A stretch of DNA of 64,000 nt from Melghirimyces profundicolus (GTDB taxonomy: Bacteria; Bacillota; Bacilli; Thermoactinomycetales; DSM-45169), in NCBI RefSeq assembly GCF_003054245.1, contig NZ_QBKR01000001.1:124001-188000 (forward strand), written 5' to 3'. Shown in pieces: positions 1-64,000 of this stretch. Position numbers and translations under genes: made by a program. The notes beneath the pieces were generated by a model, which saw nothing but the letters and a program-made list of their open reading frames with translations, made no database searches and was not told where the DNA came from. Positions within the stretch are counted from its first letter, which is position 1. Each line of letters begins with the position of its first letter.

Positions 1-816
1 CCGAACCTTTCCTTTCCCGGTTCCGCCGTGGGAATGGAGAAAACCGTCTTCCCATTTGTAGACGGATACATCCATTTCAGGGTAGACATCCGCAATCCGG
101 TCCAGCAGAATGGTGCCCGCCTGTGCATATTTCACATCCCCTGTGTACAGATAGGCGTCGCGGAACGCCCGAAGCGCCTTGTCCACCACTCCGCCGTGCC
201 AAACGTGCCAGTGGTTGTAATACGCGACAAAGGTCCAGCGGTTGCCGTCCTCATCCACCCAACCCGTGCCGTCGTCGACGCCCCAATATTTACCTTTTTC
301 AGGATAGAGCTCATTCACCAAATATCTCTTGTCCGCTTTTTCGGGGTCGAAATTGCCATGCTCGTCCAACCCGCTTTTGTAATAAGATGCAAAGTCATTG
401 GTGGGGAATTTGTAACCGCTGCTGGGGTCTGTCAGTTTCCAGGGTTCATTCAGGGGATCCGCCTGCCATCCGCGGTAACCGTACTTTTCGTTGAATTCCT
501 TGCCGGTGATGGGAGACCCCAGTTCCAAATTGACGGCGAAGCTACGGGGGAGGTTTTGAGTGGTCACCGCATTCCACAGATTCTCCACTCCGAAATCCAG
601 ATACTTTTCCGCATCCAAGACGGCATGATTCTTGATTTCTTTGGCCCAATCGTATTTTTTCACGTTTTTCCTGGCGTTGGCCACTTTTTTCGGAGTGTAG
701 AACGTGCTTCGGGTCTTTACATTTTTCCATTCGGGATCGGCCCTCGCGGGAAGCGTCCCGAAAAGGGCGGCGCTCAATGTCAACAACGCGACGAGAAGGA
801 GGATGGAACCTTTCAT
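1..816 (-). CDS. Heparinase II/III-like secreted polysaccharide lyase, partial
   Basis: The reading frame is open from the window edge to an ATG at 816, giving 272 N-terminal residues; the C-terminal part lies outside. The first 26 residues form a signal peptide (charged start, leucine-rich core, ending ARA before DPEW), so the protein is exported. The aromatic-rich stretch around residues 190-210 (YYNHWHVWHGGVVDKAL) and the following helices ending in DRIADVYPEMD resemble the alpha-toroid domain of heparinase II/III and oligoalginate lyases, which cleave uronic-acid polymers by beta-elimination. AGGAAGGGG lies just upstream of the ATG. The substrate cannot be read from this fragment; the neighbouring GH20 and galactosamine genes suggest a glycosaminoglycan-like polymer, which is inference. 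Confidence 0.75.
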   Translation of the reverse strand, partial: MKGSILLLVALLTLSAALFGTLPARADPEWKNVKTRSTFYTPKKVANARKNVKKYDWAKEIKNHAVLDAEKYLDFGVENLWNAVTTQNLPRSFAVNLELGSPITGKEFNEKYGYRGWQADPLNEPWKLTDPSSGYKFPTNDFASYYKSGLDEHGNFDPEKADKRYLVNELYPEKGKYWGVDDGTGWVDEDGNRWTFVAYYNHWHVWHGGVVDKALRAFRDAYLYTGDVKYAQAGTILLDRIADVYPEMDVSVYKWEDGFLHSHGGTGKGKVR

Positions 817-859
817 CGGACTTCCCCTTCCTGAAAAATTTTCACTATTTTGACACAAG

Positions 860-908
860 ATTATAATCCTCAATCTGGTAAGACAAGTCTTTTTATCGTC
901 CAAAATCC
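860..908 (-). promoter_or_regulatory. Promoter with shared regulon box (copy 1) for the lyase gene
   Basis: Read on the minus strand, the segment holds GGATTTTGGAC, then AGACTTGTCT, then TATAAT after a 15-nt spacer from TTGTCT. The same arrangement occurs at 3586-3637 and 10882-10932. It points toward the lyase gene starting at 816, not toward the + strand gene at 1006. Confidence 0.65.
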
Positions 909-1005
909 TTGGCGGCATTCTTGTGGAAATTCTCCTTTTTGAGACGTGCGGTTCCCTCTATAATAATTTTTAACCTGAAACCAAAAACAGGGAGGGGTGT
1001 GAACA

Positions 1006-2136
1006 TTGATAATTGCCCATGTTGACGTGTTTCCGCTGAATCTTCCCATGAAACGGAGTTTGTCCACATCGGGAGGGAAGGTGGGAGACAAGGCCCGAGG
1101 TGCTCCCCATGTCTATGTCCGGGTCCGGGACCGGGAGGGAGTGGAAGGGTGGGGAGAGGCACGGCCCAGTCACCGCTGGAGTTACGAGACAGTCGAATCG
1201 GTTGTTTCCACGATCCGAAATTATTTTGCCCCGCGGCTGATCGGCATGAAAGTGCAGGATTTGCAATCCGTTCATCGCATGATGAACGGTGAAATCAAAG
1301 GGGGAGTGAATACCGGACAACCGATTGCCAAAGCGGCGGTGGACACTGCCCTGCATGATCTGATCGGACGTCGGGAGAATAAAACCCTTCCCGGATTGTG
1401 GATGGCTCCCGATCGTGACTTCATCCATCTCTCGTGGTTAATCAGTACGACAGACCCCGATGAAGCGGCCATTCAGGCCGGGAAAGCAAAAGAGGAGGGT
1501 TATCGGGGGGTGGATGTCAAAATCGGATTGGATCCGGTCACCGATCAATCGGTATTGGAAGCGGTGAAAACGGCTGCGCCCGATCTGTTTTTCCGCGTTG
1601 ATGCCAATCAGGCCTATACTCTCTCTCAGGCGATTTGCATGTCCCGATGGTTGGAAAAGTTGGGGGTGGATGTGTTTGAGCAACCCTTGGCCGCCAACAA
1701 TCTGCCGGGGCACGCGGAATTGCGGAGAAAGACCCATCTGCCGGTCGCCTTGGATGAAAGCGTGTGGACATCCGCTGATTTCATTCAAGCGTTGCGCTTG
1801 GAAGCTTGTGACGCTGTGGTGATTAAATGCACCAAAATGGGGGGGGTGTATGGGGCAAAACGTTGCGGGGAGATGGTACGGGAAGCCGGGTTGGACCTGT
1901 TGGGGGGAGGGTTGACGGAGTCGGGTCTGGGATTGGCTTTCAGCGCCCATCTTTTCAATTACCTGGAAATCATGACTCCCGTGGATCTCAACGGCCCGTT
2001 TTTTCTGGCGGAGGATCCCCTCGCCGAAGGGCCGATCCTCTGCGAAGGTGGAGAGGTTCGTCTTCCCGGAGGATCGGGGGTTGGATGTGTGATTGACGTT
2101 GATCGTCTCAGCGAATTTCGAAAGGAAGTCACCTGA
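1006..2136 (+). CDS. Mandelate racemase/muconate lactonizing enzyme family protein
   Basis: A 376-residue enolase-superfamily protein of the usual length. The N-terminal capping domain is followed by a TIM barrel with visible catalytic residues: Lys172 in DVKIG, metal ligands Asp199 (RVDAN), Glu225 (FEQPL) and Asp250 (LDES), and Lys274 in VIKCTKMGG. Lysines on both faces fit the MLE/dipeptide-epimerase subgroup. Such enzymes abstract a proton alpha to a carboxylate (racemases, cycloisomerases, acid-sugar dehydratases). The TTG start is set by GGGAGGGG eight bases upstream; the in-frame GTG at 997 runs straight into TGA. A TATAAT lies at 959-964 with a poor -35. The substrate is unknown; acid sugars released by the neighbouring lyase are a reasonable guess. 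Confidence 0.85.
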   Translation: MIIAHVDVFPLNLPMKRSLSTSGGKVGDKARGAPHVYVRVRDREGVEGWGEARPSHRWSYETVESVVSTIRNYFAPRLIGMKVQDLQSVHRMMNGEIKGGVNTGQPIAKAAVDTALHDLIGRRENKTLPGLWMAPDRDFIHLSWLISTTDPDEAAIQAGKAKEEGYRGVDVKIGLDPVTDQSVLEAVKTAAPDLFFRVDANQAYTLSQAICMSRWLEKLGVDVFEQPLAANNLPGHAELRRKTHLPVALDESVWTSADFIQALRLEACDAVVIKCTKMGGVYGAKRCGEMVREAGLDLLGGGLTESGLGLAFSAHLFNYLEIMTPVDLNGPFFLAEDPLAEGPILCEGGEVRLPGGSGVGCVIDVDRLSEFRKEVT

Positions 2137-2167
2137 GAAATCGAAGAAGCATTTTGTCCGGGGATGG

Positions 2168-3532
2168 TTATACAGGGTCGGGGAACAAATTTCTCTTTTG
2201 CATCTGCTCTTTCACGAAGGACAGTCTGTAAATTTGGCGGGGCCGGCCTCTGGTCGTGACTTTTTCTTCTCCGACGATCTCCACCAGACCGGCATCAATC
2301 CACTGCAACAGGATTCGGTGAGTGCTGCGAACCGTGACACCCAGGATAGTGGAAAGTTCCTGGGCGGTGTAATCGGATTTCCCATGACGGGCGATCCGTC
2401 CGACCAACCGGCTCATATACACCGCCGACATACCCGCTTTTTCGGCTTCTTCCAGAAGTTCGTGATCCGTTACCGTCAGTTCATAAATCATGGGTTGGGT
2501 GGTTTCCACCGGACCGATGACACTCCGGTCTTCCCGGACGATGAAACAAATGTTTCCGCCGGCTTCCATCGACTGGCGAATGGCCAGCCGTGCGTGGGAT
2601 CCGGCATCCGTCGCCGAGCGGCCGAAACCGATGCCGATACTCAGGGTGATACCAAGGGATCGGGGGGTTTTCTCCAGCAGGGGGATGTATTTGTAGCCCC
2701 GGGTCTCCCGCTCGAAGACTCCCCGTGTCGTGAAAAAAAGGTACTCCCCTCCCCCGGCGTTGATCAAATGGCCGTCCAATTGCTTGACATACTCCAGCAG
2801 TTGTCGGTGAATGTCCAATTCCATCCGTTGGATCTCATGTTCCGTGGTGAACCGGTTTGCCGCTTCCCGGTAATCGTCAATGTGAATGATCCCAACCACG
2901 ATCTGCGACTCTTTGTTTCTGCGGGTTTCCGTCGACAGGAGGGCCCGCTCCAGAGTCACGATTAAATCCTGCTGCGTTGGAGTCACCCATTCGGAAGGGA
3001 CGGACATTTCCCTCAGGATTTCCGAGACGGAATGGATCCCCGTCATGGCCACATATCCAGCATCCCGCAGAAAGTGATCCCGGTGAAAAGCCGCAATCTG
3101 ATCCGATGACGCCGTGGAGGAATCCGGAACATAAACCAGGTCCATGGGGGTTTCTCCTAATTCCGAAAAAATCTGATTCACATAATTCGGGGAAATGGTG
3201 TCCACCGACAACCGTTGAAAGGAGTGGATATTCTTCAAACGAAAAATGGAACGGTATAATCCGGTACCCATCAAGGGGACATAGTGGGAAGGGGTCCGCG
3301 GATTCAGTTTTTCCCTGGCTTGTTTATAGCCTCGGTACTCGGAGAAAAGAAGCACCTCGGCTTCGTCCGTTACACTTTGAACCCCCTCCAACAACGCTTG
3401 GTCCGAGGAACAGGGGATCAGCCTGGGAATAAAGGAAGGGAAAAGTTTTAAGGCTTCTTCCGTGCGTCTCACCAAGGGTTTCGGTCCAATCACAGCGATG
3501 ACGATTCCGTTTTCCGATGTGGAACGGCTCAT
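2168..3532 (-). CDS. Transcriptional regulator with degenerate GGDEF-like and winged-helix domains
   Basis: 454 residues. Residues 10-190 form an alpha/beta region I cannot name. Residues 211-335 look like a nucleotidyl-cyclase (GGDEF) fold: VGIIHIDDY takes the place of the metal-binding strand, AGGGEYLFF sits where GGDEF would be, and LSIGIGFG with a following A-rich helix matches the family's C-terminal half. The signature is altered, so cyclase activity is unlikely. Residues 360-437 form a winged helix-turn-helix (TAQELSTILGVTVRSTHRILLQW, with a GRPRQIY wing). ATG 3532 is preferred over ATG 3541 because AAAGGAGA sits directly against the upstream ATG. It is divergent from the sugar operon, and its own putative promoter overlaps the box at 3586-3614, so it is the best candidate for the box-binding protein. 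Confidence 0.7.
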   Translation of the reverse strand: MSRSTSENGIVIAVIGPKPLVRRTEEALKLFPSFIPRLIPCSSDQALLEGVQSVTDEAEVLLFSEYRGYKQAREKLNPRTPSHYVPLMGTGLYRSIFRLKNIHSFQRLSVDTISPNYVNQIFSELGETPMDLVYVPDSSTASSDQIAAFHRDHFLRDAGYVAMTGIHSVSEILREMSVPSEWVTPTQQDLIVTLERALLSTETRRNKESQIVVGIIHIDDYREAANRFTTEHEIQRMELDIHRQLLEYVKQLDGHLINAGGGEYLFFTTRGVFERETRGYKYIPLLEKTPRSLGITLSIGIGFGRSATDAGSHARLAIRQSMEAGGNICFIVREDRSVIGPVETTQPMIYELTVTDHELLEEAEKAGMSAVYMSRLVGRIARHGKSDYTAQELSTILGVTVRSTHRILLQWIDAGLVEIVGEEKVTTRGRPRQIYRLSFVKEQMQKRNLFPDPV

Positions 3533-3570
3533 AATATGCATTCTCCTTTGTTTCGGAAGATGGGTACTTG

Positions 3571-3637
3571 TGTATCAGTTTACCTGGATTTAAAGACAAT
3601 TAACAGACTTGTCTAAAAATAGTGCATATTTTATAAT
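3571..3637. promoter_or_regulatory. Divergent promoters with shared regulon box (copy 2)
   Basis: The box at 3586-3614 reads GGATTTAAAGAC, seven bases, then AGACTTGTCT. On the + strand TTGTCT (3609-3614) serves as -35 with a 17-nt spacer to TATAAT (3632-3637), driving the operon from 3686. On the minus strand TTGTCT (3599-3594) with a 17-nt spacer to GATACA (3576-3571) could drive the regulator gene, so one box covers both promoters. Confidence 0.7.
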
Positions 3638-3685
3638 GAGTTGTAAATATCTGTGAATTCAGGCCGTAAGGGGGTCCGTCAATCC

Positions 3686-4609
3686 ATGAGAATCGGGATG
3701 ATCGGTCTGGATACATCCCATTGCAGTGCCTTTACCCGATTGCTGAACGATTCAGGAGCAGCCTTTCATGTCCCCGGCGGAAAAGTGACGGTGGCTTATC
3801 CCGGTGGTTCCCCCGATTTTGAGTTGAGTCGATCCCGCGTGAAGACGATCACGGAGGAGCTGGAAAAAGGTTTCGGGGTTGAAATGAGGGCCAGCTGTGA
3901 AGAGGTGGCGGAAAACGCGGATGCCATCCTTCTTACTTCCGTGGATGGTCGGGTGCATGCGGAACAGTTTGAAAGGATTGCCCCGTACGGACGACCGGTT
4001 TACATCGACAAGCCCTTGGCGGTTACTGCCCGGGACGCGGCCGGAATCATGTCCATCGCCCAGCGATACGGTGTCCCGGTCATGAGCACCTCGGCACTCC
4101 GTTACGCGGATCCTTTGGTAACGGAGTTCAAACGATCGAACGGGAGTATCTTCGGTGTGGACTGCCATGGTCCGATGCAATTGGAGGAAACGCAGCCCGG
4201 ATTCTTCTGGTACGGCATACACGGCGTGGAGATGCTGTATGCCGCCTTGGGTGGGGGTTGTGTCCGGGTCACAGTCGTTTCCGGTGAAGAGCAGGATGTT
4301 GTCGTGGGTGAGTGGGGGGATGGACGAATCGGCACATACCGGGGGAACCGGATGGGGAACGCGGAATTTGGCGCGGTGATTCACCGCCCGTCCGGTTCCG
4401 GCCGGATCAACGTCTCCCGGAGTGAAAAACCGTATTATGCCGGATTGTTGGAACAGGTAATGGTGTTTTTCAAGACCCGGAAGAGTCCGGTGGATATAGA
4501 GGAAACGACGGAAATCATCCGATTTTTGGAATCGGCGAACGAAAGCCGAAAAACCGGAAAGCCGGTTTTCCTCCGACAAGAGGAACCCGGGAAAGGAGAT
4601 CACAGGTGA
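3686..4609 (+). CDS. Gfo/Idh/MocA family oxidoreductase
   Basis: An NAD(P)-dependent sugar dehydrogenase-like protein of 307 residues. The N-terminal Rossmann fold begins MRIGMIGLDTSHC and carries the family's EKP-type motif as IDKPLAV. The C-terminal half contains the usual sheet region with WYGIHGVEMLYA, where the histidine is the likely catalytic or substrate residue. ATG 3686 is chosen because AAGGGGG lies 11 bases upstream and the fold begins there; a GTG at 3653 would add a meaningless leader. It is the first gene of the series behind the regulon box, and its stop overlaps the GTG of the next gene by four bases. Relatives oxidise sugars or inositols to keto forms; before the aminotransferases it could supply or consume a keto-sugar. 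Confidence 0.8.
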   Translation: MRIGMIGLDTSHCSAFTRLLNDSGAAFHVPGGKVTVAYPGGSPDFELSRSRVKTITEELEKGFGVEMRASCEEVAENADAILLTSVDGRVHAEQFERIAPYGRPVYIDKPLAVTARDAAGIMSIAQRYGVPVMSTSALRYADPLVTEFKRSNGSIFGVDCHGPMQLEETQPGFFWYGIHGVEMLYAALGGGCVRVTVVSGEEQDVVVGEWGDGRIGTYRGNRMGNAEFGAVIHRPSGSGRINVSRSEKPYYAGLLEQVMVFFKTRKSPVDIEETTEIIRFLESANESRKTGKPVFLRQEEPGKGDHR

Positions 4610-6306
4610 AAGCGGTACGGATTGGTGTGTATCGGGATCGGGGAACGGAAAAGGAGACCTGGTGCCGGGGAGAGAATGTGTTTACCCGCTACATCGAGGA
4701 AATTCTCTCCCATGCGGGGATCACCTTCGACCGTTTGAACGAAATCTCCCAAATGGAACAACAGCCGCCGGATGTATTGTTTGTGACCGCTGCAGGGGAA
4801 CCGGCATGGGAGGCCGTGTTGCGTTTGGCGGATCAAGGGGGGGAAGTGATGATCTTCGGCGGAGGGCCGGATCTGGCCCGGCGGTTGGGAGCCGCAGCGG
4901 GTCCGGCCTTTGGTCCGGGTTATGCCGAGGTGTCTGGGTTGAAAACTCCTCTTCTGCGTTTTCTGAAGGGGGTTCCCTGGCATTTGCCTTCCGACTCGTC
5001 TGCGGCGGAAGAGGGATGCTTACGGGCCGGTTCACCGGACGGCAAGCATTCCGGAACCCTGATTACCCGGTTTTCCGTCGGAGCAGGATGGGTGACACGT
5101 TGGGCGATTGATGTTCCAACGACGGTGGTTCATTTACAACAAGGGAAGAATCCGGTGACAGCGGACGGTCATCCCGCCCCGGATGGAACAGCCGACTTGG
5201 ATGAAGGCATCTTGAAAGCGGATGACGGGTTTGCCCTGGATTGGGAATGGGATCGCTCCGACACTGAGACCGGAGAGCGATACTTTGCACACCCTTACGC
5301 CGATCTATGGAGGGAAACCCTTCTTCGGGATCTGTTCAACCGTGTCAGGGTGCGGGGATGGACGCTTCCCTTCATTGATCGTTGGCCCGGTGGGGTTTCC
5401 CAGGTGGCGATGATCTCTCTGGACAGTGACTCAAACCTGGATGAGTCGGCGGAAACCACTTTGAAACTTTTGGATGAATGCGGGGTTTGTGCCACTTGGT
5501 GCATGATGGAACCGGGCTACCATCCTTCCGTTTATTCCTGTGCGGTGGGGGAGGGACACGAAATGGCCCTCCATTACAACGCCTTTGATCGCGACGGGGG
5601 TTCCTGGGGGGAGAAAGCATTCGCCGAGCAGCTCCGCTGGCTGAAAGAGGCAATCGGATGTGAACGGGTGGTTTCCAATAAAAATCATTACACCCGCTTT
5701 GAAGGTTGGGGGGAGCTTTTCCGGTGGTGTGAAAAGTACGGCATGGAGTCCGACCAGACGAGGGGGCCCAGCAAAAAGGGAAATATCGGCTTTTTGTTCG
5801 GTACGTGCCACCCCTATTTTCCCATTGCGCGGGGGGATGAAGAGAACCGGTTTTACGATGTTCTGGAAATCGGCTTTCTCACCCAGGATTTGAACCTGGA
5901 CCGCCTGGCGGACACCAGCGTGATCGTGCCTTTTTTGCAAGCCGTGGAACAAGTCCGGGGCGTGTCCCATTTTCTTTTCCACCCGATCCATCTCCACCGG
6001 GAAGAGGCGGTTCGAAATGCCCTTCGCACCGTGGTTCGGGAAGCAGAAAACCGGGGGTTCCGTTTTTGGACCGGTCAGGCGATCAACGGTTGGGAGCGGA
6101 GTCGGAGGAAACAGCGGATTACCGGTGTGGATGATCAAAGGCGACCGGTGATGACCGGGGTTCCTCCCCGGGACAGCGTGGTGATGGTCCCTCTTCTACG
6201 GGATGAGGAACCGCATGAAGAACCGGTGGAGATGAGATTTGGGGTTCCATGCCGAAAATGGTTGTCCCATCAGGTCCTGGTGGAGAGGACTCTGCCGTTT
6301 CCCTAG
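4606..6306 (+). CDS. Polysaccharide-deacetylase-fold protein of unknown substrate
   Basis: 566 residues, translationally coupled to the previous gene through a GTGA overlap. There is no signal peptide, so it is probably cytoplasmic. The N-terminal 170 residues look like a glutamine-amidotransferase-like or alpha/beta accessory domain (MIFGGGPDLARRLG). From about residue 260 the sequence resembles a NodB-like deacetylase barrel: ISLDSDSNLD takes the place of the usual TFDDG motif, ALHYNAFDRDGG follows as a second histidine motif, and FHPIHLH lies near the C-terminus. Such folds bind a metal through Asp and two His and remove acetyl groups from amino sugars. Deacetylation of an imported oligosaccharide is a plausible role but is inference; the motifs deviate from the classic family. 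Confidence 0.55.
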   Translation: MKAVRIGVYRDRGTEKETWCRGENVFTRYIEEILSHAGITFDRLNEISQMEQQPPDVLFVTAAGEPAWEAVLRLADQGGEVMIFGGGPDLARRLGAAAGPAFGPGYAEVSGLKTPLLRFLKGVPWHLPSDSSAAEEGCLRAGSPDGKHSGTLITRFSVGAGWVTRWAIDVPTTVVHLQQGKNPVTADGHPAPDGTADLDEGILKADDGFALDWEWDRSDTETGERYFAHPYADLWRETLLRDLFNRVRVRGWTLPFIDRWPGGVSQVAMISLDSDSNLDESAETTLKLLDECGVCATWCMMEPGYHPSVYSCAVGEGHEMALHYNAFDRDGGSWGEKAFAEQLRWLKEAIGCERVVSNKNHYTRFEGWGELFRWCEKYGMESDQTRGPSKKGNIGFLFGTCHPYFPIARGDEENRFYDVLEIGFLTQDLNLDRLADTSVIVPFLQAVEQVRGVSHFLFHPIHLHREEAVRNALRTVVREAENRGFRFWTGQAINGWERSRRKQRITGVDDQRRPVMTGVPPRDSVVMVPLLRDEEPHEEPVEMRFGVPCRKWLSHQVLVERTLPFP

Positions 6307-6340
6307 AAGCGTTGTGAATGGATGGTCAGGCTCAGAAGTA

Positions 6341-6458
6341 GGGAAGCGTTCACCCGAAACAGCGACTTTGCTGTCCTGCCCGGCGGAGAATAAGCCAGGG
6401 CGTTCAGGGGCCAAAGCTTCTCTGTGTTGCATCCTCAGGCGTTTGCCCCTGCCCGCAG
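6341..6458 (+). repeat. Structured dispersed repeat, copy 1
   Basis: About 118 bp closely matching 62606-62728 in the same orientation. Both copies share GCGACTTTGCTGTCCTGCCC, GCGGAGAAT and AAGCTTCTCTGTGTTGCATC. The last 60 bases can fold as a long hairpin with CAGGGGC near its base and GCCCCTG closing it. Paired bases change together between the copies (GCCAAAG with CGTTTGC here, GCAAAAG with TGTTTTAC there). It starts 35 bases after a stop codon and ends just ahead of the ribosome site of the gene at 6482. Confidence 0.7.
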
Positions 6459-6481
6459 AGAGATCTGAAAGGAGGAGGGCG

Positions 6482-7717
6482 ATGGGAAACGAACAACTGG
6501 CGATTCACGGGGGGCCGAAGGTAAAGACAAAGCCTTTCGGCACCGGGAAACGGTTCGGAGACGAGGAGATCCGGGAGTTGAAGGAAGCCCTGGACCAAAA
6601 CACGCTGTTTTATCATTCGGGAAACAAAGTGAAAACCTTTCTCGAACGTTTTAATGAGCTTTACGGAATCCGATACAGCGTGGCCGCATCCTCCGGTACG
6701 GCTGCGATCCATGTGGCTCTCGGTGCTGCCGGTGTCAGTGTGGGGGACGAAGTGATCACCAGTCCGATCACTGATCAGGGGACGTTGATCGGCATTCTTT
6801 ACCAAAATGCGATTCCGGTTTTTGCCGATTTGGATCCGCGTACCTACAACATGGATCCCAAATCCATTGTCGATCGGATCACACCAAAAACCAAAGCGAT
6901 TTTGGTGGTTCATCTGGCGGGAAATCCCGCCGATATGGATGCCGTGATGGACATCGCCCGACGATACAAACTGAAGGTGGTGGAAGACTGCGCCCAGAGT
7001 TACATGACCCGTTACAAAGGGCGTTGCGTGGGTACCATCGGGGACTACGGCTGTTTCAGCACCAATGATTTCAAACACATCAGCACCGGGGACGGAGGAC
7101 TGGTAACCGTCAATTCGGGGAAGGAAGAGGATTTCCGGGTGGTTCACGCCTTTGCGGATAAAAACTACCAACGGCTCCAAGGTGAAGTGTTTCGGGAACT
7201 GAATTATTTGGCACCCAACTACCGTATGACCGAACTCCAGGGGGCGGTGGGCATCGCCCAGTTGAAAAAGCTGCCCGAAATATGTGAAAAGCGCCATCAA
7301 TACGGAGAAAGGATGACAGAGGGAATTCGGGATCTTCCGGGAATTCTTCCTCCGAAAGTGACGGAAGGGGGGTGGTCATCCTATTGGTTTTACATGTTGC
7401 GGTTGGATGGGTCCCGTCTGAATTGCACGAGGGAAGTATTTTCAAGTGCACTCGGGGCGGAAGGTATCCCGAACCATCCCGGTTACATCCCTGAGGTCGT
7501 CTATCGGCAGCCGCTGTTCCAAAAAAGGCAAGCCTATCCGGGGAGTGATTTCCCTTTCTGTCTTTCCGAAACTTCCTATCAACCGGGGATTTGTCCCGAA
7601 GCGGAACAAATTTTGGCCACCGCCGTCCGCCTTCCGATCAGTGAGTTTTTCACGGAATCCGATATTGAAGACATGGTCCGCGGGATCCGAAAAGTGGCGC
7701 TTCATTACGCCAAGTGA
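6482..7717 (+). CDS. DegT/DnrJ/EryC1/StrS family PLP aminotransferase (first of two)
   Basis: 411 residues, PLP-dependent fold type I. It begins LAIHGGPKV, typical of the AHBA-synthase-like branch. Cofactor motifs include SSGTAAIHVAL (phosphate binding), VVEDCAQ (Asp under the pyridine ring) and Lys198 in STNDFKHISTGDGG as the Schiff-base lysine. The ATG is fixed by AAAGGAGGAGG just upstream; the frame extends further back but through the repeat and with no start signal. Family members exchange amino and keto groups on sugars or cyclitols. Here it sits with a second DegT gene and a MocA dehydrogenase in a catabolic locus, so removing an amino group from a sugar is as likely as adding one. Confidence 0.85.
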   Translation: MGNEQLAIHGGPKVKTKPFGTGKRFGDEEIRELKEALDQNTLFYHSGNKVKTFLERFNELYGIRYSVAASSGTAAIHVALGAAGVSVGDEVITSPITDQGTLIGILYQNAIPVFADLDPRTYNMDPKSIVDRITPKTKAILVVHLAGNPADMDAVMDIARRYKLKVVEDCAQSYMTRYKGRCVGTIGDYGCFSTNDFKHISTGDGGLVTVNSGKEEDFRVVHAFADKNYQRLQGEVFRELNYLAPNYRMTELQGAVGIAQLKKLPEICEKRHQYGERMTEGIRDLPGILPPKVTEGGWSSYWFYMLRLDGSRLNCTREVFSSALGAEGIPNHPGYIPEVVYRQPLFQKRQAYPGSDFPFCLSETSYQPGICPEAEQILATAVRLPISEFFTESDIEDMVRGIRKVALHYAK

Positions 7718-7745
7718 ACCGCTGGACGGAAGGAGGTCTCCCGAC

Positions 7746-8978
7746 ATGGAGAAACTGGCGATTCACGGGGGGGATCCGGTTCGGACGGAACCCTTTCCCC
7801 GCTGGCCGGTCTGGGGAGAAGAGGAGAAAGAGCTGTTGCTGGAGGTTCTTCATTCCGGGAAGTGGGGAGGAACCGGCCGGGTTTTGACGGGGGAAGGCAC
7901 CTCCAAACTGGAGGAGCTGGAAAAGCGATTGACAGCATTTCAAGGCGCCCGCCACGGCATAACCACAGTGAATGGCACCATGGCCATCACGGTGGCGCTG
8001 CAAGCAGCAGGTATTGAGCCCGGCGATGAAGTCATCATGCCCCCTTACACCTTTATTGCCACCGCAACGGCGGCTCTTCTCTTCGGAGCGATTCCGGTAT
8101 TTGCCGATGTGGAGGAAGAGACGCTTCTCCTCGATCCCGCAAAAGTGGAAGAGGCGGTCACCCCCCGTACGAAGGCCGTCATACCGGTTCATTTGGCCGG
8201 GGCTTCGGCCGATATGACCCGGTTAAAGGAAACGGCCCGCCGGTACGGTCTGTCGATCATTGAAGATTCCGCCCAGGCGGTGGGGACCCGCTGGGAGGAC
8301 AAAGGGGTGGGGGCCCTTGGGAATTTGGGCACGTTCAGCTTCCAGTCGGGCAAGAATCTGACTGCCGGTGAAGGGGGATTCATTCTCACCAATGATGAGA
8401 GGTTGGCGCAGAAAGCATGGTCGCTGGCCAATGTGGGTCGGGTGAAAGCGGGGGGCTGGTATCAACATGAGCGGATCGGATGGAACCTCCGGATGACTGA
8501 ATGGCAGGCTGCCATTCTTCTGGCACAGATGAATCGGCTGCCGGAACAGTTGAAAAAAAGGGAACAAAACGCCCGCATATTGGATCGCTTGCTCGGCAAA
8601 ATCAGCGGGATCGAACCGGTGAAAACGGATCCGAGGGTGACCCGACACGCGCGCCATCTGTATTTGTTCCGGATTCAATCTTCGGTCATCCCCATGAATA
8701 AAGAAGAGTTCCTCCGGGCGGTTCAGGCGGAAGGGATTCCCTTGTCACCAGGCTACGTCTCACTGAACCGCCATCCCGCCGTCCTTCGTTCGATCCGGAA
8801 ATGGACCGGGGAACATCGGGTGAATCCCTGTCCGGTTGCGGAGAGGATGGCGGACCGGGAAGCGTTTTGGCTGGGACAGAATATTCTCCTTGCCGATGAA
8901 CGAGCCATGTTTCAGATCGCACGGGCCATTGAGAAAGTCATCGCCTACCTCGGTTCTCGAAAGGAGGTGAAAGGATGA
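7746..8978 (+). CDS. DegT/DnrJ/EryC1/StrS family PLP aminotransferase (second of two)
   Basis: 410 residues, paralogous to the preceding gene but clearly diverged. It begins MEKLAIHGGDPVRT, has NGTMAITVALQ for phosphate binding, IIEDSAQAVG for the cofactor aspartate and Lys203 in FQSGKNLTAGEGG. An AAGGAGGTC site precedes the ATG. The stop overlaps the next gene's start (ATGA). Two adjacent, non-identical DegT proteins may form a heteromer or act on successive sites of one sugar; the sequence does not decide which. The start was taken at the ATG homologous to the first paralogue rather than any upstream codon inside the neighbouring gene. Confidence 0.85.
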   Translation: MEKLAIHGGDPVRTEPFPRWPVWGEEEKELLLEVLHSGKWGGTGRVLTGEGTSKLEELEKRLTAFQGARHGITTVNGTMAITVALQAAGIEPGDEVIMPPYTFIATATAALLFGAIPVFADVEEETLLLDPAKVEEAVTPRTKAVIPVHLAGASADMTRLKETARRYGLSIIEDSAQAVGTRWEDKGVGALGNLGTFSFQSGKNLTAGEGGFILTNDERLAQKAWSLANVGRVKAGGWYQHERIGWNLRMTEWQAAILLAQMNRLPEQLKKREQNARILDRLLGKISGIEPVKTDPRVTRHARHLYLFRIQSSVIPMNKEEFLRAVQAEGIPLSPGYVSLNRHPAVLRSIRKWTGEHRVNPCPVAERMADREAFWLGQNILLADERAMFQIARAIEKVIAYLGSRKEVKG

Positions 8979-10870
8979 AGGTTTTTCTTTCAGGGGATTT
9001 GAAAGGACTGGAAGGCGGACTGAAAGAGTTGGAGAACGACCTCTCTTTTGTGAGAGATCCCTCGGGAATTCCGATCCAGGTGAGCCGGATAAAAGAAAAC
9101 CGGTTGCGTGTGACACTGGGGAAAGATGGAGGGGAAATCCACTATCACCAGCCGATCCATTTCTTCCGGGGCGTGGGATGGGTGTTGGAGGCAATGACGG
9201 ACCGCCGGACCATCGCGGTGGAGGAAGAACCCCAGTTCACCATGAACGGGGCGATGTTTGATTGTTCCCGCAATGCCGTGTTCCGACCGGAAACCCTGAA
9301 AACGGTCATCCGGATGATGGCCTTGATGGGTTTAAACATGCTGATGCTGTATACGGAAGATACTTACACCGCAAAGGGGGAATCTTACTTCGGTTACATG
9401 CGCGGCCGCTACACCCCGGAAGAGTTGAAGGAACTGGATCATTATGCGTCTCTCTTCGGAATTGAGATGATTCCCTGCATCCAGACCCTGGCTCATCTCG
9501 CCTCTTTTTTGCACTGGGATCGGGCGAATGAATTGCGGGATACAGAGGATGTGCTGCTGGCAAATTCGGAGGCAACCTATCGGTTTATCGACCGTTTGAT
9601 TTCTTCCGTCGCCGGTTGTTACAGGAGCAAACGAATTCATATCGGAATGGATGAGGCTTTTGGCCTTGGAAGAGGACGTTTTCTGGATCGTTTTGGTTAT
9701 CAACGGCCCTTTGACATCATGGCCCGACACTTGAACAAGGTGGTCGAGATCACGGATCGTTATGGTCTGTCACCGATGATCTGGTCGGATATGATGTTTC
9801 GGATGGGCTCAAAGGATCACCGTTATTACGACCTGGATGCGGTGATCCCTGAAGAGGCGTTAAAGATGATGCCCGATGGGCTCCAATACGTTTACTGGGA
9901 TTATTATCATACGGATGCCGATTTTTACAGAAAATTTATCAATCAACATCGAGCGTTGGGTTCCATCCCCGTTTTTGCCGGCGGGATCTGGACATGGGCC
10001 GGCCCTGCCATCCATTATGAAAAAACCTTCAAGACAACCGATGCGGCCCTGTCCGCCTGCAAGGCGGAAGGGGTTCGGGAGGTCTTTGCCACTCTTTGGG
10101 GAGATGACGGGGCGGAAACCAACATGCTGAACGGGTTGTTGGGCCTTCAACTGTTTGCGGAGCATGGGTATGCACGGAAGCCGGAAGCCGGTCAGTTGCG
10201 GAGACGGTTTGCCTCCTGCACCGGGGGGAACTATGAAGCGTTTCTAAGGCTCGGGAAGTTTGACACGTTGCCCGAAGCGGATCAATCCGGATTGATCCCG
10301 GACAATCCATCCAAATTTCTGCTGTGGCAGGATCCGCTCCTCGGGTTGTTTGATCGGCATGTCGAAGGAACCCGGGCGAAAGAGTTTTACACCCGGTTGC
10401 ATCGGGAATTTCAAGAAGATTTTCGCAACGGGGACCGGTGGCGGGAATTGTTTGAAGTGCCCCTTTATCTCAGCTCTGTCCTCATGCGGAAAAGTAATCT
10501 CGGGCTTCGCATCAAAAAAGCCTATGACCAACAGGATGTCCACTTATTAAAACGGATCGCGGGGGAAGAGATCCCGGTTTTGGCCCGTGAGGTGGAGAAT
10601 CTGAGAAATGCCCATCGAAAACAGTGGATGGAAACCTTCAAGCCTTTCGGATGGGAAGTGCTGGACCTCCGTTACGGGGGATTGTTATCGCGGTTGGATA
10701 CCGCAGGACAACGCCTGCTGGACTTTTGTGGCGGAAAAATCAAACGGGTGGAGGAGTTGGAAGAAGACCGCCTCGGCTTCGACGGCTTCCAGAAAACGGA
10801 TCAACCCGGTATGGGAAAGGCGGTTCTTTATTCCCGGATTGCTTCGGCCTCCGTCATGGGATTTCGTTGA
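8975..10870 (+). CDS. GH20 beta-N-acetylhexosaminidase, GcnA-like
   Basis: 631 residues, close to the length of GcnA-type GH20 enzymes. A small N-terminal domain is followed by a TIM barrel beginning near FTMNGAMFDCSRNAVF. The hallmark HIGMDEA places the catalytic Asp226-Glu227 pair of substrate-assisted retaining hexosaminidases, and GGIWTWAGP and TLWGDDGAE supply the expected tryptophan-rich sugar pocket. No signal peptide is visible, so it should act on imported oligosaccharides in the cytoplasm, releasing terminal beta-linked GlcNAc or GalNAc. It overlaps the upstream aminotransferase gene by four bases. A C-terminal helical domain follows the barrel. Given the agaS-gatY-pfkB genes nearby, GalNAc may be the relevant product, which is inference. 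Confidence 0.85.
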   Translation: MKVFLSGDLKGLEGGLKELENDLSFVRDPSGIPIQVSRIKENRLRVTLGKDGGEIHYHQPIHFFRGVGWVLEAMTDRRTIAVEEEPQFTMNGAMFDCSRNAVFRPETLKTVIRMMALMGLNMLMLYTEDTYTAKGESYFGYMRGRYTPEELKELDHYASLFGIEMIPCIQTLAHLASFLHWDRANELRDTEDVLLANSEATYRFIDRLISSVAGCYRSKRIHIGMDEAFGLGRGRFLDRFGYQRPFDIMARHLNKVVEITDRYGLSPMIWSDMMFRMGSKDHRYYDLDAVIPEEALKMMPDGLQYVYWDYYHTDADFYRKFINQHRALGSIPVFAGGIWTWAGPAIHYEKTFKTTDAALSACKAEGVREVFATLWGDDGAETNMLNGLLGLQLFAEHGYARKPEAGQLRRRFASCTGGNYEAFLRLGKFDTLPEADQSGLIPDNPSKFLLWQDPLLGLFDRHVEGTRAKEFYTRLHREFQEDFRNGDRWRELFEVPLYLSSVLMRKSNLGLRIKKAYDQQDVHLLKRIAGEEIPVLAREVENLRNAHRKQWMETFKPFGWEVLDLRYGGLLSRLDTAGQRLLDFCGGKIKRVEELEEDRLGFDGFQKTDQPGMGKAVLYSRIASASVMGFR

Positions 10871-10881
10871 GCGCAGGGAAG

Positions 10882-10932
10882 GGATTTAAAGACCATATAA
10901 AGACTTGTCCAGATTTAACTGTTAATTATAAT
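10882..10932 (+). promoter_or_regulatory. Internal promoter with shared regulon box (copy 3)
   Basis: GGATTTAAAGAC (10882-10893), seven bases, then AGACTTGTCC (10901-10910); TTGTCC is followed after 16 nt by TATAAT (10927-10932). It nearly matches the copy at 3586-3614 and gives the receptor and downstream genes their own start. Confidence 0.7.
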
Positions 10933-10994
10933 GGAAGAGACAAATGATACAGAAATTTCAGATTAAAATACTTTTGATTCAGGGAGGGTGTCTG

Positions 10995-12554
10995 ATGAAA
11001 GCTTGGAGGAAGGGTTGGATCCTGTTTTTGGTGGTCATTCTGGCCGGAGGTTTGCTGGCCTGTTCTTCAAAAGAAGCAACGGATACGGATTCCAAGGATA
11101 AAAAGTACACGATCACATCCCTGGACTTTTTGTACACCGATATCCCGCCTAAAGACGGGAAAGGGATCAAGATGATTGAGAAACGCTTCAATGTGGATTA
11201 TAAGCGGGAGTACGGGATCTACACGGACTACAAAGAAAAGCTGACCTCCCGGGTGGCTTCCGGGGATATTCCCGATGTGATGGGCTTCACAATGGAAGAA
11301 GACAAGGCCAACTACTTTAAATGGGCGAAACAGGGGGCATTTTTACCCCTGAACGAGTATATTGACGAGTACCCCAGCCTGAAGAGGGTTCCCAAAGAAG
11401 TGTGGAATTCCGTTTCCATTGACGGAAAAATCTATGCCATCCCGAGGTACTTCCCCAAAAACTACCTGAACTCTCCGATTATCCGAAAGGACTGGCTGGA
11501 TAAATTGGGGCTTGAAATGCCCACCAATTACGATGAGCTGAAGAAGGTGGCGATCGCTTTTGCCAAGGAAGATCCGGATGGCAACGGAAAGGATGACACG
11601 TATGGGCTGGTTCTGGGCGAAAAGGGCTATCCTTTCTATCATTTCGGCACCTACTGGGATGCGGATGCCTGGTACCACAAAAACGACAATGGGGAGTATA
11701 TTCCCGGTGTCATCTCCGAAGCCCGGAAACAATCGATTGAAACAATGGCAGAACTGTACAAAGAGGGGGCGATTCAAAAGGAGTTCATTCTGCTGAAACC
11801 CAATGAAGCCAACACCAAGGTGTTTTACGCCGGCAAGGCCGGAATTTTCATCGGATCTCCCCGCGGGATGGCTGAAGATTACATGAAAGCGTTGAAAAAG
11901 ATCGACTCCAAAGCGGAATTGGCTGCCATACCGCCATTCGAAGCACCGGACGGGTCCAGGGGCTACACTTCGGGGTCAGGTTATTACACGGTGAATACCC
12001 TCTCCGCAAAACTGGCGGATGATCCGGGAAAAGTGCGCCGGATTCTTGAGATGATCGATTTCGGTCGCAAATTTTATCCCCTGGAAGAGCGTACCCCCCA
12101 AAACAAGGATTTTGACTGGCTGTACGGTCATGAAGGTAAAGGTTACGAGATGGCGGACGGAAACGCCATTCCCGAATCGGGAACCAAGGGTCTCGCTCCC
12201 TGGCACTATCTTCTGGATAACAAGATGTGGGCCCCCAATGACGAGGCGAATGAATACTCCAAGACATACAAGGATCCCACACTGAAAAATCTGGTCAAAG
12301 ATTTGGAAAAGATGCATACGGAGATCGAGCATTATAACAATCCCGTGCATCAAGTTTTTTCTCCGACGCTGGTGAACAAGGGACGGGAGATCACCGACCG
12401 GTTGTTAAACGAACAAGCGAAAATGATCACCGGCGACCGACCGCTCTCCGATTGGGATCAAGTGGTTCAAGAGTATCTGAAGGACGGGGGGGCGCAGATG
12501 ATTGAAGAAGTGAACCGGGGAATCAAAGAGAAAAACATTCAACCCGGTTGGTAA
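10995..12554 (+). CDS. LplA-type extracellular sugar-binding lipoprotein (first of two)
   Basis: 519 residues. A lipoprotein signal peptide ends in GGLLAC with Cys23 as the lipidated residue, so it is tethered outside the membrane. The mature protein belongs to the large (about 500-residue) solute-binding proteins of the LplA/YtcQ group that deliver oligosaccharides to LplB/YtcP-type permeases; a DPDGNGKDDTYG segment near residue 200 resembles the calcium-binding loop common in this group. ATG 10995 follows AGGGAGGGTG; a further upstream ATG at 10944 would precede the ribosome site. It stands directly behind box copy 3. A strongly similar paralogue lies at 18156, at the far end of the transport genes. 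Confidence 0.85.
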   Translation: MKAWRKGWILFLVVILAGGLLACSSKEATDTDSKDKKYTITSLDFLYTDIPPKDGKGIKMIEKRFNVDYKREYGIYTDYKEKLTSRVASGDIPDVMGFTMEEDKANYFKWAKQGAFLPLNEYIDEYPSLKRVPKEVWNSVSIDGKIYAIPRYFPKNYLNSPIIRKDWLDKLGLEMPTNYDELKKVAIAFAKEDPDGNGKDDTYGLVLGEKGYPFYHFGTYWDADAWYHKNDNGEYIPGVISEARKQSIETMAELYKEGAIQKEFILLKPNEANTKVFYAGKAGIFIGSPRGMAEDYMKALKKIDSKAELAAIPPFEAPDGSRGYTSGSGYYTVNTLSAKLADDPGKVRRILEMIDFGRKFYPLEERTPQNKDFDWLYGHEGKGYEMADGNAIPESGTKGLAPWHYLLDNKMWAPNDEANEYSKTYKDPTLKNLVKDLEKMHTEIEHYNNPVHQVFSPTLVNKGREITDRLLNEQAKMITGDRPLSDWDQVVQEYLKDGGAQMIEEVNRGIKEKNIQPGW

Positions 12555-12574
12555 TCGAATGTGTGCTGGTTTTT

Positions 12575-12602
12575 TCTCCCGGAGATCGTTTTCTCCGGGA
12601 GA
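12575..12602 (+). other. Intercistronic RNA hairpin downstream of the receptor gene
   Basis: TCTCCCGGAGA (12575-12585) pairs perfectly with TCTCCGGGAGA (12592-12602) around a six-base loop. No U-run follows, so it is not a standard terminator. Such hairpins often protect the receptor mRNA 3' end or partly attenuate downstream genes. Confidence 0.7.
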
Positions 12603-12649
12603 ATTCAAATCAATCGTGTTCATCGGTGTAAGGCGAAAGGGGCTTACGA

Positions 12650-13666
12650 ATGGTTACTGTGGAAGAGTTGGAGAGAGTATTGACGGAACCATCGGAGAAG
12701 CTGATCCGGGATCTTGCGGAGTTGGAGGGGGATCTGCTGGTTTTGGGAGCGGGTGGGAAAATGGGACCCAGCTTGGTCCGGTTGGCTAAAAATGCGTTTC
12801 GGGCGGCCGGCAGGAAGAACCGGGTGATAGCCGTTTCCCGCTTTTCTTCCACTACGTTGCGTCAGGAGCTTGAATCCCACGGGGTGGAAACCATATCCGC
12901 CGATCTCATGGTGGAGAAAGAACTGCAGAGGCTTCCCCTATCCAAAAATGTGATCTTCATGGCCGGTCGAAAATTCGGGACAAAAGGACAGGAACATCAA
13001 ACGTGGGCGATGAATGCTTACCTTCCGGGAAGAGTGGCCCAAAAGTATGTCGGTTCCCGTATGGTCGCTTTTTCCACCGGCAACGTTTATCCCCTCATTC
13101 CGCTCGCTTACGGCGGTGCTTCGGAAGAGCATGCGGTGGATCCGATCGGGGAATACGCCCAATCCTGCCTGGGAAGGGAAAGGATATTTGAACACTTCTC
13201 CCGGAAACACGGCATTCCAATGGTCTTTTTCCGATTGAATTACGCCATCGATCTGCGTTACGGGGTATTGTTGGAAATCGCACGGTCGGTGAAAAACGGA
13301 CAGCCGATCGATCTCCGGATGGGAAATGTCAACGTGATCTGGCAAGGAGATGCCAATGAGATGGCGCTCCGCTCCCTCCTTCATTGTGAATGTCCCCCCA
13401 AGATTCTCAATGTGACGGGGCCCGAGAGCGTCTCCGTCCGCTGGGTGGCCGAACGGTTTGGAGCCCGGTTCGGAAAGAAACCCTTGTTTGTGAACGAAGA
13501 GGAACGCAGCGCCCTCTTAAGCAACGCATCCGCCGCTCATCAATTGTTCGGCTATCCGAACATCTCATTGCGGCAGATGATCGACTGGACCATCCGTTGG
13601 ATCGAGTCAGGGGGAATCACGCTGAATAAACCGACCCATTTTCAAGAGAGGGAGGGAGTGTTTTGA
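12650..13666 (+). CDS. NAD-dependent epimerase/dehydratase-like protein (extended SDR)
   Basis: 338 residues. The Rossmann start is LLVLGAGGKMGPSLV (GxGGxxG), preceded by about 25 extra residues. AFSTGNVYPL carries the active-site Ser/Thr region, but where extended SDRs have YxxxK this protein reads GEYAQSCLGRE, placing Cys where the catalytic Lys should be. It may therefore be non-redox or use another mechanism, or the catalytic pair may lie elsewhere. The ATG follows GAAAGGGG. It lies between the receptor hairpin and the DapA-like gene, so it probably acts on the same imported sugar. NAD binding is likely; the reaction is unknown. Confidence 0.7.
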   Translation: MVTVEELERVLTEPSEKLIRDLAELEGDLLVLGAGGKMGPSLVRLAKNAFRAAGRKNRVIAVSRFSSTTLRQELESHGVETISADLMVEKELQRLPLSKNVIFMAGRKFGTKGQEHQTWAMNAYLPGRVAQKYVGSRMVAFSTGNVYPLIPLAYGGASEEHAVDPIGEYAQSCLGRERIFEHFSRKHGIPMVFFRLNYAIDLRYGVLLEIARSVKNGQPIDLRMGNVNVIWQGDANEMALRSLLHCECPPKILNVTGPESVSVRWVAERFGARFGKKPLFVNEEERSALLSNASAAHQLFGYPNISLRQMIDWTIRWIESGGITLNKPTHFQEREGVF

Positions 13667-13668
13667 AC

Positions 13669-14736
13669 ATGAAAGCACCGGCCCTTCCCGCAAAGGTTCA
13701 ACAGGCCCTGCAAGACGGAGCGGTGATCCCGGCCCATCCGCTGGCCCTGGATGCCGACCGGCGCCTGGATGAAGGTCGGCAGCGCGGATTGACCCGTTAC
13801 TATCTGGACAGCGGCGCCGGCGGGATTGCAGTCGGGGTCCACACAACCCAGTTTGCCATTCGTCACCCGGATGTGGATCTGTTGGAGACGGTTTTGAAAT
13901 TGGCGGCCGAAGAGACCCGGCGGTGGGGGTGCAAACGCCCGGTGATTCTTGTGGCCGGAATTTGCGGCCCGACGGAACAGGCGGTCCGAGAAGCGGAGTT
14001 GGCCCGCCGGTTGGGGTATCATTTGGGTCTTTTGAGTATGGGGGGGCTGGACGGCTGGGACGAGGAAGCTTTATTGGAAAGGGCCCGACGGGTGGGAGAA
14101 GTGATCCCTTTGTTCGGGTTTTATCTGCAACCGGCCGTGGGTGGACGGGTGCTTTCCTTTGATTTTTGGAGAGAATTGGCTGAGAACAGGGCGTTGCAGG
14201 CGATCAAAATCGCTCCTTTTGATCGGTACCGGACCTTGGATGTCGTCCGGGCGGTCTGTCACTCTTCCCGCCGGAACCAAATCGCACTGTACACGGGAAA
14301 CGATGACAATATTGTCCCGGATCTATTGACCGTCTATCGCTTTCGCGTAAAAGGAGAAACCGTGGAAAAGCGGATCGTCGGTGGTCTGCTGGGACAGTGG
14401 GCGGTCTGGACACACCGGGCGGTGAAACTGCTGGACCGGATAAAAAAACTGCGTGAGACAGGAGAACCGGTCCCATTGGATCTTTTGACGCTCGGGGGAG
14501 AATTGACAGACGCGAATGCCGCCATCTTTGATTCCATCCACCATTTTCGTGGCTGCCTCCCCGGAATTCATGAGGTGCTTCGGCGGCAAGGGTTCCTGGA
14601 AGGTCGTTGGTGCCTGGATCCGGACGAAGAGTTGTCCACGGGGCAACGGGAAGAGATCGAACGGGTGATCCGGGATTACCCGTACTTGAGTGATGATGGG
14701 TTTGTCCGGAGCCGGATTCACAGTTGGCTATCCTGA
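13669..14736 (+). CDS. DapA/N-acetylneuraminate lyase family (class I aldolase-like) protein
   Basis: 355 residues, a TIM-barrel member of the dihydrodipicolinate synthase family. Lys180 in LQAIKIAPFDR is in the position of the Schiff-base lysine, and the nearby FYLQP segment supplies a tyrosine like the family's catalytic one. Relatives split or join 2-keto acids with aldehydes (DHDPS, sialic acid lyase, KDG aldolase) or dehydrate keto-deoxy sugars. ATG 13669 has better spacing from GGGAGGGAG than the TTG at 13663. The protein is longer than typical DapA (about 290), with an extra C-terminal segment of about 60 residues. In this locus it is a candidate for cleaving a keto-sugar derived from the glycan. 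Confidence 0.75.
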   Translation: MKAPALPAKVQQALQDGAVIPAHPLALDADRRLDEGRQRGLTRYYLDSGAGGIAVGVHTTQFAIRHPDVDLLETVLKLAAEETRRWGCKRPVILVAGICGPTEQAVREAELARRLGYHLGLLSMGGLDGWDEEALLERARRVGEVIPLFGFYLQPAVGGRVLSFDFWRELAENRALQAIKIAPFDRYRTLDVVRAVCHSSRRNQIALYTGNDDNIVPDLLTVYRFRVKGETVEKRIVGGLLGQWAVWTHRAVKLLDRIKKLRETGEPVPLDLLTLGGELTDANAAIFDSIHHFRGCLPGIHEVLRRQGFLEGRWCLDPDEELSTGQREEIERVIRDYPYLSDDGFVRSRIHSWLS

Positions 14737-14752
14737 AAATCGGAGGGATGGA

Positions 14753-15382
14753 ATGGAAATCCAAGGCTGGGCAGGACGGCTGATGCAGGTGGGAGATTGG
14801 ATGATGCGACTCTGTTATGTCAACCTCCTTTGGTTTGGGTTCACCCTGTTGGGCCTGGGGGCCCTGGGCTTGTTTCCCGCGACGGGCGCAATGTATTCCG
14901 TCATCCGGAAATGGGCGATGGGTGAAGAAGGCCTCCCCGTCTTCAAAATTTTCCGGGAAACGTTTTGTCGGGATTTCTGGCAACTGAACGGATTGATGGC
15001 CGGGTTTGCTTTGATGGGGTTGGGTTTGGTACTGGACTTCCGGTTGGTTCGGATGTGGGAGGTTCCGGGCTGGGCCCATCTCCTTCTGTTCTTCGTTCTC
15101 GTCATCTATTTGATTTCCCTTTTGCAACTGTTTCCTCTGTTTGTCCATTTTCGCATGAAGCTTCCGGGTTATTTCGTGCAGTCGTTTCTCATCACCCTTC
15201 ATTTTCCTTTGATTTCATTTCTGTTGGGGTTCACCGCCTTGCTTTGTTATGGCCTGTTTCAGCTGCTTCCGGGGTTGCTCCCTTTGATCGGGGGCAGTCT
15301 TCCGGCGTATCTGTTCCACAAAATCGCCCATCGAATGTTCAGCACGCTGGAAAAAAGAGAGCTCTCCCCGGATCAGGGATGA
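14753..15382 (+). CDS. YesL-like DUF624 membrane protein
   Basis: 209 residues with about five hydrophobic segments. The N-terminal pattern (GDWMMRLCYVNLLWFGFTLLGLGALGLFPATGAMY) is the signature of DUF624/YesL proteins, found almost only in Gram-positive polysaccharide utilisation clusters next to LplB/YtcP permeases. Its molecular role is not known; it probably sits in the membrane near the importer. The ATG at 14753 has GGAGGG five bases upstream; an upstream ATG at 14690 would lie inside the preceding gene. The first hydrophobic segment ends in LFPATGA, a stretch strongly conserved in the family. Confidence 0.8.
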   Translation: MEIQGWAGRLMQVGDWMMRLCYVNLLWFGFTLLGLGALGLFPATGAMYSVIRKWAMGEEGLPVFKIFRETFCRDFWQLNGLMAGFALMGLGLVLDFRLVRMWEVPGWAHLLLFFVLVIYLISLLQLFPLFVHFRMKLPGYFVQSFLITLHFPLISFLLGFTALLCYGLFQLLPGLLPLIGGSLPAYLFHKIAHRMFSTLEKRELSPDQG

Positions 15383-15399
15383 AAGGAGGAAGGGAAACG

Positions 15400-16302
15400 A
15401 TGGCCGTGGCTGTCGGGGTGGATATCGGGGGAACGAAAGTGGCCTGTGGTCGGGTGGATGATAATGGCCAATGTTTGGACTATGCGGAGCTGCCCAGCAT
15501 GCCACACGATGAAGAAAAGATGTTTCTTCAAGTGACGGAGTGTATCCGGGAGGTTTGGCCGACAACGGGTGCCAGCCAGAAGCCGCCGGTCGGAATCGGT
15601 GTGGGGGTTCCCGGGAAGGTGGATGCCGCGAGGGGAGTCGCGGTGATGCAAAACAACCTCCCATGGGTCAACTTCCCGCTCCGTAAACGGCTTCGGGAGC
15701 GGTTTTCCGTGGATGTCATTCTGGACAACGATGTCTGTATGGCCGCTTATGGGGAATGGATCGAACGGGGGGGAGAGCGGGAAGAAACCTTTGTTTATTT
15801 CACGGTCAGCACCGGGATCGCATGTTGCACCATCCACAAGGGGGAATACCTTCGTGGAGCGGGCTTTGCCGGGGAGATCGGACTCGTTCCTTTTTCGGGA
15901 GGGGACCGACTGGAAAGAAAGGCAGCGGGCCCGGCCATCGGAGGGGGCGGGTTGTCCCCGCGTGAAGTGATGGAAGCTTACCGGAACGGGGACACCCGGG
16001 TGTTGCAACGGGTGGAAGACGTATTGGAAGAATGGGCCCGGGGGGTGTATGCGTTGGTTTCCATCCTGGATCCTCATCATCTGGTGTTGGGAGGCGGGGT
16101 GATGAACCGGAACCCCTTTTTGCTGAATGAAATCCGGGGAAAAATGGATCCTCTTCTGCTCCCGGTGCAGAAGAGTGTTTTAAATCGGCTGTCCCTCAGC
16201 CGTTTGGGAGCGAAAGCCGGCTGTGTCGGAGCGGGTTTAAGGATGCTTAACTGGAGTTCCGATTCCGGGAAAGGGGTGTCCATATGGAACCAAAGCCGGT
16301 GA
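15400..16302 (+). CDS. ROK family sugar kinase
   Basis: 300 residues. VGVDIGGTKVACG is the phosphate-1 ATP motif of the ROK/hexokinase-actin fold, GVGVPGKVD and ILDNDVCMAAYGE give the substrate region with the catalytic Asp (DND), and LVLGGGV closes the adenosine site. Typical ROK kinases have a zinc-binding CxCGxxGC motif after GEIG; here GEIG is followed by LVPFSGGDRLERKAAG with no cysteines, so the zinc site is absent. The ATG at 15400 is ten bases after AAAGGAGG. It overlaps the next permease gene by 19 bases. It presumably phosphorylates the imported sugar or amino sugar, preparing it for isomerase and aldolase steps. Confidence 0.8.
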   Translation: MAVAVGVDIGGTKVACGRVDDNGQCLDYAELPSMPHDEEKMFLQVTECIREVWPTTGASQKPPVGIGVGVPGKVDAARGVAVMQNNLPWVNFPLRKRLRERFSVDVILDNDVCMAAYGEWIERGGEREETFVYFTVSTGIACCTIHKGEYLRGAGFAGEIGLVPFSGGDRLERKAAGPAIGGGGLSPREVMEAYRNGDTRVLQRVEDVLEEWARGVYALVSILDPHHLVLGGGVMNRNPFLLNEIRGKMDPLLLPVQKSVLNRLSLSRLGAKAGCVGAGLRMLNWSSDSGKGVSIWNQSR

Positions 16303-17243
16303 CGGGTCGGCTGGTTCGGTTTTCCGTCCGAATGAAAAGGCGCACGCAAAGAATCAGGCGACCCCCTCATGACCGGTATTTGTATCTGTTGATTCTCCCG
16401 GGTTTGCTGTATTTTCTGCTCTACAAATACCTTCCAATGTTGGGTCTGGTGATGTCTTTTCAGGATTACAGTCCGTTCCTCGGTTTTTGGGACAGTCCCT
16501 GGGTGGGGTGGAAACATTTCCGGACCATGTTTGCTGAACCGGAAGCCCTCCGCGTCATCCTGAATACATTGGAAATCTCGTTTTTGCAGATTCTGTTTGC
16601 TTTTCCCTTGCCCATCATCCTGGCCATCATGATCAACGAGGTTCGGCTGACGCTTTACAAACGGTTGATTCAGTCTTTGGTTTATTTACCCCATTTTCTT
16701 TCGTGGGTGGTGGTGGTCGGCATTTTCGTGGTGTTTCTGAAGAGCGATGGAATCGTCAACAACCTCTTGAAAATGGCCAGTATCCAACCCATACCCTTTC
16801 TTACTTCTCCCGAGTGGTTTAAACCGTTAATCGTCTTTCAGGTCATCTGGAAGGAGTCGGGATGGGGAACCATCCTCATTCTGGCGGCGTTGGCGGGGGT
16901 GAATCCCCAACTGTACGAGGCGGCGGTGATGGACGGGGCCAACCGTTGGCAGCAGATTTGGCATATCACGCTGCCGGCCATTCGCAGCACCATCGTCATT
17001 CTCTTGATTTTGCGTTTGGGATCGGTGATGGACACCGGTTTTGAGCAGATTTTTCTCATGTTGAACCCTTTCACCATGGAAGTGGGAAATGTGTTGGACA
17101 CCTATGTTTACTTTAAGGGGATTCAGCAGGGAGATATCAGCTTTGCGACCGCGGTGGGGATGTTTAAGGGAGTTGTGGGATTGATTCTGGTGGTGATTGC
17201 CAACCGGTTGGCAAGGAAGTATGGCGAAGGCGGCATTTACTGA
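16284..17243 (+). CDS. ABC sugar transporter permease, LplB type
   Basis: 319 residues with six predicted membrane spans after a basic cytoplasmic N-terminus. YLYLLILPGLLYFLLYKYLPM is the characteristic first span of LplB permeases, and EAAVMDGANRWQQIWHITLP is the EAA loop that contacts the ATPase. It pairs with the permease at 17257 and receives substrate from the lipoproteins at 10995 and 18156. AAAGGGG precedes the ATG, which overlaps the ROK gene. No nucleotide-binding subunit is encoded in the window, as is common for systems that share an MsmX-like ATPase. Confidence 0.88.
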   Translation: MEPKPVTGRLVRFSVRMKRRTQRIRRPPHDRYLYLLILPGLLYFLLYKYLPMLGLVMSFQDYSPFLGFWDSPWVGWKHFRTMFAEPEALRVILNTLEISFLQILFAFPLPIILAIMINEVRLTLYKRLIQSLVYLPHFLSWVVVVGIFVVFLKSDGIVNNLLKMASIQPIPFLTSPEWFKPLIVFQVIWKESGWGTILILAALAGVNPQLYEAAVMDGANRWQQIWHITLPAIRSTIVILLILRLGSVMDTGFEQIFLMLNPFTMEVGNVLDTYVYFKGIQQGDISFATAVGMFKGVVGLILVVIANRLARKYGEGGIY

Positions 17244-17256
17244 AAGGAGGGAGAAG

Positions 17257-18132
17257 ATGAAATACCGGGGTGTTACCGGTCGCATAGCAGATGGAATCAA
17301 TGCCGTGGCTCTTCTTTTGATCGCTTTCTCGATGCTGTTTCCGTTTTTCTACATTTTTGCTGTCTCCTTTTCCAGTCTGGAAGACGTCATCCGCAGCGAT
17401 CTTCTGCTTTGGCCGACGGAGTGGGTGACCGATGCCTACGAATATGTCTTGAACTCCGATCAGTTTGTCCGTTCCTTCTTTGTCACCGTTTATGTGACGG
17501 TCGTGGGAACCTTTGTCAACATCCTGTTCACAGCCACCATGGCTTACGGGTTGTCCCGCCCGGTCCCGGGACGGAGGATCATCCTGTTTATGGTGGTGTT
17601 CACCCTTCTTTTTCAGGCGGGGATGATTCCCACCTACATGGTCGTGAAAGAGACGGGATTGATCGACACCCTGTGGTCCTTGATCCTGCCGGTGGCCATC
17701 AATCCTTTCAACCTGATCGTGATGAGACAATTTTTCTTAAACATCCCGGAAGAACTTCATGAAGCGGCCATCATCGACGGGGCCAATCACCTGCAAATCT
17801 TCTCCCGGATCATCCTTCCGTTGTCCAAACCGGCTCTTGCCGCCTTCAGTCTGTTTTACGCCGTCACCCATTGGAACAACTACTTTTCTGCCATTCTGTA
17901 CATTAACGATCCGGCCAAGTGGCCGCTTCAGGTGGTTTTGAGGCAGATTGTGATCGTCAATGAACCGGATGCTGCATTGCGGGGGGCGCAACGCATGATG
18001 GAAAACCCCCCTCCACCGGAAACGGTGCAGATGGCGGCGATTTTGTTGACCACCTTGCCCATTCTGTTTGTTTATCCGTTTCTGCAAAAATATTTCGTCA
18101 AGGGGGTTATGTTGGGGTCGGTGAAGGAGTGA
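17257..18132 (+). CDS. ABC sugar transporter permease, YtcP/LplC type
   Basis: 291 residues with six predicted spans. FPFFYIFAVSFSS in the first span, the EAAIIDGANHLQIFSRIILP loop and the ending YPFLQKYFVKGVMLGSVKE are typical of the YtcP/LplC half of oligosaccharide importers. It follows the first permease by 13 bases with an AAAGGAGG site, so the two are almost certainly co-expressed as a heterodimer. The downstream receptor gene starts 23 bases after its stop. Confidence 0.88.
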   Translation: MKYRGVTGRIADGINAVALLLIAFSMLFPFFYIFAVSFSSLEDVIRSDLLLWPTEWVTDAYEYVLNSDQFVRSFFVTVYVTVVGTFVNILFTATMAYGLSRPVPGRRIILFMVVFTLLFQAGMIPTYMVVKETGLIDTLWSLILPVAINPFNLIVMRQFFLNIPEELHEAAIIDGANHLQIFSRIILPLSKPALAAFSLFYAVTHWNNYFSAILYINDPAKWPLQVVLRQIVIVNEPDAALRGAQRMMENPPPPETVQMAAILLTTLPILFVYPFLQKYFVKGVMLGSVKE

Positions 18133-18155
18133 ACACGAAAAAGGGGGTCCGTGTT

Positions 18156-19721
18156 GTGAAAGCCTCATTTAAAAAAATCGTCCGTTTCATGACAGCGGTC
18201 GTTTTGTCTGTCAGCCTGTTCGCTTGCTCTTCCCCCGAAGCGGGAGAGACAGACTCCAAGGATCGGAAATACACCATCACGTCCATTGATTTTCTGTATT
18301 CCGATATCCCTCCGAAGGATGGAAAAGGGATTGAGAGGATCAACAAACGGTTCAATGTGGACTACAAAAGAGATTACGGGATTTATACGGAGTACAAGGA
18401 AAAGTTGACGACCCGGATGGCTTCGGGGGAGATCCCCGATGTGATCGGTTTTGAATCCCAGATGGACCGATCCAATTTTTTTAAATGGGCAAATCAGGGG
18501 GCTTTCCTTCCCCTCAATGATTACATTGACGAGTATCCCACCCTGAAATCGGTCCCTCCCGAGGTATGGAACGCAGTCACCGTGAATGGAAAGATTTACG
18601 CCATCCCCAAGTACTTTCCCGAACATTACCTGAACACGCCGGTGATTCGGAAGGACTGGTTGGATCATCTGGATCTGAAAATGCCCACCAACTATAAAGA
18701 ATTGGAGGAAGTGGCCATCGCGTTCACCAAAGACGATCCGGACGGCAACGGGAAAGACGACACATACGGAATAGTGGTGGGGGAGCACTTGTGGCCCCAT
18801 TACAACTTTGGGGCTTACTGGGACCCCAATGCCTGGTACCACAAAAACGGGAAAGGTCAGTTGATCCCTGGAGTCATCTCGGAGCAACAAAAAGAGACCA
18901 TTCAACGGATGAGGAATTGGTATAAGGAAGGAGCCATCAATAAAGACTTTGTCCTCACCAACCCCAACGAAGCCAACACCAAAGAATTTTACGCCGGAAA
19001 AGCAGGAATTATTGTCCGGGGACCGGTTGAGATGAGGGAAGCCAATATGGAAGCTCTCCAAAAAATCCATCCTGAGGCCGAGTTGGCGCCGATCCCTCCG
19101 TTCAAAGCACCTGACGGATCACAAGGCTACACGGCCGGTTCCGGTTATTACATGATGAACGCGTTGTCAGCGGAACTGAAGGATGATCCCGGAAAAGTAA
19201 AAAGAATTCTGGATATCATTGATTTCGGTCGACGTTTTTACCCGTGGGAAAACAGGAATCCCGAAAACGAAGATTTTGATTGGCTGTACGGGAGGGAAGG
19301 GGAGGGGTATGAGATGAAGAACGGCACCCCAACCCTGACGGATCCCGTTAAAGGAAGGGCGCCCTACCACTATATGCTGGACAATAAGATGTGGGCTCCC
19401 AGTAACGAGGCAAATCATTTTTGGAAGACGTACCAAAACAAAGCTTACCAAAATCTTGCCCTCGAATTGGAAAAGATGCATAAAGAAACCCGGCATTATT
19501 CCAATCCGGTTCACCAGGTCTATTCCGAAACCGATGCCCGGAAAGGGCTGGAGATCACCCGGAAGTTGTTCGACGAACAAGCGAAGATCATCACCGGAGA
19601 CCGACCGGTGTCCGACTGGAACAAGATTGTGAAAGCGTACTTGGACGGCGGCGGACAATCGATCATCGATGAGGTCAACCAAGAGGTGAAAGAAAAGAAC
19701 ATCGGACCGGAATGGAAATGA
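18156..19721 (+). CDS. LplA-type extracellular sugar-binding lipoprotein (second, paralogous copy)
   Basis: 521 residues. GTG 18156 is preferred over the GTG at 18129 because AAGGGGGT lies between them and the signal peptide begins cleanly after it. The lipobox is SLFAC with Cys24. From the mature start (SKDRKYTITSIDFLYSDIPP) the sequence follows the receptor at 10995 nearly throughout, including DPDGNGKDDTYG and the closing KEKNI. The two paralogues bracket the enzyme and permease genes of one importer and probably differ in ligand preference or affinity. The operon ends 10 bases downstream in a strong terminator. Confidence 0.85.
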   Translation: MKASFKKIVRFMTAVVLSVSLFACSSPEAGETDSKDRKYTITSIDFLYSDIPPKDGKGIERINKRFNVDYKRDYGIYTEYKEKLTTRMASGEIPDVIGFESQMDRSNFFKWANQGAFLPLNDYIDEYPTLKSVPPEVWNAVTVNGKIYAIPKYFPEHYLNTPVIRKDWLDHLDLKMPTNYKELEEVAIAFTKDDPDGNGKDDTYGIVVGEHLWPHYNFGAYWDPNAWYHKNGKGQLIPGVISEQQKETIQRMRNWYKEGAINKDFVLTNPNEANTKEFYAGKAGIIVRGPVEMREANMEALQKIHPEAELAPIPPFKAPDGSQGYTAGSGYYMMNALSAELKDDPGKVKRILDIIDFGRRFYPWENRNPENEDFDWLYGREGEGYEMKNGTPTLTDPVKGRAPYHYMLDNKMWAPSNEANHFWKTYQNKAYQNLALELEKMHKETRHYSNPVHQVYSETDARKGLEITRKLFDEQAKIITGDRPVSDWNKIVKAYLDGGGQSIIDEVNQEVKEKNIGPEWK

Positions 19722-19730
19722 AAGAAACAA

Positions 19731-19757
19731 AAAGCCTGCCGCTTCCGGCAGGCTTTT
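19731..19757. terminator. Bidirectional rho-independent terminator
   Basis: AAAGCCTGCCG and CGGCAGGCTTT pair over 11 bp around a CTTC loop, with A/T runs on both sides. It separates the converging receptor and pfkB genes. Confidence 0.9.
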
Positions 19758-19762
19758 GCAGT

Positions 19763-20704
19763 CTAATCGGCGGTTTTTCCGGTGGTGATGCAAACCGCTT
19801 TCATCCATGCTTTCACATCCTCCGGCCGGATGTCTCCCGCCTGGGCATGCCTGGCGTTGGAAGCGGCTGTTGCCGATGCGAGGCGGAGGACATCGGGAAG
19901 ATCCTGATCCCGGTACAACCCCCCAACCAACCCGGCCAGGAACGCATCCCCCGAACCGACCGTGTTGACCGCACGGATGGAGGGGGAATGGATCCTAAGC
20001 GAATCCCCTGCGGTGGTTGCCAAGGCCCCCCGGGCACCAAGGGTGACGACGGCCAGGGAGATTCCCATCCGGTTCCAGGTTTTTAAGTGGGCACGGAGGT
20101 CCTCCTCATCGGGGTGGGCCAAACCGGTTATTCCCTGAAATTCCCTCAGATTGGGTTTGACAATGTCGGGGAGTGCTTGCATCCCGTGTCGGAGAGCTTC
20201 GCCGCTGGTATCCAAGGCCGTCCTGGCCCCGCCTTTTCTGGCCAATCGGATTCCCTCCGCATAGGCGTCCGGGGGCAGCCCCGGAGGGAGACTGCCGCAA
20301 AAAAGGACAAAACGGCTTTCACTTGCGAGTTCGGATAACACTTTTTTAAATTCCAGCCAGCGGGAAGACGAAACCGGGGGTCCCGGTTCCAAAAACTCCG
20401 TTTGTGTGGCGTTCTCATCATCAAGGATCGTCAAGCAATGCCGTGTTTCTTCTTCAACGGAAAGGTACTCATGAGGAATATTCAGTGCCGTCAGTTGTTT
20501 TCGGATCCACTCCCCGTTCGCCCCTCCCGCAAATCCTGTGACCCGGACCGGACAGTCCAGCAGCTTCAGTACGCGGGCGACATTGTTTCCTTTCCCGCCG
20601 GGTCGACGTTGAACTTCACGGACCCGGTGAACTTTTCCTTCCATCATGCGGGATACCGAATAGGTTTTGTCAACGGCGGGGTTCAGGCTGACCACGGTGA
20701 TCAT
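19763..20704 (-). CDS. PfkB family kinase, tagatose-6-phosphate/1-phosphofructokinase type
   Basis: 313 residues. It begins with the FruK/LacC pattern ITVVSLNPAVDKTY and has the first PfkB signature RRPGGKGNNVARVL and the second, NTVGSGDAFLAG, with Asp as catalytic base. FruK and LacC phosphorylate fructose-1-P or tagatose-6-P to the bisphosphates. Next to a GatY-type aldolase and an AgaS-type isomerase, tagatose-6-phosphate is the more likely substrate, the product being tagatose-1,6-bisphosphate. Its start overlaps the aldolase stop by four bases, indicating coupled translation in the gntR-agaS-gatY-pfkB order. The specificity is inferred from context. Confidence 0.85.
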   Translation of the reverse strand: MITVVSLNPAVDKTYSVSRMMEGKVHRVREVQRRPGGKGNNVARVLKLLDCPVRVTGFAGGANGEWIRKQLTALNIPHEYLSVEEETRHCLTILDDENATQTEFLEPGPPVSSSRWLEFKKVLSELASESRFVLFCGSLPPGLPPDAYAEGIRLARKGGARTALDTSGEALRHGMQALPDIVKPNLREFQGITGLAHPDEEDLRAHLKTWNRMGISLAVVTLGARGALATTAGDSLRIHSPSIRAVNTVGSGDAFLAGLVGGLYRDQDLPDVLRLASATAASNARHAQAGDIRPEDVKAWMKAVCITTGKTAD

Positions 20705-21567
20705 ACCGGTCCATCCTGTTTGTTTTTTACCGCTGCCGGTTGCATCCAGGAGATTTTTTGCCGGATCACTTCTCTGAGCCTTTCACGTGCGGCCCCAAAG
20801 ATTTTTCGTGGATCGTTCTCTTCGGGATGTTGGGTGAGGTAGTCTCGTAAAGAATCGGAAAAGGACTGCTTCAGTTCAGTGGAAAAGTTGATTTTGGCAA
20901 TTCCGGATTGTATGGAACGGCGAATGTCCTCCATCGGGACACCGGAAGCCCCGTGCATGACAAGAGGAACCCCGGTTTGTCGAGAGATGGCCTTCAGCCT
21001 GGTCAAATCGAGACGGACTCCCCGTCGGTAAACACCGTGAGCGGTACCGAAGGCGGGAGCCAGAAAATCCGTTCCGGTGGTTTCCACAAACTCTTTGGCC
21101 TGGATGGGATCCGTATAGGAGGAGTGAGCCTGAGGTGTCTCGTTTGCGGCTCCGATGGCCCCGAGTTCCGATTCCACCGGGACCCCCACCGCATGGGCCA
21201 TCTCCACCACCCTTCGAACCAAAGCGACATTCTCCCTGTAAGGCAGATGGGATCCGTCAATCATGACCGAGGTGTAACCCATCCGCAGGCACCGGGCGAC
21301 AGTGGCATAGGAATTCCCGTGATCCAGGTGAAGGGCGACGGGGACGGAAACTCGCTTGGCGGCGGTTCGCACCAAAGCGGTAACGTAATCGATTCCCACC
21401 TTCTCCAGGGTGGCAGGGGTGGTCTGAAGAATCACGGGAGAGCGCATGTCGTCGGCAGCATCCACTACTGAACGGATGATATCCAAGTGGTGAGCGGGAA
21501 AGGCGGGGACGGCGAAGCCGTTTCGCCGGGCATCTTCCAACATTTCTTTTGTGGAAACCAGTGGCAT
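20701..21567 (-). CDS. Class II ketose-bisphosphate aldolase, GatY/KbaY type
   Basis: 288 residues, the usual length for GatY/KbaY/FbaA enzymes. The zinc and catalytic motifs are visible: PVALHLDHG (Asp and His), SVMIDGSHLPY, VPVESELGAIGA (Glu), APAFGTAHGVY (His) and LVMHGASGVP (His and phosphate-binding Gly). It would split tagatose-1,6-bisphosphate into dihydroxyacetone phosphate and glyceraldehyde-3-phosphate. The gene is tightly packed: three bases follow the isomerase stop, and its end overlaps pfkB by four. Fructose-bisphosphate cannot be excluded as substrate; the neighbours favour the tagatose series. Confidence 0.88.
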   Translation of the reverse strand: MPLVSTKEMLEDARRNGFAVPAFPAHHLDIIRSVVDAADDMRSPVILQTTPATLEKVGIDYVTALVRTAAKRVSVPVALHLDHGNSYATVARCLRMGYTSVMIDGSHLPYRENVALVRRVVEMAHAVGVPVESELGAIGAANETPQAHSSYTDPIQAKEFVETTGTDFLAPAFGTAHGVYRRGVRLDLTRLKAISRQTGVPLVMHGASGVPMEDIRRSIQSGIAKINFSTELKQSFSDSLRDYLTQHPEENDPRKIFGAARERLREVIRQKISWMQPAAVKNKQDGPV

Positions 21568-21570
21568 TCG

Positions 21571-22629
21571 TCACTCCCCCTTTTTGCCCAAGCGGACCAC
21601 TTGCCCCAGGTTGCGGGGTTGATCCGGGTTCAACTTCAATTGGAGGGTTTGGTAGTAAGCGAGAAATTGAAAGAAGGGGAGATAGAGGATGGACCGGCAT
21701 CCGTCTTCCAGTCCCGGGGGAAGGTCGACTCTTTGCCCCGGATCCAGGGAATCCGTCGGCTCCCCCACCACCTTCACATCCGAACCTTGTTTGCGCAAAT
21801 CCGGAATCAGATCGGCATCGTATTCCCTCGACGTCCGACCGCTCAAGAGAAACACCCGGCAATCTTCATTCAGCACGGAGATGGGGCCATGTCGAAATTC
21901 CAACGGGTTGTAAGCCTCACAAAACAACTGGGTCATCTCTTTCATTTTCAACATCGCTTCACAGGCCAGTCCGTAATATTCTCCCAGTCCGAGATAAATC
22001 AGATGGTTGCGGGATTCATCCAAGGCTGTTTGACGAGCTTGCTCTTCTGCTGTCAGGAGTTGTTTTTGCCCCAACCTGGGAAGCTTTTGCATATCCTCGA
22101 GGACGTTTTGGTTCTCTGACAAGAAAGCGGCGAAGAGTTGAAGGGCGAGGAGCATATTGGTAAAGGAACCGGTCATCACTACACTCTTTTCCCGCGTGTG
22201 GGGAAGGGGAATGGAGAAATCGGCCACTTCGGTCAATCGGCTGGAAGGTTCACAGGTGACGGCGAGGCATCGGGCCAACTTTCTGCGGCGCACTTCTTCC
22301 ACGGCCCGGACCACCTCGGTCGTTTCCCCTGAACGGGAAGAAGCGATCAACAAAGGAGCGGGATGGGGGCGAATGACGGACGAGGGTTGCAGCATCACTT
22401 CCGAAGCGGGGACGGCATGGGCGGGAATACCCGTCTGCACCTGAAAGAAACGGGCGGCGGTCAAGGAGAGATAATAGGAGGTTCCGCATCCCGTAAACAG
22501 GACGGATTTCGGCTGATTCTCCCTGATAAAACGGAGAATCGGATCCTTTGTCTCCGACATAAAATCAAGGGAAGTCCTCCAAGTTTCCGGCTGACGCCGG
22601 ATTTCCTCATAGGTGGCGTATGGTTGCAA
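21571..22629 (-). CDS. agaS: SIS-domain sugar isomerase/deaminase, AgaS-like
   Basis: 352 residues with two SIS domains. SVLFTGCGTSYYLSLTAA and LLIASSRSGETTEVVRAVEE are the sugar-phosphate-binding loops of the first, and IYLGLGEYYGLACEAMLKMKEM with EAYNPLEFRHGPISVL forms the second, as in AgaS and the GlmS isomerase domain. AgaS converts galactosamine-6-phosphate to tagatose-6-phosphate and ammonia. The start is TTG 22629, with AAGAAGGG six bases upstream. Together with gatY and pfkB it completes a galactosamine route, although no GalNAc-6-P deacetylase gene is seen in the window. A frlB-like deglycase role is an alternative. Confidence 0.75.
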   Translation of the reverse strand: MQPYATYEEIRRQPETWRTSLDFMSETKDPILRFIRENQPKSVLFTGCGTSYYLSLTAARFFQVQTGIPAHAVPASEVMLQPSSVIRPHPAPLLIASSRSGETTEVVRAVEEVRRRKLARCLAVTCEPSSRLTEVADFSIPLPHTREKSVVMTGSFTNMLLALQLFAAFLSENQNVLEDMQKLPRLGQKQLLTAEEQARQTALDESRNHLIYLGLGEYYGLACEAMLKMKEMTQLFCEAYNPLEFRHGPISVLNEDCRVFLLSGRTSREYDADLIPDLRKQGSDVKVVGEPTDSLDPGQRVDLPPGLEDGCRSILYLPFFQFLAYYQTLQLKLNPDQPRNLGQVVRLGKKGE

Positions 22630-22665
22630 GAAAAACCCTTCTTTTCAGAAAATTTATCCAACCAC

Positions 22666-22694
22666 AATATACCATCGATGGGTTGATGGGTCAA
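22666..22694 (-). promoter_or_regulatory. Promoter for agaS-gatY-pfkB with operator-like palindrome in the spacer
   Basis: On the minus strand TTGACC (22694-22689) and TATATT (22671-22666) are separated by exactly 17 nt. The spacer ends in the perfect palindrome CCATCGATGG (22681-22672). It lies directly after the gntR stop, so agaS can be expressed separately from its regulator; the palindrome is a candidate GntR site. Confidence 0.75.
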
Positions 22695-22696
22695 GA

Positions 22697-23425
22697 TCAA
22701 AACAGTTCAGTGAAAAACCGGCACCGGTCCCCACGGACCACGGAACGGCAAAATTCCACGGGACCCCCCTTGGAATCATAGGCGATCCGGTCCAGCAACA
22801 GGGCCGGATACCCCGCAGAGACTTGAAGCAACTTGCTTTCATATTCTCCGATCAGGACCGGTTCAAATATCTCTTTTGCACGGGTAACTGTGATCCCGTG
22901 CTCGCTTTCAAGAAAGTCGTACAAAGATTGATGTTTCAACTTCTCCCGATCCAACCGGGGAATCTTCTTTTTGGGCAGGTAAGACGTCTCCAGAATGATC
23001 GGCTCCTCCCCGGAACAGCGAAGCCGTTTCAATACCCAGGCTTCACCGGGGGTTTTCATTTTCAGGTGTTTCATCATGCTGTGTCTCACCACAGTTAACG
23101 ACAGATCCAGGACATGGTCCACGGGATGAAGCCCCTTCGCCTTCAGAATCCGGCTAAAGCTGTAAAATCCGGTCAGGGATTGCTCGATTTTCGGCTGAGC
23201 GACAAAGGTTCCCTTTCCCTGCTGCCGATAGAGCAAGCCTTCCCGGACCAAATCATCCAAAGCCTTGATCACGGTGTTCCGGCTCACCCCGTAAGTGGAT
23301 CGCAGCTGATGTTCGGATGGAATGCGGTCGCCCGGGGTCCATGTGCCCGATTCAATATTCTCCTTCAGAATTTCTTTCAGTTGGTGATAAAGCGGCACGA
23401 CACTGTGAGGGTTCAACTGACTCAT
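22697..23425 (-). CDS. GntR/HutC-type transcriptional regulator (UTRA domain)
   Basis: 242 residues. The N-terminal winged helix-turn-helix (PLYHQLKEILKENIESGTWTPG then YGVSRNTVIKALDDLVREGLL and a QGKGTFV wing) is followed by a UTRA effector domain (ETSYLPKKKIPRLDREKL, then AGYPALLLDRIAYDSKGGPVEFCRSVVRGDR). HutC-type regulators usually sense phosphorylated sugars or amino sugars and repress adjacent catabolic genes. ATG 23425 is chosen because GGAGGAGGTC lies just upstream; an upstream ATG at 23455 would add an odd basic leader. It is the first gene of the minus-strand operon and probably senses an intermediate such as galactosamine-6-P or tagatose-6-P. Confidence 0.88.
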   Translation of the reverse strand: MSQLNPHSVVPLYHQLKEILKENIESGTWTPGDRIPSEHQLRSTYGVSRNTVIKALDDLVREGLLYRQQGKGTFVAQPKIEQSLTGFYSFSRILKAKGLHPVDHVLDLSLTVVRHSMMKHLKMKTPGEAWVLKRLRCSGEEPIILETSYLPKKKIPRLDREKLKHQSLYDFLESEHGITVTRAKEIFEPVLIGEYESKLLQVSAGYPALLLDRIAYDSKGGPVEFCRSVVRGDRCRFFTELF

Positions 23426-23465
23426 GTCCGACCTCCTCCGAAACGTCCTTTTCACATCATATCAG

Positions 23466-23495
23466 AAAAAAATGAACCCGGCGTGCGATCGCCGG
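23466..23495 (-). terminator. Rho-independent terminator after the secreted TIM-barrel gene
   Basis: On the minus strand CCGGCG and CGCCGG enclose a six-base loop, followed after GTTCA by a run of seven T. It lies 21 bases past the stop at 23516 and also marks the upstream edge of the gntR promoter region. Confidence 0.65.
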
Positions 23496-23515
23496 AATTT
23501 TCTGTTCTCAACAGG

Positions 23516-25201
23516 TCAGGGGTGGATCACCAGGAGGTGATCCAGTTTTTTGGCCTGTTGAAGGATCCGGTTCCGTTGTTTCGGATCCAGGGTGGAGTCG
23601 GATTCCAGCCGGCGGATCAGGCGGTCGAGACGGTGACCGGATTGCTCGTTCCGGTTTTCCACCACCGACTGAAACAGTTGTTCCGCATCTTTTCGCAGCG
23701 GATCACTTCCGCTCCCTTTGATGTCCTCCCAAAGATGGTACAGCGCGAACATTTCCATGGCGGTCAGGTAGACACGCAGACGCCGTTTGGGGTCAAATAC
23801 CAGGGTTTCGCCGATGATACCCGGATGGTTGGACCGGTAGGACCATCCCGCGTCTTCTTCAAATCCCGGGTTGGTGACCTCAAAGCCCTTCGGTTCCAAC
23901 TGGTCAAAGCCGGTAAAGAACCACACCGGGGTCCCTTCTTTTTTCCGTTGAAGGCGGAGGGTGAGGACCGCCACTGTTTTTCCTTTCAGATAGGGGGCCA
24001 GATTCAGGTGCTCTTTTTCCCATGTTTCCGGCCGCCGGGACCGGACATCTTTTTCCCAAACCACTTTGTCGTCGATGAGAACCTGTTTGACATATTGGCC
24101 CTTTTTCAGGTTCCGGGGGTGAACGCTCAGGTGGTGAAGGTCGAGGGAATATTGATCCGATCCGTCGGTCCGGATCTGCTGTTGGATCTCCCCCTGATCG
24201 CCGGGGGAGGGGGTGTGACCGGGAGGAACGAACAGACACCCGTAACCGAAACCGCTGTAAGCGGTTCGGTCCTTTCTTTCGGGAAACCATTCCTTCTGAA
24301 GGACATAGGTGATTAAACCTTGGATGTCTCCTTTTCGAAGATGGTCCAAGCCCACCCGCATACTCGTCTGAACATATCGAACGGAAGGGTTGGAGGGGGT
24401 GGCGGAGAGTTTGCTCGCGTGGATCATCAGAATAAAAGGAAGTCCCTCTTTCTTCAACATGTCGGAGGTGTGCCGGATTTGTTTTTTCAGTTCCCGGGTC
24501 CGCTGCGTGTTGCGAAATTTTCCATCCCTGAAGGTCATCACCACTCCGTCCATCAGGGAACGATACTTTTGCAACAGCTCGGGACGGATGGCGGAGTAAT
24601 AGATCTGGGGGAAGAACTTCAGTCGGGGGTTCATCTCTCTTCCGGCCTTCCTCATGGCGGACACGTATTCCGGGGAGAAAAACGACAGGTTGTGGTTGAA
24701 GTCGTCCATCACCACGCCTTTCAGGTTGGGATGGGACTGGGACAGCTTACCGATGGCGCGGAACCAGGCGATATAGTCGGTTCCGAAGGGTTCCGACTGC
24801 TTTGAACGGGCTTCCGATGGGGGGACGAGGTAGACCCAGACATCGATTCCCGCCTTTCTGGCCGCGGGGAGGAATTCCTTCCGGAGATCGTCCCAGTCGG
24901 TGGAAGCATGCCAAACCAGGTAAACGTAAGTATTGACGCCCAGTTCCTTCAGTTTGCGAACCATCCGGGTCGTGTCCACATGGCGGATCCCGTCCTTCCG
25001 GGGTCGGGGTTCCCGCAACTCCCCTGCATAATCCCCGAGAACGGAAGGGAAGGATTCTCCGGCGTACGCGGTTTTCCATCCGGTGAGCCCGACCTCCGTC
25101 AAAATCGGTCCAAATAAAGACAGACACAGGGAGGCGAGAAGCACAGGAGTCAGCAAGAGCCTCCACCGTGGATGCCTCTCTTGATGCTTTCGATGATTCA
25201 T
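23516..25201 (-). CDS. Secreted putative glycoside-hydrolase-like TIM-barrel protein
   Basis: 561 residues. ATG 25201 has AAAGGGGAAG upstream and opens a signal peptide with a basic start and a long hydrophobic stretch ending near TAYAGES. The next 300 residues look like a TIM barrel of the putative glycosyl-hydrolase type: NTYVYLVWHASTDWDDL, KAGIDVWVYLVPPSE, LKGVVMDDFNHNL (acidic pair at a strand end) and LKFFPQIYYSA. The C-terminal half looks like a beta-sandwich module (HLNLAPYLKGKTVAVLTLRL), then an alpha-helical tail. Exported carbohydrate hydrolysis is the natural guess, but I do not recognise a named family. It stands alone between two terminators, next to the amino-sugar genes. Confidence 0.6.
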   Translation of the reverse strand: MNHRKHQERHPRWRLLLTPVLLASLCLSLFGPILTEVGLTGWKTAYAGESFPSVLGDYAGELREPRPRKDGIRHVDTTRMVRKLKELGVNTYVYLVWHASTDWDDLRKEFLPAARKAGIDVWVYLVPPSEARSKQSEPFGTDYIAWFRAIGKLSQSHPNLKGVVMDDFNHNLSFFSPEYVSAMRKAGREMNPRLKFFPQIYYSAIRPELLQKYRSLMDGVVMTFRDGKFRNTQRTRELKKQIRHTSDMLKKEGLPFILMIHASKLSATPSNPSVRYVQTSMRVGLDHLRKGDIQGLITYVLQKEWFPERKDRTAYSGFGYGCLFVPPGHTPSPGDQGEIQQQIRTDGSDQYSLDLHHLSVHPRNLKKGQYVKQVLIDDKVVWEKDVRSRRPETWEKEHLNLAPYLKGKTVAVLTLRLQRKKEGTPVWFFTGFDQLEPKGFEVTNPGFEEDAGWSYRSNHPGIIGETLVFDPKRRLRVYLTAMEMFALYHLWEDIKGSGSDPLRKDAEQLFQSVVENRNEQSGHRLDRLIRRLESDSTLDPKQRNRILQQAKKLDHLLVIHP

Positions 25202-25356
25202 TCCCGGCTTCCCCTTTCTCTCTGTGATGGCCGGCCGTCCACTCTTCGGGTAGTTTGAAGAGGGAAAGGGTGAATTATGTACCGGTAAATAAAAAGGAAG
25301 AACGGCAAACATAATACAGGGAGAACACACGGCCGGATGTGGCCAAAGGAGTGTGA

Positions 25357-26430
25357 ATGTCTCCCATGGAATTGTTGAAAGAGTTGACTGAAGCCAATGG
25401 TGTTCCCGGTTACGAAGGCGAAATCCGAAGCATTCTGCGCAGGGAACTGGAGCAGCAGAACACCCGGATCCTGACCGACGGGGTGGGAAGCATTTTCGGT
25501 GAAAAAACCGGCACCTCGGGTCAGCCGAGAATCCTTTTGGCCGGTCACATGGATGAAGTCGGGTTTATGGTGACGAAAATCCACAAGGACGGCTACCTGT
25601 ACTTCACCCCTCTGGGCGGTTGGTGGGATCAGGTACTGCTTTCCCAGCGGGTCACGGTGATGACGGAAAAGCGAAACTTTACGGGTGTGATCGGCTCCAA
25701 ACCGCCGCACCTTCTGAAAAGTGACGAGCGAAGCAAAGTGTATCCGATGCGGGAAATGTTCATCGATGTGGGGGCCAGGGACGCGGACCAGGTGAAGAAA
25801 TGGGGGATCAAGGTGGGAGATCCGGTGGTGCCGATCTGCCCCTTCGAAGTCCTGCCGGATTATGACACCATCCTGGCCAAAGCTCTGGACAACCGTTTCG
25901 GTTGTTATCTCGCCCTGGAAGTGCTGAAAAAACTGAAGGACGAACCCCATCCCAACACTGTGGTGGCGGGGGCGACGGTTCAGGAAGAAGTGGGGCTCCG
26001 CGGAGCGGCCACCACGCCTTATGTGGCCGAACCCGATATCGCCTTCGCCCTTGACGTGGGCATCGCCCAGGATGGTCCGGGCAGTGATCGGGCCAATAAA
26101 CCCCATCTTGGCGGCGGCCCGTTGATCACCTTCCTGGACGCCACGATGATTCCCAACATCCGCCTGCGGAATCTGGTCATCGATACGGCGGAGGAGCACC
26201 AGATACCTTATCAGGTGGAAACGATGACCGGCGGGGGCACCGACGCCGGAAAGTTCCACCTTCACCGACGGGGGGTTCCTTCCTTGGTGGTCGGTGTGGC
26301 GGCCCGTTACATCCACAGCCATGTCTCCATGATCAGTAAAAAGGACGTGGAGCATGCGGTCCGTCTCCTCGTGGAAGTGGTGAAGCGACTGGACAGCCAA
26401 GCGTTGGAATCTTTCGGTTTTAACGAATGA
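25357..26430 (+). CDS. M42 family metallo-aminopeptidase
   Basis: 357 residues, the standard length for YsdC/FrvX/PepA-type cobalt- or zinc-dependent aminopeptidases. The dinuclear metal site is visible: LLAGHMDEVGFM (His, Asp), ALDNRFGCY (Asp), TVQEEVGLRGA (catalytic Glu pair), FALDVGIAQD (Asp) and YIHSHVSM (His). It is cytoplasmic, as no signal peptide is seen, and such enzymes form dodecameric shells that trim peptides. ATG 25357 has AAAGGAG five bases upstream. The gene is monocistronic: a terminator follows the stop. Confidence 0.9.
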   Translation: MSPMELLKELTEANGVPGYEGEIRSILRRELEQQNTRILTDGVGSIFGEKTGTSGQPRILLAGHMDEVGFMVTKIHKDGYLYFTPLGGWWDQVLLSQRVTVMTEKRNFTGVIGSKPPHLLKSDERSKVYPMREMFIDVGARDADQVKKWGIKVGDPVVPICPFEVLPDYDTILAKALDNRFGCYLALEVLKKLKDEPHPNTVVAGATVQEEVGLRGAATTPYVAEPDIAFALDVGIAQDGPGSDRANKPHLGGGPLITFLDATMIPNIRLRNLVIDTAEEHQIPYQVETMTGGGTDAGKFHLHRRGVPSLVVGVAARYIHSHVSMISKKDVEHAVRLLVEVVKRLDSQALESFGFNE

Positions 26431-26441
26431 ATCAAACGCCT

Positions 26442-26463
26442 GCCGCCTTCGGGCGGCTTTTTT
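26442..26463 (+). terminator. Rho-independent terminator
   Basis: GCCGCC, TTCG tetraloop, GGCGGC, then six T. It ends the aminopeptidase transcript. Confidence 0.9.
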
Positions 26464-26593
26464 ACGGCTGTTCCGATTCCGCGCCGGGGCGGTGAAAGAG
26501 AGAGTGTGACCTTGAAGAAGTTGGCCCGGATGGAAAGAGAATCGCTTTCATGGTAAGATGAAGGTCGAAAAATCCAACAGGGAGAGGAACCGG

Positions 26594-27328
26594 ATGGATC
26601 GTCGGGACGCTTTTCTGAATGATGTGGAGGAAGATCTGGCCGGGTTGCCTTCCATATCCGCTTCGGCGCTGGTGGAAGAGGCCGGAGGGACGGACCGGCT
26701 GTACCTTGTTTTTGTCGACATCCTGAAGGGGTTTTGTGAAGAAGGCCCCCTCGCCTCGGAACGGGTGGCGGAAATGGTGGACCCGGTTCGCCGTCTGGCA
26801 GGGACGCTGGTCGAAAAAGGCCTTCCTGGACGCAACCTGGTATTTTTGCAGGACGAACATGCCCGGGAGGCCGCGGAGTTCAGCGCTTTTCCGCCCCATT
26901 GCATCCGGGGGACGTCCGAGGCGGAGACCGTGAAGGCACTGCAACCTTTTCTCCGGATGGAGGGAGCCCGGCTGTTCCGCAAGAACGCGACCAACGCCCT
27001 GTTCGGGAGGGACGGATCCGGGAGGCGTTTTTTTGAATTTTTGGAAGAGGGCTTTCGCCAAGGTCCCGCCACCTTCGTGGTGACGGGAGACTGTACGGAT
27101 CTTTGCATCTACCAGAACGCCATGGGGATCCGTCTTCTGGCCAATGAACATAACGCCGATGTCCGGGTGGTGGTGTCAAAGGAACATGTCCGGACCTACG
27201 ACACTCCCGTGGAGACGGCACGGGAAGCTGGAATTCCCGCCCATGACGGGGAACTGATGGACGCACTGTTTCTGTATCACATGAAGCTGAACGGCATTGA
27301 AGTAGTGCAAACGATTACGGCGGGCTGA
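26594..27328 (+). CDS. Isochorismatase-family cysteine hydrolase (nicotinamidase-like)
   Basis: 244 residues. The catalytic triad of cysteine hydrolases is recognisable: Asp in LVFVDILKGFC, Lys in LFRKNATNALFG and Cys in VVTGDCTDLCIYQNA. Members hydrolyse amides such as nicotinamide, ureidoacrylate or isochorismate. The order of motifs and the TGxCTDxCV-like nucleophile region most resemble nicotinamidases, but the rest of the pocket cannot be judged by eye. ATG 26594 follows AGGGAGAGG; an earlier in-frame ATG at 26558 has no ribosome site. nuoD begins 24 bases downstream, so the two may share a transcript; no functional link is evident apart from NAD metabolism. Confidence 0.78.
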   Translation: MDRRDAFLNDVEEDLAGLPSISASALVEEAGGTDRLYLVFVDILKGFCEEGPLASERVAEMVDPVRRLAGTLVEKGLPGRNLVFLQDEHAREAAEFSAFPPHCIRGTSEAETVKALQPFLRMEGARLFRKNATNALFGRDGSGRRFFEFLEEGFRQGPATFVVTGDCTDLCIYQNAMGIRLLANEHNADVRVVVSKEHVRTYDTPVETAREAGIPAHDGELMDALFLYHMKLNGIEVVQTITAG

Positions 27329-27352
27329 AGGGTCAAGGGGGGAACAGACAAG

Positions 27353-28450
27353 GTGAGAACGGAAGAAATGCTCTTGAATGTGGGGCCCCAGCACCCCAGT
27401 ACTCACGGGGTGTTCCGGTTGGTCCTGCGGATCGACGGGGAAATCATCCGGGAAGCGACTCCCGTGATCGGTTACCTCCACCGGGGAACGGAAAAGCTGG
27501 CGGAAGATCTGACTTATACCCAGATCATTCCCTACACCGACCGGATGGACTATGTGAACGCCATGAACAACAATCACGCCGTGGTCCTGGCCGTGGAGAA
27601 GTTGATGGGCCTCGAGATCCCCGAACGGGCGGAGTACCTTCGTGTCATCGTCACGGAGTTGAACCGGGTGGCCAGCCACATGGTCTGGTTCGGGACCTAC
27701 CTTCTGGACATCGGCGCGATGAGCCCGTTCCTCTATGCTTTCAAAGACCGGGAAAAGATTGTGGAACTCTTCAATGAACTGTGCGGGGCCCGTCTCACCT
27801 ACAATTACATGCGGGTCGGGGGTGTCAAGTGGGATGCCCCGGAGGGATGGCTTCAGAAAGTGAAGGATCTGATCCCGTACCTCCGCTCCCAGCACAGGGA
27901 ATACATGGATTTCGTCGGCGGAAATGAAATTTTCCACGCCCGTGTGCAGGGGGTGGGGCGGTACGATGCCGGCACCGCGGTCCAATACGGCCTGTCGGGG
28001 CCGGGACTCCGGTGCACCGGTGTGAAACGGGATCTCCGTACAGGTGGGGAGTCCTATTCCATTTACGACCGGTTTGACTTCGATGTTCCCACCTCCACGG
28101 AAGGAGATTGCAAAGCGCGTTTTTTTCTCCGGATGGAAGAGATTCTACAGTCGCTTTCCATTGTGGAACAGGCACTGGAAGGGATTCCGGAAGGCCCGGT
28201 GATGGCCAAGGTGCCCCGGGTGCTTCGGCCTCCGGATGGAGAGGTGTATGCGGCGGTGGAAAATCCCCGCGGGGAACTCGGGGTTCACCTGGTCAGCAAG
28301 GGGAAGGATAAACCTTGGCGGATCCATTGGAAGCGTCCTTCCTTCAGCAACCTCCAAATCCTGCCCCGGCTTCTGGAAGGGGAGAATGTGGCCAACCTGA
28401 TCGCCATTCTCGGGGCGGTCGATATCGTGTTGGGGGACGTGGACGCCTGA
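27353..28450 (+). CDS. nuoD: NADH-quinone oxidoreductase subunit D (solitary)
   Basis: 365 residues, the normal length of Bacillales NuoD. It opens with LLNVGPQHPSTHGVFRL, the quinone-pocket loop of the 49-kDa/NuoD subunit, and continues with GYLHRGTEKLAE, the DYVNAMNNNHA region and GDCKARFFLRMEE, ending in a DIVLGDVDA terminus typical of the complex I subunit. The GTG start has AAGGGGGG upstream. No other nuo gene is adjacent: an isochorismatase-like gene lies before it and a terminator after it. It may be a displaced member of a split nuo operon, a second copy, or part of another hydrogenase-like assembly; the window does not say which. Confidence 0.9.
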   Translation: MRTEEMLLNVGPQHPSTHGVFRLVLRIDGEIIREATPVIGYLHRGTEKLAEDLTYTQIIPYTDRMDYVNAMNNNHAVVLAVEKLMGLEIPERAEYLRVIVTELNRVASHMVWFGTYLLDIGAMSPFLYAFKDREKIVELFNELCGARLTYNYMRVGGVKWDAPEGWLQKVKDLIPYLRSQHREYMDFVGGNEIFHARVQGVGRYDAGTAVQYGLSGPGLRCTGVKRDLRTGGESYSIYDRFDFDVPTSTEGDCKARFFLRMEEILQSLSIVEQALEGIPEGPVMAKVPRVLRPPDGEVYAAVENPRGELGVHLVSKGKDKPWRIHWKRPSFSNLQILPRLLEGENVANLIAILGAVDIVLGDVDA

Positions 28451-28473
28451 CCGGCACTCCCCTGAGACTGTCG

Positions 28474-28502
28474 GGCGGTGAAAAACCCGCCTGTTTTTTT
28501 GG
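28474..28502 (+). terminator. Rho-independent terminator after nuoD
   Basis: GGCGG and CCGCC enclose TGAAAAAC, followed by TG and a long T-run. It isolates nuoD from the DedA gene. Confidence 0.7.
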
Positions 28503-28637
28503 CAATTTCTTCACGCGGTTTTAAAGAAATCGCCGCTGTACATATACTGGTACCAGCCGGCACGTCCTTTCGGTTTTTAGCCGGGGGGAGTTATGTTATT
28601 CTATAGGTATTGCCAAAGAAGAAAACGGGGTTGAACC

Positions 28638-29243
28638 ATGGAACAGACAATGTTTGACATTCTATCACAATATGGATATCTGGGCATCTTTTTCTTCCTG
28701 ATGCTGGGTATCGTGGGTCTTCCCTTACCCGATGAGATCTTGATGACCTTTATCGGTTATCTCGCTTCCATCGGGAGGCTGAATCTCTTTTTCACCTTTA
28801 TCAGCGCCCTGAGCGGTTCCGTCTGCGGGATTACCGTCAGTTACTTTTTGGGAAGTCGTCTCGGCTATCCCTTCCTCAAGCGATATGGAAGTAAGATCTT
28901 CATTACTCGGAGGCGGCTCAGGATTTCCCAATTTCTGTTTCGCAAATACGGAAACTGGGTTCTCTTCTTTGGTTATTTCATCCCGGGAGTACGCCATGTG
29001 ACCGCGTACATGGCGGGGATCTCCAACCTTTCTCCCGGACGTTTTGCGGCCTATGCCTATACCGGGGCGCTGACTTGGTGCACCACCTTTGTGGGTCTCG
29101 GTTATCTTTTGGGAGCCCACTGGGAAAATGTATTTCACGTCATGCACCGATACGGCGTTCTGTTTCTATGGATCGCGATCCCGTTGTTTTTGGTCTGGGT
29201 TGGCCGCGTGATTTACCAGCAGCGCAACCGGTTCAATGCGTGA
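28638..29243 (+). CDS. DedA family membrane protein
   Basis: 201 residues with four to five hydrophobic segments. GIVGLPLPDEILMTFIGYLAS is the re-entrant loop region (a P-x-E/D pattern) and FGYFIPGVRHVTAYMAGISNLSPGRFAAY carries the conserved arginine loop of the VTT/DedA family. DedA proteins are flippases for undecaprenyl phosphate or phosphatidylethanolamine and support envelope stability. The ATG follows a modest GGGG. It is preceded by a terminator and probably has its own promoter. A second, YqaA/DedA-like protein is encoded at 45828. Confidence 0.85.
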   Translation: MEQTMFDILSQYGYLGIFFFLMLGIVGLPLPDEILMTFIGYLASIGRLNLFFTFISALSGSVCGITVSYFLGSRLGYPFLKRYGSKIFITRRRLRISQFLFRKYGNWVLFFGYFIPGVRHVTAYMAGISNLSPGRFAAYAYTGALTWCTTFVGLGYLLGAHWENVFHVMHRYGVLFLWIAIPLFLVWVGRVIYQQRNRFNA

Positions 29244-29364
29244 GAATTTGAGAACGTGCGGGTGGGGGTCCAACCCCCGGACCCTTCATTCACATAGGAT
29301 ATAAGAAAAGGAACACCAGAGATAAACGGATGCCGTGTTTAGTGGAGAGGAGAAGAAAAACCTG

Positions 29365-29847
29365 ATGCTTGAATGGTTGGCCTTGTTTCCCAAGCAATTG
29401 CAAGTGTTATTTCTTGCGGGCCTGCCCTTTATCGAACTGCGCGGAGCGATCCCCTTCGCCACCCTGATCGGCCTTCCTTATTATCAGGGTCTTTTTTTCG
29501 GCATTATCGGGAATTTGCTCCCCATCGTCCCGCTGCTGTACTTTTTTGAGCCCTTGATGGAACGGTTATACCGATTTTCCCCCCGTTATCGGAGGTTCTT
29601 TGAACGAATTCAGAAGCGGGCGGTGGAAAAAGGGGGCCCCATCCGCAAGTACGGGGCAGCCGTCGGTCTTTTTCTGTTTGTGGCTGTTCCCGTCCCGGGG
29701 ACGGGTGCTTACAGCGCCTGTTTTGCCGCTGCTTTCTTTGGCGTGCCTTTTTGGATCTCCGCCGGGTCGATCGCGGTGGGCACCGTCTGTTCCGGTCTGC
29801 TCTTTGCCACACTGAGTCACTATGTGCTGGTTTTTTTCGGGTGGTGA
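29365..29847 (+). CDS. Small multidrug-export-like membrane protein (COG2426)
   Basis: 160 residues with four hydrophobic segments. LAGLPFIELRGAIPFATLIGLP and LFVAVPVPGTGAYSA are the paired conserved motifs (ExRGAIP and PxPGTGA) of the family annotated as putative small multidrug export proteins, related in topology to DedA. The actual substrate is not established for the family. ATG 29365 has GGAGAGGAG about ten bases upstream; a GTG at 29335 lies before this site. It is followed after 35 bases by a DUF488 gene, possibly in one transcript. Confidence 0.78.
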   Translation: MLEWLALFPKQLQVLFLAGLPFIELRGAIPFATLIGLPYYQGLFFGIIGNLLPIVPLLYFFEPLMERLYRFSPRYRRFFERIQKRAVEKGGPIRKYGAAVGLFLFVAVPVPGTGAYSACFAAAFFGVPFWISAGSIAVGTVCSGLLFATLSHYVLVFFGW

Positions 29848-29882
29848 CCGGTATAAAACCCATTCCCGAAGGGGTGAGCCGA

Positions 29883-30239
29883 ATGGAATTCCGTATCAAA
29901 CGCGTATATGAAGAACCGGAAGTTGCCGACGGAACCCGGGTGCTGGTGGACCGGCTCTGGCCGCGGGGCTTGAGCAAAGAAAAAGCCCGGGTCGATCTTT
30001 GGCCCAAGGAATTGGCACCTTCGGACGAGCTCCGCAAACGATTCCACGAAGACGGGGATTTCAACACTTTTGAAAAAGATTACCGCGCCGGGATCGATCC
30101 CGAAGATTTGGATCGCCTGCTGAACCGGTTGGAGGGGGAACGGGTGACACTCCTGTTTGCCAGCAAAGATGAAAAAGAGAACAACGCACAGGTTTTGAAG
30201 AAAATGCTGATGGAAAAAAGCGGACAGCAAAATCGATGA
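29883..30239 (+). CDS. DUF488/YeaO family protein
   Basis: 118 residues, soluble. RIKRVYEEPEVADGTRVLVDRLWPRGLSKEKARVDLW is the signature start of the YeaO-type DUF488 proteins, continuing with WPKELAPSDELRKRF and a LLFASKDEKENNAQVLK end. The family has a small alpha/beta fold and no firmly established biochemical function. The start ATG lies close to a GAAGGGG site. It sits between a membrane protein and a ferredoxin with short gaps, so co-transcription is possible. Confidence 0.85.
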   Translation: MEFRIKRVYEEPEVADGTRVLVDRLWPRGLSKEKARVDLWPKELAPSDELRKRFHEDGDFNTFEKDYRAGIDPEDLDRLLNRLEGERVTLLFASKDEKENNAQVLKKMLMEKSGQQNR

Positions 30240-30264
30240 TCGAAGTCGACAGGAGGGAATCCAT

Positions 30265-30564
30265 ATGCCACAGGTGGCAGTCAAAATCGGACCCCAGGAA
30301 AAATCCTTCGAATGTCAGGAAGGGGAAAACCTTCTTTATGAAGCGATTTCCCGTTCCATCATGATTCCTTTCAACTGCACATCGGGCCGTTGCGGATCCT
30401 GCCGGATCCGCGTGTTGGAAGGAGCGGAGAAATTAAGCGAGGTCGGGGACCGGGAGATCCTCCGACTGGGGGAGGAACAGGTGGAAAAAGGGTTCCGGCT
30501 CGGCTGTCAGACCTACGTGTACGGGGACGTTCGGGTGGAAGTTCCCCAACCGAGGCTCTACTGA
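30265..30564 (+). CDS. [2Fe-2S] ferredoxin
   Basis: 99 residues, plant/adrenodoxin-type ferredoxin fold. The four cluster cysteines are in FNCTSGRCGSCRIRV and GFRLGCQTYV (Cx5CxxC plus a distant Cys). It is a soluble one-electron carrier; the partner enzyme is not evident from context. An AGGAGG site precedes the ATG. It is the last gene before the thiamin riboswitch promoter and has no strong terminator of its own, though a GC-rich hairpin near 30586-30600 may serve. Confidence 0.88.
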   Translation: MPQVAVKIGPQEKSFECQEGENLLYEAISRSIMIPFNCTSGRCGSCRIRVLEGAEKLSEVGDREILRLGEEQVEKGFRLGCQTYVYGDVRVEVPQPRLY

Positions 30565-30581
30565 ACCAGCCGGATCCTTGG

Positions 30582-30610
30582 TTGACCCCGGGACGGGGGG
30601 TTGTTAAAAT
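30582..30610 (+). promoter_or_regulatory. Sigma-A-type promoter of the thiamin operon
   Basis: TTGACC (30582-30587), 17-nt spacer, TAAAAT (30605-30610). The riboswitch begins 28 bases downstream. Confidence 0.75.
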
Positions 30611-30637
30611 AATGAAAACTTCATCTCTTTGACGGTA

Positions 30638-30724
30638 CCACTGGGGGTGCACGGAAGTGCTGAGAGAGGCCTGTGGCCTCAACCCTTTGAACTTGACCTG
30701 GTTCATGCCAGCGTAAGAAAGTGG
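30638..30724 (+). promoter_or_regulatory. TPP (THI-box) riboswitch
   Basis: The conserved core is present: GGGGGTGC, GCTGAGAGAGG, ACCCTTTGAACTTGACCTGG, then ATGCCAGCGTAAGAAAG. CCACT (30638-30642) pairs with AGTGG (30720-30724) as P1. It should bind thiamin pyrophosphate and favour the terminator immediately downstream, lowering expression of tenI-thiO-thiS-thiG. Confidence 0.95.
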
Positions 30725-30761
30725 GGGCCGACCGCATCCGATTTCGTGAAGATCGAGTGGC

Positions 30762-30793
30762 AACCGGCATCCCCAGGGGATGCCGGTTTTTTT
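30762..30793 (+). terminator. Riboswitch expression-platform terminator
   Basis: AACCGGCATCC pairs with GGATGCCGGTT, followed by a T-run. It lies 37 bases after the TPP aptamer and ahead of the first thiamin gene. Confidence 0.9.
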
Positions 30794-30816
30794 GTGGGCA
30801 TAAGAGGGGGGATGGC

Positions 30817-31431
30817 GTGGGAGAGCTTCATTATGTGAGTGCCCCGCACCAGACGCTGGATCAACTCCTTTGGCTCTGCCGGCGCATCGGGCCGTGGGTG
30901 GACCGGATCCACCTCAGGAAAAAGGAAGGGTCGGCGGAGGCGCTTTTCCGATGGGCAAAAGCACTCCTCGAAGAAGGAAGGGTCAAACGGGGGCAGCTGG
31001 TGATCAACGGAAGCCCGGAAGTGGCCCGAACCCTGGGTTGTGCAGGAATCCACCTGCCGGAACGGGAGAAGCCGGAAGCGGGAATCGCCGACCGCGGACG
31101 GCTTCAGGTGGGGTGCTCGGTCCACTCGGTGGAATCGGCGGTGAAGAAGGAGCGGGAAGGGGCGGACTGGTTGTTTTTCGGTCATGTTTTTCCAAGCGGG
31201 AGCAAACCCGGTCTTCCGCCGAAAGGAACGGCCCGTCTTCGGGAGGCGGCGGGGGCCGTCCGCATTCCGGTGCTCGCCATCGGGGGCATCACCGGGGAAC
31301 GGGTGCCCCTGTTATCCGGAACCGGCTGTGCCGGCGTGGCGGTAATCTCGGCTTTGTCCAATGCGCGGGATCCCGGGGCGGCCGCCCGGAGGTTGAAAGA
31401 AAAGATGCGAGTTTGGGAGGAGGAAACATGA
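30817..31431 (+). CDS. tenI: TenI-type thiazole tautomerase / thiamin phosphate synthase-like protein
   Basis: 204 residues, a ThiE/TenI TIM barrel. LVINGSPEVARTLGCAGIHLPE, GCSVHSVESAVKKEREGADWLFFGHVFPSGSKPG and VLAIGGITGERV match the phosphate- and thiazole-binding loops. Its position before thiO-thiS-thiG, as in Bacillus, and a histidine in GCSVHS favour the TenI tautomerase role, which aromatises the thiazole carboxylate phosphate, over ThiE. The start is GTG 30817 with AAGAGGGGGG upstream; an earlier ATG would begin inside the terminator hairpin. Its stop overlaps thiO by four bases. Confidence 0.82.
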   Translation: MGELHYVSAPHQTLDQLLWLCRRIGPWVDRIHLRKKEGSAEALFRWAKALLEEGRVKRGQLVINGSPEVARTLGCAGIHLPEREKPEAGIADRGRLQVGCSVHSVESAVKKEREGADWLFFGHVFPSGSKPGLPPKGTARLREAAGAVRIPVLAIGGITGERVPLLSGTGCAGVAVISALSNARDPGAAARRLKEKMRVWEEET

Positions 31432-32555
31432 ACGTCAAAACGCCGGAGGTTGCCGTGATCGGCGGAGGCGTGATCGGTTGTTCCATCGCCTATCACCTGG
31501 CAAGCGAAGGGGTGTCGGTCACCCTGCTGGAAAAAGACCGCATCGGGGAAAAAGCCTCTTCCGCGGCGGCGGGGATGTTGGGGGCTCAGGTGGAAAGCGG
31601 GTTTCCAGGACCGATGGTGGACCTGTGCCTGGCCAGCCGAGAGATGTTTCCATCGCTGGCCCGGGAGCTGAAGGAGAAGACCGGCCTGGACATCGAATGG
31701 GACGGGACGGGGCTTTTGCGCCTGGCCGGGGATCCGGCGGAGGGGGAGGAGCTTCGCGAGCGGGGAGCATGGCAGCGGGAACAGGGAGAGACGGCGGAAT
31801 GGTGGGACCCCAAGACCCTCCTCCGCCGGGAGCCGGCCCTTGGGGAGGGGGTGGCAGGCGGCTTGTTCATCCCCGGAGACAGCCAGGTTTCCGCTCCGCG
31901 CCTGGTCCAGGCACTCGCCCGCGGCGCGAGCCTCACCGGCGCCGAGCTGCTGGAAGGGGCTGAAGTGCGAAGGTTCCGTTGCGAGGGGGGGCGCATCCGG
32001 GAGCTGGAGACCTCGGCGGGCAGGATCCACCCTGAGAAGGTCGTGTTCGCCGCAGGAGCCTGGAGCGGAATCCTGGCCGAAGCCATCGGTCTCCGGCTTC
32101 CCGTGGTGCCGGTGAAGGGAGAGTCCCTGGCCCTTCGCTGGCACCGGCCGCTCTTTCGCCGCACGCTGTTTGCCAAGGGGTGTTACCTCGTCCCCAAGGC
32201 CGACGGACGGGTGATTGTCGGGGCGACGGAGCTTCCGGGGGACACCTCCCCGGGGGTGTCGGCCAAAGCCGTTCACGGGTTGCTCCGTGAAGCCGTCCGG
32301 CTGGTTCCCGGGCTCGGGGAGGCGGATTGGGAGCGGGCCTGGTCCGGACTGCGGCCGGGCACGCCGGACGGGCTCCCGTACCTGGGGCGTGCCCCGGAGC
32401 ACGAAAACCTGTGGGTTGCCTGCGGCCACTTCCGGAACGGGATTCTCCTGAGTGCCGCCACGGGCCGGGGACTGGCGGACCTGCTCCTGGGAAGGCCGGT
32501 TCCCCGGTTGAACCCTTTTTCACCCGGGCGGGTGTTGGCGGGAGAAAGGAGGTAG
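31428..32555 (+). CDS. thiO: Glycine oxidase ThiO
   Basis: 375 residues, a DAO-family flavoenzyme. VAVIGGGVIGCSIAYHLASEG is the FAD-binding GxGxxG motif, ASSAAAGMLGAQ follows as in glycine oxidases, and VVFAAGAWSG and RVIVGATE frame the substrate domain; GLRPGTPDGLPYLGRAP is the C-terminal FAD loop. It oxidises glycine to the imine used by ThiG in thiazole synthesis, as in Bacillus and unlike the ThiH route. It is translationally coupled to tenI and followed six bases later by thiS. Confidence 0.92.
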   Translation: MNVKTPEVAVIGGGVIGCSIAYHLASEGVSVTLLEKDRIGEKASSAAAGMLGAQVESGFPGPMVDLCLASREMFPSLARELKEKTGLDIEWDGTGLLRLAGDPAEGEELRERGAWQREQGETAEWWDPKTLLRREPALGEGVAGGLFIPGDSQVSAPRLVQALARGASLTGAELLEGAEVRRFRCEGGRIRELETSAGRIHPEKVVFAAGAWSGILAEAIGLRLPVVPVKGESLALRWHRPLFRRTLFAKGCYLVPKADGRVIVGATELPGDTSPGVSAKAVHGLLREAVRLVPGLGEADWERAWSGLRPGTPDGLPYLGRAPEHENLWVACGHFRNGILLSAATGRGLADLLLGRPVPRLNPFSPGRVLAGERR

Positions 32556-32561
32556 GAAAGG

Positions 32562-32765
32562 ATGCGAGTCCGTGTGAACGGAAAAGACCGGGATTTCCCT
32601 TCGACGGTGCGTACGGTGGAGGACCTGGTGGCCCACCTCGGCCTTGCCGACCGCATCGTGGTGGTGGAGAAGAACCGGGAAATCGTGGATGGAAACCGGC
32701 GGGAAGAGGCCTTTCTTGCCGACGGGGATCGTGTGGAGATCGTCCAATTTGTGGGGGGAGGATGA
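32562..32765 (+). CDS. thiS: Sulfur-carrier protein ThiS
   Basis: 67 residues with the ubiquitin-like beta-grasp pattern (MRVRVNGKDRDFP, a helix, then DGDRVEIVQFVGGG) and the essential C-terminal Gly-Gly that is adenylated and converted to a thiocarboxylate. It delivers sulfur to ThiG. An AAAGGAGG site precedes the ATG. The ThiF adenylyltransferase that should activate it is not encoded in this operon. Confidence 0.93.
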   Translation: MRVRVNGKDRDFPSTVRTVEDLVAHLGLADRIVVVEKNREIVDGNRREEAFLADGDRVEIVQFVGGG

Positions 32766-32768
32766 AGC

Positions 32769-33533
32769 ATGCTCAAGATCGGACCATATGAATGTCAATC
32801 CCGCTTGTTTTTGGGAACAGGGAAGTTTTCGTCCCTCAAGGTCCAGGCGGAAGCGGTGGAAGCGTCGGGGACCGATGTCCTGACCTTCGCCCTGCGCCGG
32901 GTCAACCTGGACCACCCGGAGGAGCCGGGTTTTCTGGAACGGCTGAACCGGAAGCGCTTCCGGTTTCTTCCCAACACCGCCGGGGCGAAGACGGCAGAGG
33001 AAGCGGTCCGTCTGGCCCGGCTCGCCCGGGCATCCGGCCTGAGTGACATGGTGAAAGTGGAGGTGATCGGGGATGAGGAAACCCTTCTCCCCGATCCGGT
33101 GGGAACCCTGAAGGCCACCCGGCAGTTGGTGGAGGAAGGCTTCATTGTCCTTCCCTACACCAGCGACGACCCCATCCTGGCCCGGCGGCTGGAGGAAGCG
33201 GGCGCCCATGCCGTCATGCCCGGCGCGTCCCCGATCGGATCCGGCCAGGGGATTCTCAACCCCCTGAACCTGAAGCTGATCATCCGCCGGGCAAAGGTCC
33301 CGGTGATCGTCGATGCCGGTATCGGCTCCCCTGCCGACGCCGCCCGGGCCATGGAACTGGGGGCCGACGGCATCCTTCTCAACACCGCCGTCTCCGGCGC
33401 CCGCGATCCCGTCCGGATGGCCCGGGCCATGAAGCTGGCCGTGGAAGCCGGACGCCTGGGATATGAAGCCGGCCGCATCCCCAAAAAAGAAACCGCCTCC
33501 GCCAGCAGCCCGGCAGAGGGAATGGTGACCTGA
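32769..33533 (+). CDS. thiG: Thiazole synthase ThiG
   Basis: 254 residues. [19 protein letters not shown], the catalytic Lys in [44 protein letters not shown] and [33 protein letters not shown] are ThiG hallmarks. It forms the thiazole ring from DXP, glycine imine and ThiS thiocarboxylate. It is the last gene of the operon; the stop is followed by a terminator at 33554. The start codon lies three bases after the thiS stop, so the two are tightly coupled. Confidence 0.95.
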
Positions 33534-33553
33534 GAGGGTGGTTACAAAGGATT

Positions 33554-33576
33554 AGCCCGCAAGGGCTCATTTTTTT
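33554..33576 (+). terminator. Terminator of the thiamin operon
   Basis: AGCCC, GCAA loop, GGGCT, then CA and a run of seven T. Confidence 0.8.
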
Positions 33577-33658
33577 GTTTTATTTGGTCGAAAGCAGGGG
33601 GAAAAAGATAACAGTACGGTCAGGACTAACAAAAAAAGGATTCGATGCCGGATCCTTT

Positions 33659-34537
33659 TCATGCACCCGTCTTCGCTTTTTCTCTCAGTCGTTCCAGTTC
33701 CTTCCCCAGGGTTTCCGCGATCGCCCGCATGCCGAATTTCCCGGCTTTGGTTTCGGCGTCGGAGTTGTAGTTGGTGTTGGTGTTGACATCGTAGGTGAAG
33801 AGTTCGCCGTCCGCGTTGCGGATGAATTCGATCCCGGCGAATTGGATGCCGTTGGCCCGGAGGAATGCTTCGTATTTCTCCAGAACCGGGTGGTAAAAGC
33901 CGATGATCTCAAACTTGGGCCGGGGGTCTTCCGTGGTGGGGCAGAAGGCGTCGTCGATCCGGCAGGCATCCGCCGGGCAGTGTTCGAAGCCTTCCGAGGT
34001 GTCCACCCGGACGGCGTAGAAGAATTTCCCGCCGATGAATTCGCACCGGGTGATGGTGGAGTCGGGGGATTCGATGTATTCCTGAAGCAGAGTGATCCCG
34101 TCGATGGGTTCTTCAAAGGCGGGGCTGTGGACGTAACGTTCAAGGGCTTCCGCGCTGTGGAACAACTGAACCCCCAGCCCCTTGCCGGCACGGTTGTGTT
34201 TGGTGATGAAGGGACGGGGGAAGGACCGGGCTGCTTCCAAGAGGTGTTCTTTACCGACGGCGGCCACGGTGTGGGGTGTCCGGACGCCATGGGCCCGCAG
34301 GGCCTGATACTGCGCCACTTTACTCACTTCCAGCGAAAGCGCCCGGCTGTCGTTCAGAACCAGGCGCCCGTGGGATTCCAGCCAGGAAAGAACGGCGGCG
34401 GTCAGCTCCGGTGCGAAGCGGTGCTCCCGGGTATGGGAAGAAGCGCTCATCCGGTTGTAAAAAACGCCTTCCGGCGGGATTTCGGAGAGGTCCAGGTTGC
34501 CCTGGTCGAGGTGCCAGTCCTCATGGGGAAGTCCCAA
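33659..34537 (-). CDS. RimK-like ATP-grasp protein, probably N-terminally truncated
   Basis: 292 residues from the only available start, TTG 34537. The ATP-grasp fold is clear: ALSLEVSKVAQYQALRAHGVRTPHTV, ITKHNRAGKGLGVQLF (lysines and glycine-rich loop), ITLLQEYIES, ITRCEFIGGKFFYAVRVD and AGIEFIRNADGELFTYDVNTNTNYN (magnesium-binding Glu/Asn). Homologous proteins normally carry a further 30-50 residue N-terminal strand-helix unit before GLPHEDW; here the frame is closed by TGA 18 bases upstream of the TTG and no Shine-Dalgarno sequence is seen. A promoter (TTGAGT, 17 nt, TATACT) sits directly upstream. The product may be a shortened, possibly inactive ligase. The substrate is unknown. Confidence 0.65.
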   Translation of the reverse strand: MGLPHEDWHLDQGNLDLSEIPPEGVFYNRMSASSHTREHRFAPELTAAVLSWLESHGRLVLNDSRALSLEVSKVAQYQALRAHGVRTPHTVAAVGKEHLLEAARSFPRPFITKHNRAGKGLGVQLFHSAEALERYVHSPAFEEPIDGITLLQEYIESPDSTITRCEFIGGKFFYAVRVDTSEGFEHCPADACRIDDAFCPTTEDPRPKFEIIGFYHPVLEKYEAFLRANGIQFAGIEFIRNADGELFTYDVNTNTNYNSDAETKAGKFGMRAIAETLGKELERLREKAKTGA

Positions 34538-34554
34538 CCGTTGATTTCTATTTC

Positions 34555-34583
34555 AGTATAATGGTTCCGATGAGATGACTCAA
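34555..34583 (-). promoter_or_regulatory. Promoter ahead of the ATP-grasp gene
   Basis: Minus strand TTGAGT (34583-34578), 17-nt spacer, TATACT (34560-34555). The expected transcript start lies only about ten bases before the TTG codon, giving an almost leaderless message. Confidence 0.6.
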
Positions 34584-34596
34584 TTTTACGGGTTGT

Positions 34597-34625
34597 AAAA
34601 AAGCACTCCACTGAGGGGAGTGCTT
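34597..34625 (-). terminator. Terminator of the ftsW-type gene
   Basis: Minus strand AAGCACTCC and GGAGTGCTT form a 9-bp stem with a seven-base loop, running into six T. It lies eight bases past the stop at 34633. Confidence 0.9.
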
Positions 34626-34632
34626 CAAGCGG

Positions 34633-35805
34633 TCATATCCGAAAGGGTCGGGAAGGGGGGACCAGTTGCGGCCGGGGGTACCCGGTTTTTTCTTTGGATT
34701 TTGAGGTGGCGGCGGCGGTTTGGTAACGGGAGATGTTCAACAGGATCCCCGCGGCCATCATGGAGATGACCAAGGAGGAGCCTCCGTAGCTGATGAAAGG
34801 CAGGGGTACCCCCGTCACCGGCAGGATGGCCGTGACCACCCCCAGGTTGAAGAGGGCCTGCAGGGCAAACATGGTCACGATCCCGATGCCCAGGAGGACG
34901 CCGAACTGGTCCGGGGCCTTCAACGCGATGCGGATGCCGCGGATGACGAAAGCGATAAACAATCCGATCAGAAACGCGCCACCGACAAAACCCAGCTCTT
35001 CGGCTGTCACGGCAAAGATAAAATCGGTTTGTGGCATCGGGAGGTACGCCAGCTTCTGAATGCTGTTTCCCAACCCTTTGCCCAACAAGCCGCCGGGTCC
35101 GATGGCAAAGAGCGACTGAATCGTCTGGTATCCGCTTCCGGTTTTGTCTTTCCAAGGATCGAGAAAGATGAGGAGCCGTTGCAGCCGATATTCTTCGAAC
35201 ACCATCACCCAGATCAGGAGGGGGAGGCCGGCCGAGGTCAAAAGGAGAAGGTGCTTGATCCGGGCTCCCGCGCAAAAAATGACGGTCATACAGGTTCCGA
35301 TCAGGATGACGGTGCTGCTGAAATGGGGTTCCAGGACGATCAAGGAAGCCATCAGTCCGAGCACGATCAGGGGAGGAAGCAGTCCCTTCCGGAAGCTTCC
35401 CAGAACGTCCCTCTTTTTCACCATGATCGACGCGGTGTAGATGACAGCACCCACCTTGGCCCATTCGGAGGGCTGAAAACCGATGGGCCCCAGCTGGATC
35501 CACCGGGTTGCCCCGTTCACGGTCTGGCCGATTCCGGGAATGAAAACGAGACTCAGCAGTGCCAGGCTGCTGAGAAGGATGGCTCCCACATGCCTGCGGT
35601 ACAGGGTGTAGGGAATGTTGGAGAAGACGAAAAAGAGGAAAACCGCTCCCAAGGCCCAGAACAACTGTCGTTTGAAATAGTAGTAACTGTCGTCGTAACG
35701 GATCAGACCATCGTAGTAGCTGGCGCTGAACACCATCACCAGCCCGAATCCCGTCAGCAGGAAAATGATGAACATCATCCAGAAATCAGGTTTGCCCCGT
35801 GACAT
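34633..35805 (-). CDS. FtsW/SpoVE-type SEDS peptidoglycan polymerase
   Basis: 390 residues with about ten membrane spans. SEDS hallmarks: MVFSASYYDG, NGATRWIQLGPIGFQPSEWAKV, VILEPHFSSTVIL (the catalytic Asp position of many SEDS proteins is shifted here: EPHFSS instead of EPDxG), LPMPQTDFIFAVTAEELGFVGG and GVPLPFISYGGSSLVISM. SEDS proteins polymerise lipid II together with a class B PBP; FtsW serves division and SpoVE the spore cortex. ATG 35805 is used because AAGGGGATC lies between it and the upstream ATG 35820. It is divergent from the second SEDS gene at 35954. Confidence 0.85.
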   Translation of the reverse strand: MSRGKPDFWMMFIIFLLTGFGLVMVFSASYYDGLIRYDDSYYYFKRQLFWALGAVFLFFVFSNIPYTLYRRHVGAILLSSLALLSLVFIPGIGQTVNGATRWIQLGPIGFQPSEWAKVGAVIYTASIMVKKRDVLGSFRKGLLPPLIVLGLMASLIVLEPHFSSTVILIGTCMTVIFCAGARIKHLLLLTSAGLPLLIWVMVFEEYRLQRLLIFLDPWKDKTGSGYQTIQSLFAIGPGGLLGKGLGNSIQKLAYLPMPQTDFIFAVTAEELGFVGGAFLIGLFIAFVIRGIRIALKAPDQFGVLLGIGIVTMFALQALFNLGVVTAILPVTGVPLPFISYGGSSLVISMMAAGILLNISRYQTAAATSKSKEKTGYPRPQLVPPSRPFRI

Positions 35806-35953
35806 AACGATCCCCTTCATCCAGAATGTTCGGTGCCTCCGGTGGTGGAATCCGGCTTCAATCCGTGATTTTTGGCGGTTCCAAACCCCGAAGATGTTGC
35901 GTTATACTTGTCATGTAAGCCAATTTACCAAACAAAATCGGGTGTTGTGAAGG

Positions 35954-37102
35954 ATGAAGCCCAGCCGCATGATCCGGCAACTGGATTTCCCTTTGATCTT
36001 ATTGCTCCTGGTATTGGCCATCATCAGCATTGTTGCCATCTCAGGCGCGACCCACTCCTCCAATCCGTCTTACGTGGAACAGCAGGTGGTTTGGTACCTT
36101 GTAGGTATTCTATCTTTGGTGGCCGTCCTCCTGTTTGACTACCGCGTTCTGATGCAGGGAAGATTCGTTTACATTTTGTACGGCCTGGGGATCCTCCTGC
36201 TTCTGTTGGTGATGGTTCCCGGTGTGGGCGTCACGGTTAAAGGGGCGCAGCAATGGCTTCGGATCGGGGGATTTCAGTTCCAGCCGTCGGAATTGATGAA
36301 GCTTTTTTTGATCGTCACGTTGGCCAAGGTGACGGCCGAGGTCCCCACCCTCCCCATCCGGGGTTGGAGGGAAATAGGTAAGGTGCTGGCCCTCTTTGCT
36401 CTTCCGTTTATCCTGATCCTTCAGCAACCCGATCTCGGGACGGCCTTGGTTCTGATCGGGATCGCGGGCAGCATCCTGCTGGCTGCGGGATTGGACTGGC
36501 GGATCTTTCTGGCGGGGATGATGGCGGCAACGCTTGTGATCGGCGGGATTCTGTTTCTGTTTTTTACCGAGCACCCGCTCCTCCGAACGATTCTCGCGGA
36601 TCACCAGATCCAACGGATCGAAACCTTCATCAATCCGGCTTCCGACCCCAGCGGAGCCGGGTATCAACTGACCCAGTCCATGATTGCGGTCGGCTCGGGA
36701 CAGCTGTACGGAAAGGGGCTTCACAACGGGACCCAGGCTCAGGGAAAATGGATCCCCGAGCCCCATAACGATTTTATCTTTGCCGTGTGGGCGGAGGAAT
36801 TCGGTTTTATCGGCGGGAGTATCCTGTTGTGCACCTTCATCTTTTTGGTTTATCGCATCATCCAGGTGGGAATCAACAGCGGGGACCCCTTCGGAGCTTA
36901 TATCGTTGCGGGGGTGGCCGGCATGGTGGTGTTCCAGGTGTTCCAAAACATCGGGATGACGGTGGGAATGCTCCCCATCACCGGCCTTCCCCTCCCCTTT
37001 GTCAGCTATGGGGGGAGTTCGTTGATCACTCATATGATGGCGATGGGCCTCGTATTAAACGTGGGGATGCGAAAAGAAGGGGATTTCCTGTTTATGGACT
37101 GA
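35954..37102 (+). CDS. rodA: RodA-type SEDS peptidoglycan polymerase
   Basis: 382 residues with ten predicted spans. VKGAQQWLRIGGFQFQPSELMKL, LILQQPDLGTALVLIGIAG (with the catalytic Asp in QPDLGTAL), KWIPEPHNDFIFAVWAEEFGFIGG and GLPLPFVSYGGSSLITHMM are the SEDS signatures, and the overall pattern fits RodA, the elongation polymerase. The ATG is used as start; a TATACT-like -10 lies near 35903. It stands divergent from the FtsW-type gene, sharing a 148-bp control region. A small gene follows after 55 bases. Confidence 0.85.
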   Translation: MKPSRMIRQLDFPLILLLLVLAIISIVAISGATHSSNPSYVEQQVVWYLVGILSLVAVLLFDYRVLMQGRFVYILYGLGILLLLLVMVPGVGVTVKGAQQWLRIGGFQFQPSELMKLFLIVTLAKVTAEVPTLPIRGWREIGKVLALFALPFILILQQPDLGTALVLIGIAGSILLAAGLDWRIFLAGMMAATLVIGGILFLFFTEHPLLRTILADHQIQRIETFINPASDPSGAGYQLTQSMIAVGSGQLYGKGLHNGTQAQGKWIPEPHNDFIFAVWAEEFGFIGGSILLCTFIFLVYRIIQVGINSGDPFGAYIVAGVAGMVVFQVFQNIGMTVGMLPITGLPLPFVSYGGSSLITHMMAMGLVLNVGMRKEGDFLFMD

Positions 37103-37157
37103 ACCCCCGGAAGATTGTGGTATACTGTTGGACAGCAAAGGCTGAAGGAGGTTCATC

Positions 37158-37430
37158 GTGAAAGTAACCAGTGTGTTACTCAACATTAAGGAAGAAGACT
37201 ACGATCTCTACGAGGAAGAACTGACCCGGTTGGGGTGGAAAAAAATCGGGGACCAACCCGTCTTCCGCAAAAAGTATGGAGAAACGGAAGTGGAAGTGAA
37301 GGAGCACATCCCCACATTCAGTGCGGATGTCTACCTGACAGTGTCGGCCCGCAACGAACGCGGCATCACCTTCGAGTCGATCAACGAAATTCTCAAAGAG
37401 CTGCGGGAAGCGGACAAAACCCCGGATTAA
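37158..37430 (+). CDS. Conserved hypothetical protein, 90 residues
   Basis: A small acidic soluble protein starting at GTG with AAGGAGG upstream. It alternates predicted strands and helices (MKVTSVLLNIKEEDYDLYEEELTRLGWKK, then EVEVKEHIPTF and ADVYLTVSARNERG, then a C-terminal helix INEILKELREAD), consistent with a ferredoxin-like alpha/beta fold. I do not recognise a family. A TATACT lies about 35 bases upstream, so it may have its own promoter in addition to read-through from rodA. Codon usage is like that of its neighbours, which supports a real gene. Confidence 0.65.
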   Translation: MKVTSVLLNIKEEDYDLYEEELTRLGWKKIGDQPVFRKKYGETEVEVKEHIPTFSADVYLTVSARNERGITFESINEILKELREADKTPD

Positions 37431-37488
37431 TTCGCCAGCTATAGATTGCCTCTCCCTGGCCCATAATGAGGGACAGGGGGTGAACAGA

Positions 37489-37701
37489 ATGACTCAGGTG
37501 AAATGCAGTGTCGCCAATTGCTCCTATTGGGAACCGGGGAACAATTGCGGAGCCGATGCGATCATGGTCGACATCGACGAGCACGCCGATCGTGAGTACG
37601 AGGAAACAATCGGTGGAGAAGCGGTCGACACCCAACACCAGGATTATTCCGCAAAGGACTCCGCGGAAACCTGTTGCCACACCTTTAAACCGAAACATTG
37701 A
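37489..37701 (+). CDS. DUF1540 cysteine-rich protein
   Basis: 70 residues. VKCSVANCSYWEPGNNCGADAI and a C-terminal ETCCHTFKP carry the Cx4C...C...CC pattern of DUF1540, probably a small metal-binding domain, common in spore-forming Firmicutes. Function is not established. ATG 37489 is preferred over GTG 37480, because the run of G that would serve as ribosome site overlaps the GTG. A strong hairpin terminator follows the stop. Confidence 0.8.
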   Translation: MTQVKCSVANCSYWEPGNNCGADAIMVDIDEHADREYEETIGGEAVDTQHQDYSAKDSAETCCHTFKPKH

Positions 37702-37718
37702 TCGATCTCCCGAAATCC

Positions 37719-37758
37719 ACGAAAAACGCCCGCATCTTTCGATGTGGGCGTTTTTCGT
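37719..37758. terminator. Bidirectional terminator
   Basis: A long stem of about 18 bp (ACGAAAAACGCCCGCATC with its near-complement, one G-T pair) around TTTC. It separates the converging DUF1540 and antiporter genes. Confidence 0.9.
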
Positions 37759-37768
37759 GTCTTGTATC

Positions 37769-38998
37769 TCAGGAATCTTGTTTTGCGGTTTTTTTGGAAC
37801 TGAAGATCCCTTTCAGCATCGGCGGCGTGACCAGGGTGGTTACCAACACGATGATCACCGTGACGGTGAAGAGTTCGTTGTCGATCAGACCGCGGGTGAG
37901 ACCGATGGATGCGACAATCAGCCCCACTTCCCCGCGGGCGACCATCCCGGCACCGATCCCGGCGGAGCTTCGCCAGTTGAATCCGGCCATTTTGGCTCCA
38001 AGCCCGCCTCCGATCAGCTTCGAGAGGATGGCGACGATGGACAGCACCACCATCAGCATCACGATTTCCGCGGTGAGACCGCTTACTTTGGCGGTGACCC
38101 CGATACTGACGAAGAAGATGGGGACGAAGAAGGAGAAGGAAACGATCTCCACGCGTTCAAACAGTTCCGTCCGGAATTTGGTCAGGCTGAGCATCAGGCC
38201 GGCGAAATAAGAACCAACGATGCCCGCCAGTCCGAACATCTCGGCGAAATAGGCGAAGCCGAGGGCGGAGATGATGCCGAAGGTGAGCAGCACTTCCGAT
38301 GTCATCAGGTTGGCCGCCCACCGGAACAGGCGGGGAAGTAAATGGCGTCCGATGAGGGCGGTCAATATGAAGAACAGGACAATCTTGCCCAAGAGGATGA
38401 CGATGTCCAGGACGCTCCCTCCACCGCCGCCACCGGCGGCAAAACCGACGACTACGGAGAGAATGATGATCCCCAGGACGTCGTCGAGCACCGCGGCGCC
38501 CAGAATGGTAACGCCTTCCTTGCTCTGCAGTTTCCCCAGCTCACGCAAGGTTTGGACTGAGATGCTCACGCTGGTGGCCACCAGCAGGGTTCCGATGAAG
38601 ATCGAGGTGTGGGTTTCATATCCGAAAGCGAGACCGATGCCAAAACCCAAGATCAACGGGAAAAGCACTCCGCCCACAGCCACGAGGGAGGATCCGTAAG
38701 CCGTCTTTTTGAATTCCTCCACATCGGTTTCCAAACCGGCCAGGAACATGAGCAGAATCACCCCGATTTCCGCCAGTTCCTTGATCAGCCCCGGATGTTT
38801 GGGATCCACCTCGATCCAGCCCAGGAGCGCGGGCCCGAGGATGATCCCCACCAACAGCTCGCCGAAAACGGAGGGTTGGCCGATTTTCTTACTGAAATGA
38901 CCGGCCAGTTTGACGGCAACCAGGATCAGAACGAGTTCCCAAAGGAAGTGAAATTCTTTCAGCTTGTCAAAGTCCACGAGTTTTTCTAACAGGTCCAT
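37769..38998 (-). CDS. CPA2-family monovalent cation:proton antiporter
   Basis: 409 residues with about 12 membrane spans. IGQPSVFGELLVGIILGPALLG, LMFLAGLETDVEEFKK, GAAVLDDVLGIIILS (the ion-binding Asp pair of the NhaA/KefB fold) and FFVSIGVTAK with a GMVARGEVGLIVAS segment are typical CPA2 features (KefB/NapA-like). There is no cytosolic regulatory domain after the last span, unlike Kef channels. It exchanges Na+ or K+ for H+; which ion cannot be judged here. AGGAGGTAAG precedes the ATG. Confidence 0.88.
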   Translation of the reverse strand: MDLLEKLVDFDKLKEFHFLWELVLILVAVKLAGHFSKKIGQPSVFGELLVGIILGPALLGWIEVDPKHPGLIKELAEIGVILLMFLAGLETDVEEFKKTAYGSSLVAVGGVLFPLILGFGIGLAFGYETHTSIFIGTLLVATSVSISVQTLRELGKLQSKEGVTILGAAVLDDVLGIIILSVVVGFAAGGGGGGSVLDIVILLGKIVLFFILTALIGRHLLPRLFRWAANLMTSEVLLTFGIISALGFAYFAEMFGLAGIVGSYFAGLMLSLTKFRTELFERVEIVSFSFFVPIFFVSIGVTAKVSGLTAEIVMLMVVLSIVAILSKLIGGGLGAKMAGFNWRSSAGIGAGMVARGEVGLIVASIGLTRGLIDNELFTVTVIIVLVTTLVTPPMLKGIFSSKKTAKQDS

Positions 38999-39085
38999 CT
39001 CTTACCTCCTTCGAAGGAATCCTTCCCCATTCTATCAGAGTTTGAAAAAGTGTTCATGGGATGGACAAGGGATGTTCATGGGATG

Positions 39086-39112
39086 TTTACAATTGTTTTA
39101 CACTGATATATT
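39086..39112 (+). promoter_or_regulatory. Extended -10 promoter for a 30-residue membrane protein
   Basis: TTTACA (39086-39091), 15-nt spacer, TATATT (39107-39112) preceded by TG in the extended -10 position. It faces the small gene at 39146. Confidence 0.45.
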
Positions 39113-39145
39113 CTACAGGAAAAAAGGTGATGTGGAGGGGTTCCC

Positions 39146-39238
39146 GTGGGAAAATCCAATATCGGCCTCTGGATTGTCCTGTTGTTGGCGGTGATTTTGA
39201 TCGGCGGCCTCGTGATGAACTTCGTGACAGCCTCCTGA
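39146..39238 (+). CDS. Small single-span membrane protein, 30 residues
   Basis: A GTG-started frame preceded by GTGGAGGGG encodes a 30-residue peptide: a short polar start (MGKSN), one hydrophobic helix of about 20 residues (IGLWIVLLLAVILIGGLVM) and a short tail. A promoter-like sequence lies upstream. It matches no family I can name; small single-span peptides are common in spore-formers and often modulate larger membrane proteins. The clean ribosome site, promoter and amphipathic design make it more than chance, but it rests on this alone. Confidence 0.5.
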   Translation: MGKSNIGLWIVLLLAVILIGGLVMNFVTAS

Positions 39239-39283
39239 ACCTTTTCCCCGGCGGGGGAGGAAAGAAACACGGTTTACCGGATA

Positions 39284-39292
39284 TGATATAAT
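39284..39292 (+). promoter_or_regulatory. Extended -10 element (TGATATAAT)
   Basis: TGATATAAT with no good -35, 40 bases upstream of the ATG at 39333. Confidence 0.4.
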
Positions 39293-39332
39293 AATACCAG
39301 GAACCGATCATACCTATGACGGGGGGATGGAC

Positions 39333-39608
39333 ATGGTTCAACGCAATCTGTATCTTCTGGTTTTCGCCGTTTTATTCGTCTTGTCCCCCGTCGAAATGGA
39401 AGCAGCTTGTCCTTTCCCGTCTGCTCCTTCCAAATGGCTGGAACGGGAATGGTTCAGGCGTCCGGCTTTGATCCGGAAGACCAAAACCCGTCTTCCGCAC
39501 AGATACCGCCAATGGTATCGACAGTTGTTACTCACGTGTGACGATATACAGTATCGACTAAGAGGGATTTGGACTATACCCCGACAATATCAGGGGGTCA
39601 CATTCTGA
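39333..39608 (+). CDS. Small putative secreted basic protein
   Basis: 91 residues from ATG 39333, with ACGGGGGG six bases upstream (the ATG at 39327 touches the ribosome site). The start MVQRNLYLLVFAVLFVLSPVEMEAA is a plausible signal peptide with cleavage after MEA-A. The mature part is rich in Arg and Trp (KWLEREWFRRP, RYRQWYRQLLL) with two cysteines, suggesting a small cationic extracellular protein. No family is recognised. The extended -10 upstream supports expression. It could still be a chance frame in a 360-bp region between two solid genes. Confidence 0.45.
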   Translation: MVQRNLYLLVFAVLFVLSPVEMEAACPFPSAPSKWLEREWFRRPALIRKTKTRLPHRYRQWYRQLLLTCDDIQYRLRGIWTIPRQYQGVTF

Positions 39609-39674
39609 GGGAGCGGATGGGAACATACAGCAGAGCGAACCTACACCAATCATCAAAAAAGGGGAAATGCGAAA

Positions 39675-40358
39675 ATGAACATCAACCTGATCATGCTCCT
39701 GGTCGTTTTCGCTGCGTTTGGGCTGGTGATCTGGGCCCAGTTCCGGGTCAAAGGCAGTTTTAAAAAGTGGTCCAAAGTCCAGGCTTCTTCCGGGATGACG
39801 GGGCAGGAAGTGGCCCGTCGCATCCTGGACCAGAACGGCCTTTACGATGTGGCGGTGGAGCCGGTCCGCGGACGGTTGACCGATCATTACGATCCGATCT
39901 CACGGACGGTCCGGCTGTCGGAACCGGTGTACCACTCCAACTCGATTGCCGCCGTGTCCGTGGCAGCTCACGAATGCGGCCACGCCATTCAGCATAAAGA
40001 AGCTTACGGGGCCCTGGTGCTCCGTCACCGGTTGTTCCCTGTCGCCAACTTCGCCTCCGGGATTGCTCCCTTCCTGTTGATCGGAGGGTTGCTCATGGGA
40101 GCGATGGGGCTGTTCGGTCTCGGTATTCTGCTTTACTCCGCGGCGGTTGCCTTCCAAGTGATCACCCTGCCCGTGGAATTCAATGCCAGCAGCCGGGCGA
40201 AGGCCATCATGGTGAAGGAAGGGTTCATCCGCAACGTCGAAGAGCGGGGAGTCAGCAAAGTGTTGAACGCAGCTGCCCTCACCTATGTGGCCACCACTCT
40301 TTACGCCTTGCTTGAACTGCTGCGCTTCGTTCTTCTGTTTATCAGCAGCGACGAATAA
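39675..40358 (+). CDS. yugP: YugP-type zinc metallopeptidase
   Basis: 227 residues, a neutral zinc membrane peptidase-like protein. VSVAAHECGHAIQH contains the HExxH-type motif (HECGH) with the second histidine, and ITLPVEFNASSRAKA supplies the downstream glutamate ligand; a membrane span opens the protein and two or three follow the active site. The family is widespread in Firmicutes, but its substrate is not well established. The ATG has a weak upstream ribosome site (GGGGAAATGCG). A terminator follows directly. Confidence 0.88.
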   Translation: MNINLIMLLVVFAAFGLVIWAQFRVKGSFKKWSKVQASSGMTGQEVARRILDQNGLYDVAVEPVRGRLTDHYDPISRTVRLSEPVYHSNSIAAVSVAAHECGHAIQHKEAYGALVLRHRLFPVANFASGIAPFLLIGGLLMGAMGLFGLGILLYSAAVAFQVITLPVEFNASSRAKAIMVKEGFIRNVEERGVSKVLNAAALTYVATTLYALLELLRFVLLFISSDE

Positions 40359-40370
40359 GCGTTATCGAAA

Positions 40371-40399
40371 AAAACCGTCCGTTCCGGGCGGTTTTTTTT
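40371..40399 (+). terminator. Rho-independent terminator
   Basis: AACCGTCC and GGGCGGTT (one G-T pair) around a GTTCC loop, then eight T. Confidence 0.88.
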
Positions 40400-40466
40400 G
40401 AGTACATATTTTTTTCTTCTTCGTCGGATACTAGGCCTGACTCTTCATGAAAAGGAGAGAATGAAT

Positions 40467-40970
40467 ATGCGCAAGCTTTCCAAAGGATTCGTTCTGCTGA
40501 CCGCCCTCGGTCTGGTCGTCACCGCTGTCGGCTGTGCCACGCAGAACCGGCCGGAAGAATCCCGCCAAAGGGATATGGGGACACAGCAGGTTCGTTATCA
40601 GGATCGGACGGATCCCGGACGGACCCAGGTTGCTCAGAACATGCGGGTCGCCGATAACGTGGCTGAGTCCGTCACCCGGTTGGATTCGGTTGATTCCGCC
40701 ACCGTCATGGTGACGGACCGGACGGCTTATGTCGGGGTCATGATGGAGAAAGACTACAACGGGAGACTGACCAATAAAGTCAAAGATCAGGTGTCCAAAA
40801 GGGTGCGTCGGGTGGATCCCAGCATTGACCGGGTGTTTGTCTCTGCCAATCCGGACTTTGTCAAACAGTTGGGGGACTATGCACGGGATGTCCGGAACGG
40901 TCGGCCGGTCTCCGGTTTGATGCAGCAGTTTTCGGATCTGGTGGAGCGGACGTTCCCGGCTGCCAGATAA
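40467..40970 (+). CDS. YhcN/YlaJ family sporulation lipoprotein
   Basis: 167 residues. The signal peptide ends in a lipobox-like TAVGC with Cys23. The body matches the YhcN/YlaJ pattern: RVADNVAESVTRLDSVDSATVMVTDRTAYVGVMM, then VKDQVSKRVRRVDPSIDRVFVSANPDFV. Members are forespore-made lipoproteins of the spore inner membrane and affect germination in Bacillus. ATG 40467 has AAAGGAG nine bases upstream; ATG 40461 would be only three bases away. Its presence supports a spore-forming host. Confidence 0.85.
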   Translation: MRKLSKGFVLLTALGLVVTAVGCATQNRPEESRQRDMGTQQVRYQDRTDPGRTQVAQNMRVADNVAESVTRLDSVDSATVMVTDRTAYVGVMMEKDYNGRLTNKVKDQVSKRVRRVDPSIDRVFVSANPDFVKQLGDYARDVRNGRPVSGLMQQFSDLVERTFPAAR

Positions 40971-40984
40971 CTTGAGACCCTCGT

Positions 40985-41008
40985 ACCCCGGTTTCCGGGG
41001 TTTTTTTT
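40985..41008 (+). terminator. Rho-independent terminator
   Basis: ACCCCGG, TTT, CCGGGGT, then a run of T. Confidence 0.88.
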
Positions 41009-41138
41009 GTTGCGTGAAAAGGGCCGTTGGTTGAACTCCCGTGAAATAGGTCGTTATGATAAAATAAGGTAGTTCCGTTTTTCACGCCTTTCTGAAAGCG
41101 GGAGTCCCGTTCAATATATAAAAGAGGGAGGAGTTCAG

Positions 41139-41408
41139 ATGCGACTGACACCGCGGGATATATTCGATAAAGACTTCAAAACATCTCTTCGGGGCTACGA
41201 CGTGGATGAAGTGAACGAATTCCTCGACCAGGTGATCCGCAGCTACGAAGATGTGCTGGAGGAAAACGAAAAACTGAAACAACAGCTCAAAAAGGCGAAT
41301 CAAAATTCCAAGCGCCATAAACGGGCCATGCCGGATGAAGACCAGGACCGGGTCATCCAGGAGATTCTTCAGCGGTTGGATCGGTTGGAACAGATGATAC
41401 GGCGATAA
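41139..41408 (+). CDS. gpsB: GpsB/DivIVA-domain cell-cycle protein
   Basis: 89 residues. RLTPRDIFDKDFKTSLRGYDVDEVNEFLDQVIRSYE is the conserved lipid- and PBP-binding DivIVA N-domain, followed by a coiled coil (NEKLKQQLKKAN) and a C-terminal trimerisation helix (QEILQRLDRLEQMIR). GpsB is a cytoplasmic adaptor linking PBP1 and other wall enzymes to the division and elongation sites. The short length and C-terminal RLDRLE region fit GpsB rather than full DivIVA. AGGGAGGAG precedes the ATG. It heads a group with wall-related genes. Confidence 0.92.
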   Translation: MRLTPRDIFDKDFKTSLRGYDVDEVNEFLDQVIRSYEDVLEENEKLKQQLKKANQNSKRHKRAMPDEDQDRVIQEILQRLDRLEQMIRR

Positions 41409-41426
41409 AAGGGGAGAAGACGTGTC

Positions 41427-41810
41427 ATGTCAGGGTTGAAGCGCATCATCACCGGGGTGGCGGACACCTCGGACCGGGCGGCGGAGCCGGACTTTCGAAC
41501 CCGCCGCTACCGAGGGCAGGCGAAAGAAGCCGCAGAATGTCTGAAAAAGCTTCCTTCAGAAGACGGCGCTTTTCGTCTGGTGCACGTGGACGCCGAGCGG
41601 GGAGAAATCATGATCGAGTTCAAAAACCACTTCGGCTTCAAACACGATGTCGTGGTCACCGTTTTTTCGGAGTCACCGGTTCGGATGGCTGTCGACATCC
41701 ATGCCGCCACCCGGGGACGGATGTTGGATCTGGGGGGCAACCGGGAGCTGGTTCGGCGGATCTACCGCTATCTGGACCGTCACCTTGAACGAACGGGGGA
41801 TTCCGGATGA
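41427..41810 (+). CDS. DUF1499-like conserved protein
   Basis: 127 residues, soluble. DFRTRRYRGQAKEAAECLKKLP, GEIMIEFKNHFGFKHDVVVTVF and VRMAVDIHAATRGRMLDLGGNRELVRRIYRYL suggest the strand-rich fold of DUF1499, whose last segment reads S-R-x-D-x-G-x-N in many members; the match here is partial. No function is known to me. It lies between gpsB and an S13 carboxypeptidase and overlaps the latter by four bases, so it is co-translated with a wall enzyme. Confidence 0.6.
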   Translation: MSGLKRIITGVADTSDRAAEPDFRTRRYRGQAKEAAECLKKLPSEDGAFRLVHVDAERGEIMIEFKNHFGFKHDVVVTVFSESPVRMAVDIHAATRGRMLDLGGNRELVRRIYRYLDRHLERTGDSG

Positions 41811-43129
41811 ACCTGCCGGAGAAAATGAATCGTTTGATCGGAGCTTGGGCCGCCCGGTCAGGGGAGAAGGGCGCACGGGTCGGGTGCGCTCTCTTTTGTT
41901 TCCGCACCGGCCGCCGGTGGGATTTGGACGGGGAAAAGCGGTTTGTTCCCGCTTCCAACAACAAAATATGGACGACGTTGACGGCCCTGGAAGAGCTGGG
42001 CCCCGAACACCGGTGGTACACCCGGTTTGCCGCGGAGGAAGGGGGCCGCTTATGGATACGGGGGGGCGGTGATCCTTCCTTTGACGTGAACGCCGCAACC
42101 GAGGTGGCAAGGGCCCTTCGGAGGCAGGGGCTGACCCGGCTGGAAGGCCCGGTCCTGCTGGATGACGGGCTCAACCGGGATGCTCCCTGGGGGAGGGGGT
42201 GGGCGTGGGACGATTTGGCCCAGGGTTATTCGGCCCCTGTCCATGCCCTGAATATGGAGCACAACCGGATCGCATTCCGGTTTGACCCCTCCTCCCCCAC
42301 CCCGGAGGTGATCGGCTTTTCTCCGGTGCAATGCCGGGCCGGGGCCGAAGTGCGTTTGAGTTGGAGCGAAGATCCGGACGCGGAGATTCGCATTTTTCGG
42401 ACGGAGGGACCGTACGGTTTCCGTCTGGAAGGGGAGGTTTTCCGGGGGGATCCGGAAGTCCGGGCAGCGGTGGCATCCGGGCCGGAATTTTTTGCTCAGG
42501 TCTTCCTGGAGGTTTTGCGGGAGGAAGGAATCCGGGTCCCCCGGGGTGGGGAAGTGAGGACGGGACCTTTCCCCCGCCAGCCGTCGATCCGGGTGGATCA
42601 GGCGTCACGTCCCCTGGTTGAGGCCCTGTCCCTGGTCAACGGGGAAAGCGACAATCTGGTGGCGGAAGTCTTGCTCCGGTCCCTGGGACTGAAAGAAACC
42701 GGTTTCCTTTCCCAGGAGGCCGGGATCCAAAAGGTTCTGGGTCGCCTGGCGAAGAGAAGGCTTGTCCCGCCGGAGGTAATGGCCGACGGGTCGGGTCTTT
42801 CGATGTACAACCTTTCCACCCCGTCTTCCCTGAATCGGGCATTGGTTTGGGCCCGAAAAAAACATCCCTGGTTCACCGCCTGGTTAAAGAGTCTCCCCCG
42901 CTACGGAAAAAGCGGCACGCTGCGGGACCGACGCGCGTTTCTTCCCGACGGGGTGGAGGTGGCAGCCAAAACCGGCACTCTGTCCGGCGTGAAATCCCTG
43001 AGCGGTTATCTGCTGAGGGGGAAGGAACCGACGTTGGCCTTTTCTCTGCTGGTCAACGGCCTGCTGGATGAAAAAAACGGAGAAAAGCTGCAGGATGAGG
43101 TGCTCCAGCTTTTCTCCGCCATCGGATGA
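41807..43129 (+). CDS. dacB: S13-family D-alanyl-D-alanine carboxypeptidase (PBP4/DacB type)
   Basis: 440 residues. Active-site motifs of the serine penicillin-binding fold are visible: SxxK as VPASNNKIW (Ser50, Lys53), SxN-like GESDNLVAE and KTG in VAAKTGTLSGVKSLSGY; RGGGDPSFD is the S13-specific insert domain region. These enzymes trim or hydrolyse cross-linked peptides of peptidoglycan. Unusually, no signal peptide precedes the catalytic domain from this start; either export uses another route or the protein works in the cytoplasm on recycled muropeptides, in line with the YkfC-like gene beside it. It converges with that gene, only seven bases separating the stops. Confidence 0.82.
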   Translation: MNLPEKMNRLIGAWAARSGEKGARVGCALFCFRTGRRWDLDGEKRFVPASNNKIWTTLTALEELGPEHRWYTRFAAEEGGRLWIRGGGDPSFDVNAATEVARALRRQGLTRLEGPVLLDDGLNRDAPWGRGWAWDDLAQGYSAPVHALNMEHNRIAFRFDPSSPTPEVIGFSPVQCRAGAEVRLSWSEDPDAEIRIFRTEGPYGFRLEGEVFRGDPEVRAAVASGPEFFAQVFLEVLREEGIRVPRGGEVRTGPFPRQPSIRVDQASRPLVEALSLVNGESDNLVAEVLLRSLGLKETGFLSQEAGIQKVLGRLAKRRLVPPEVMADGSGLSMYNLSTPSSLNRALVWARKKHPWFTAWLKSLPRYGKSGTLRDRRAFLPDGVEVAAKTGTLSGVKSLSGYLLRGKEPTLAFSLLVNGLLDEKNGEKLQDEVLQLFSAIG

Positions 43130-43136
43130 GTGGAGG

Positions 43137-44045
43137 TTATTTGGGTATTTCGCCGCCCCGGTACCGGGTACCCCAGCAGAATTCGCCATGGTAGGGTTCG
43201 TCGGTGAGCCGGTTGATCCGAATCGGATTTCCCGTATGGGGGGAGTGAATGAAGGCTCCTTCCCCGATGTACATCCCGACGTGATGGATGGTCCCTTTTC
43301 CTTGTTCGTAGGCGAAAAAGACCAGATCACCCGGAGCCAGCTCTTCCCATGAGACCCGTTCACCGCAGGTGGCCTGGATGTCCGCGTCCCGGGGAATGCG
43401 GATTCCGCCGGATTCGAAGATGCGGTACATAAAACCGGAACAGTCAAAACCGAAGGAGGACATCCCCGCCCAAAGATAGGGGAGGCCGATGAATCCTTCG
43501 GCGGTCCGGATCCGGTCTTCGGGGGATTGAACCGGGGTTTGGCCGATGCGGACATCTTCCGCGGGAAGACGCCCCGCACGGCCGTCCGGAGTCAGCACCA
43601 CCACTTCCCCGTCAGCTTCTCCGATTTTCGGCAGCTTGGTCATAAAGCTGATTTCCACCCGTTCTCCCGATGCCAAAATCAACCGGGAGCGGTCGGCTGT
43701 AACCCGAACCAGGGGTTCCCTTTCCAGGGCATGGTGGAAATCGGGGTCATATCCCAACTGGGCGCTCGGGATCCAACCCGGGTATCCCCGGGGGTCTTTG
43801 GGGGTGAATTGCCCCGGCACGGAGACCCTGGACCACCCGTCGCGCTCTTCGTCAACCAAGACCGGTTCTCCATAAAGCACCTGGGACTCCAGCCTTCCCA
43901 CGAGATCTTTCCGTTCCTTCAAATCCATCTCCATCCATTCGTGAAGCTGTATGGGAGACCCGAGTGCCGGCCGGTCCGCCTCGCGAACGGTTTCCGGCTC
44001 CAACCACAGGTTGGCGACGATCTCTTTTACGTAACGAATGTTCAT
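43137..44045 (-). CDS. NlpC/P60 endopeptidase with SH3-like domains (YkfC-like)
   Basis: 302 residues. Two SH3b-like regions (about residues 10-170; GWSRVSVPGQ, GYPGWIPSAQL, VVVLTPDGRAGRLP) precede an NlpC/P60 domain with catalytic Cys in SSFGFDCSGFMYRIF, His in TIHHVGMYIGEGAFIHSP and a third polar residue in the following strand. The layout matches YkfC, a gamma-D-glutamyl-L-diamino acid endopeptidase for recycled murein tripeptides. There is no signal peptide, which fits cytoplasmic recycling. ATG 44045 follows GAAGGAGG. Divergent from an OppA-type receptor gene that may bring in muropeptides. Confidence 0.85.
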   Translation of the reverse strand: MNIRYVKEIVANLWLEPETVREADRPALGSPIQLHEWMEMDLKERKDLVGRLESQVLYGEPVLVDEERDGWSRVSVPGQFTPKDPRGYPGWIPSAQLGYDPDFHHALEREPLVRVTADRSRLILASGERVEISFMTKLPKIGEADGEVVVLTPDGRAGRLPAEDVRIGQTPVQSPEDRIRTAEGFIGLPYLWAGMSSFGFDCSGFMYRIFESGGIRIPRDADIQATCGERVSWEELAPGDLVFFAYEQGKGTIHHVGMYIGEGAFIHSPHTGNPIRINRLTDEPYHGEFCWGTRYRGGEIPK

Positions 44046-44171
44046 GTTTTTCCTCCTTCGCACGCCGGTTGGGCAAGGATTGGTCCCGTTAAATTTTATT
44101 ATAAAGGAGGAATGGCGATTTCGTTGATAGAAAATATTTAGAAAAGAAAATCGCTTAAGGGGGCATGGAAG

Positions 44172-45785
44172 ATGAAAAGATCTTGGATGGGTCTTTTGGC
44201 CGTATTGCTGGCTGTCAACGTGTTTCTGGCGGGTTGCGGGGGTGAGGAGCAACCGGATGCCGACACAGCCAAAAGTCCGACGTTAAAGCTGAATCTGTCC
44301 AACGGGGAACCCACCTCAATCGACCCCGCTCTGGCCTTTGACAGCGACTCGATGGAAGTGGTGAACAACCTGTTTGAGGGGTTGACGCGCCTGGACAAAA
44401 ACCATCAGGCCCAACCCGCGGTGGCCGAAAAGATTGACAAATCGGAGGATGGCCTTACATATACCTTCACGCTCCGGGACGAGGCCAAATGGTCCAACGG
44501 AGAACCGGTGACGGCCCATGATTTTGAATATGCCTGGAAACGGGTCATGGATCCGAAAACCGCCTCCAGTGCTTCATTCCTCATGTTTTTTATCAAGAAT
44601 GCGGAAAAGTACAACGCCGGCAAAGCGAGTGCCGACGAGGTTGGCGTAAAGGCGAAGGACGATCACACTTTGGTGGTGGAACTGGAACAACCGACTCCCT
44701 TTTTCGAGCAGTTGACGGCGTATACTCCCTTCGCTCCGGTTTATAAAAAAGGGGTGGAGGGCCAAGAGAATCCCTTCGGCGACGACAAGAACTACGTTTC
44801 CAACGGCCCCTTCAAGATGAAGAGCTGGAAACATGATGAAAAAATCGTGGCCGTGAAAAATGAACACTACCAGGATGCCGACAAGGTGAAGCTCCCGGGT
44901 GTCCAATGGTCCATGATCGCCGATGCCACCACGGCATATCAGATGTACAAGCAGGGAAACCTGCACTTGGGCGTGGCTCCCCCGGATCTTCAGGGCAAGG
45001 TGATCGAAAGCGGGGAAGCCAAAGTGATGGACGGGTCAGGACTTGAGTTTTACCGTTTCAACACGGAGAAAGAACCTTTTACCAATAAAAAAATCCGAAA
45101 AGCTCTCGCTTTGGCGGTTGACCGGAAGACCATCGTGGATCATGTGATCCAAGGGAAACAAAAACCCGCCTATGCCTACGTGGCTCCGGGAACCCAAACC
45201 GAAGCGGGGGACTTCCGGGAAAACGGGGAGACCTATATCGAAGACGCTCAGTTGGACGAAGCCAAAAAGCTGCTGGAAGAAGGAATGAAGGAAGAAGGCT
45301 GGGACAATCTTCCGGAAATCAGCATCCTTTACAATAAAGACGATACGCATAAAAAAGTGGCGGAGACCATCCAGGATATGTGGCGGAAACATCTGGGCGT
45401 CAAAGTGAAACTGCAGGCCCGGGAAGTGAAAACTTATTTCGACGACCAGAAGAGCGGCAACTACATCGTCTCCCGTTCCAGCTTCCTGCCGGATTACAAC
45501 GACCCGTACAATTATCTGGAAAGCTTCCAGACCGATCACCCGATGAACCGGACCGGTTGGAGCGACAAGGAGTATGATAAGCTCCTTTCCCAGGCCCGTA
45601 ATGAAACGGATGAAGACAAGCGAATGGAGGTTCTTCACAAAGCGGAAGAGCGCCTGTTTGAAGAAATGCCTCTGTTCCCGATTTACTATTACAACACCAT
45701 CGTGTTGCAACAGCCTGAAGTGAAAAACGTGCTGCGGCACACGGTCGGACCGAATGACTATCGTTTCACCGAAATTCAGGGTTGA
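44172..45785 (+). CDS. oppA: OppA-type peptide-binding lipoprotein
   Basis: 537 residues, family 5 solute-binding protein. The lipobox is FLAGC with Cys22. LKLNLSNGEPTSIDPALAFD, VVNNLFEGLTRLD, TFTLRDEAKWSNGEPVTAHDF (SBP_bac_5 signature), YVSNGPFKMKSWKHDE and a YNDPYNYLESF segment are classic OppA features. It delivers oligopeptides, possibly cell-wall peptides (MppA-like), to an Opp permease not encoded in the window. AAGGGGGCATGG near the ATG gives the ribosome site. A bidirectional terminator follows the stop. Confidence 0.9.
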   Translation: MKRSWMGLLAVLLAVNVFLAGCGGEEQPDADTAKSPTLKLNLSNGEPTSIDPALAFDSDSMEVVNNLFEGLTRLDKNHQAQPAVAEKIDKSEDGLTYTFTLRDEAKWSNGEPVTAHDFEYAWKRVMDPKTASSASFLMFFIKNAEKYNAGKASADEVGVKAKDDHTLVVELEQPTPFFEQLTAYTPFAPVYKKGVEGQENPFGDDKNYVSNGPFKMKSWKHDEKIVAVKNEHYQDADKVKLPGVQWSMIADATTAYQMYKQGNLHLGVAPPDLQGKVIESGEAKVMDGSGLEFYRFNTEKEPFTNKKIRKALALAVDRKTIVDHVIQGKQKPAYAYVAPGTQTEAGDFRENGETYIEDAQLDEAKKLLEEGMKEEGWDNLPEISILYNKDDTHKKVAETIQDMWRKHLGVKVKLQAREVKTYFDDQKSGNYIVSRSSFLPDYNDPYNYLESFQTDHPMNRTGWSDKEYDKLLSQARNETDEDKRMEVLHKAEERLFEEMPLFPIYYYNTIVLQQPEVKNVLRHTVGPNDYRFTEIQG

Positions 45786-45795
45786 CTCCCACCTG

Positions 45796-45829
45796 AAAGC
45801 ACCCGGCTCACCAGGCCGGGTGCTTTTTC
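45796..45829. terminator. Bidirectional terminator
   Basis: AAAGCACCCGG and CCGGGTGCTTT pair over 11 bp around a nine-base loop; T-runs on both strands. It lies between oppA and the converging YqaA-like gene. Confidence 0.88.
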
Positions 45830-46409
45830 AATTCCGCTTTTTTCGTTTGACGAGATGCCAGATCAAAGCGGCCAGAAGTGCCACCGCCACGACGGATACG
45901 GTGAGTGCGCCAAAATACCGTTCGATGAAAGCACCGGCGGCTTTCCCCAAAATAACGATGATCAGGGCCTCCAAAAAAAAACGTCCGCCCCTTCCCAACA
46001 ACGACCAAAGGATGACTTCCCGGATCCGGACGTTGCATAAGCCGGAAGCAATGGTGAAAACTTTGTACGGGATGGGAGTGAATCCGGCTATGGCCAGGGA
46101 AAATCCGCCATACCGATCAAAATAATCCTCCACTTTTTCCACGTTTTCCTGTTTGAAAAAACGGAGCATAACCGGACGCCCCAGTTTTTTGCCGATCCAC
46201 CGCCCCAAAAGTGCTCCGGCGACCGAAGCCAGTGTGGTGATCAAGGCGTACCACCAAGCCAGTTCCGGCTGTGCAATTCCCATCGGGATCAGAAGAACGT
46301 CCGGCGGAATCGGAAAAAAAGAGGATTCCGTAAAGGAAAAGAGAGCCAGTCCCCAGGTGCCGTAGGATTGAAACCATTCAATCGTTGCTTCCACCCATTG
46401 TGAAATCAT
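45828..46409 (-). CDS. YqaA/DedA-like membrane protein (VTT domain)
   Basis: 193 residues with four to five hydrophobic segments. FTESSFFPIPPDVLLIPMGIA is the loop with E-x-PxP pattern, and YGGFSLAIAGFTPIPYKVFTIASGLCNVR is the YqaA-type conserved loop. VTT-domain proteins are thought to flip lipids. ATG 46409 has GGGGGAGG ten bases upstream; the open frame continues far upstream, but through the complementary strand of another gene, and is not used. It is one of two DedA-type genes in the window. Confidence 0.82.
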   Translation of the reverse strand: MISQWVEATIEWFQSYGTWGLALFSFTESSFFPIPPDVLLIPMGIAQPELAWWYALITTLASVAGALLGRWIGKKLGRPVMLRFFKQENVEKVEDYFDRYGGFSLAIAGFTPIPYKVFTIASGLCNVRIREVILWSLLGRGGRFFLEALIIVILGKAAGAFIERYFGALTVSVVAVALLAALIWHLVKRKKRN

Positions 46410-46587
46410 GATGTCCGTGCCTCCCCCGAGTCGAATCGACTTTTTCATCTTAGCACGTCTGCTCCCCGGGGAACACCGTTTGAAGGGTAATTTAGACCGG
46501 AGGGAGTAGATGTTGAATAAACTGCCAAAATACCCTCCGCCGGCCGGTCGCATACTATGGATAAGCCCGAAGAGGGGAGGGTTGAAT

Positions 46588-47258
46588 ATGAGTAAGCATA
46601 AAAATAAACGTCGTAAAAAGCGGAAAATCAATCGATCCGCTGACGAGGTCGAGTTTGCCCGGGAACCGGGAGCGGCGGATGATATTGAGTTCAAGGGAGG
46701 AGACGTTCCCGATTTCGCCGCCGATGAAGTGAAATTTACTCCGGAGCCGGGAGCCGCCGATGATGTGGAATTTACCCGGGAGCTTGAAAATGAAGTCGAG
46801 TTCGGTCGCGAATTGGAAGCTCTCGGGTCCTTCGACCAGGTGGGCGTCACCCCCGGTCCCAATCCCACAGATGCCGTTGAATTCCAGGGGGCCATGAAAG
46901 CCGACGATGTGGACAGAGGGGAAGAAATCCGGCAAAAGCACCGGGGTGACCGGTTGAGGGAAGAGGAGACGTGGAAGCCGCCGCCGAAGTTTCTCCCGTG
47001 GCCGAGCCCATCCGCAGGGAACGGAAGGAAGAGGATGCCGATGGGGAAACCCGTGACGAAGGAAACGGCTTGGGGGCCATCAGTATCATCCTGTCGGTCT
47101 TATCTTTTTTCTTCGTCCCCTTTTTGCTGGGCTCCGCCGGAATTGTACTGGGAGTGATCAGCGGCCGTCGCGGCAGCCGTCTCGGCTGGTGGGCCGTGGG
47201 CCTGGGTGCGGTTTCCGTTATTTTGACAGCGTTTCTGGCACCAATCGCAGGTTTTTGA
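46588..47258 (+). pseudogene. Acidic-repeat plus membrane-domain protein, interrupted by a frameshift
   Basis: ATG 46588 follows GAGGGGAGG and opens a basic start (MSKHKNKRRKKRKINRS), then a repetitive acidic stretch in which DEVEFAREPGAADD-like units recur (VEF, IEF, VKF, VEF, VEF). The frame loses sense after about 46965. From 46950 the frame one base back is open and reads into a clear C-terminal domain with two membrane helices (GLGAISIILSVLSFFFVPF and LGWWAVGLGAVSVILTAFLA), ending at 47258, much like DUF4190-type tails. A single -1 shift between 46950 and 46985 would join both parts. It could be a real mutation, a sequencing error or a recoding site; no classic slippery heptamer is visible. 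Confidence 0.55.
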
Positions 47259-47263
47259 TCCAG

Positions 47264-47290
47264 AAAGGCTTCCGATGTTGGAAGCCTTTT
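47264..47290. terminator. Bidirectional terminator
   Basis: AAAGGCTTCC and GGAAGCCTTT around a six-base loop, T/A runs on both sides, between the interrupted gene and the converging selB. Confidence 0.88.
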
Positions 47291-47295
47291 CCTCT

Positions 47296-49194
47296 TCAGG
47301 ATTTCGTCAGCACCCGCTCATTACCTTTTCGGCGCGTGATCCCTTCCTGGTCCATCCGTTCCAACAGAGGGATCAGATACTTTCGGGAGAGACTGAACTC
47401 TTTTTTGGCCTGTTGCATGGTGAGTGTTCCATTTTGGTGAATGATCCTTTTTACAGCGGCCGCAGCCCCGTCGAAGGAATCCCGGTGAATCAGGAGGTCT
47501 GCCGTCAGCGGCACCAGCTTTTTCTGTCGGATGAGGTAGCCGCGAAGATCTTCTCCTTCTTCCGGATCGAGATCGGCCTCCGCTGACAAAAGGGACCATT
47601 CCGACGGCGACAGCCCCTCGCGTCGCAGACGTTCCAGGAGCGATTGCGCTTTTGGCTTCAGTCGTTTCGGAAGAGAAGGGACAAAGGAAGCGAGGGCGAC
47701 CGAGTCTCCCTTGAGGTGGATCCATCCTGCTTCTTCCCAATGTTCCAACAGCGTGTTCGCGTCTTTGGAGCTGAGGGAAGGCAAAAACCGGGAAGCCCAT
47801 TCCGCTTTTGGGATCCCGTCGTACATGGGGTGGTTTTCATGATATTCTTTTAACCCATCTTTCAACTGTTTCTCCAACACACCCAATGCCTCGGCTGAGG
47901 CATAACGGTCCCCCAGTTTTAGAGCCGAGCCCTCCCGGTTCAATGCTTCCAATTCCGTGGAGACGGCATCGACCGATTCCCCGGCCGATCGGGCAATGTC
48001 CACGGCATCCAGAAGAAGCGCATGCTTCAACATTTCCAGAATCCGCTGAGGCAAAGGGGAAAAATGCAATTGACGAATGGTTTCCGCGGCAGAGGAGCGA
48101 ATTTTCCGCTTGGGAGCCCGGGGCTCCACCACCTCCCCGCCGCCGAGGGTGGTGGCGGGCGTGGGGCGCCGCAGAATAAACCGGTCCCCCCGGCCGGCCA
48201 CCACGGGTTCTTCCAGAATCAGGCTGGCGTAGACTTCTTCCCCGGGTTTCCATTCCTTGCGGTCATAAAAAATCAGATCGGCGAAAACCTCGGCGGTTCC
48301 GATCAACACCTTTACCCGGCTCCGTTGCCGGACAGAGAAGGACAAGTCATGAAGCGAAATGGCCCGGATGTCCATCCGCCAGGTCGGATTCCAGGCTTCG
48401 GGTTTAATGATGGTCTGTCCCCTGGCCAGGTTCCGGTGATCGATTCCCGACAAGTTCAATGCGGCCCGCTGGCCGGCTTGTGCGATGGGAACCGTTTGAC
48501 CGTGAACCTGGATTTGCCGGACTTTGACCGGGAATCCCTCCGGCTGGACCAGAAGATCCGTGCCGGGAGTGACGGAACCGGACTGAACCGTTCCCGTAAC
48601 CACGGCTCCCGCTCCTTTCACGGTGAAAGCGCGGTCGACGGGAAGCCGGAAGGGGGCGTCGCTTTTTCGTTCTTCCAAGTGCGGGAGCTTCTGATCCAAG
48701 GTATCGAGGATCTCTTGGATTCCCTCACCGGTGACGGCCGAAGTCCGGATGAGGGGAGCGTTCTCCAAAAACGTGCCCTTGGCGGTGTCCCGCACATCTT
48801 CTTCAATGATCGGGAGGAGTTCCGGATCCGCCCGGTCGATCTTGCTGAGCACGATCAGGCCCTCCCGGATTCCCAAGAGATTCAGGATGGACAAGTGTTC
48901 CCGTGTCTGGGGCATCACCCCGTCATCTGCAGCAACCACCAGCAGGACGAAATCAATCCCCGTCACCCCCGAGACCATCTGACGGATAAACCGTTCATGG
49001 CCGGGGACGTCCACGATGGACAACCGACGGCCGGAAGGCAGCGTCAAAGGGGCAAACCCCGGTTCGATGGAGATGTTCCGCTCCTTCTCTTCCTGCAAAC
49101 GGTCCGTGTCCACGCCGGTTAACGCCCGGGTCAACCGAGTTTTTCCATGGTCGATGTGGCCAGCGGTTCCGAGTACATAGTGTTTTTCATCCAT
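47296..49194 (-). CDS. selB: Selenocysteine-specific elongation factor SelB
   Basis: 632 residues. G-domain motifs: GTAGHIDHGKTRL (G1), DVPGHERFI (G3), VLSKIDRAD (G4) and TSAVTGEGI (G5), with the short effector region RNISIEPGFAPL characteristic of SelB. Domains II and III follow to about residue 340, then four winged-helix repeats that bind the SECIS hairpin; the last ends in FSLSRKYLIPLLERMDQEGITRR. It brings Sec-tRNA to UGA codons on the ribosome. ATG 49194 is preferred over GTG 49206 because of spacing from AGGAAAGG. selA, selD and tRNA-Sec are not in the window, nor is any evident selenoprotein gene. Confidence 0.93.
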   Translation of the reverse strand: MDEKHYVLGTAGHIDHGKTRLTRALTGVDTDRLQEEKERNISIEPGFAPLTLPSGRRLSIVDVPGHERFIRQMVSGVTGIDFVLLVVAADDGVMPQTREHLSILNLLGIREGLIVLSKIDRADPELLPIIEEDVRDTAKGTFLENAPLIRTSAVTGEGIQEILDTLDQKLPHLEERKSDAPFRLPVDRAFTVKGAGAVVTGTVQSGSVTPGTDLLVQPEGFPVKVRQIQVHGQTVPIAQAGQRAALNLSGIDHRNLARGQTIIKPEAWNPTWRMDIRAISLHDLSFSVRQRSRVKVLIGTAEVFADLIFYDRKEWKPGEEVYASLILEEPVVAGRGDRFILRRPTPATTLGGGEVVEPRAPKRKIRSSAAETIRQLHFSPLPQRILEMLKHALLLDAVDIARSAGESVDAVSTELEALNREGSALKLGDRYASAEALGVLEKQLKDGLKEYHENHPMYDGIPKAEWASRFLPSLSSKDANTLLEHWEEAGWIHLKGDSVALASFVPSLPKRLKPKAQSLLERLRREGLSPSEWSLLSAEADLDPEEGEDLRGYLIRQKKLVPLTADLLIHRDSFDGAAAAVKRIIHQNGTLTMQQAKKEFSLSRKYLIPLLERMDQEGITRRKGNERVLTKS

Positions 49195-49394
49195 TGCCGG
49201 TGCCACCTTTCCTGAGATTGCAATGATGAACCGAATGTGTTCTGAGGGAGGGCCGTTGTCCTAAGGCTTTGGTTCTCATTCTACCTTGTGCAGGGGGTCC
49301 GGACAACCAACCTTCGGCTTTGAAAAAGAGCTTGCCATCAGGGTCCGACCATGCTATAATATCAATTGTCACTGAAGGAAAGGACATGGAATGT

Positions 49395-49468
49395 GCGGAT
49401 GTAGTTCAATGGTAGAACACCAGCTTCCCAAGCTGGTAACGCGGGTTCGATTCCCGTCATCCGCTCCA
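49395..49468 (+). tRNA. tRNA-Gly (anticodon CCC)
   Basis: A 74-nt cloverleaf. Acceptor GCGGATG pairs with CATCCGC; anticodon stem CCAGC/GCTGG encloses TTCCCAA with anticodon CCC; the T arm has GGTTCGATT; discriminator T and an encoded CCA follow. A U at position 73 is normal for tRNA-Gly. A terminator follows eight bases later, so it is a single-gene transcript. Confidence 0.96.
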
Positions 49469-49476
49469 CAGTGAAC

Positions 49477-49511
49477 GGCCGCGGCAGCAAAAGTTGCCGC
49501 GGTCATTTTTT
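49477..49511 (+). terminator. Terminator of the tRNA-Gly transcript
   Basis: GGCCGCGGCA pairs with TGCCGCGGTC (one G-T) around GCAAAAGT, followed by A and six T. Confidence 0.88.
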
Positions 49512-49603
49512 ATGGATGGGCCTTCATTCGGGAGGAATCAAGGCGGCGGGGAACGAATGGTACTCTTGGGTATCCGGTGTACCCAAGAAAGGAAGTGACC
49601 CCT

Positions 49604-50056
49604 TTGACGAAAGAGGAATATCTGAACGACTGGAAGCGGTCCCGGGCCTACACCCGCAATGTCATGGAGGCGATGCCGGAGGACCGGGCGGATTTTCGGC
49701 CGGCGGATGGCATGATGAGCTTTCGGGAACAACTGTTGCACATTCTGTACGCAGAGGAGTGGTTTCTCCGGGGGATCCTGGAGAACGACTGGGAACAGCG
49801 GAGCGAATTTACCGCTGAAAACCATCCCGACCTTCCGTCGGTCAAAGCGGCGTATCCATCCGCCTCTGAACGCCACTGGAAATGGATCGAAGGGATGGAG
49901 GACCTGGAAGAGTTGGTAAAGACCCCGCTTTCGGATCAACCGATTCCGAAAAAGACTCTGCTTCGAAAGCTGGTGGGACACGAAATCCACCACCGGGGAC
50001 AACTGATCGTCTATCTGCGGATGTGCGGCGCGGAACCGCCTGCCTACCAGGTCTGA
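49604..50056 (+). CDS. DinB family protein
   Basis: 150 residues, a four-helix bundle of the DinB/YfiT superfamily. Candidate metal-binding histidines occur as LLHILYAEEWFLRG and GHEIHHRGQLIVYLR, the typical spacing for the H-x-H-x-H site. Members include thiol transferases (bacillithiol S-transferase) and damage-inducible proteins; the specific reaction is unknown. The start is taken as TTG 49604, about nine bases after AAAGGAAGTG; GTG 49595 is too near that site. It is followed after 18 bases by an O-methyltransferase gene, probably in one operon. Confidence 0.82.
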   Translation: MTKEEYLNDWKRSRAYTRNVMEAMPEDRADFRPADGMMSFREQLLHILYAEEWFLRGILENDWEQRSEFTAENHPDLPSVKAAYPSASERHWKWIEGMEDLEELVKTPLSDQPIPKKTLLRKLVGHEIHHRGQLIVYLRMCGAEPPAYQV

Positions 50057-50074
50057 AAAAGGAAGGAGGTTGCG

Positions 50075-50704
50075 ATGAATCGGGAGGAATATGTAAGGGA
50101 GCGATTTGCACGGGAAGATGAAGTGCTCCGTTCCATCCCAAAGGGTTTGGAGGAACGGGGAATGCCCCGGATCGGCGTCCCCCCGGAAACGGGAAAAGCC
50201 CTTCAGATACTGGTCGGGATTTCCGGAGCCCGGCGCGTGCTGGAGATCGGCGGTCTGGGTGGTACCAGTGCCATCTGGATGGCCCGGGGCCTGCCCCCGG
50301 ATGGAAGGGTTCTCTCTCTGGAGATTAACCCTGACCATGTGGCTTTTGCCGAAGAAAACGTCCGGAAAGCCGGTTTGTCGGACCGGGTGAGCTACCGGCT
50401 GGGAGATGCGCGAAAGAGCCTCGAAACGCTGGAGCGGGAAGGGCACCGCTTCGATTTCTTCTTTATTGACGCGGACAAAGAAGGATACCCCTTCTACCTG
50501 GAACAAGCGATCCGCCTGGGAGGTCCGGGTGCGGTCATCACGCTGGACAACCTGTTTTTCCATGACCGCATTTTCGAATCCGAAAACCGGGAGGCCCCGG
50601 TGGAAGCGATCCGGGAGACCCACCGCCTCCTGGAGGCGGACGACCGGCTGGATGTCACCATCCTGACCGTGGGTGACGGTCTGGCCGTCGCCCGGGTGAA
50701 GTGA
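50075..50704 (+). CDS. O-methyltransferase (caffeoyl-CoA OMT-like)
   Basis: 209 residues, SAM-dependent class I. RRVLEIGGLGGTSAIWMARGLPPDGRVLSLEINPDHVAFAEENV is the SAM-binding motif I and acidic loop; FDFFFIDADKEGYPFYLEQAI carries the metal-binding Asp typical of the catechol/caffeoyl-CoA OMT group (also YrrM/TrmR); GAVITLDNLFFHDRI gives the second metal ligands. A tRNA hydroxyuridine methyltransferase (TrmR-like) role is possible. AAGGAGG precedes the ATG. A hairpin follows the stop. Confidence 0.85.
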   Translation: MNREEYVRERFAREDEVLRSIPKGLEERGMPRIGVPPETGKALQILVGISGARRVLEIGGLGGTSAIWMARGLPPDGRVLSLEINPDHVAFAEENVRKAGLSDRVSYRLGDARKSLETLEREGHRFDFFFIDADKEGYPFYLEQAIRLGGPGAVITLDNLFFHDRIFESENREAPVEAIRETHRLLEADDRLDVTILTVGDGLAVARVK

Positions 50705-50714
50705 AGGGAACCGT

Positions 50715-50757
50715 AAAGCCTCTTTCTTGCGGGAAGCCCCCGGGGAAGAGGCTTTTC
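50715..50757 (+). terminator. Terminator-like hairpin after the O-methyltransferase
   Basis: AAAGCCTCTT (50715-50724) pairs with AAGAGGCTTT (50746-50755) with a structured GC-rich interior, followed by a short T-run. The short U-tract makes it weaker than others in the window. Confidence 0.65.
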
Positions 50758-50824
50758 TCATTGGAGGGCAGTCCTTTATTATCTGGGTGAAAAAAGGAAA
50801 ACTCCCTTCCGGGAGCTTGGAGAG

Positions 50825-51076
50825 TCAGGGGATGATCCGTTTCAGTTTCGGATGTTCTCTCAATTTATCCATTTGCTTGGCCACTTTGGGAAAGCGCGAT
50901 TCCAATTTTTGGAGGAGATTTTTTGCCCAGGGGGATGTCTTCGACAGAATCAAAAGGCCCGCCAGGAAGAAGATCACTCCGTGGAGGACGGGAAAGATCA
51001 TACCGATGATCCCCAACAGGACGAGAAACCATCCGATCACACGGCCGACAAGCCGCTTCATTTGTTGCTTATTCAC
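50825..51076 (-). CDS. Small membrane protein (PGPGW/DUF454-like)
   Basis: 83 residues from a GTG start with AGGAGAGAGAGG upstream. Residues 8-46 form two closely spaced hydrophobic helices (VGRVIGWFLVLLGIIGMIFPVLHG and VIFFLAGLLILS), followed by a basic amphipathic tail (WAKNLLQKLESRFPKVAKQMDKL). The helix-turn-helix membrane hairpin resembles PGPGW or DUF454 proteins, where the turn is often a PxPG motif; here it is FPVLHG. The function is unknown. It is separated from the divergent actin-like gene by about 200 bp. Confidence 0.65.
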   Translation of the reverse strand: MNKQQMKRLVGRVIGWFLVLLGIIGMIFPVLHGVIFFLAGLLILSKTSPWAKNLLQKLESRFPKVAKQMDKLREHPKLKRIIP

Positions 51077-51229
51077 TGGGAAAAACCTCTCTCTCCTGGT
51101 CTGTCAGATGGGTACGGACGGTTCTTGGGCTGACACTCACCTTCGTATTATAACGTCATCCAAGGGAAGGATTCAAACGAAACTGGCGATTTTAAGTATG
51201 AGGTCCGGGATCCCCTCGTATGTCTTAAT

Positions 51230-51245
51230 AAAGGATTAATCCTTT
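51230..51245. promoter_or_regulatory. 16-bp perfect palindrome upstream of the actin-like cassette
   Basis: AAAGGATTAATCCTTT is fully self-complementary and ends 28 bases before the ATG at 51274. A second, imperfect dyad (TATGAGG ... CCTCGTA) lies at about 51197-51220. Both are candidate binding sites for the cassette's own small protein. Confidence 0.55.
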
Positions 51246-51273
51246 GCGTATATATGGTCTCGGAGGGATGCGG

Positions 51274-52059
51274 ATGATCATCGCGGTGGATTGCGGACGG
51301 AGTTGCGTCAAAGTGATCACGGAAGGAAAGTCCTTTCTCTTTCCCAGCAAGGTGAGCAGTTGGCGAAAGCGGAATTACCGGCAGGAACTGGCAGGGGATA
51401 TCGAGTTGGAATATCAGGGGCGGAAGTGGTTTGTGGGAAAACTGGCAGAGCGGGAAGGGGAATTTACCCGGCAGGCGATGCAGGATTCCAAAGCCGTGGA
51501 GGAGACGCTCGTTCTGACCATGACCGCCCTCCACTTGGCCGGGGCCCGGGGGAGCATCACCCTGATCACCGGTCTTCCCATCGACAACTTCACCGATGTG
51601 GAGCAGAAAGCGGTCAAGCGTCTGTTGGAAGGACCGCACCGGGTGAAGTTGAACGGGATGGAGCGTTCCTTTTACGTGGAAAAAGTGTTCACCACCATTG
51701 AAGGAGGCGGTGCCTTCTTTTCCGCGCCCCGGATGGGGCTGGTCCGCATTATCGATATCGGGGCCAAGACGACCAACTACGCCACCTTTCGGGACAAAGT
51801 GTTCATTGACCGGGAATCGGGGACGCTGCCCATCGGCTGGGAGACGGTGAAAGTATCCAACATCAAAGAAATGGCCGATCTGATCGCCGGTACTGTCTCC
51901 AAAACCTGGAGCAGCCGGGATGTGGTGATGCTGGTCGGAGGAATGGCCCGCAAGTTGGAACCCTTCCTCCAGGATCATTTCCACTATGCTTTCGCCGTGG
52001 AGGATCCCCAGATGGCCAATGTGAAGGGTTATTATGAAATTGGAAGGGCCATGACCTGA
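51274..52059 (+). CDS. ParM/Alp-like actin-fold ATPase
   Basis: 261 residues. The actin fold's nucleotide-binding motifs are present: phosphate 1 IIAVDCGRSCVKVI (Asp6), phosphate 2 RIIDIGAKTTNYATF (Asp161) and adenosine motif VMLVGGMARKLEP. The ITLITGLPIDNF segment is typical of ParM/StbA proteins. ParM-family actins polymerise and move plasmids apart, with an adaptor (ParR) bound to DNA repeats. ATG 51274 has GGAGGG six bases upstream. The stop overlaps the next small gene (TGATG), which could encode the adaptor. It is shorter than plasmid ParM (about 320), but complete in motifs. No replication gene is nearby, so it appears chromosomal or a remnant. Confidence 0.8.
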   Translation: MIIAVDCGRSCVKVITEGKSFLFPSKVSSWRKRNYRQELAGDIELEYQGRKWFVGKLAEREGEFTRQAMQDSKAVEETLVLTMTALHLAGARGSITLITGLPIDNFTDVEQKAVKRLLEGPHRVKLNGMERSFYVEKVFTTIEGGGAFFSAPRMGLVRIIDIGAKTTNYATFRDKVFIDRESGTLPIGWETVKVSNIKEMADLIAGTVSKTWSSRDVVMLVGGMARKLEPFLQDHFHYAFAVEDPQMANVKGYYEIGRAMT

Positions 52060-52271
52060 TGGGGCTGAAAAAAATCCGGGGGGTCACCTTCGACATGGCC
52101 GACCCCGACGACCGGACCCTATTGGAACGAGTGGACCGGGAAGCCGACGACTTCAGTCAACTGGTCAAGAAACTTCTGTCCCGCTGGGCTTTTCCTGATA
52201 CCCGGGCAAAAAAAGAAAATCCGGATGATCAACGGGAAGCGATCCGCAACAGCGGGCTTCCCTTCGGTTGA
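52059..52271 (+). CDS. Small putative ribbon-helix-helix partner of the actin-like protein
   Basis: 70 residues, translationally coupled to the actin-like gene. RGVTFDMADPDD could be the DNA-contacting strand, followed by two helices (RTLLERVDREADD and FSQLVKKLLSRWAF) and a charged, probably disordered tail (DTRAKKENPDDQREA). The strand-helix-helix order and the ending FSQLVKKLL are what one sees in ribbon-helix-helix repressors and ParR-type adaptors. This assignment rests on pattern and position only. A short GC hairpin with a long T-run follows the stop. Confidence 0.6.
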   Translation: MGLKKIRGVTFDMADPDDRTLLERVDREADDFSQLVKKLLSRWAFPDTRAKKENPDDQREAIRNSGLPFG

Positions 52272-52273
52272 AA

Positions 52274-52297
52274 CGGCCTGTGGGCCTCTTTTTTTTG
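52274..52297 (+). terminator. Probable terminator of the actin-like cassette
   Basis: GGCC, TGTG, GGCC, then TC and a run of eight T. The stem is short, so the evidence is mainly the T-run and position. Confidence 0.5.
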
Positions 52298-52478
52298 GGA
52301 TCGTCCTCTCAGTCATTCGTCACCCGCGGAGGTTCTCCTTTTTCCTTCCGGTGAGGTCACCTTCCCTTTTTCTCCCACATAAAGTAGAGGAGCTTTTTTT
52401 CACTGTCATACGGACCGGAAGACGACCCTGCAGCGCGGGACGGATCCCGGTCCGGACCATGAGGGAAGAGGGGAAGCG

Positions 52479-53078
52479 ATGATGTTCAAAAAAACGGGGG
52501 TTTTTCTGTTTCTGTTGGCCGGGATTGCGGTCCTGAGCCTGACCGGTTGCAGCCTGTGGATCGAGGAAACGAAAGAAGTGCCCGCGGAAGCGGAAAAAGA
52601 ACCGCCGCCCGCTCAGGAACCGGCGCCGAAATCGGAACCCCGGCCACGGGAAGAACCCTCCGATGCGATCACCTCCAGGTCGGAATACGGAAACCGGATT
52701 GCCGACTATTCCCTGGACATGTCGGATCACCTGTACCAATATTCCGATGGAATGTTGGCGGCGAGTGAAGGAAATTTTCAAAAAGGGGAACAATGGGTCC
52801 GGGACAGCGTCGAAGGAATGGAACAAACGGTGAAGGAGGTGAAAGCGCTCCAAGTGGGGGAGGGGGACCCGGAACTGAAGCGGCTTCATCGGGAACTGGC
52901 CGACATTTTTGAAGGTTATCTCCACGCTTCCGAAAAAGGGTTGGAAGGGCTGGAGAAAAAAGATCCCCGCCTTCTGAATGAAGGAAGCAGGGAGATGAAT
53001 GAGCTCAATCTCCGCCTGGAAACATTGACCGAGGAAATGAGCCGATTGCTGGAAGGAAGTTTTACGGTCCGGAGATGA
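52479..53078 (+). CDS. Hypothetical lipoprotein with Pro/Glu-rich linker and helical domain
   Basis: 199 residues. The signal peptide ends in a lipobox LTGC (Cys24). A low-complexity linker rich in Glu, Pro and Lys (about residues 30-60) leads to an all-helical domain (residues 70-190; DYSLDMSDHLYQYSDGMLAASEGNF, LKRLHRELADIFEGYLHASEKG, LNLRLETLTEEMSRLLEG) that looks like a helical bundle of the DUF-type surface proteins. I do not recognise a named family. ATG 52479 is preceded by AGAGGGGAAG. A strong terminator follows. Localisation outside the membrane is well supported; function is not. Confidence 0.7.
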   Translation: MMFKKTGVFLFLLAGIAVLSLTGCSLWIEETKEVPAEAEKEPPPAQEPAPKSEPRPREEPSDAITSRSEYGNRIADYSLDMSDHLYQYSDGMLAASEGNFQKGEQWVRDSVEGMEQTVKEVKALQVGEGDPELKRLHRELADIFEGYLHASEKGLEGLEKKDPRLLNEGSREMNELNLRLETLTEEMSRLLEGSFTVRR

Positions 53079-53114
53079 ACAGATCCGGTCCGGTTTGAAC
53101 AAGGATGTGGCTGC

Positions 53115-53144
53115 GGCCTCCAACCCGTGTTGGAGGCCGTTTTT
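53115..53144 (+). terminator. Rho-independent terminator
   Basis: GGCCTCCAAC and GTTGGAGGCC form a perfect 10-bp stem around CCGT, followed by G and five T. Confidence 0.92.
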
Positions 53145-53218
53145 CGGTACGGTGTCCGGTCAGGCCGGCTGAAGGGCAGGTGTTGAGCAACCAGAGTTAA
53201 ATCTGCGAACCGATGGAG

Positions 53219-53249
53219 CAACCCGGGGCAAGATCCTTGCCCCGGGTTG
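53219..53249. repeat. 14-bp perfect inverted repeat in the promoter region of the second sugar cluster
   Basis: CAACCCGGGGCAAG (53219-53232) and CTTGCCCCGGGTTG (53236-53249) with a three-base spacer. No T-run follows on either strand. A TATGAT (53253-53258) begins four bases after it, so the repeat would occupy the -35 region of the promoter for the gene at 53292. Confidence 0.7.
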
Positions 53250-53291
53250 GGGTATGATGTGGATAATTCACACAACGGGAGGGTTTACGCC

Positions 53292-54119
53292 ATGGTTACT
53301 TTGTCTGCATTGGCAGACGAAATTTCCCCCGATCTGAAGACCCAGTTGGACGTGTTGGAGTCGGAAGGAATCCGACATATCGAGCTTCGCGGGGTTTGGA
53401 ACAAAAATATACTGGATTTGGATGACGAAGAATTAACCTTCGTAAAGGAGACACTGATTCATCGCAAATTTCGGATATCTTCCATTGCCACTCCAATCGG
53501 CAAGTTGGGGATCAAAGACGACTTTGGGAGGCACCGGGCATTGTTCGAACGGGCGATCCATGTCGCCAAGGTGTTCGATACTCCCTGTATACGGATTTTT
53601 TCTTTTTTCATTCCGGCGGGAGAAAGTCCGGAGGATTACAGGGAGGAAGTCTTGGAAAGGATACGGATCCTGGTCGAGAAAGCCGGCCGGGCCGGAGTGG
53701 TTCTTCTTCATGAAAATGAGAAGGAGATCTACGGCGATACTGCCAAGCGGTGTCACGATCTTCTCCGTTCCTGTCGCTCTCCCCATCTGCGGGCCGTATT
53801 GGATCCGGCCAATTTCGTTCAGTGCGGTGTGCAACCCTTGAGTGAAGCTTACCCGCTGTTAAGGGATCATATTGAGTACGTCCATATCAAGGATGCCTTG
53901 TTCGATGAAGGAAGGGTGGTGCCCGCGGGACAGGGGGACGGTGAAGTGAAAGAACTGTTGAAATCGCTTATTTCCAACGGTTATCGGGGGTTTCTTTCCC
54001 TGGAACCCCACCTGTCATCGGGGGGGCCGTTTGACGGGTTCAGCGGTCCGGATCTTTTCCGGGTGGCCGCCCGTGAACTGAAAAGGCTCCTGGAAGAAAC
54101 ATCGACGGAATGGAAATGA
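53292..54119 (+). CDS. Sugar phosphate isomerase/epimerase-like TIM-barrel protein
   Basis: 275 residues of the xylose-isomerase-like (AP endonuclease 2) superfamily. Typical elements: LSALADEISPDLKTQLDVLESEGIRHIELRG, the metal-binding Glu in VVLLHENEKEIYGD, Asp in RAVLDPANFVQ, His in DHIEYVHIKDALFDEG and the closing LSLEPHLSS. Members isomerise or epimerise sugars and inositols or act in 3-keto-glycoside pathways. ATG 53292 follows GGGAGGG; an upstream GTG at 53247 is inside the promoter. A Gfo/Idh/MocA gene follows after 22 bases, a pairing common in carbohydrate catabolism. Confidence 0.82.
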   Translation: MVTLSALADEISPDLKTQLDVLESEGIRHIELRGVWNKNILDLDDEELTFVKETLIHRKFRISSIATPIGKLGIKDDFGRHRALFERAIHVAKVFDTPCIRIFSFFIPAGESPEDYREEVLERIRILVEKAGRAGVVLLHENEKEIYGDTAKRCHDLLRSCRSPHLRAVLDPANFVQCGVQPLSEAYPLLRDHIEYVHIKDALFDEGRVVPAGQGDGEVKELLKSLISNGYRGFLSLEPHLSSGGPFDGFSGPDLFRVAARELKRLLEETSTEWK

Positions 54120-54141
54120 CGACCCTGAGGAGGAGGATCCG

Positions 54142-55209
54142 ATGAAAGAAGAGATGGGAGTCGGGATCATCGGCGCCGGTATTATCTGTGACACACACGC
54201 CAGGGAAATTCGTGAAATAAAGGGTGTCCGTCTCGTGGCCGTAGCGGATATCGTGGAAGAAAAGGCCCGAACGTTCGGGGAAAAGTACGCTGTGGACTGG
54301 TATCGGGATTATCGTGATCTGCTGAAGAGAGAAGAGATCGATATCGTCAATATCTGCACCCCCAGCGGCTTACACGGGACGATGGCCATCGACGCGGCCC
54401 GTGCGGGGAAACACGTGATCGTGGAAAAACCGATGGATATCACCCTGAAGAAAGCGGATGCCATGCTCGAAGCTTTCAGGAAGTCCGGCAAGAAACTCTC
54501 GGTCATTTCACAACATCGATTCGATCTTGCCACACAACAGGTGAAACGGGAAATTGAGGCGGGTTCCTTGGGACGGTTGGTGTTGGCCGAAGCCGCGGTG
54601 AACTGGTACCGCCCCCAAGCCTATTACGACAAGGATGCCTGGAGGGGGACCTGGGAGTTGGACGGCGGAGGAGCCCTGATGAATCAATCGATCCACACGA
54701 TTGATTTATTGCAGTATCTCATGGGGCCGGTGGAAAGCATTTATGCGAGAGGGTCCACTGTGGCCCACGAGAGGATCGAAGTGGAGGATGTTGCGGTTGC
54801 CACCGTGAAGTTTAAAAACGGCGGACTGGGAACGATGACGGGAACGACATCCGCTTATCCGGGGATGACCACGCGTCTGGAATTGTTCGGAACGGAAGGG
54901 AGCGCGGTTATTGAAAACGATCGACTGACTCACTTCTATCTTCGGGCGAAAGAGGAAGGGGGAAAACCCGTAAACCTGGCAGAGGCGGGTCAACCAGCGG
55001 ATGAAACGGGGGTGTCAGATCCGGCAGCCATTCCGGGACGGTCTCACAGGGAACAATTCATCGACGTGGTACGGGCGATTCGGGAGGACAGGGAGCCGTC
55101 GGTCAACGGAGCAGAGGGGCGGAAACCCCTGGAAATCATCCTGGCCATCTACCAATCGGTAAAAACGGGCCGGGAGGTCCATTTGCCTTTGACCGAGGAA
55201 AGTGGATGA
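54142..55209 (+). CDS. Gfo/Idh/MocA family dehydrogenase
   Basis: 355 residues. GVGIIGAGIICDTHAREIREIKGVRLVAVAD is the NAD(P)-binding Rossmann start, NICTPSGLHGTMAIDAARAGKHVIVEKPMDI contains the EKP motif with the catalytic Lys, and WRGTWELDGGGALMNQSIHTIDLLQYLMG carries the GGG-x-x-x-x-x-x-H motif with the catalytic His. This is a canonical, probably active sugar dehydrogenase. Its length and EVEDVAVATVKFKNGGLG region match MocA/IolX-like enzymes. AGGAGGAGG precedes the ATG. It likely oxidises a glycoside or free sugar that the TIM-barrel neighbours then isomerise or cleave. Confidence 0.9.
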   Translation: MKEEMGVGIIGAGIICDTHAREIREIKGVRLVAVADIVEEKARTFGEKYAVDWYRDYRDLLKREEIDIVNICTPSGLHGTMAIDAARAGKHVIVEKPMDITLKKADAMLEAFRKSGKKLSVISQHRFDLATQQVKREIEAGSLGRLVLAEAAVNWYRPQAYYDKDAWRGTWELDGGGALMNQSIHTIDLLQYLMGPVESIYARGSTVAHERIEVEDVAVATVKFKNGGLGTMTGTTSAYPGMTTRLELFGTEGSAVIENDRLTHFYLRAKEEGGKPVNLAEAGQPADETGVSDPAAIPGRSHREQFIDVVRAIREDREPSVNGAEGRKPLEIILAIYQSVKTGREVHLPLTEESG

Positions 55210-55222
55210 GGGGGGATGAGCA

Positions 55223-56161
55223 GTGATTGAACTGTTTTATATGAATCAATCCATGAAAGAGGAGGATTTCGATTTTCATTCCCATGATGCCTTTGAAATC
55301 TACTATTTTCACGAGGGACGCTGCACCTACTTGATCGCCGACCGAATTTACCATTTGTCGCCCGGGGATTTAATCATCATGCACGGAATGACGCTTCACC
55401 GTCCCAATCCGGATTCCTCCACCAAATACGTAAGGTCCATCATCCATTTCAACCCCCGCTATGTGGAAAGATTCATGAGCCAACCGGGCATGATTGATTT
55501 GTTGCTCCCCTTTCGCCATTTGAAAAATCACCGGTTCCGATTGAATGGAACGAAGAGGCGACAAAGGGTTGAAACCCTTTTCAAAGAGATGGCCCGATGC
55601 GATCCGGCATCGCACCATTTGGCCCGTCCGCGTTATTTTGTGTGGTTTCTTCAGCTTCTGATCGAAATCTTTGAAGAATACTCGATCCTGGAGGAAGGGG
55701 ACAACCGTTTCACTGAAAAGGAATGCATCGCACAGCAGGTCATCTCTTTTATTGAAAAACATTATTCCGAGGATCTGAACCTTGACCGCATTGCCTGTGA
55801 ACTCCATTTAAGCAAATTTTATCTCGCAAAGGTGTTCAAGGAAATGACGGGGGTGACCATTATGAATTATTTGATGAACAAGAGGGTCAACCATGCCAAG
55901 TTATCCTTTTTGCTGAACCCGGACCTTACGGTTACGGAAATCAGTTATCGTGCAGGATTCAAACATCCGGCCCACTTTAGCCGGGCATTCAAAGAGCAGG
56001 TGGGAATCCCCCCCGATCAGTATCGAAAGCGTCTCCGTAACCATGAAGATGGGGTGGCAGTTCAGGTGGGTGCGTCAGGGTACGAAGAAAAAAGCCATCA
56101 CGGGGGGGAACCTGATGAAATTCTCCGTATTTACCGTCATGACACCGGATCTCACACCTGA
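55223..56161 (+). CDS. AraC family transcriptional regulator
   Basis: 312 residues. The N-terminal cupin-like sensor (DFDFHSHDAFEIYYFHEGRCTYLIADRIYHLSPGDLIIMHGMTLHRPNP) is followed by two C-terminal helix-turn-helix units (LNLDRIACELHLSKFYLAKVFKEMTG and TVTEISYRAGFKHPAHFSRAFKEQVGIPPDQYRKRL). Such proteins sense a sugar and usually activate adjacent genes. It starts at GTG 55223. The last 38 residues after the DNA-binding domain are an unusual tail encoded in the 47-bp overlap with the next gene and just before it. It probably controls this cluster, perhaps including the inverted repeat at 53219. Confidence 0.88.
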   Translation: MIELFYMNQSMKEEDFDFHSHDAFEIYYFHEGRCTYLIADRIYHLSPGDLIIMHGMTLHRPNPDSSTKYVRSIIHFNPRYVERFMSQPGMIDLLLPFRHLKNHRFRLNGTKRRQRVETLFKEMARCDPASHHLARPRYFVWFLQLLIEIFEEYSILEEGDNRFTEKECIAQQVISFIEKHYSEDLNLDRIACELHLSKFYLAKVFKEMTGVTIMNYLMNKRVNHAKLSFLLNPDLTVTEISYRAGFKHPAHFSRAFKEQVGIPPDQYRKRLRNHEDGVAVQVGASGYEEKSHHGGEPDEILRIYRHDTGSHT

Positions 56162-56951
56162 GGAACTGGTGGCTGCCCTGGAGGAATACGGTTATGACGG
56201 GGTGGAATGGAGGATGAAAGATGTTCCGGAGAGCGCGACGAACGAGGCGCCTTCTTTTTGGGGAAACAATCGCTGTTCCATCGGGGAAAGCGCATCCGAC
56301 GACGAGCTTGACCGGTTTCGTATATTGACCCATCACAGGGGTCTTTCGGTTGTGGGGGTCACCCCGTATCTGGCAACCGGCGATTTGGTAAAAACGGAGC
56401 GGGTGATGCAGGCGGCCAAAAAACTGGGAGCCGGACAGATCCGCATAGGTATTCCCCCGTACGGCCGCGGTGCGAAGTATGACGAACTGTTTTCACAAGC
56501 GGTGGATTATCTCCGCGGTGTGGAAGCCTTGTCCGGAAAATACAAGGTGAAAGGGTTGGTGGAAACCCATCACGGAACCATCGCTCCCAGTGTCGGTTTG
56601 GCTTTCCGGCTGGTCAACGGCTTGGATCCCGACCGTGTCGGGGTCTTGCTGGATCCCGGAAACATGGTGCATGAGGGGTATGAAGATTACCGGATGGGGA
56701 TGGAATTACTCGGTCCCTATCTCGCCCATGTCCACGTCAAAAATGCGTGTTGGGTACGGGGGTGCGGCGGGAGCACTTGGCATGCGACTTGGTGTCCGCT
56801 CGACGGGGGGATTGTGGATTGGAAGCGGGTGGTGGCGGATTTGAAGTCCGTCGGATATGACGGCTATCTCGGTTTCGAAGATTTCAGCGGTGTTCAGCCG
56901 CCCCGAGTCTTGTTGAAGCAGAACATCGAATATCTCCGTTCTTTGTTGTGA
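56115..56951 (+). CDS. Second sugar phosphate isomerase/epimerase-like TIM-barrel protein
   Basis: 278 residues, xylose-isomerase-like superfamily. KFSVFTVMTPDLTPEELVAALEEYGYDGVEWRM opens the barrel; LVETHHGTIAPS (Glu), VGVLLDPGNMVHEGYEDY (Asp), LAHVHVKNACWV (His) and YLGFEDFSG (Glu) provide the metal site. ATG 56115 follows ACGGGGGGG and overlaps the araC gene by 47 bp; the frame is open further back but only as the shadow of araC. It differs considerably from the first TIM-barrel gene at 53292, so the two probably catalyse different steps. An AT-rich gap of 89 bp follows before the sulfatase. Confidence 0.82.
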   Translation: MKFSVFTVMTPDLTPEELVAALEEYGYDGVEWRMKDVPESATNEAPSFWGNNRCSIGESASDDELDRFRILTHHRGLSVVGVTPYLATGDLVKTERVMQAAKKLGAGQIRIGIPPYGRGAKYDELFSQAVDYLRGVEALSGKYKVKGLVETHHGTIAPSVGLAFRLVNGLDPDRVGVLLDPGNMVHEGYEDYRMGMELLGPYLAHVHVKNACWVRGCGGSTWHATWCPLDGGIVDWKRVVADLKSVGYDGYLGFEDFSGVQPPRVLLKQNIEYLRSLL

Positions 56952-57040
56952 TTTTTCACGTGATTCTTGTAAGAAAATTGTTTTTTGAGTAGACTGTTAT
57001 TTTGAAGTATTTATTATTTTGATTGAGAGGAAGTGTTCTT

Positions 57041-58504
57041 TTGAAAATACTTTATATTGATGTGGACTCTTTACGTCCCGATCATTTGGGATGCTATGGC
57101 TATCATCGCGAAACCTCGCCGCATATAGACAGTCTTGCGGAACGGGGGGTCCGTTTCACCAACTATTACGCTTCGGATGCACCATGTGCCCCTTCCCGAA
57201 CCGCCCTGTTCAGTTCCCGGTTCGGCATCCATACGGGTGTTGTCAACCATGGCGGGTTGCAAGCGGATCCGCGTCCGGTCGGTGCCGATCGTCCGTTTAA
57301 TTATCATCACACGGAGCATCAGGCATGGGTCGATACCTTGCGGTTTAAAGGTTTCCATACCGCGATGATCAGCCCGTTTGCGGGTCGTCATGCTGCCTGG
57401 CACATCCTGCAGGGGTTTCTTGAGGTTCATGATACCGGTAAACACGCCGGAGAAACGGCAGGCGACGTGTCAAAAGAAGCGTTACGCTGGATTAAAGAAC
57501 GGGGAACCGAAAAAGAAAATTGGTTTTTATACTTGAATTTCTGGGATCCTCATACCCCTTACCGAACACCTGTTGAATACGGCAATCCGTTTGAAAATGA
57601 CCCTGCGCCGGAGTGGCTGACAGAGGAGATCATCGCCCGACACCGGGACAGCTACGGGCCGATGAGCGCGCGGGATTTACCGAGGGGCGATCAATGGCCG
57701 GGACTTCCGGAAGAAATTGCGTGCCGTGAAGATTTCAAGAAGTGGATTGACGGCTACGACACCGCCATTCGTCATGTGGACGATCATATCGGAGAGATTC
57801 TCCATGCGCTGGAAGAACAGGGCATTCTGGATGATACGATCGTGATTGTATCGGCCGATCACGGTGAAAACCAGGGGGAGCTCAACGTTTACGGAGATCA
57901 CCAAACGGCCGATCATATCACGAGTCGCATCCCATGCATCGTGGCCGGTCCCGGAATCAAGCAGGGACATGTCGATGACGACTTTCACTATCAAATCGAT
58001 TTTGGGCCAACCTTTACAGAACTGGTTGGCGGTAAGCCAAGCAAAAAATGGGATGGAGAAAGCTTTTTACCTGCCTTGACCAACGGTGAATCATCCGGAC
58101 GTCCGTATCTGGTCGTCAGCCAGTCGGCCTGGAGCTGTCAACGTGCCGTCCGTTTTGATAACTGGATTCTGATCCGCACGTACCATGACGGGTTGAAAGA
58201 GTTTCCGGACCTGATGTTGTTTGATGTGGAAAATGACCCGCACGAAACGAAGAACCTGGCGGACGAGCGGCCGGAAATCCTTGCAAAGGGTTTGCGTCTC
58301 CTGGACGAATGGGTAGCCGAGCAGTTGAAGACGTCAGATTCCCCGACGGATCCGATGTGGAGTGTCATCCATGAAGGCGGTCCATTCCATACAAGAGGAG
58401 ATTTCGCTCTCGACAGTTATCTGGACAAACTGCGCAAACAGGATCGACATGCGGCGGCGGACAGACTGGAGCGCCGTTATCGTCCCGAAAAGTTTGACGA
58501 GTGA
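57041..58504 (+). CDS. Type I sulfatase (Cys-type formylglycine)
   Basis: 487 residues. ILYIDVDSLRPDHLGCYGY supplies the metal-binding Asp residues, and the activation motif CAPSR (Cys49) is the CxPSR sequence whose cysteine becomes formylglycine. Further metal and sulfate ligands occur in LNFWDPHTPY and VIVSADHGENQGEL. No signal peptide is present, so it should act in the cytoplasm on imported sulfated sugars. The start is TTG 57041, after GAGAGGAAGTG. The gene is AT-richer than those before it. The anSME gene facing it at 58750 is the expected maturation enzyme. Confidence 0.9.
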   Translation: MKILYIDVDSLRPDHLGCYGYHRETSPHIDSLAERGVRFTNYYASDAPCAPSRTALFSSRFGIHTGVVNHGGLQADPRPVGADRPFNYHHTEHQAWVDTLRFKGFHTAMISPFAGRHAAWHILQGFLEVHDTGKHAGETAGDVSKEALRWIKERGTEKENWFLYLNFWDPHTPYRTPVEYGNPFENDPAPEWLTEEIIARHRDSYGPMSARDLPRGDQWPGLPEEIACREDFKKWIDGYDTAIRHVDDHIGEILHALEEQGILDDTIVIVSADHGENQGELNVYGDHQTADHITSRIPCIVAGPGIKQGHVDDDFHYQIDFGPTFTELVGGKPSKKWDGESFLPALTNGESSGRPYLVVSQSAWSCQRAVRFDNWILIRTYHDGLKEFPDLMLFDVENDPHETKNLADERPEILAKGLRLLDEWVAEQLKTSDSPTDPMWSVIHEGGPFHTRGDFALDSYLDKLRKQDRHAAADRLERRYRPEKFDE

Positions 58505-58622
58505 CCCCTTAGCCAAGTCGGAATTGATGCGACAGAAAAGCTGGGGGATCGGCTTGGTTGAACGGTGCTCCGGCGTTGCAGGTGCAGCGGCTTTGATCAC
58601 CGTAATGGTTGACTGGAAACAT

Positions 58623-58661
58623 AAAAAAGCTGTACGGATTGAATCCGTTTCCGTACAGCTT
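58623..58661 (-). terminator. Terminator downstream of the anSME gene
   Basis: On the minus strand AAGCTGTACGGA and TCCGTACAGCTT form a perfect 12-bp stem, leading into a six-T run. On the + strand no T-run follows, so it serves the minus-strand gene. The 245 bp between the two stops holds nothing else I can identify. Confidence 0.8.
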
Positions 58662-58749
58662 GCCGGCCCGGAGTCAGGGTTTCTTTTGCAGAGCCGTCCT
58701 GAGGGTTGATTAAAGTACCCGTTCATATCAAGGGTGACCTGTCCCGAAC

Positions 58750-60018
58750 TTATATCTGTTTTCCCGGTCGTTTCAGCGATTCGCAACATTTCTTGAACTT
58801 CTTTCCGCTGCCGCAGATACATGGATCATTCCGCTTTGGCAGCTTTAATCCGGTATCGATATACTCTTGCAACCAACGTTTTTTCACGTTTTGGGCAACA
58901 ACTTCCATTCGTTCATGAGCATATGCGTAGATTTGTTGATAGCTTTGACAGAAATAATCCACATCGACCTGTGTTTCGTCTTCCCCAAAACTCCAAGTCC
59001 GGTTACGCGGGCATCCGCCGTGACAAAGATCAAGATAGCGGCAGTTTCGACACGGGTCGGGCAAAGTCGGTTTGAGACGAAGAAACTCCTTATAAACCGG
59101 GTTATTTAAAATATCCTCCAAAGGATCCGTTCCCACATTGCCAAGCTTATATTGGTCATGAATGAAAAAATCACAGGGATAAGCATCACCGTTTTGCTCA
59201 AGAATTAATGTTTTTGGACACGTTTTGCGGTGAATGCATAATTCCGCCTCCCGGTGTACGTAAACATTTAACATATTATCGAAAAAACGCACCGAAGTGA
59301 TCGGGTCCCCATCGTTGTACCAAACATCGAATGCTTCACAGAGAAAATTTCCATATTCCTCCGGTGTGATCAGATAAGCTCCCTTCTTATCCGTCTCCTG
59401 TGCCAGAAAGTCCATACCGGGGATAAACTGAACAAACGCAAACCGCTCCTGTTGATAAAAATCCATCAACCGCTTGGCTTGGTTTACATTATTTTCATGG
59501 ATGACCGTCAGGATGTTAAAATCCACATCATATTTTCGTAAATAGTGAATCCCGCGCATCACCCGATCAAAGCTTCCTGCACCTGAACCCGTTGTTCTTC
59601 TTGCATCATTGATCTCTTTCGGACCATCCAGGCTGACACCGACCAAGAAGTTGTATTTTTTGAAAAACCGCGCCCATTCGTCGTCAATTAACGTCCCGTT
59701 GGTTTGCAATGAATTGTTGATCATTGTATGGGGTGAAGCGTATTTTGCTTGGTATTGGACCACTTTTTCGAAAAAGTCCAATCCTGCAAGCAAGGGTTCG
59801 CCTCCCTGCCAGGCAAATTTCGCAACACCGTTTGTTAACGCCATATATTCCTTGATGAATTTTTCAAGGACTTCATCGTCGATTCGGTCGATTTTTCCCG
59901 GTTTTCCACCGCATCGGCTGTAATAACAGTAATCACACGCCAGATTGCACGCTTCTGAAACCGTCTTCCACATGACACCGATGTTTCCGTGATCCGATGT
60001 TAAGCAGGCTTCTCTCAT
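58750..60018 (-). CDS. Anaerobic sulfatase-maturating enzyme (radical SAM, SPASM) with C-terminal SEC-C motif
   Basis: 422 residues. The radical-SAM cluster motif is SEACNLACDYCYYSRC (Cys24, 28, 31); the SPASM-type auxiliary cysteines follow in CIHRKTCPK, NGDAYPCDFF and CRNCRYLDLCHGGCPRNR. This layout and WQGGEPLLAGLDFF are typical of anSMEs, which oxidise the sulfatase Cys to formylglycine without oxygen. The last 20 residues, NDPCICGSGKKFKKCC, form a SEC-C zinc motif, better known from SecA tails, an added module. ATG 60018 with AAGGAGTG upstream is preferred over the ATG at 60087. The gene is visibly AT-rich. Its promoter carries a LacI-type operator. Confidence 0.9.
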   Translation of the reverse strand: MREACLTSDHGNIGVMWKTVSEACNLACDYCYYSRCGGKPGKIDRIDDEVLEKFIKEYMALTNGVAKFAWQGGEPLLAGLDFFEKVVQYQAKYASPHTMINNSLQTNGTLIDDEWARFFKKYNFLVGVSLDGPKEINDARRTTGSGAGSFDRVMRGIHYLRKYDVDFNILTVIHENNVNQAKRLMDFYQQERFAFVQFIPGMDFLAQETDKKGAYLITPEEYGNFLCEAFDVWYNDGDPITSVRFFDNMLNVYVHREAELCIHRKTCPKTLILEQNGDAYPCDFFIHDQYKLGNVGTDPLEDILNNPVYKEFLRLKPTLPDPCRNCRYLDLCHGGCPRNRTWSFGEDETQVDVDYFCQSYQQIYAYAHERMEVVAQNVKKRWLQEYIDTGLKLPKRNDPCICGSGKKFKKCCESLKRPGKQI

Positions 60019-60450
60019 CCGTTGTTCACTCCTTCTGAATCCATGTTTTAAGGATGTCGTATTAAGATAGGTTTTAAGAGAGTACACTCTTTCCCGTCCG
60101 ACTTCTCGCTTTCATTCCGGTTTGATCGGGCTGGGTTTTCCGCTCGTATGATGGTATTATTGAAAAAATCAGATAAAGTGCAGTTTGTCGTTATACTATA
60201 ACGAAGAGAACGAAACGTTTCAACACCTTCGTAAGCTGGAACCCGCCAAGGGGAACCGAAATCCTTTTTGAACCGGGATGTGCCAGGTCGGTCAGGATTG
60301 AGTTTCTTTTTAAATCGTTTGAATGGCAATATACAAAACCATCTTATTATTGAGTATCATAGATTAAATTTGTATCTGGCAGATGGGGCAATGACCCGGC
60401 GGTGAATCATTACGGAAGTAAATCCGAATGAAAAGGGGAGCGGAAGGACG
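60019..60450. other. Intergenic region between anSME and GH3 genes
   Basis: 432 bp without a convincing gene. It contains the anSME leader of about 170 nt, the promoter/operator at 60189-60223 and an AT-rich stretch at 60305-60385 that may hold the GH3 promoter, although I could not fix a clear -35/-10 pair there. Confidence 0.5.
60189..60223 (-). promoter_or_regulatory. anSME promoter overlapped by a LacI-type operator and an inverted repeat
   Basis: Minus strand: TTGAAA (60223-60218), exactly 17 nt, TATAGT (60200-60195). The palindrome GAAACGTTTC (60212-60221) covers the -35, and CGTTATA-C-TATAACG (60189-60203) covers the -10. Matching GAAACGTTTC-type sites occur upstream of the lacI gene. 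Confidence 0.8.
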
Positions 60451-62565
60451 ATGATGAGACATACAAAAGATGACACCGAAAGAAAAATCGAGCAATATCT
60501 TTCGGAAATGACTCTGACGGAAAAAATCGGGCAGATGACGCAAAGGGGGAAAATCACGGAGAAAGAGAAGCAAATGCTGCGGGAGGGAAAGATCGGGTCA
60601 TTCCTGAACCTGAGAGGTGCGGAAAACGTGTACGAGATTCAGAGGATCGCGGTGGAGGAATCCCGACTGGGAATCCCGCTGATCATCGGGGATGATGTGA
60701 TCCACGGTTATAAGACCATCTTCCCGATCCCCCTGGCCGAGTCCTGCAGCTGGGATCCGGAACTGATCGAGGATACGGCTGCCATTGCTGCGAGAGAAGC
60801 GTCCGCGGCGGGAATCCACTGGATTTTCGCGCCCATGGTGGATATTGCCCGGGATCCCCGCTGGGGCAGAATCGCCGAAGGGGCAGGTGAAGATCCCTAT
60901 CTCGGCGGGGTGATTGCCGGAGCCCGGGTGAGGGGTTTTCAGAGAAACCCTTCGAATCAGCCCCGAGTGGCGGCCTGTCCCAAACACTTCGCCGCATACG
61001 GGCTGTCCGAAGCCGGCAGGGATTACAATACGGTCGATGTATCCGACATCCGGTTGCGTCAGGTTTACTTTCCCCCTTTCCGGGCGGCGCTGGAGGCCGG
61101 AGCCGTCACATTGATGTCGGCATTCAACGACCTGAACGGCGTTCCCTGCACCGGAAACCGTCGGCTGCTGCGGGATGTGCTGCAGGAAGAATGGGGCTTT
61201 GCCGGGTTCGTAGTCAGCGATTGGTGCTCCGTCGACGAGCTGGTCCAACACGGCTATGCCGCCACCCGGGAAGAGGCGGCGATCCATGCGGTGAATGCGG
61301 GGACTCACATGGATATGCATTCCCGCGTTTACACGGAAAACCTTGAGCGACTCGTTCAGGAGGGAAAGGTCTCCGAAGCCACCGTCGACGATGCCGTCCG
61401 CCGGATTCTCCGCGTCAAATTCTGGTTGGGTCTCTTTGAAAACCCGTACCCGGAACGAAAGTCGAAACACCCAGTCTTCCTGTGTGGGGCACATCGGGAG
61501 AAGGCACGGGAAGCAGCCCGGAAATCCATCGTTCTGTTGAAGAACGAGGGGTCGCTGCTGCCCCTGGATAGACGCACTGGTTCCATCGCCGTCATCGGTC
61601 CGCTGGCGGAAGCCCGGCAGGACCTGATGGGATGCTGGGCTGGTCAGGGAGACGCGGAGGATGTGGTGTCGGTGTTGTCAGGAATCCGTCATAAGCTGGG
61701 AAGTCGGGCCACCCTTCTCCATGCCCGCGGATGCGGGACCGACGGCGATGACAGAAGCGGGATCGGGGAAGCGGTGAGAATCGCCCGGCGGTCGGACGTC
61801 GCGGTCCTGGTGGTGGGTGAAAGCGCCGGGATGAGCGGAGAAAACCGGAACCGCACCTCCCTGGAGTTACCGGGGGTTCAACGGGATCTGGTCCGGGCCG
61901 TCTTTGATACTGGGACGCCGGTGGTACTGATCCTGATCAACGGCCGTCCCCTGTCGATTTCCTGGGAAGACCGGCATATCCCGGCCATCCTGGAAGCCTG
62001 GCAGCCGGGTACCGAAGCCGGCCATGCGATCGCCGACATTTTGTTCGGTGATGCCAATCCGAGCGGGAAGCTGTCCGTCACTTTTCCCCGCACGGTGGGA
62101 CAGGTGCCCATTTACTACAACCACAAACATACCGGGAGACCCCGGGAAAAAAGCTATGTCGACTGTCCGGAAACGCCGCTGTATCCCTTCGGTTACGGGT
62201 TGAGTTACACCCGGTTTGAATACCGGAACCTGAGGTTGAGCAAAAAGGCGACCACGCTTCAAACTCCGCTGTCGGTATCCGTGGAAGTCCTGAACGCAGG
62301 CAAGTTCGAAGGAGAAGAGACGGTCCAGCTGTACATCGGGGATATGGCGGCAAGTGTGACCCGACCGGTGAAAGAGTTGAAGGGTTTCCAAAAGATATCG
62401 CTCAAACCGGGTGAAAGAAGAGAAGTGACCTTCACCCTGACGCCGGATCATCTTGGATTTTACGATGAGGACGGGGAATTCAACCTGGAACCGGGCCGGT
62501 TCAAAATCTGGGTCGGGCCCCATTCCGCCGAAGGGTTGGAGGAAACCTTCGAATTGCTCCGATGA
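60451..62565 (+). CDS. GH3 family beta-glycosidase (BglX-like)
   Basis: 704 residues. GH3 features: DDVIHGYKTIFPIPLAESCSWDPELIE, APMVDIARDPRWGRIAEGAGEDPYLGG, the KHF motif in VAACPKHFAAYG, and the nucleophile Asp257 in GFVVSDWCSVDEL. The second alpha/beta domain and a C-terminal fibronectin-III-like module (GEETVQLYIGDMAASVTRPVKELKGFQK) complete a three-domain BglX-type protein. There is no signal peptide, so it hydrolyses imported beta-glucosides or related oligosaccharides inside the cell. GGAAGGACG precedes the ATG. The gene is followed by the second copy of the structured repeat. Confidence 0.92.
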   Translation: MMRHTKDDTERKIEQYLSEMTLTEKIGQMTQRGKITEKEKQMLREGKIGSFLNLRGAENVYEIQRIAVEESRLGIPLIIGDDVIHGYKTIFPIPLAESCSWDPELIEDTAAIAAREASAAGIHWIFAPMVDIARDPRWGRIAEGAGEDPYLGGVIAGARVRGFQRNPSNQPRVAACPKHFAAYGLSEAGRDYNTVDVSDIRLRQVYFPPFRAALEAGAVTLMSAFNDLNGVPCTGNRRLLRDVLQEEWGFAGFVVSDWCSVDELVQHGYAATREEAAIHAVNAGTHMDMHSRVYTENLERLVQEGKVSEATVDDAVRRILRVKFWLGLFENPYPERKSKHPVFLCGAHREKAREAARKSIVLLKNEGSLLPLDRRTGSIAVIGPLAEARQDLMGCWAGQGDAEDVVSVLSGIRHKLGSRATLLHARGCGTDGDDRSGIGEAVRIARRSDVAVLVVGESAGMSGENRNRTSLELPGVQRDLVRAVFDTGTPVVLILINGRPLSISWEDRHIPAILEAWQPGTEAGHAIADILFGDANPSGKLSVTFPRTVGQVPIYYNHKHTGRPREKSYVDCPETPLYPFGYGLSYTRFEYRNLRLSKKATTLQTPLSVSVEVLNAGKFEGEETVQLYIGDMAASVTRPVKELKGFQKISLKPGERREVTFTLTPDHLGFYDEDGEFNLEPGRFKIWVGPHSAEGLEETFELLR

Positions 62566-62605
62566 AACCTGCACCAAGGCAGGAGGTGTCCCGAAGCGTT
62601 TGAAG

Positions 62606-62728
62606 GGGAAGCGTTTACCCAAAATAGCGACTTTGCTGTCCTGCCCAGCGGAGAATCAGCCGGCAAGGGCGTTCAGGGGCAAAAGCTTCTCTGTGTTGCA
62701 TCCGAAGGTGTTTTACCCCTGCCCACAG
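62606..62728 (+). repeat. Structured dispersed repeat, copy 2
   Basis: About 123 bp, the partner of 6341-6458 in the same orientation and again starting about 40 bases after a stop codon. CAGGGG (near 62675) can pair with CCCCTG (near 62718), extended by AAAA/TTTT. It occupies much of the 412-bp gap before lacI; the rest (62729-62859) shows nothing I can name. Confidence 0.7.
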
Positions 62729-62859
62729 CAGGATTTGCGGTTGATCGTTTATCATAACGAGCAGCTTTTTGGCGGATCCGACCAAATACCAGTTACTGAT
62801 TAAAATAACCAAAAACTCTTGCATTTCAGATTGGTCTTAAGTAATATAAACATAGAATT

Positions 62860-62947
62860 GAAACGTTTCGAATTGCTGTCTGGAAATGCGCTGAAGTCGA
62901 TCGCTTAAAGCCTCGATATTTTTTACACAAAATGTTAAAAACGTTTC
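62860..62947. promoter_or_regulatory. Two LacI-type operators upstream of the lacI gene
   Basis: GAAACGTTTC (62860-62869, flanked as TTGAAACGTTTCGAA) and AAAACGTTTC (62938-62947). Their centres are 78 bp apart. Both match the operator at 60212-60221 and lie just before the regulator gene, suggesting autoregulation and possibly looping. Confidence 0.7.
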
Positions 62948-62977
62948 GATTTTATTTCTGTAAAGCGGTGATGAGGA

Positions 62978-63964
62978 TTGGCCACGATCAAAGATGTCGC
63001 AAAATTGGCGGGGGTCTCGATATCGACGGTGTCCCTGACGCTGAACCAACATCCCAACGTGAGTCCCGAAACGAGAAAAAAAGTGTGGAAAGCGGCCAGG
63101 GAGTTGCAATATCAGCCCAACGGAATTGCCAAAGACCTGAAATCGGTCCGGACGAAAACGGTGGGGCTGGTTTTGTCGGATTTATCCGGCCCCTTCTATT
63201 CCGAACTGATCCGGGGAATCCAGGAGGTGACCACGGCCAACGGATATGATCTGGTGGCGATGAGCGCGATCGGCGGGAGCGGGTCCCCCGCCCGCTACAT
63301 CCGGGAAAAAAGAACCGACGGGATGATTATTCTGGCCCATGATATCGATTCCCATCTCATATCACAGGCGGGGCGCGAGAAATTTCCCATCATGGTGCTG
63401 GACCGAAAACTGGAGTCCGATCATGTTTTCAGCGTGACGGTTGACAACCGGAAGGGGGCGTATGAGGCAGGCGAACACCTGATTCGCTCCGGATACAGAA
63501 AGATTGCCTACCTCGCGGGTCCAAACGATTCGACAGATAACGCAGAGCGGTTTGCCGGTTTCAAAGAGGCGATGGAATCCCACGGGTTGGAGGTTACACC
63601 TAAGTGGTACATCCAGGGAGGGTTTACCAAGCAGGGCGGTTATCGGGCGGTCAAACTGCTCGCCGCTCAGCACATCCTGCCGGAGGCATTTTTTGCAGGC
63701 AACGACGAAATGGCGATGGGTGCGATGGAAGCGCTTACGGAATTGGGTATCCGGGTTCCGGCCGATGTGGCCGTCGTCGGATTTGATGACATCGAGTTGG
63801 CCGCGTACATGAGACCGCCCCTTACCACGGTTCGGCAGCCGATGTTCGACATGGGTTATACCGCGGCCACCCTGCTGTTTCGGTTGCTCGACGGGGATCG
63901 GAGCGTCCGTTCCGTGGTTCTGGATACGGAGCTGATCGTACGCGAATCTTGCGGGAGTAAGTGA
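62978..63964 (+). CDS. LacI family transcriptional regulator
   Basis: 328 residues. ATIKDVAKLAGVSISTVSLTLNQHPNVSPETRKKVWKAARELQYQPN is the LacI helix-turn-helix and hinge, followed by a periplasmic-binding-protein-like effector domain (VGLVLSDLSGPFYSELIRGIQEV, YLAGPNDSTDNAERFAGFKEA, FFAGNDEMAMGAMEAL, VAVVGFDDIELAAYMRPPLTTV). The start is TTG 62978 with a weak GATGAGGA site. The operators upstream and at the anSME promoter are the probable targets; the effector is most likely a sugar from the GH3/sulfatase pathway. A further gene starts 20 bases after its stop. Confidence 0.92.
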   Translation: MATIKDVAKLAGVSISTVSLTLNQHPNVSPETRKKVWKAARELQYQPNGIAKDLKSVRTKTVGLVLSDLSGPFYSELIRGIQEVTTANGYDLVAMSAIGGSGSPARYIREKRTDGMIILAHDIDSHLISQAGREKFPIMVLDRKLESDHVFSVTVDNRKGAYEAGEHLIRSGYRKIAYLAGPNDSTDNAERFAGFKEAMESHGLEVTPKWYIQGGFTKQGGYRAVKLLAAQHILPEAFFAGNDEMAMGAMEALTELGIRVPADVAVVGFDDIELAAYMRPPLTTVRQPMFDMGYTAATLLFRLLDGDRSVRSVVLDTELIVRESCGSK

Positions 63965-63984
63965 AGGCCAAAGGAGGTTCCGTG

Positions 63985-64000
63985 ATGGAGTTTCAAGGTT
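63985..64000 (+). CDS. Start of a further gene, cut by the window edge
   Basis: AAAGGAGG (63971-63978) is followed at good spacing by ATG 63985 (in frame with GTG 63982), encoding MEFQG before the window ends. Nothing can be said of its function; a sugar-related gene in the LacI operon is likely from position alone. Confidence 0.45.

Follow-up and report, generated by a model that had tools for sequence, protein, structure and literature searches.

Several described systems lie close to the locus examined here: the Aga pathway for N-acetylgalactosamine (GalNAc) and galactosamine, with AgaS, a tagatose-6-phosphate kinase and GatY/KbaY, the loci that degrade glycosaminoglycans and alginate by means of a lyase, an importer and DEH/KDG enzymes, the superfamily of N-acetylneuraminate lyase (NAL) and dihydrodipicolinate synthase (DHDPS), and WbpB/WbpE, a pair of MocA and DegT proteins for 3-amino uronates. 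The catalytic pair of short-chain dehydrogenases/reductases (SDRs) is YxxxK, the keto-acid carboxylate loop of the DHDPS/NAL superfamily is GxTGE, and the metal motif of NodB-type polysaccharide deacetylases is HxxxH. GH123 enzymes are beta-N-acetylgalactosaminidases, DUF624 proteins are the usual companions of LplABC importers, and loci of teichuronic-acid type deal with a uronate plus an N-acetylhexosamine (HexNAc).

In this study, we examine a locus of Melghirimyces profundicolus in a 64,000-nucleotide stretch of DNA (the window), for which an earlier note, made from the sequence alone, had suggested a catabolic pathway for an amino-sugar glycan. Gene families were assigned by Pfam and NCBIfam scans of the window proteins, and relatives were sampled within the class (398 genomes) because phylum samples were too sparse (a deacetylase-like protein, Deac, in 2 of 299 genomes and a DapA-like protein in 2 of 299, the window's genome being counted in both). 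The gene set is real and probably serves to cut, import and degrade a sugar polymer that probably contains GalNAc. Two modules can be separated within it, A (MocA-Deac-DegT1) and B (an SDR and the DapA-like protein).

Results

Thirteen plus-strand genes at 3686-19721 converge on a gntR-agaS-gatY-pfkB group on the minus strand, with a 12-pair terminator-like hairpin (19730-19757, assigned to the minus strand in the scan) between the two groups. The terminator scan overall returned 34 sites against 28.8 (sd 5.4) in shuffles; promoter-like sites, no commoner than in shuffles (11 against 11.0 and 2 against 3.2 in two scans), were left unused.

The left flank opens with a secreted-looking heparinase II/III-like lyase, of which the window holds the N-terminal part (1-918, minus strand); its frame of 1237 residues in all runs off the window and more likely starts near 816, ahead of a signal-like stretch. 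Its Hepar_II_III_C domain (PF07940) scores 26.4 bits against a cut-off of 24, as a partial match of 62 positions, and relatives stand at the equivalent place in G306 (71%) and G414 (67%). The earlier note had counted this gene in its set; it lies outside 3686-22629 and mostly off the window. It is followed by an MLE-type protein of the MR/MLE enolase superfamily (1006-2136, plus strand), assigned by Pfam and by its epimerase, racemase and cycloisomerase relatives, and by a regulator-like protein (2168-3541, minus strand) with weak GdpP-type GGDEF-like and helix-turn-helix matches, both below Pfam cut-off. An MR/MLE gene also adjoins the SDR-DapA pair in G305, G306, G618, G622, G659 and G414, and regulator-like relatives, some no more than 27-34% identical, occur in 28 of 40 SDR-DapA contexts; extending the G414 and G521 loci revealed relatives there too. 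A peptidoglycan-recycling reading, prompted by MR/MLE relatives among L-Ala-D/L-Glu epimerases and by an M55 D-aminopeptidase encoded at the G414 locus, was left as unlikely. On the right flank, both on the minus strand, are a GntR/UTRA regulator (22697-23455, Pfam) and a secreted-looking protein matching no Pfam family (23516-25330), which has relatives near Deac in G425, G392, G582 and G352. These two, the MR/MLE and regulator-like genes and a DUF624 gene had not been part of the set first described.

The GH20 protein (8975-10870), in which no signal peptide was seen, is an exo-beta-N-acetylhexosaminidase of type GH20C (PF18088, 218 bits against a cut-off of 27; PF00728, 47.5 against 22.3), with solved relatives 2epk and 5a69 at E 1e-111 or better and a D-E pair recognized by eye. 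An importer with two receptors, as the earlier note had it, is confirmed by Pfam: SBP1 (10944-12554), lipoprotein-like with an L-A-C lipobox by eye, and SBP2 (18129-19721) are solute-binding proteins of 65% identity, encoded with LplB-type (16284-17243) and LplC-type (17257-18132) permeases and the DUF624 membrane protein (14753-15382, Pfam). A ROK-family sugar kinase (15397-16302, Pfam) completes this strand. Opposite lie a PfkB hexose(-phosphate) kinase (19763-20704), a candidate tagatose-6-phosphate kinase, and a GatY/KbaY-like ketose-bisphosphate aldolase (20701-21567); both exceed the cut-off of 216 for their general families (TIGR03168, 299 bits; TIGR00167, 286 bits), the tagatose-specific models staying below theirs. 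The AgaS/GlmD-like sugar-phosphate deaminase-isomerase (21571-22629) has a SIS domain and scores 178 bits for GlmD and 154 for AgaS, both far below the NCBIfam cut-offs. That AgaS, GatY and ROK fall short of their specific NCBIfam models is a point against the reading preferred below. Matches to the HexNAc-6-phosphate deacetylase NagA exceed cut-off at three other places in the genome and at none within the locus.

Module A begins with the Gfo/Idh/MocA-family dehydrogenase MocA (3686-4609; PF01408, 26.5 bits against 24), in which D108-K109-P110 and H179 are nearly invariant across 15 sequences. The aminotransferase-family proteins DegT1 (6479-7717, start set by homology) and DegT2 (7743-8978) score 279 and 339 bits for PF01041 and share 36% identity; K199, in 7/7 DegT1 sequences, and K204, in 3/3 DegT2 sequences, are what we take, by motif, to be the PLP lysine. 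Solved structures related to both include WbpE, and those closest to DegT2 are AHBA synthase and 2-deoxy-scyllo-inosose aminotransferases. These closest relatives would suit a locus that catabolizes a 3-amino sugar or an aminocyclitol, similar to kanosamine or rhizopine, with DegT and MocA shuttling between amine, ketone and alcohol and the SDR-DapA pair breaking the carbon skeleton, as would the GNAT acetyltransferases and an aminoglycoside N-acetyltransferase-family protein that adjoin the pair or sit in module A loci. We consider this improbable: these loci also encode the secreted lyase, GH20C/GH123 and AgaS/GatY, which point to a glycan, and no member is less conserved than DegT2, present in only G000, G305 and G306 among nine contexts compared. 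A biosynthetic cluster for an amino-sugar nucleotide or a secondary metabolite, a kind in which DegT, MocA and SDR genes typically come together, was also considered, and NCBIfam subfamily scores of PseC, LegC and ArnB type, all far below cut-off, lean that way. It was rejected as having hardly any probability: nucleotidyl- and glycosyltransferases are absent among the scanned genes, and hydrolases, lyases, importers and AgaS/NagB are constantly alongside in relatives.

Deac (4606-6306), a probable NodB-fold protein with an N-terminal domain, has no Pfam match at 0.001. Its relatives match WbmS-like (E 1.3e-5, 25.7 bits against a cut-off of 27) and Polysacc_deac_1 (E 0.0023, 18.3 against 23.1), and no family member scanned reached a Pfam cut-off. 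HxxxH is absent, H323 being invariant and the residue four further on being F, Y, V, L or R in 7/7 sequences. AlphaFold models, built from two-sequence alignments of the window protein with its L004 relative, were too poor for fold searches (mean pLDDT 35 for Deac and 47 for the SDR). A deacetylase fold is plausible from the profile scores, and the earlier call to that effect stays a weak one.

Deac is present in 17/398 class genomes, and 15 of these loci were inspected (G503 and G512 were left out), over stretches of varying length in which absences are soft. DegT1 stands beside Deac in 14/15, and MocA is present in 13/15, AgaS in 6/15 and GatY in 4/15. Pfam or BLAST supports GH20 or GH123 in 8/15: GH20 in six and, by a scan of G392 and G618 only, Pfam-confirmed GH123 in two others. 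In G626, MocA, DegT1, Deac and a heparinase are contiguous. The loci span families f1, f124 and f125 with differing layouts, and AgaS, ROK, GatY, NagB-like and GH123 or GH20 proteins recur near Deac-DegT1(-MocA) in the other families; this company across three families gives independent support for breakdown of an amino sugar, probably GalNAc. A relative of Deac was not found in the plasmid collection.

In module B, the extended-SDR-like protein (12650-13666) matches PF01370 weakly (E 4.3e-5, 23.5 bits against 20.9), and a profile of 33 relatives matches the UDP-glucose 4-epimerase 3ehe (E 6.4e-7). The YxxxK lysine is missing from 49/49 sequences read. In an alignment of 37, which excludes the four of 41 loci whose ORF calls were partial or missing, Tyr169 is present in 37/37 and lysine in 0/37, its position being held by C (30), T (5) or S (2); other records have it in 0/12. 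G33, G35, G36 and G39, invariant in the 37, would form a glycine-rich nucleotide-binding turn. The DapA-like protein (13663-14736) has no Pfam match at 0.001 (DHDPS, E 0.025), and the profile of 33 relatives matches NAL and DHDPS structures (best E 1.7e-8). The Schiff-base lysine K182 is kept in 40/40 sequences and 11/11 in other records (51/51). GxTGE is absent; H60-[ST]61-T62-Q63, found in 40/40 and 11/11, is the segment that aligns with the 8u8w loop. SDR and DapA distances correlate over 36 genomes (r 0.75), a value with no species-tree control that was not used.

The pair occurs in 41/398 class genomes, about a tenth, with the SDR adjoining the DapA-like gene in 41/41 loci, and its range extends to at least three further phyla of bacteria. 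Heparinase II/III is found in 27/41 genomes with the pair against 71/357 others (by a Fisher test that ignores shared ancestry), and within 30 kb at 13/41 loci or more, where a rough estimate, based on a single average genome size, would expect 0.6. Against a tie to lyases, 28/41 loci have no heparinase within 30 kb among the matches listed, and 14/41 genomes have none at E 0.001. The association, with GH20C/GH123 and AgaS/GatY, could also be read as an ordinary glycosaminoglycan or teichuronic-acid-type locus, in which a plain unsaturated uronate is handled by modules A and B as a modified DEH/KDG route and no unusual amino sugar is involved. We judge this unlikely, if deserving of weight: we know of no place in that route for Deac, DegT1 or MocA, and the catalytic lysine that DEH reductases have is missing from the SDR. 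A GH88/GH105 unsaturated-uronyl hydrolase is absent from the scanned window genes, which tells against this alternative and also against the glycan-degrading reading preferred below.

Elsewhere the pair has many different neighbours. Deac-DegT1-MocA lacks a nearby SDR-DapA pair in 5/15 inspected loci besides G352: G392 and G582 have no DapA-like match, and in G618, G539 and G626 the pair is far away. Both observations would fit mere juxtaposition, the modules serving different substrates and sharing only an importer or regulator. That view is very improbable, since Deac is strongly enriched with the DapA-like gene (12/41 genomes against 5/357 without it, by Fisher tests that ignore shared ancestry) and lies 20 kb or less from the pair in 9 of those 12, and since MocA relatives accompany both modules.

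Two other genera (G305; G414/G521) have most of the locus in the same gene order. Adjacent agaS-gatY-pfkB occurs only in G000 and G305 among the nine contexts, the G306 contig ending first. In G425, G394 and G591, which have both modules, GH20 is unmatched in the stretch examined, a further point against the reading preferred below. Gene content, conservation and co-location are direct observations, and they bear on what the earlier note had proposed. Its grouping exceeds chance, as conservation in relatives indicates, and its family calls hold except for Deac: MocA, the two DegT proteins, GH20, ROK, PfkB, class II aldolase and SIS by Pfam/NCBIfam, the SDR-like and DapA-like proteins through their relatives' profiles. 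A functional unit for an amino-sugar glycan is upheld insofar as the genes recur together in other genera, but the parts are modular; the comparison of neighbourhoods, in which scattered genes were to count against the proposal, came out partly in its favour, with the genes co-located in layouts that differ across families.

Discussion

With moderate confidence, we read the locus as one for a glycan that is depolymerized by lyase and hexosaminidase and imported, its HexNAc being broken down by an Aga-type route and its other residue by modules A and B. The secreted lyase, perhaps with the second secreted protein, would cut a polymer in which an acidic residue open to lyase cleavage accompanies beta-linked HexNAc, most likely GalNAc. 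The LplABC-type importer with two related receptors would take up the oligosaccharides, from which cytoplasmic GH20C would free HexNAc for phosphorylation by ROK, deacetylation by a NagA-type enzyme encoded elsewhere, and conversion by AgaS, PfkB and GatY to triose phosphates. The other residue, presumably amino-bearing, would pass through deacylation and oxidation/transamination in module A (MocA, Deac, DegT1), and then through the SDR and the DapA-like protein of module B, where the last step would be a dehydration or the cleavage of a carbon-carbon bond by way of a Schiff base. We infer from sequence what the substrate is, in which order the steps run and which reactions modules A and B carry out.

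A bolder joint proposal, which we hold doubtful but possible, is that the locus unites two undescribed catabolic modules. MocA-Deac-DegT1 would strip a sugar residue of an amino group by transamination rather than isomerizing deamination. In the cross-phylum SDR-DapA pair, a lysine-less SDR, without ordinary SDR redox chemistry, would ready a keto-sugar bearing no phosphate, and an aldolase that has lost recognition of pyruvate-type carboxylates would cleave it through a Schiff base, a shared end step for lyase-released residues. The chemistry of both enzyme groups seems to be undescribed; in the open-licence PMC literature, judged from search results, nothing was found on the gene set or the pair. 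If true, the proposal would assign a function that can be tested to two conserved enzyme groups known in public records by family names only ('dihydrodipicolinate synthase family protein', 'NAD-dependent epimerase/dehydratase family protein' and the like), and bacterial sugar catabolism could gain an unphosphorylated route. Because the pair reaches so many genomes of the class and further phyla, identifying its substrate would lead to the re-annotation of many genomes.

Among known systems, WbpB/WbpE resembles the locus in that a Gfo/Idh/MocA protein is encoded with DegT proteins related to WbpE; the MocA and DegT genes here, in contrast, sit with degradative genes, and their products are not known to use nucleotide sugars. 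The locus is like the Aga pathway in its AgaS-like, PfkB and GatY-like proteins, encoded next to one another and to a GntR regulator, and in the NagA relatives of the same genome. The locus differs in lacking an AgaA/NagA-type deacetylase and in being joined with modules A and B, GH20C and the lyase, none of which, to our knowledge, belongs to that pathway. With glycosaminoglycan and alginate loci it shares a heparinase II/III-like lyase, an importer, a hexosaminidase, and an SDR with an aldolase-superfamily protein, whereas its SDR is without the catalytic lysine, its aldolase-like protein is without the GxTGE loop, and Deac, DegT and MocA are added. Finally, the DapA-like protein resembles NAL and DHDPS over a profile match of about 200 residues, with Schiff-base lysine and tyrosine, and differs from them in that V-H-[ST]-T-Q replaces the carboxylate-binding loop and in having an SDR as its invariant partner.

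Gene organization of the locus

Thirteen plus-strand genes, their families checked with Pfam and NCBIfam, span 3686-19721 of the window in the order MocA, Deac (a probable deacetylase-fold protein), DegT1 and DegT2 (aminotransferase-family proteins), GH20C (a hexosaminidase), the solute-binding protein SBP1, SDR, DapA-like, DUF624, ROK, the permeases LplB and LplC and a second solute-binding protein, SBP2. Stop/start overlaps join several of these genes. A convergent minus-strand group, gntR, agaS, gatY and pfkB, runs from 23455 down to 19763, and a terminator-like hairpin of 12 pairs (19730-19757) lies between the two groups. These checks recovered the families that the earlier note had listed for MocA, the two DegT proteins, GH20, a two-receptor importer, ROK and agaS-gatY-pfkB; the support for its deacetylase call consists of sub-threshold matches among relatives of Deac. 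The heparinase, which had been placed within 3686-22629, is in fact encoded by a minus-strand frame that starts at 918 (likely start ~816) and leaves the window; counted from the upstream start it has 1237 residues, and it matches PF07940 at 26.4 bits against a cut-off of 24. Farther along, a TPP riboswitch (Rfam RF00059, 76 bits; 30633-30736, plus strand) lies upstream of thiamine-type genes.

Conservation of the locus in relatives

The genes of the locus form a unit. In a named genome collection, the only relative found with Deac as query was in Melghirimyces thermohalophilus DSM 45514 (locus L004; taken to be genome G306, of the same genus as the window), where synteny extends from heparinase to SBP2, at which the contig ends. 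The comparison of gene neighbourhoods in relatives, which the earlier note had called for, covered nine long-range contexts and found the locus in order in G305, from another genus of the same family, and mostly so in G414, from another family of the same order, and G521. The G305 order matches that of the window from MR/MLE, regulator, MocA, Deac, DegT1, DegT2, GH20C, SBP1 and SDR through DapA-like, DUF624, ROK, LplB, LplC and SBP2 to pfkB, gatY and agaS; its Deac carries one internal stop, and its heparinase lies on the same contig, 48 kb from the DapA-like gene. G414 has heparinase, MR/MLE, regulator, MocA, Deac, DegT1, GH20C, SBP1 (twice), SDR, DapA-like, DUF624, ROK, LplB and LplC, and G521, where the locus is close to the contig start, has this set from the regulator onward; neither genome has DegT2 or the neighbouring agaS group in the contexts compared at length. 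A putative glycosidase of GHL6/GH42M type lies between GH20 and SBP1 in G521 (L047, 3024-5117, plus strand), and G414 has a similar gene. In G425 and G394, MocA, Deac, DegT1, SDR, DapA-like and regulator are present, with no GH20 match in the contexts compared at length. G668 keeps SDR-DapA with GH20 and an importer and without Deac or DegT1, and G301 retains SDR-DapA and the regulator and little else.

Three flanking proteins, the regulator-like protein, the MR/MLE protein and a protein encoded at 23516-25330, likely belong to the same system, since their relatives recur in these loci. The regulator-like protein (2168-3541, minus strand) has sub-threshold GdpP-type GGDEF-like and HTH matches and relatives in 28 of 40 SDR-DapA contexts; it may represent a regulator family without a name that marks SDR-DapA metabolism. 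The frame at 23516-25330 (minus strand) encodes a secreted-looking protein of 604 residues that matches no Pfam family and has relatives near Deac in G425, G392, G582 and G352; it is possibly an undescribed glycoside hydrolase.

The MocA-Deac-DegT1 module and the amino sugar

Deac was found in 17 of 398 class genomes, and 15 of the 17 loci were inspected. DegT1 accompanies it in 14 of these (exception G352) and MocA in 13 (exceptions G352 and G677). AgaS occurs in six (G000, the window's own genome, G305, G392, G582, G618, G352), GatY in four (G000, G305, G392, G582) and GH20 in six (G000, G305, G306, G414, G521, G352), and NagB-like genes are found in G425, G392, G582 and G618. GH123, a family of beta-N-acetylgalactosaminidases, was present in both Deac loci scanned for it (G392, G618). 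That GH123 stands in for GH20C beside MocA, Deac and DegT1, in the company of AgaS and GatY, suggests GalNAc as the probable amino sugar. Because layouts differ among the three families with AgaS close by (f1, f124, f125), the AgaS association exceeds shared synteny. G306 has an AgaS relative on a different contig, 3 kb in, a position that fits a window-like arrangement and does not prove it.

MocA (3686-4609, plus strand) has an altered nucleotide-binding start, I-G-x-x-G-x-D-x-S-H in place of GxGxxG, kept across 15 aligned relatives. A 637-residue Deac relative with 37% identity and a signal-like N-terminus is encoded in G012, a distant member of the phylum (L003, 1312-3225, minus strand), on a short contig that carries none of the other locus genes beside it.

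The SDR-DapA pair

Of 398 genomes sampled from the class, 41 have the DapA-like gene; the figures are 4 of 10 for the family and 2 of 299 for the phylum sample, with the window's genome counted in each. In all 41 class loci the gene immediately upstream, in the same orientation, encodes an SDR relative, and the aligned ends are -1 to 63 bases apart. Deac is present in 12 of the 41 genomes with the DapA-like gene vs 5 of 357 without (p 1.2e-9, in a test that ignores shared ancestry); in G626, MocA, DegT1, Deac and heparinase adjoin, and the SDR-DapA genes are half a megabase away. In a plasmid collection DapA-like matched 20 records and SDR 25; of 12 annotated neighbourhoods read there, 11 hold both genes, across Bacillota, Actinomycetota, Pseudomonadota and Planctomycetota, with one intervening gene in Nitratireductor, Tistrella and Sulfitobacter and reversed order in Rhodococcus and Glaciihabitans. 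The twelfth, from the archaeon Halomontanus, has an SDR relative close to genes for DegT, a tagatose aldolase subunit, an N-acetyltransferase and heparinase II/III, and contains no DapA-like gene.

Ser142 and Tyr169 of SDR are invariant among 37 aligned sequences (4 of the 41 loci, with partial or missing ORF calls, were excluded), and at the lysine position of YxxxK they carry C (30), T (5) or S (2), while another 12 records have C (10) or V (2) there. In DapA-like, K182 and Tyr154 are conserved in 40 of 40 sequences, as is H-[ST]-T-Q at the expected GxTGE site; another 11 records all retain the lysine and H-[ST]-T-Q, and nine of them retain the tyrosine. Judged by these residues, SDR is related to the standard SDR oxidoreductases and DapA-like to the standard keto-acid aldolases, and neither should be classified as one.

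Other neighbours of the pair in the class vary and include Gfo/Idh/MocA, AP_endonuc_2, serine dehydratase, M20 peptidases, NRAMP and FAD oxidoreductases. Serine dehydratase genes (SdaAA/SdaAB or L-serine ammonia-lyase) adjoin the pair in class loci L070, L063, L065 and L048 and in L089 (Prescottella equi), often with M20 peptidase genes, which hints that in some versions serine or a hydroxy-amino acid is either formed or carried as a substituent. NRAMP-family transporter genes are near the pair in 9 of 41 loci (L047, L057, L080 and others).

Association with heparinase genes

In the class, 98 of 398 genomes have a heparinase II/III match, comprising 27 of the 41 with the DapA-like gene vs 71 of 357 without (Fisher p 3.4e-9, ignoring shared ancestry). 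Among the matches listed, at least 13 of 41 SDR-DapA loci have one within 30 kb, vs roughly 0.6 expected. A strict link is countered by 28 of 41 loci with no heparinase within 30 kb among the matches listed, and by 14 of 41 DapA-like genomes with no heparinase match. The heparinases concerned are of two or more distant kinds. One is the large, secreted-looking type seen in the window; another, of ~685 residues and lacking a signal-like start, occurs in six loci and resembles the first only locally.

Discussion

The simplest model that accommodates every gene is depolymerization by lyase and hexosaminidase, import, Aga-type breakdown of the HexNAc and processing of another residue by the two modules. 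We consider it moderately probable at the level of the locus, and hold any single reaction in it with much less confidence. The HexNAc branch is built from families already known, although AgaS, GatY and ROK score below the cut-offs of their specific NCBIfam models. In the other branch, the lyase would free an acidic residue, the amino group on that residue would be processed by MocA, Deac and DegT1, and SDR-DapA would catalyse a final Schiff-base cleavage or dehydration. A search limited to open-licence literature returned no paper on this gene set or on the SDR-DapA pair. Glycan-utilization loci are already known; what appears new here is this composition, including its two conserved modules.
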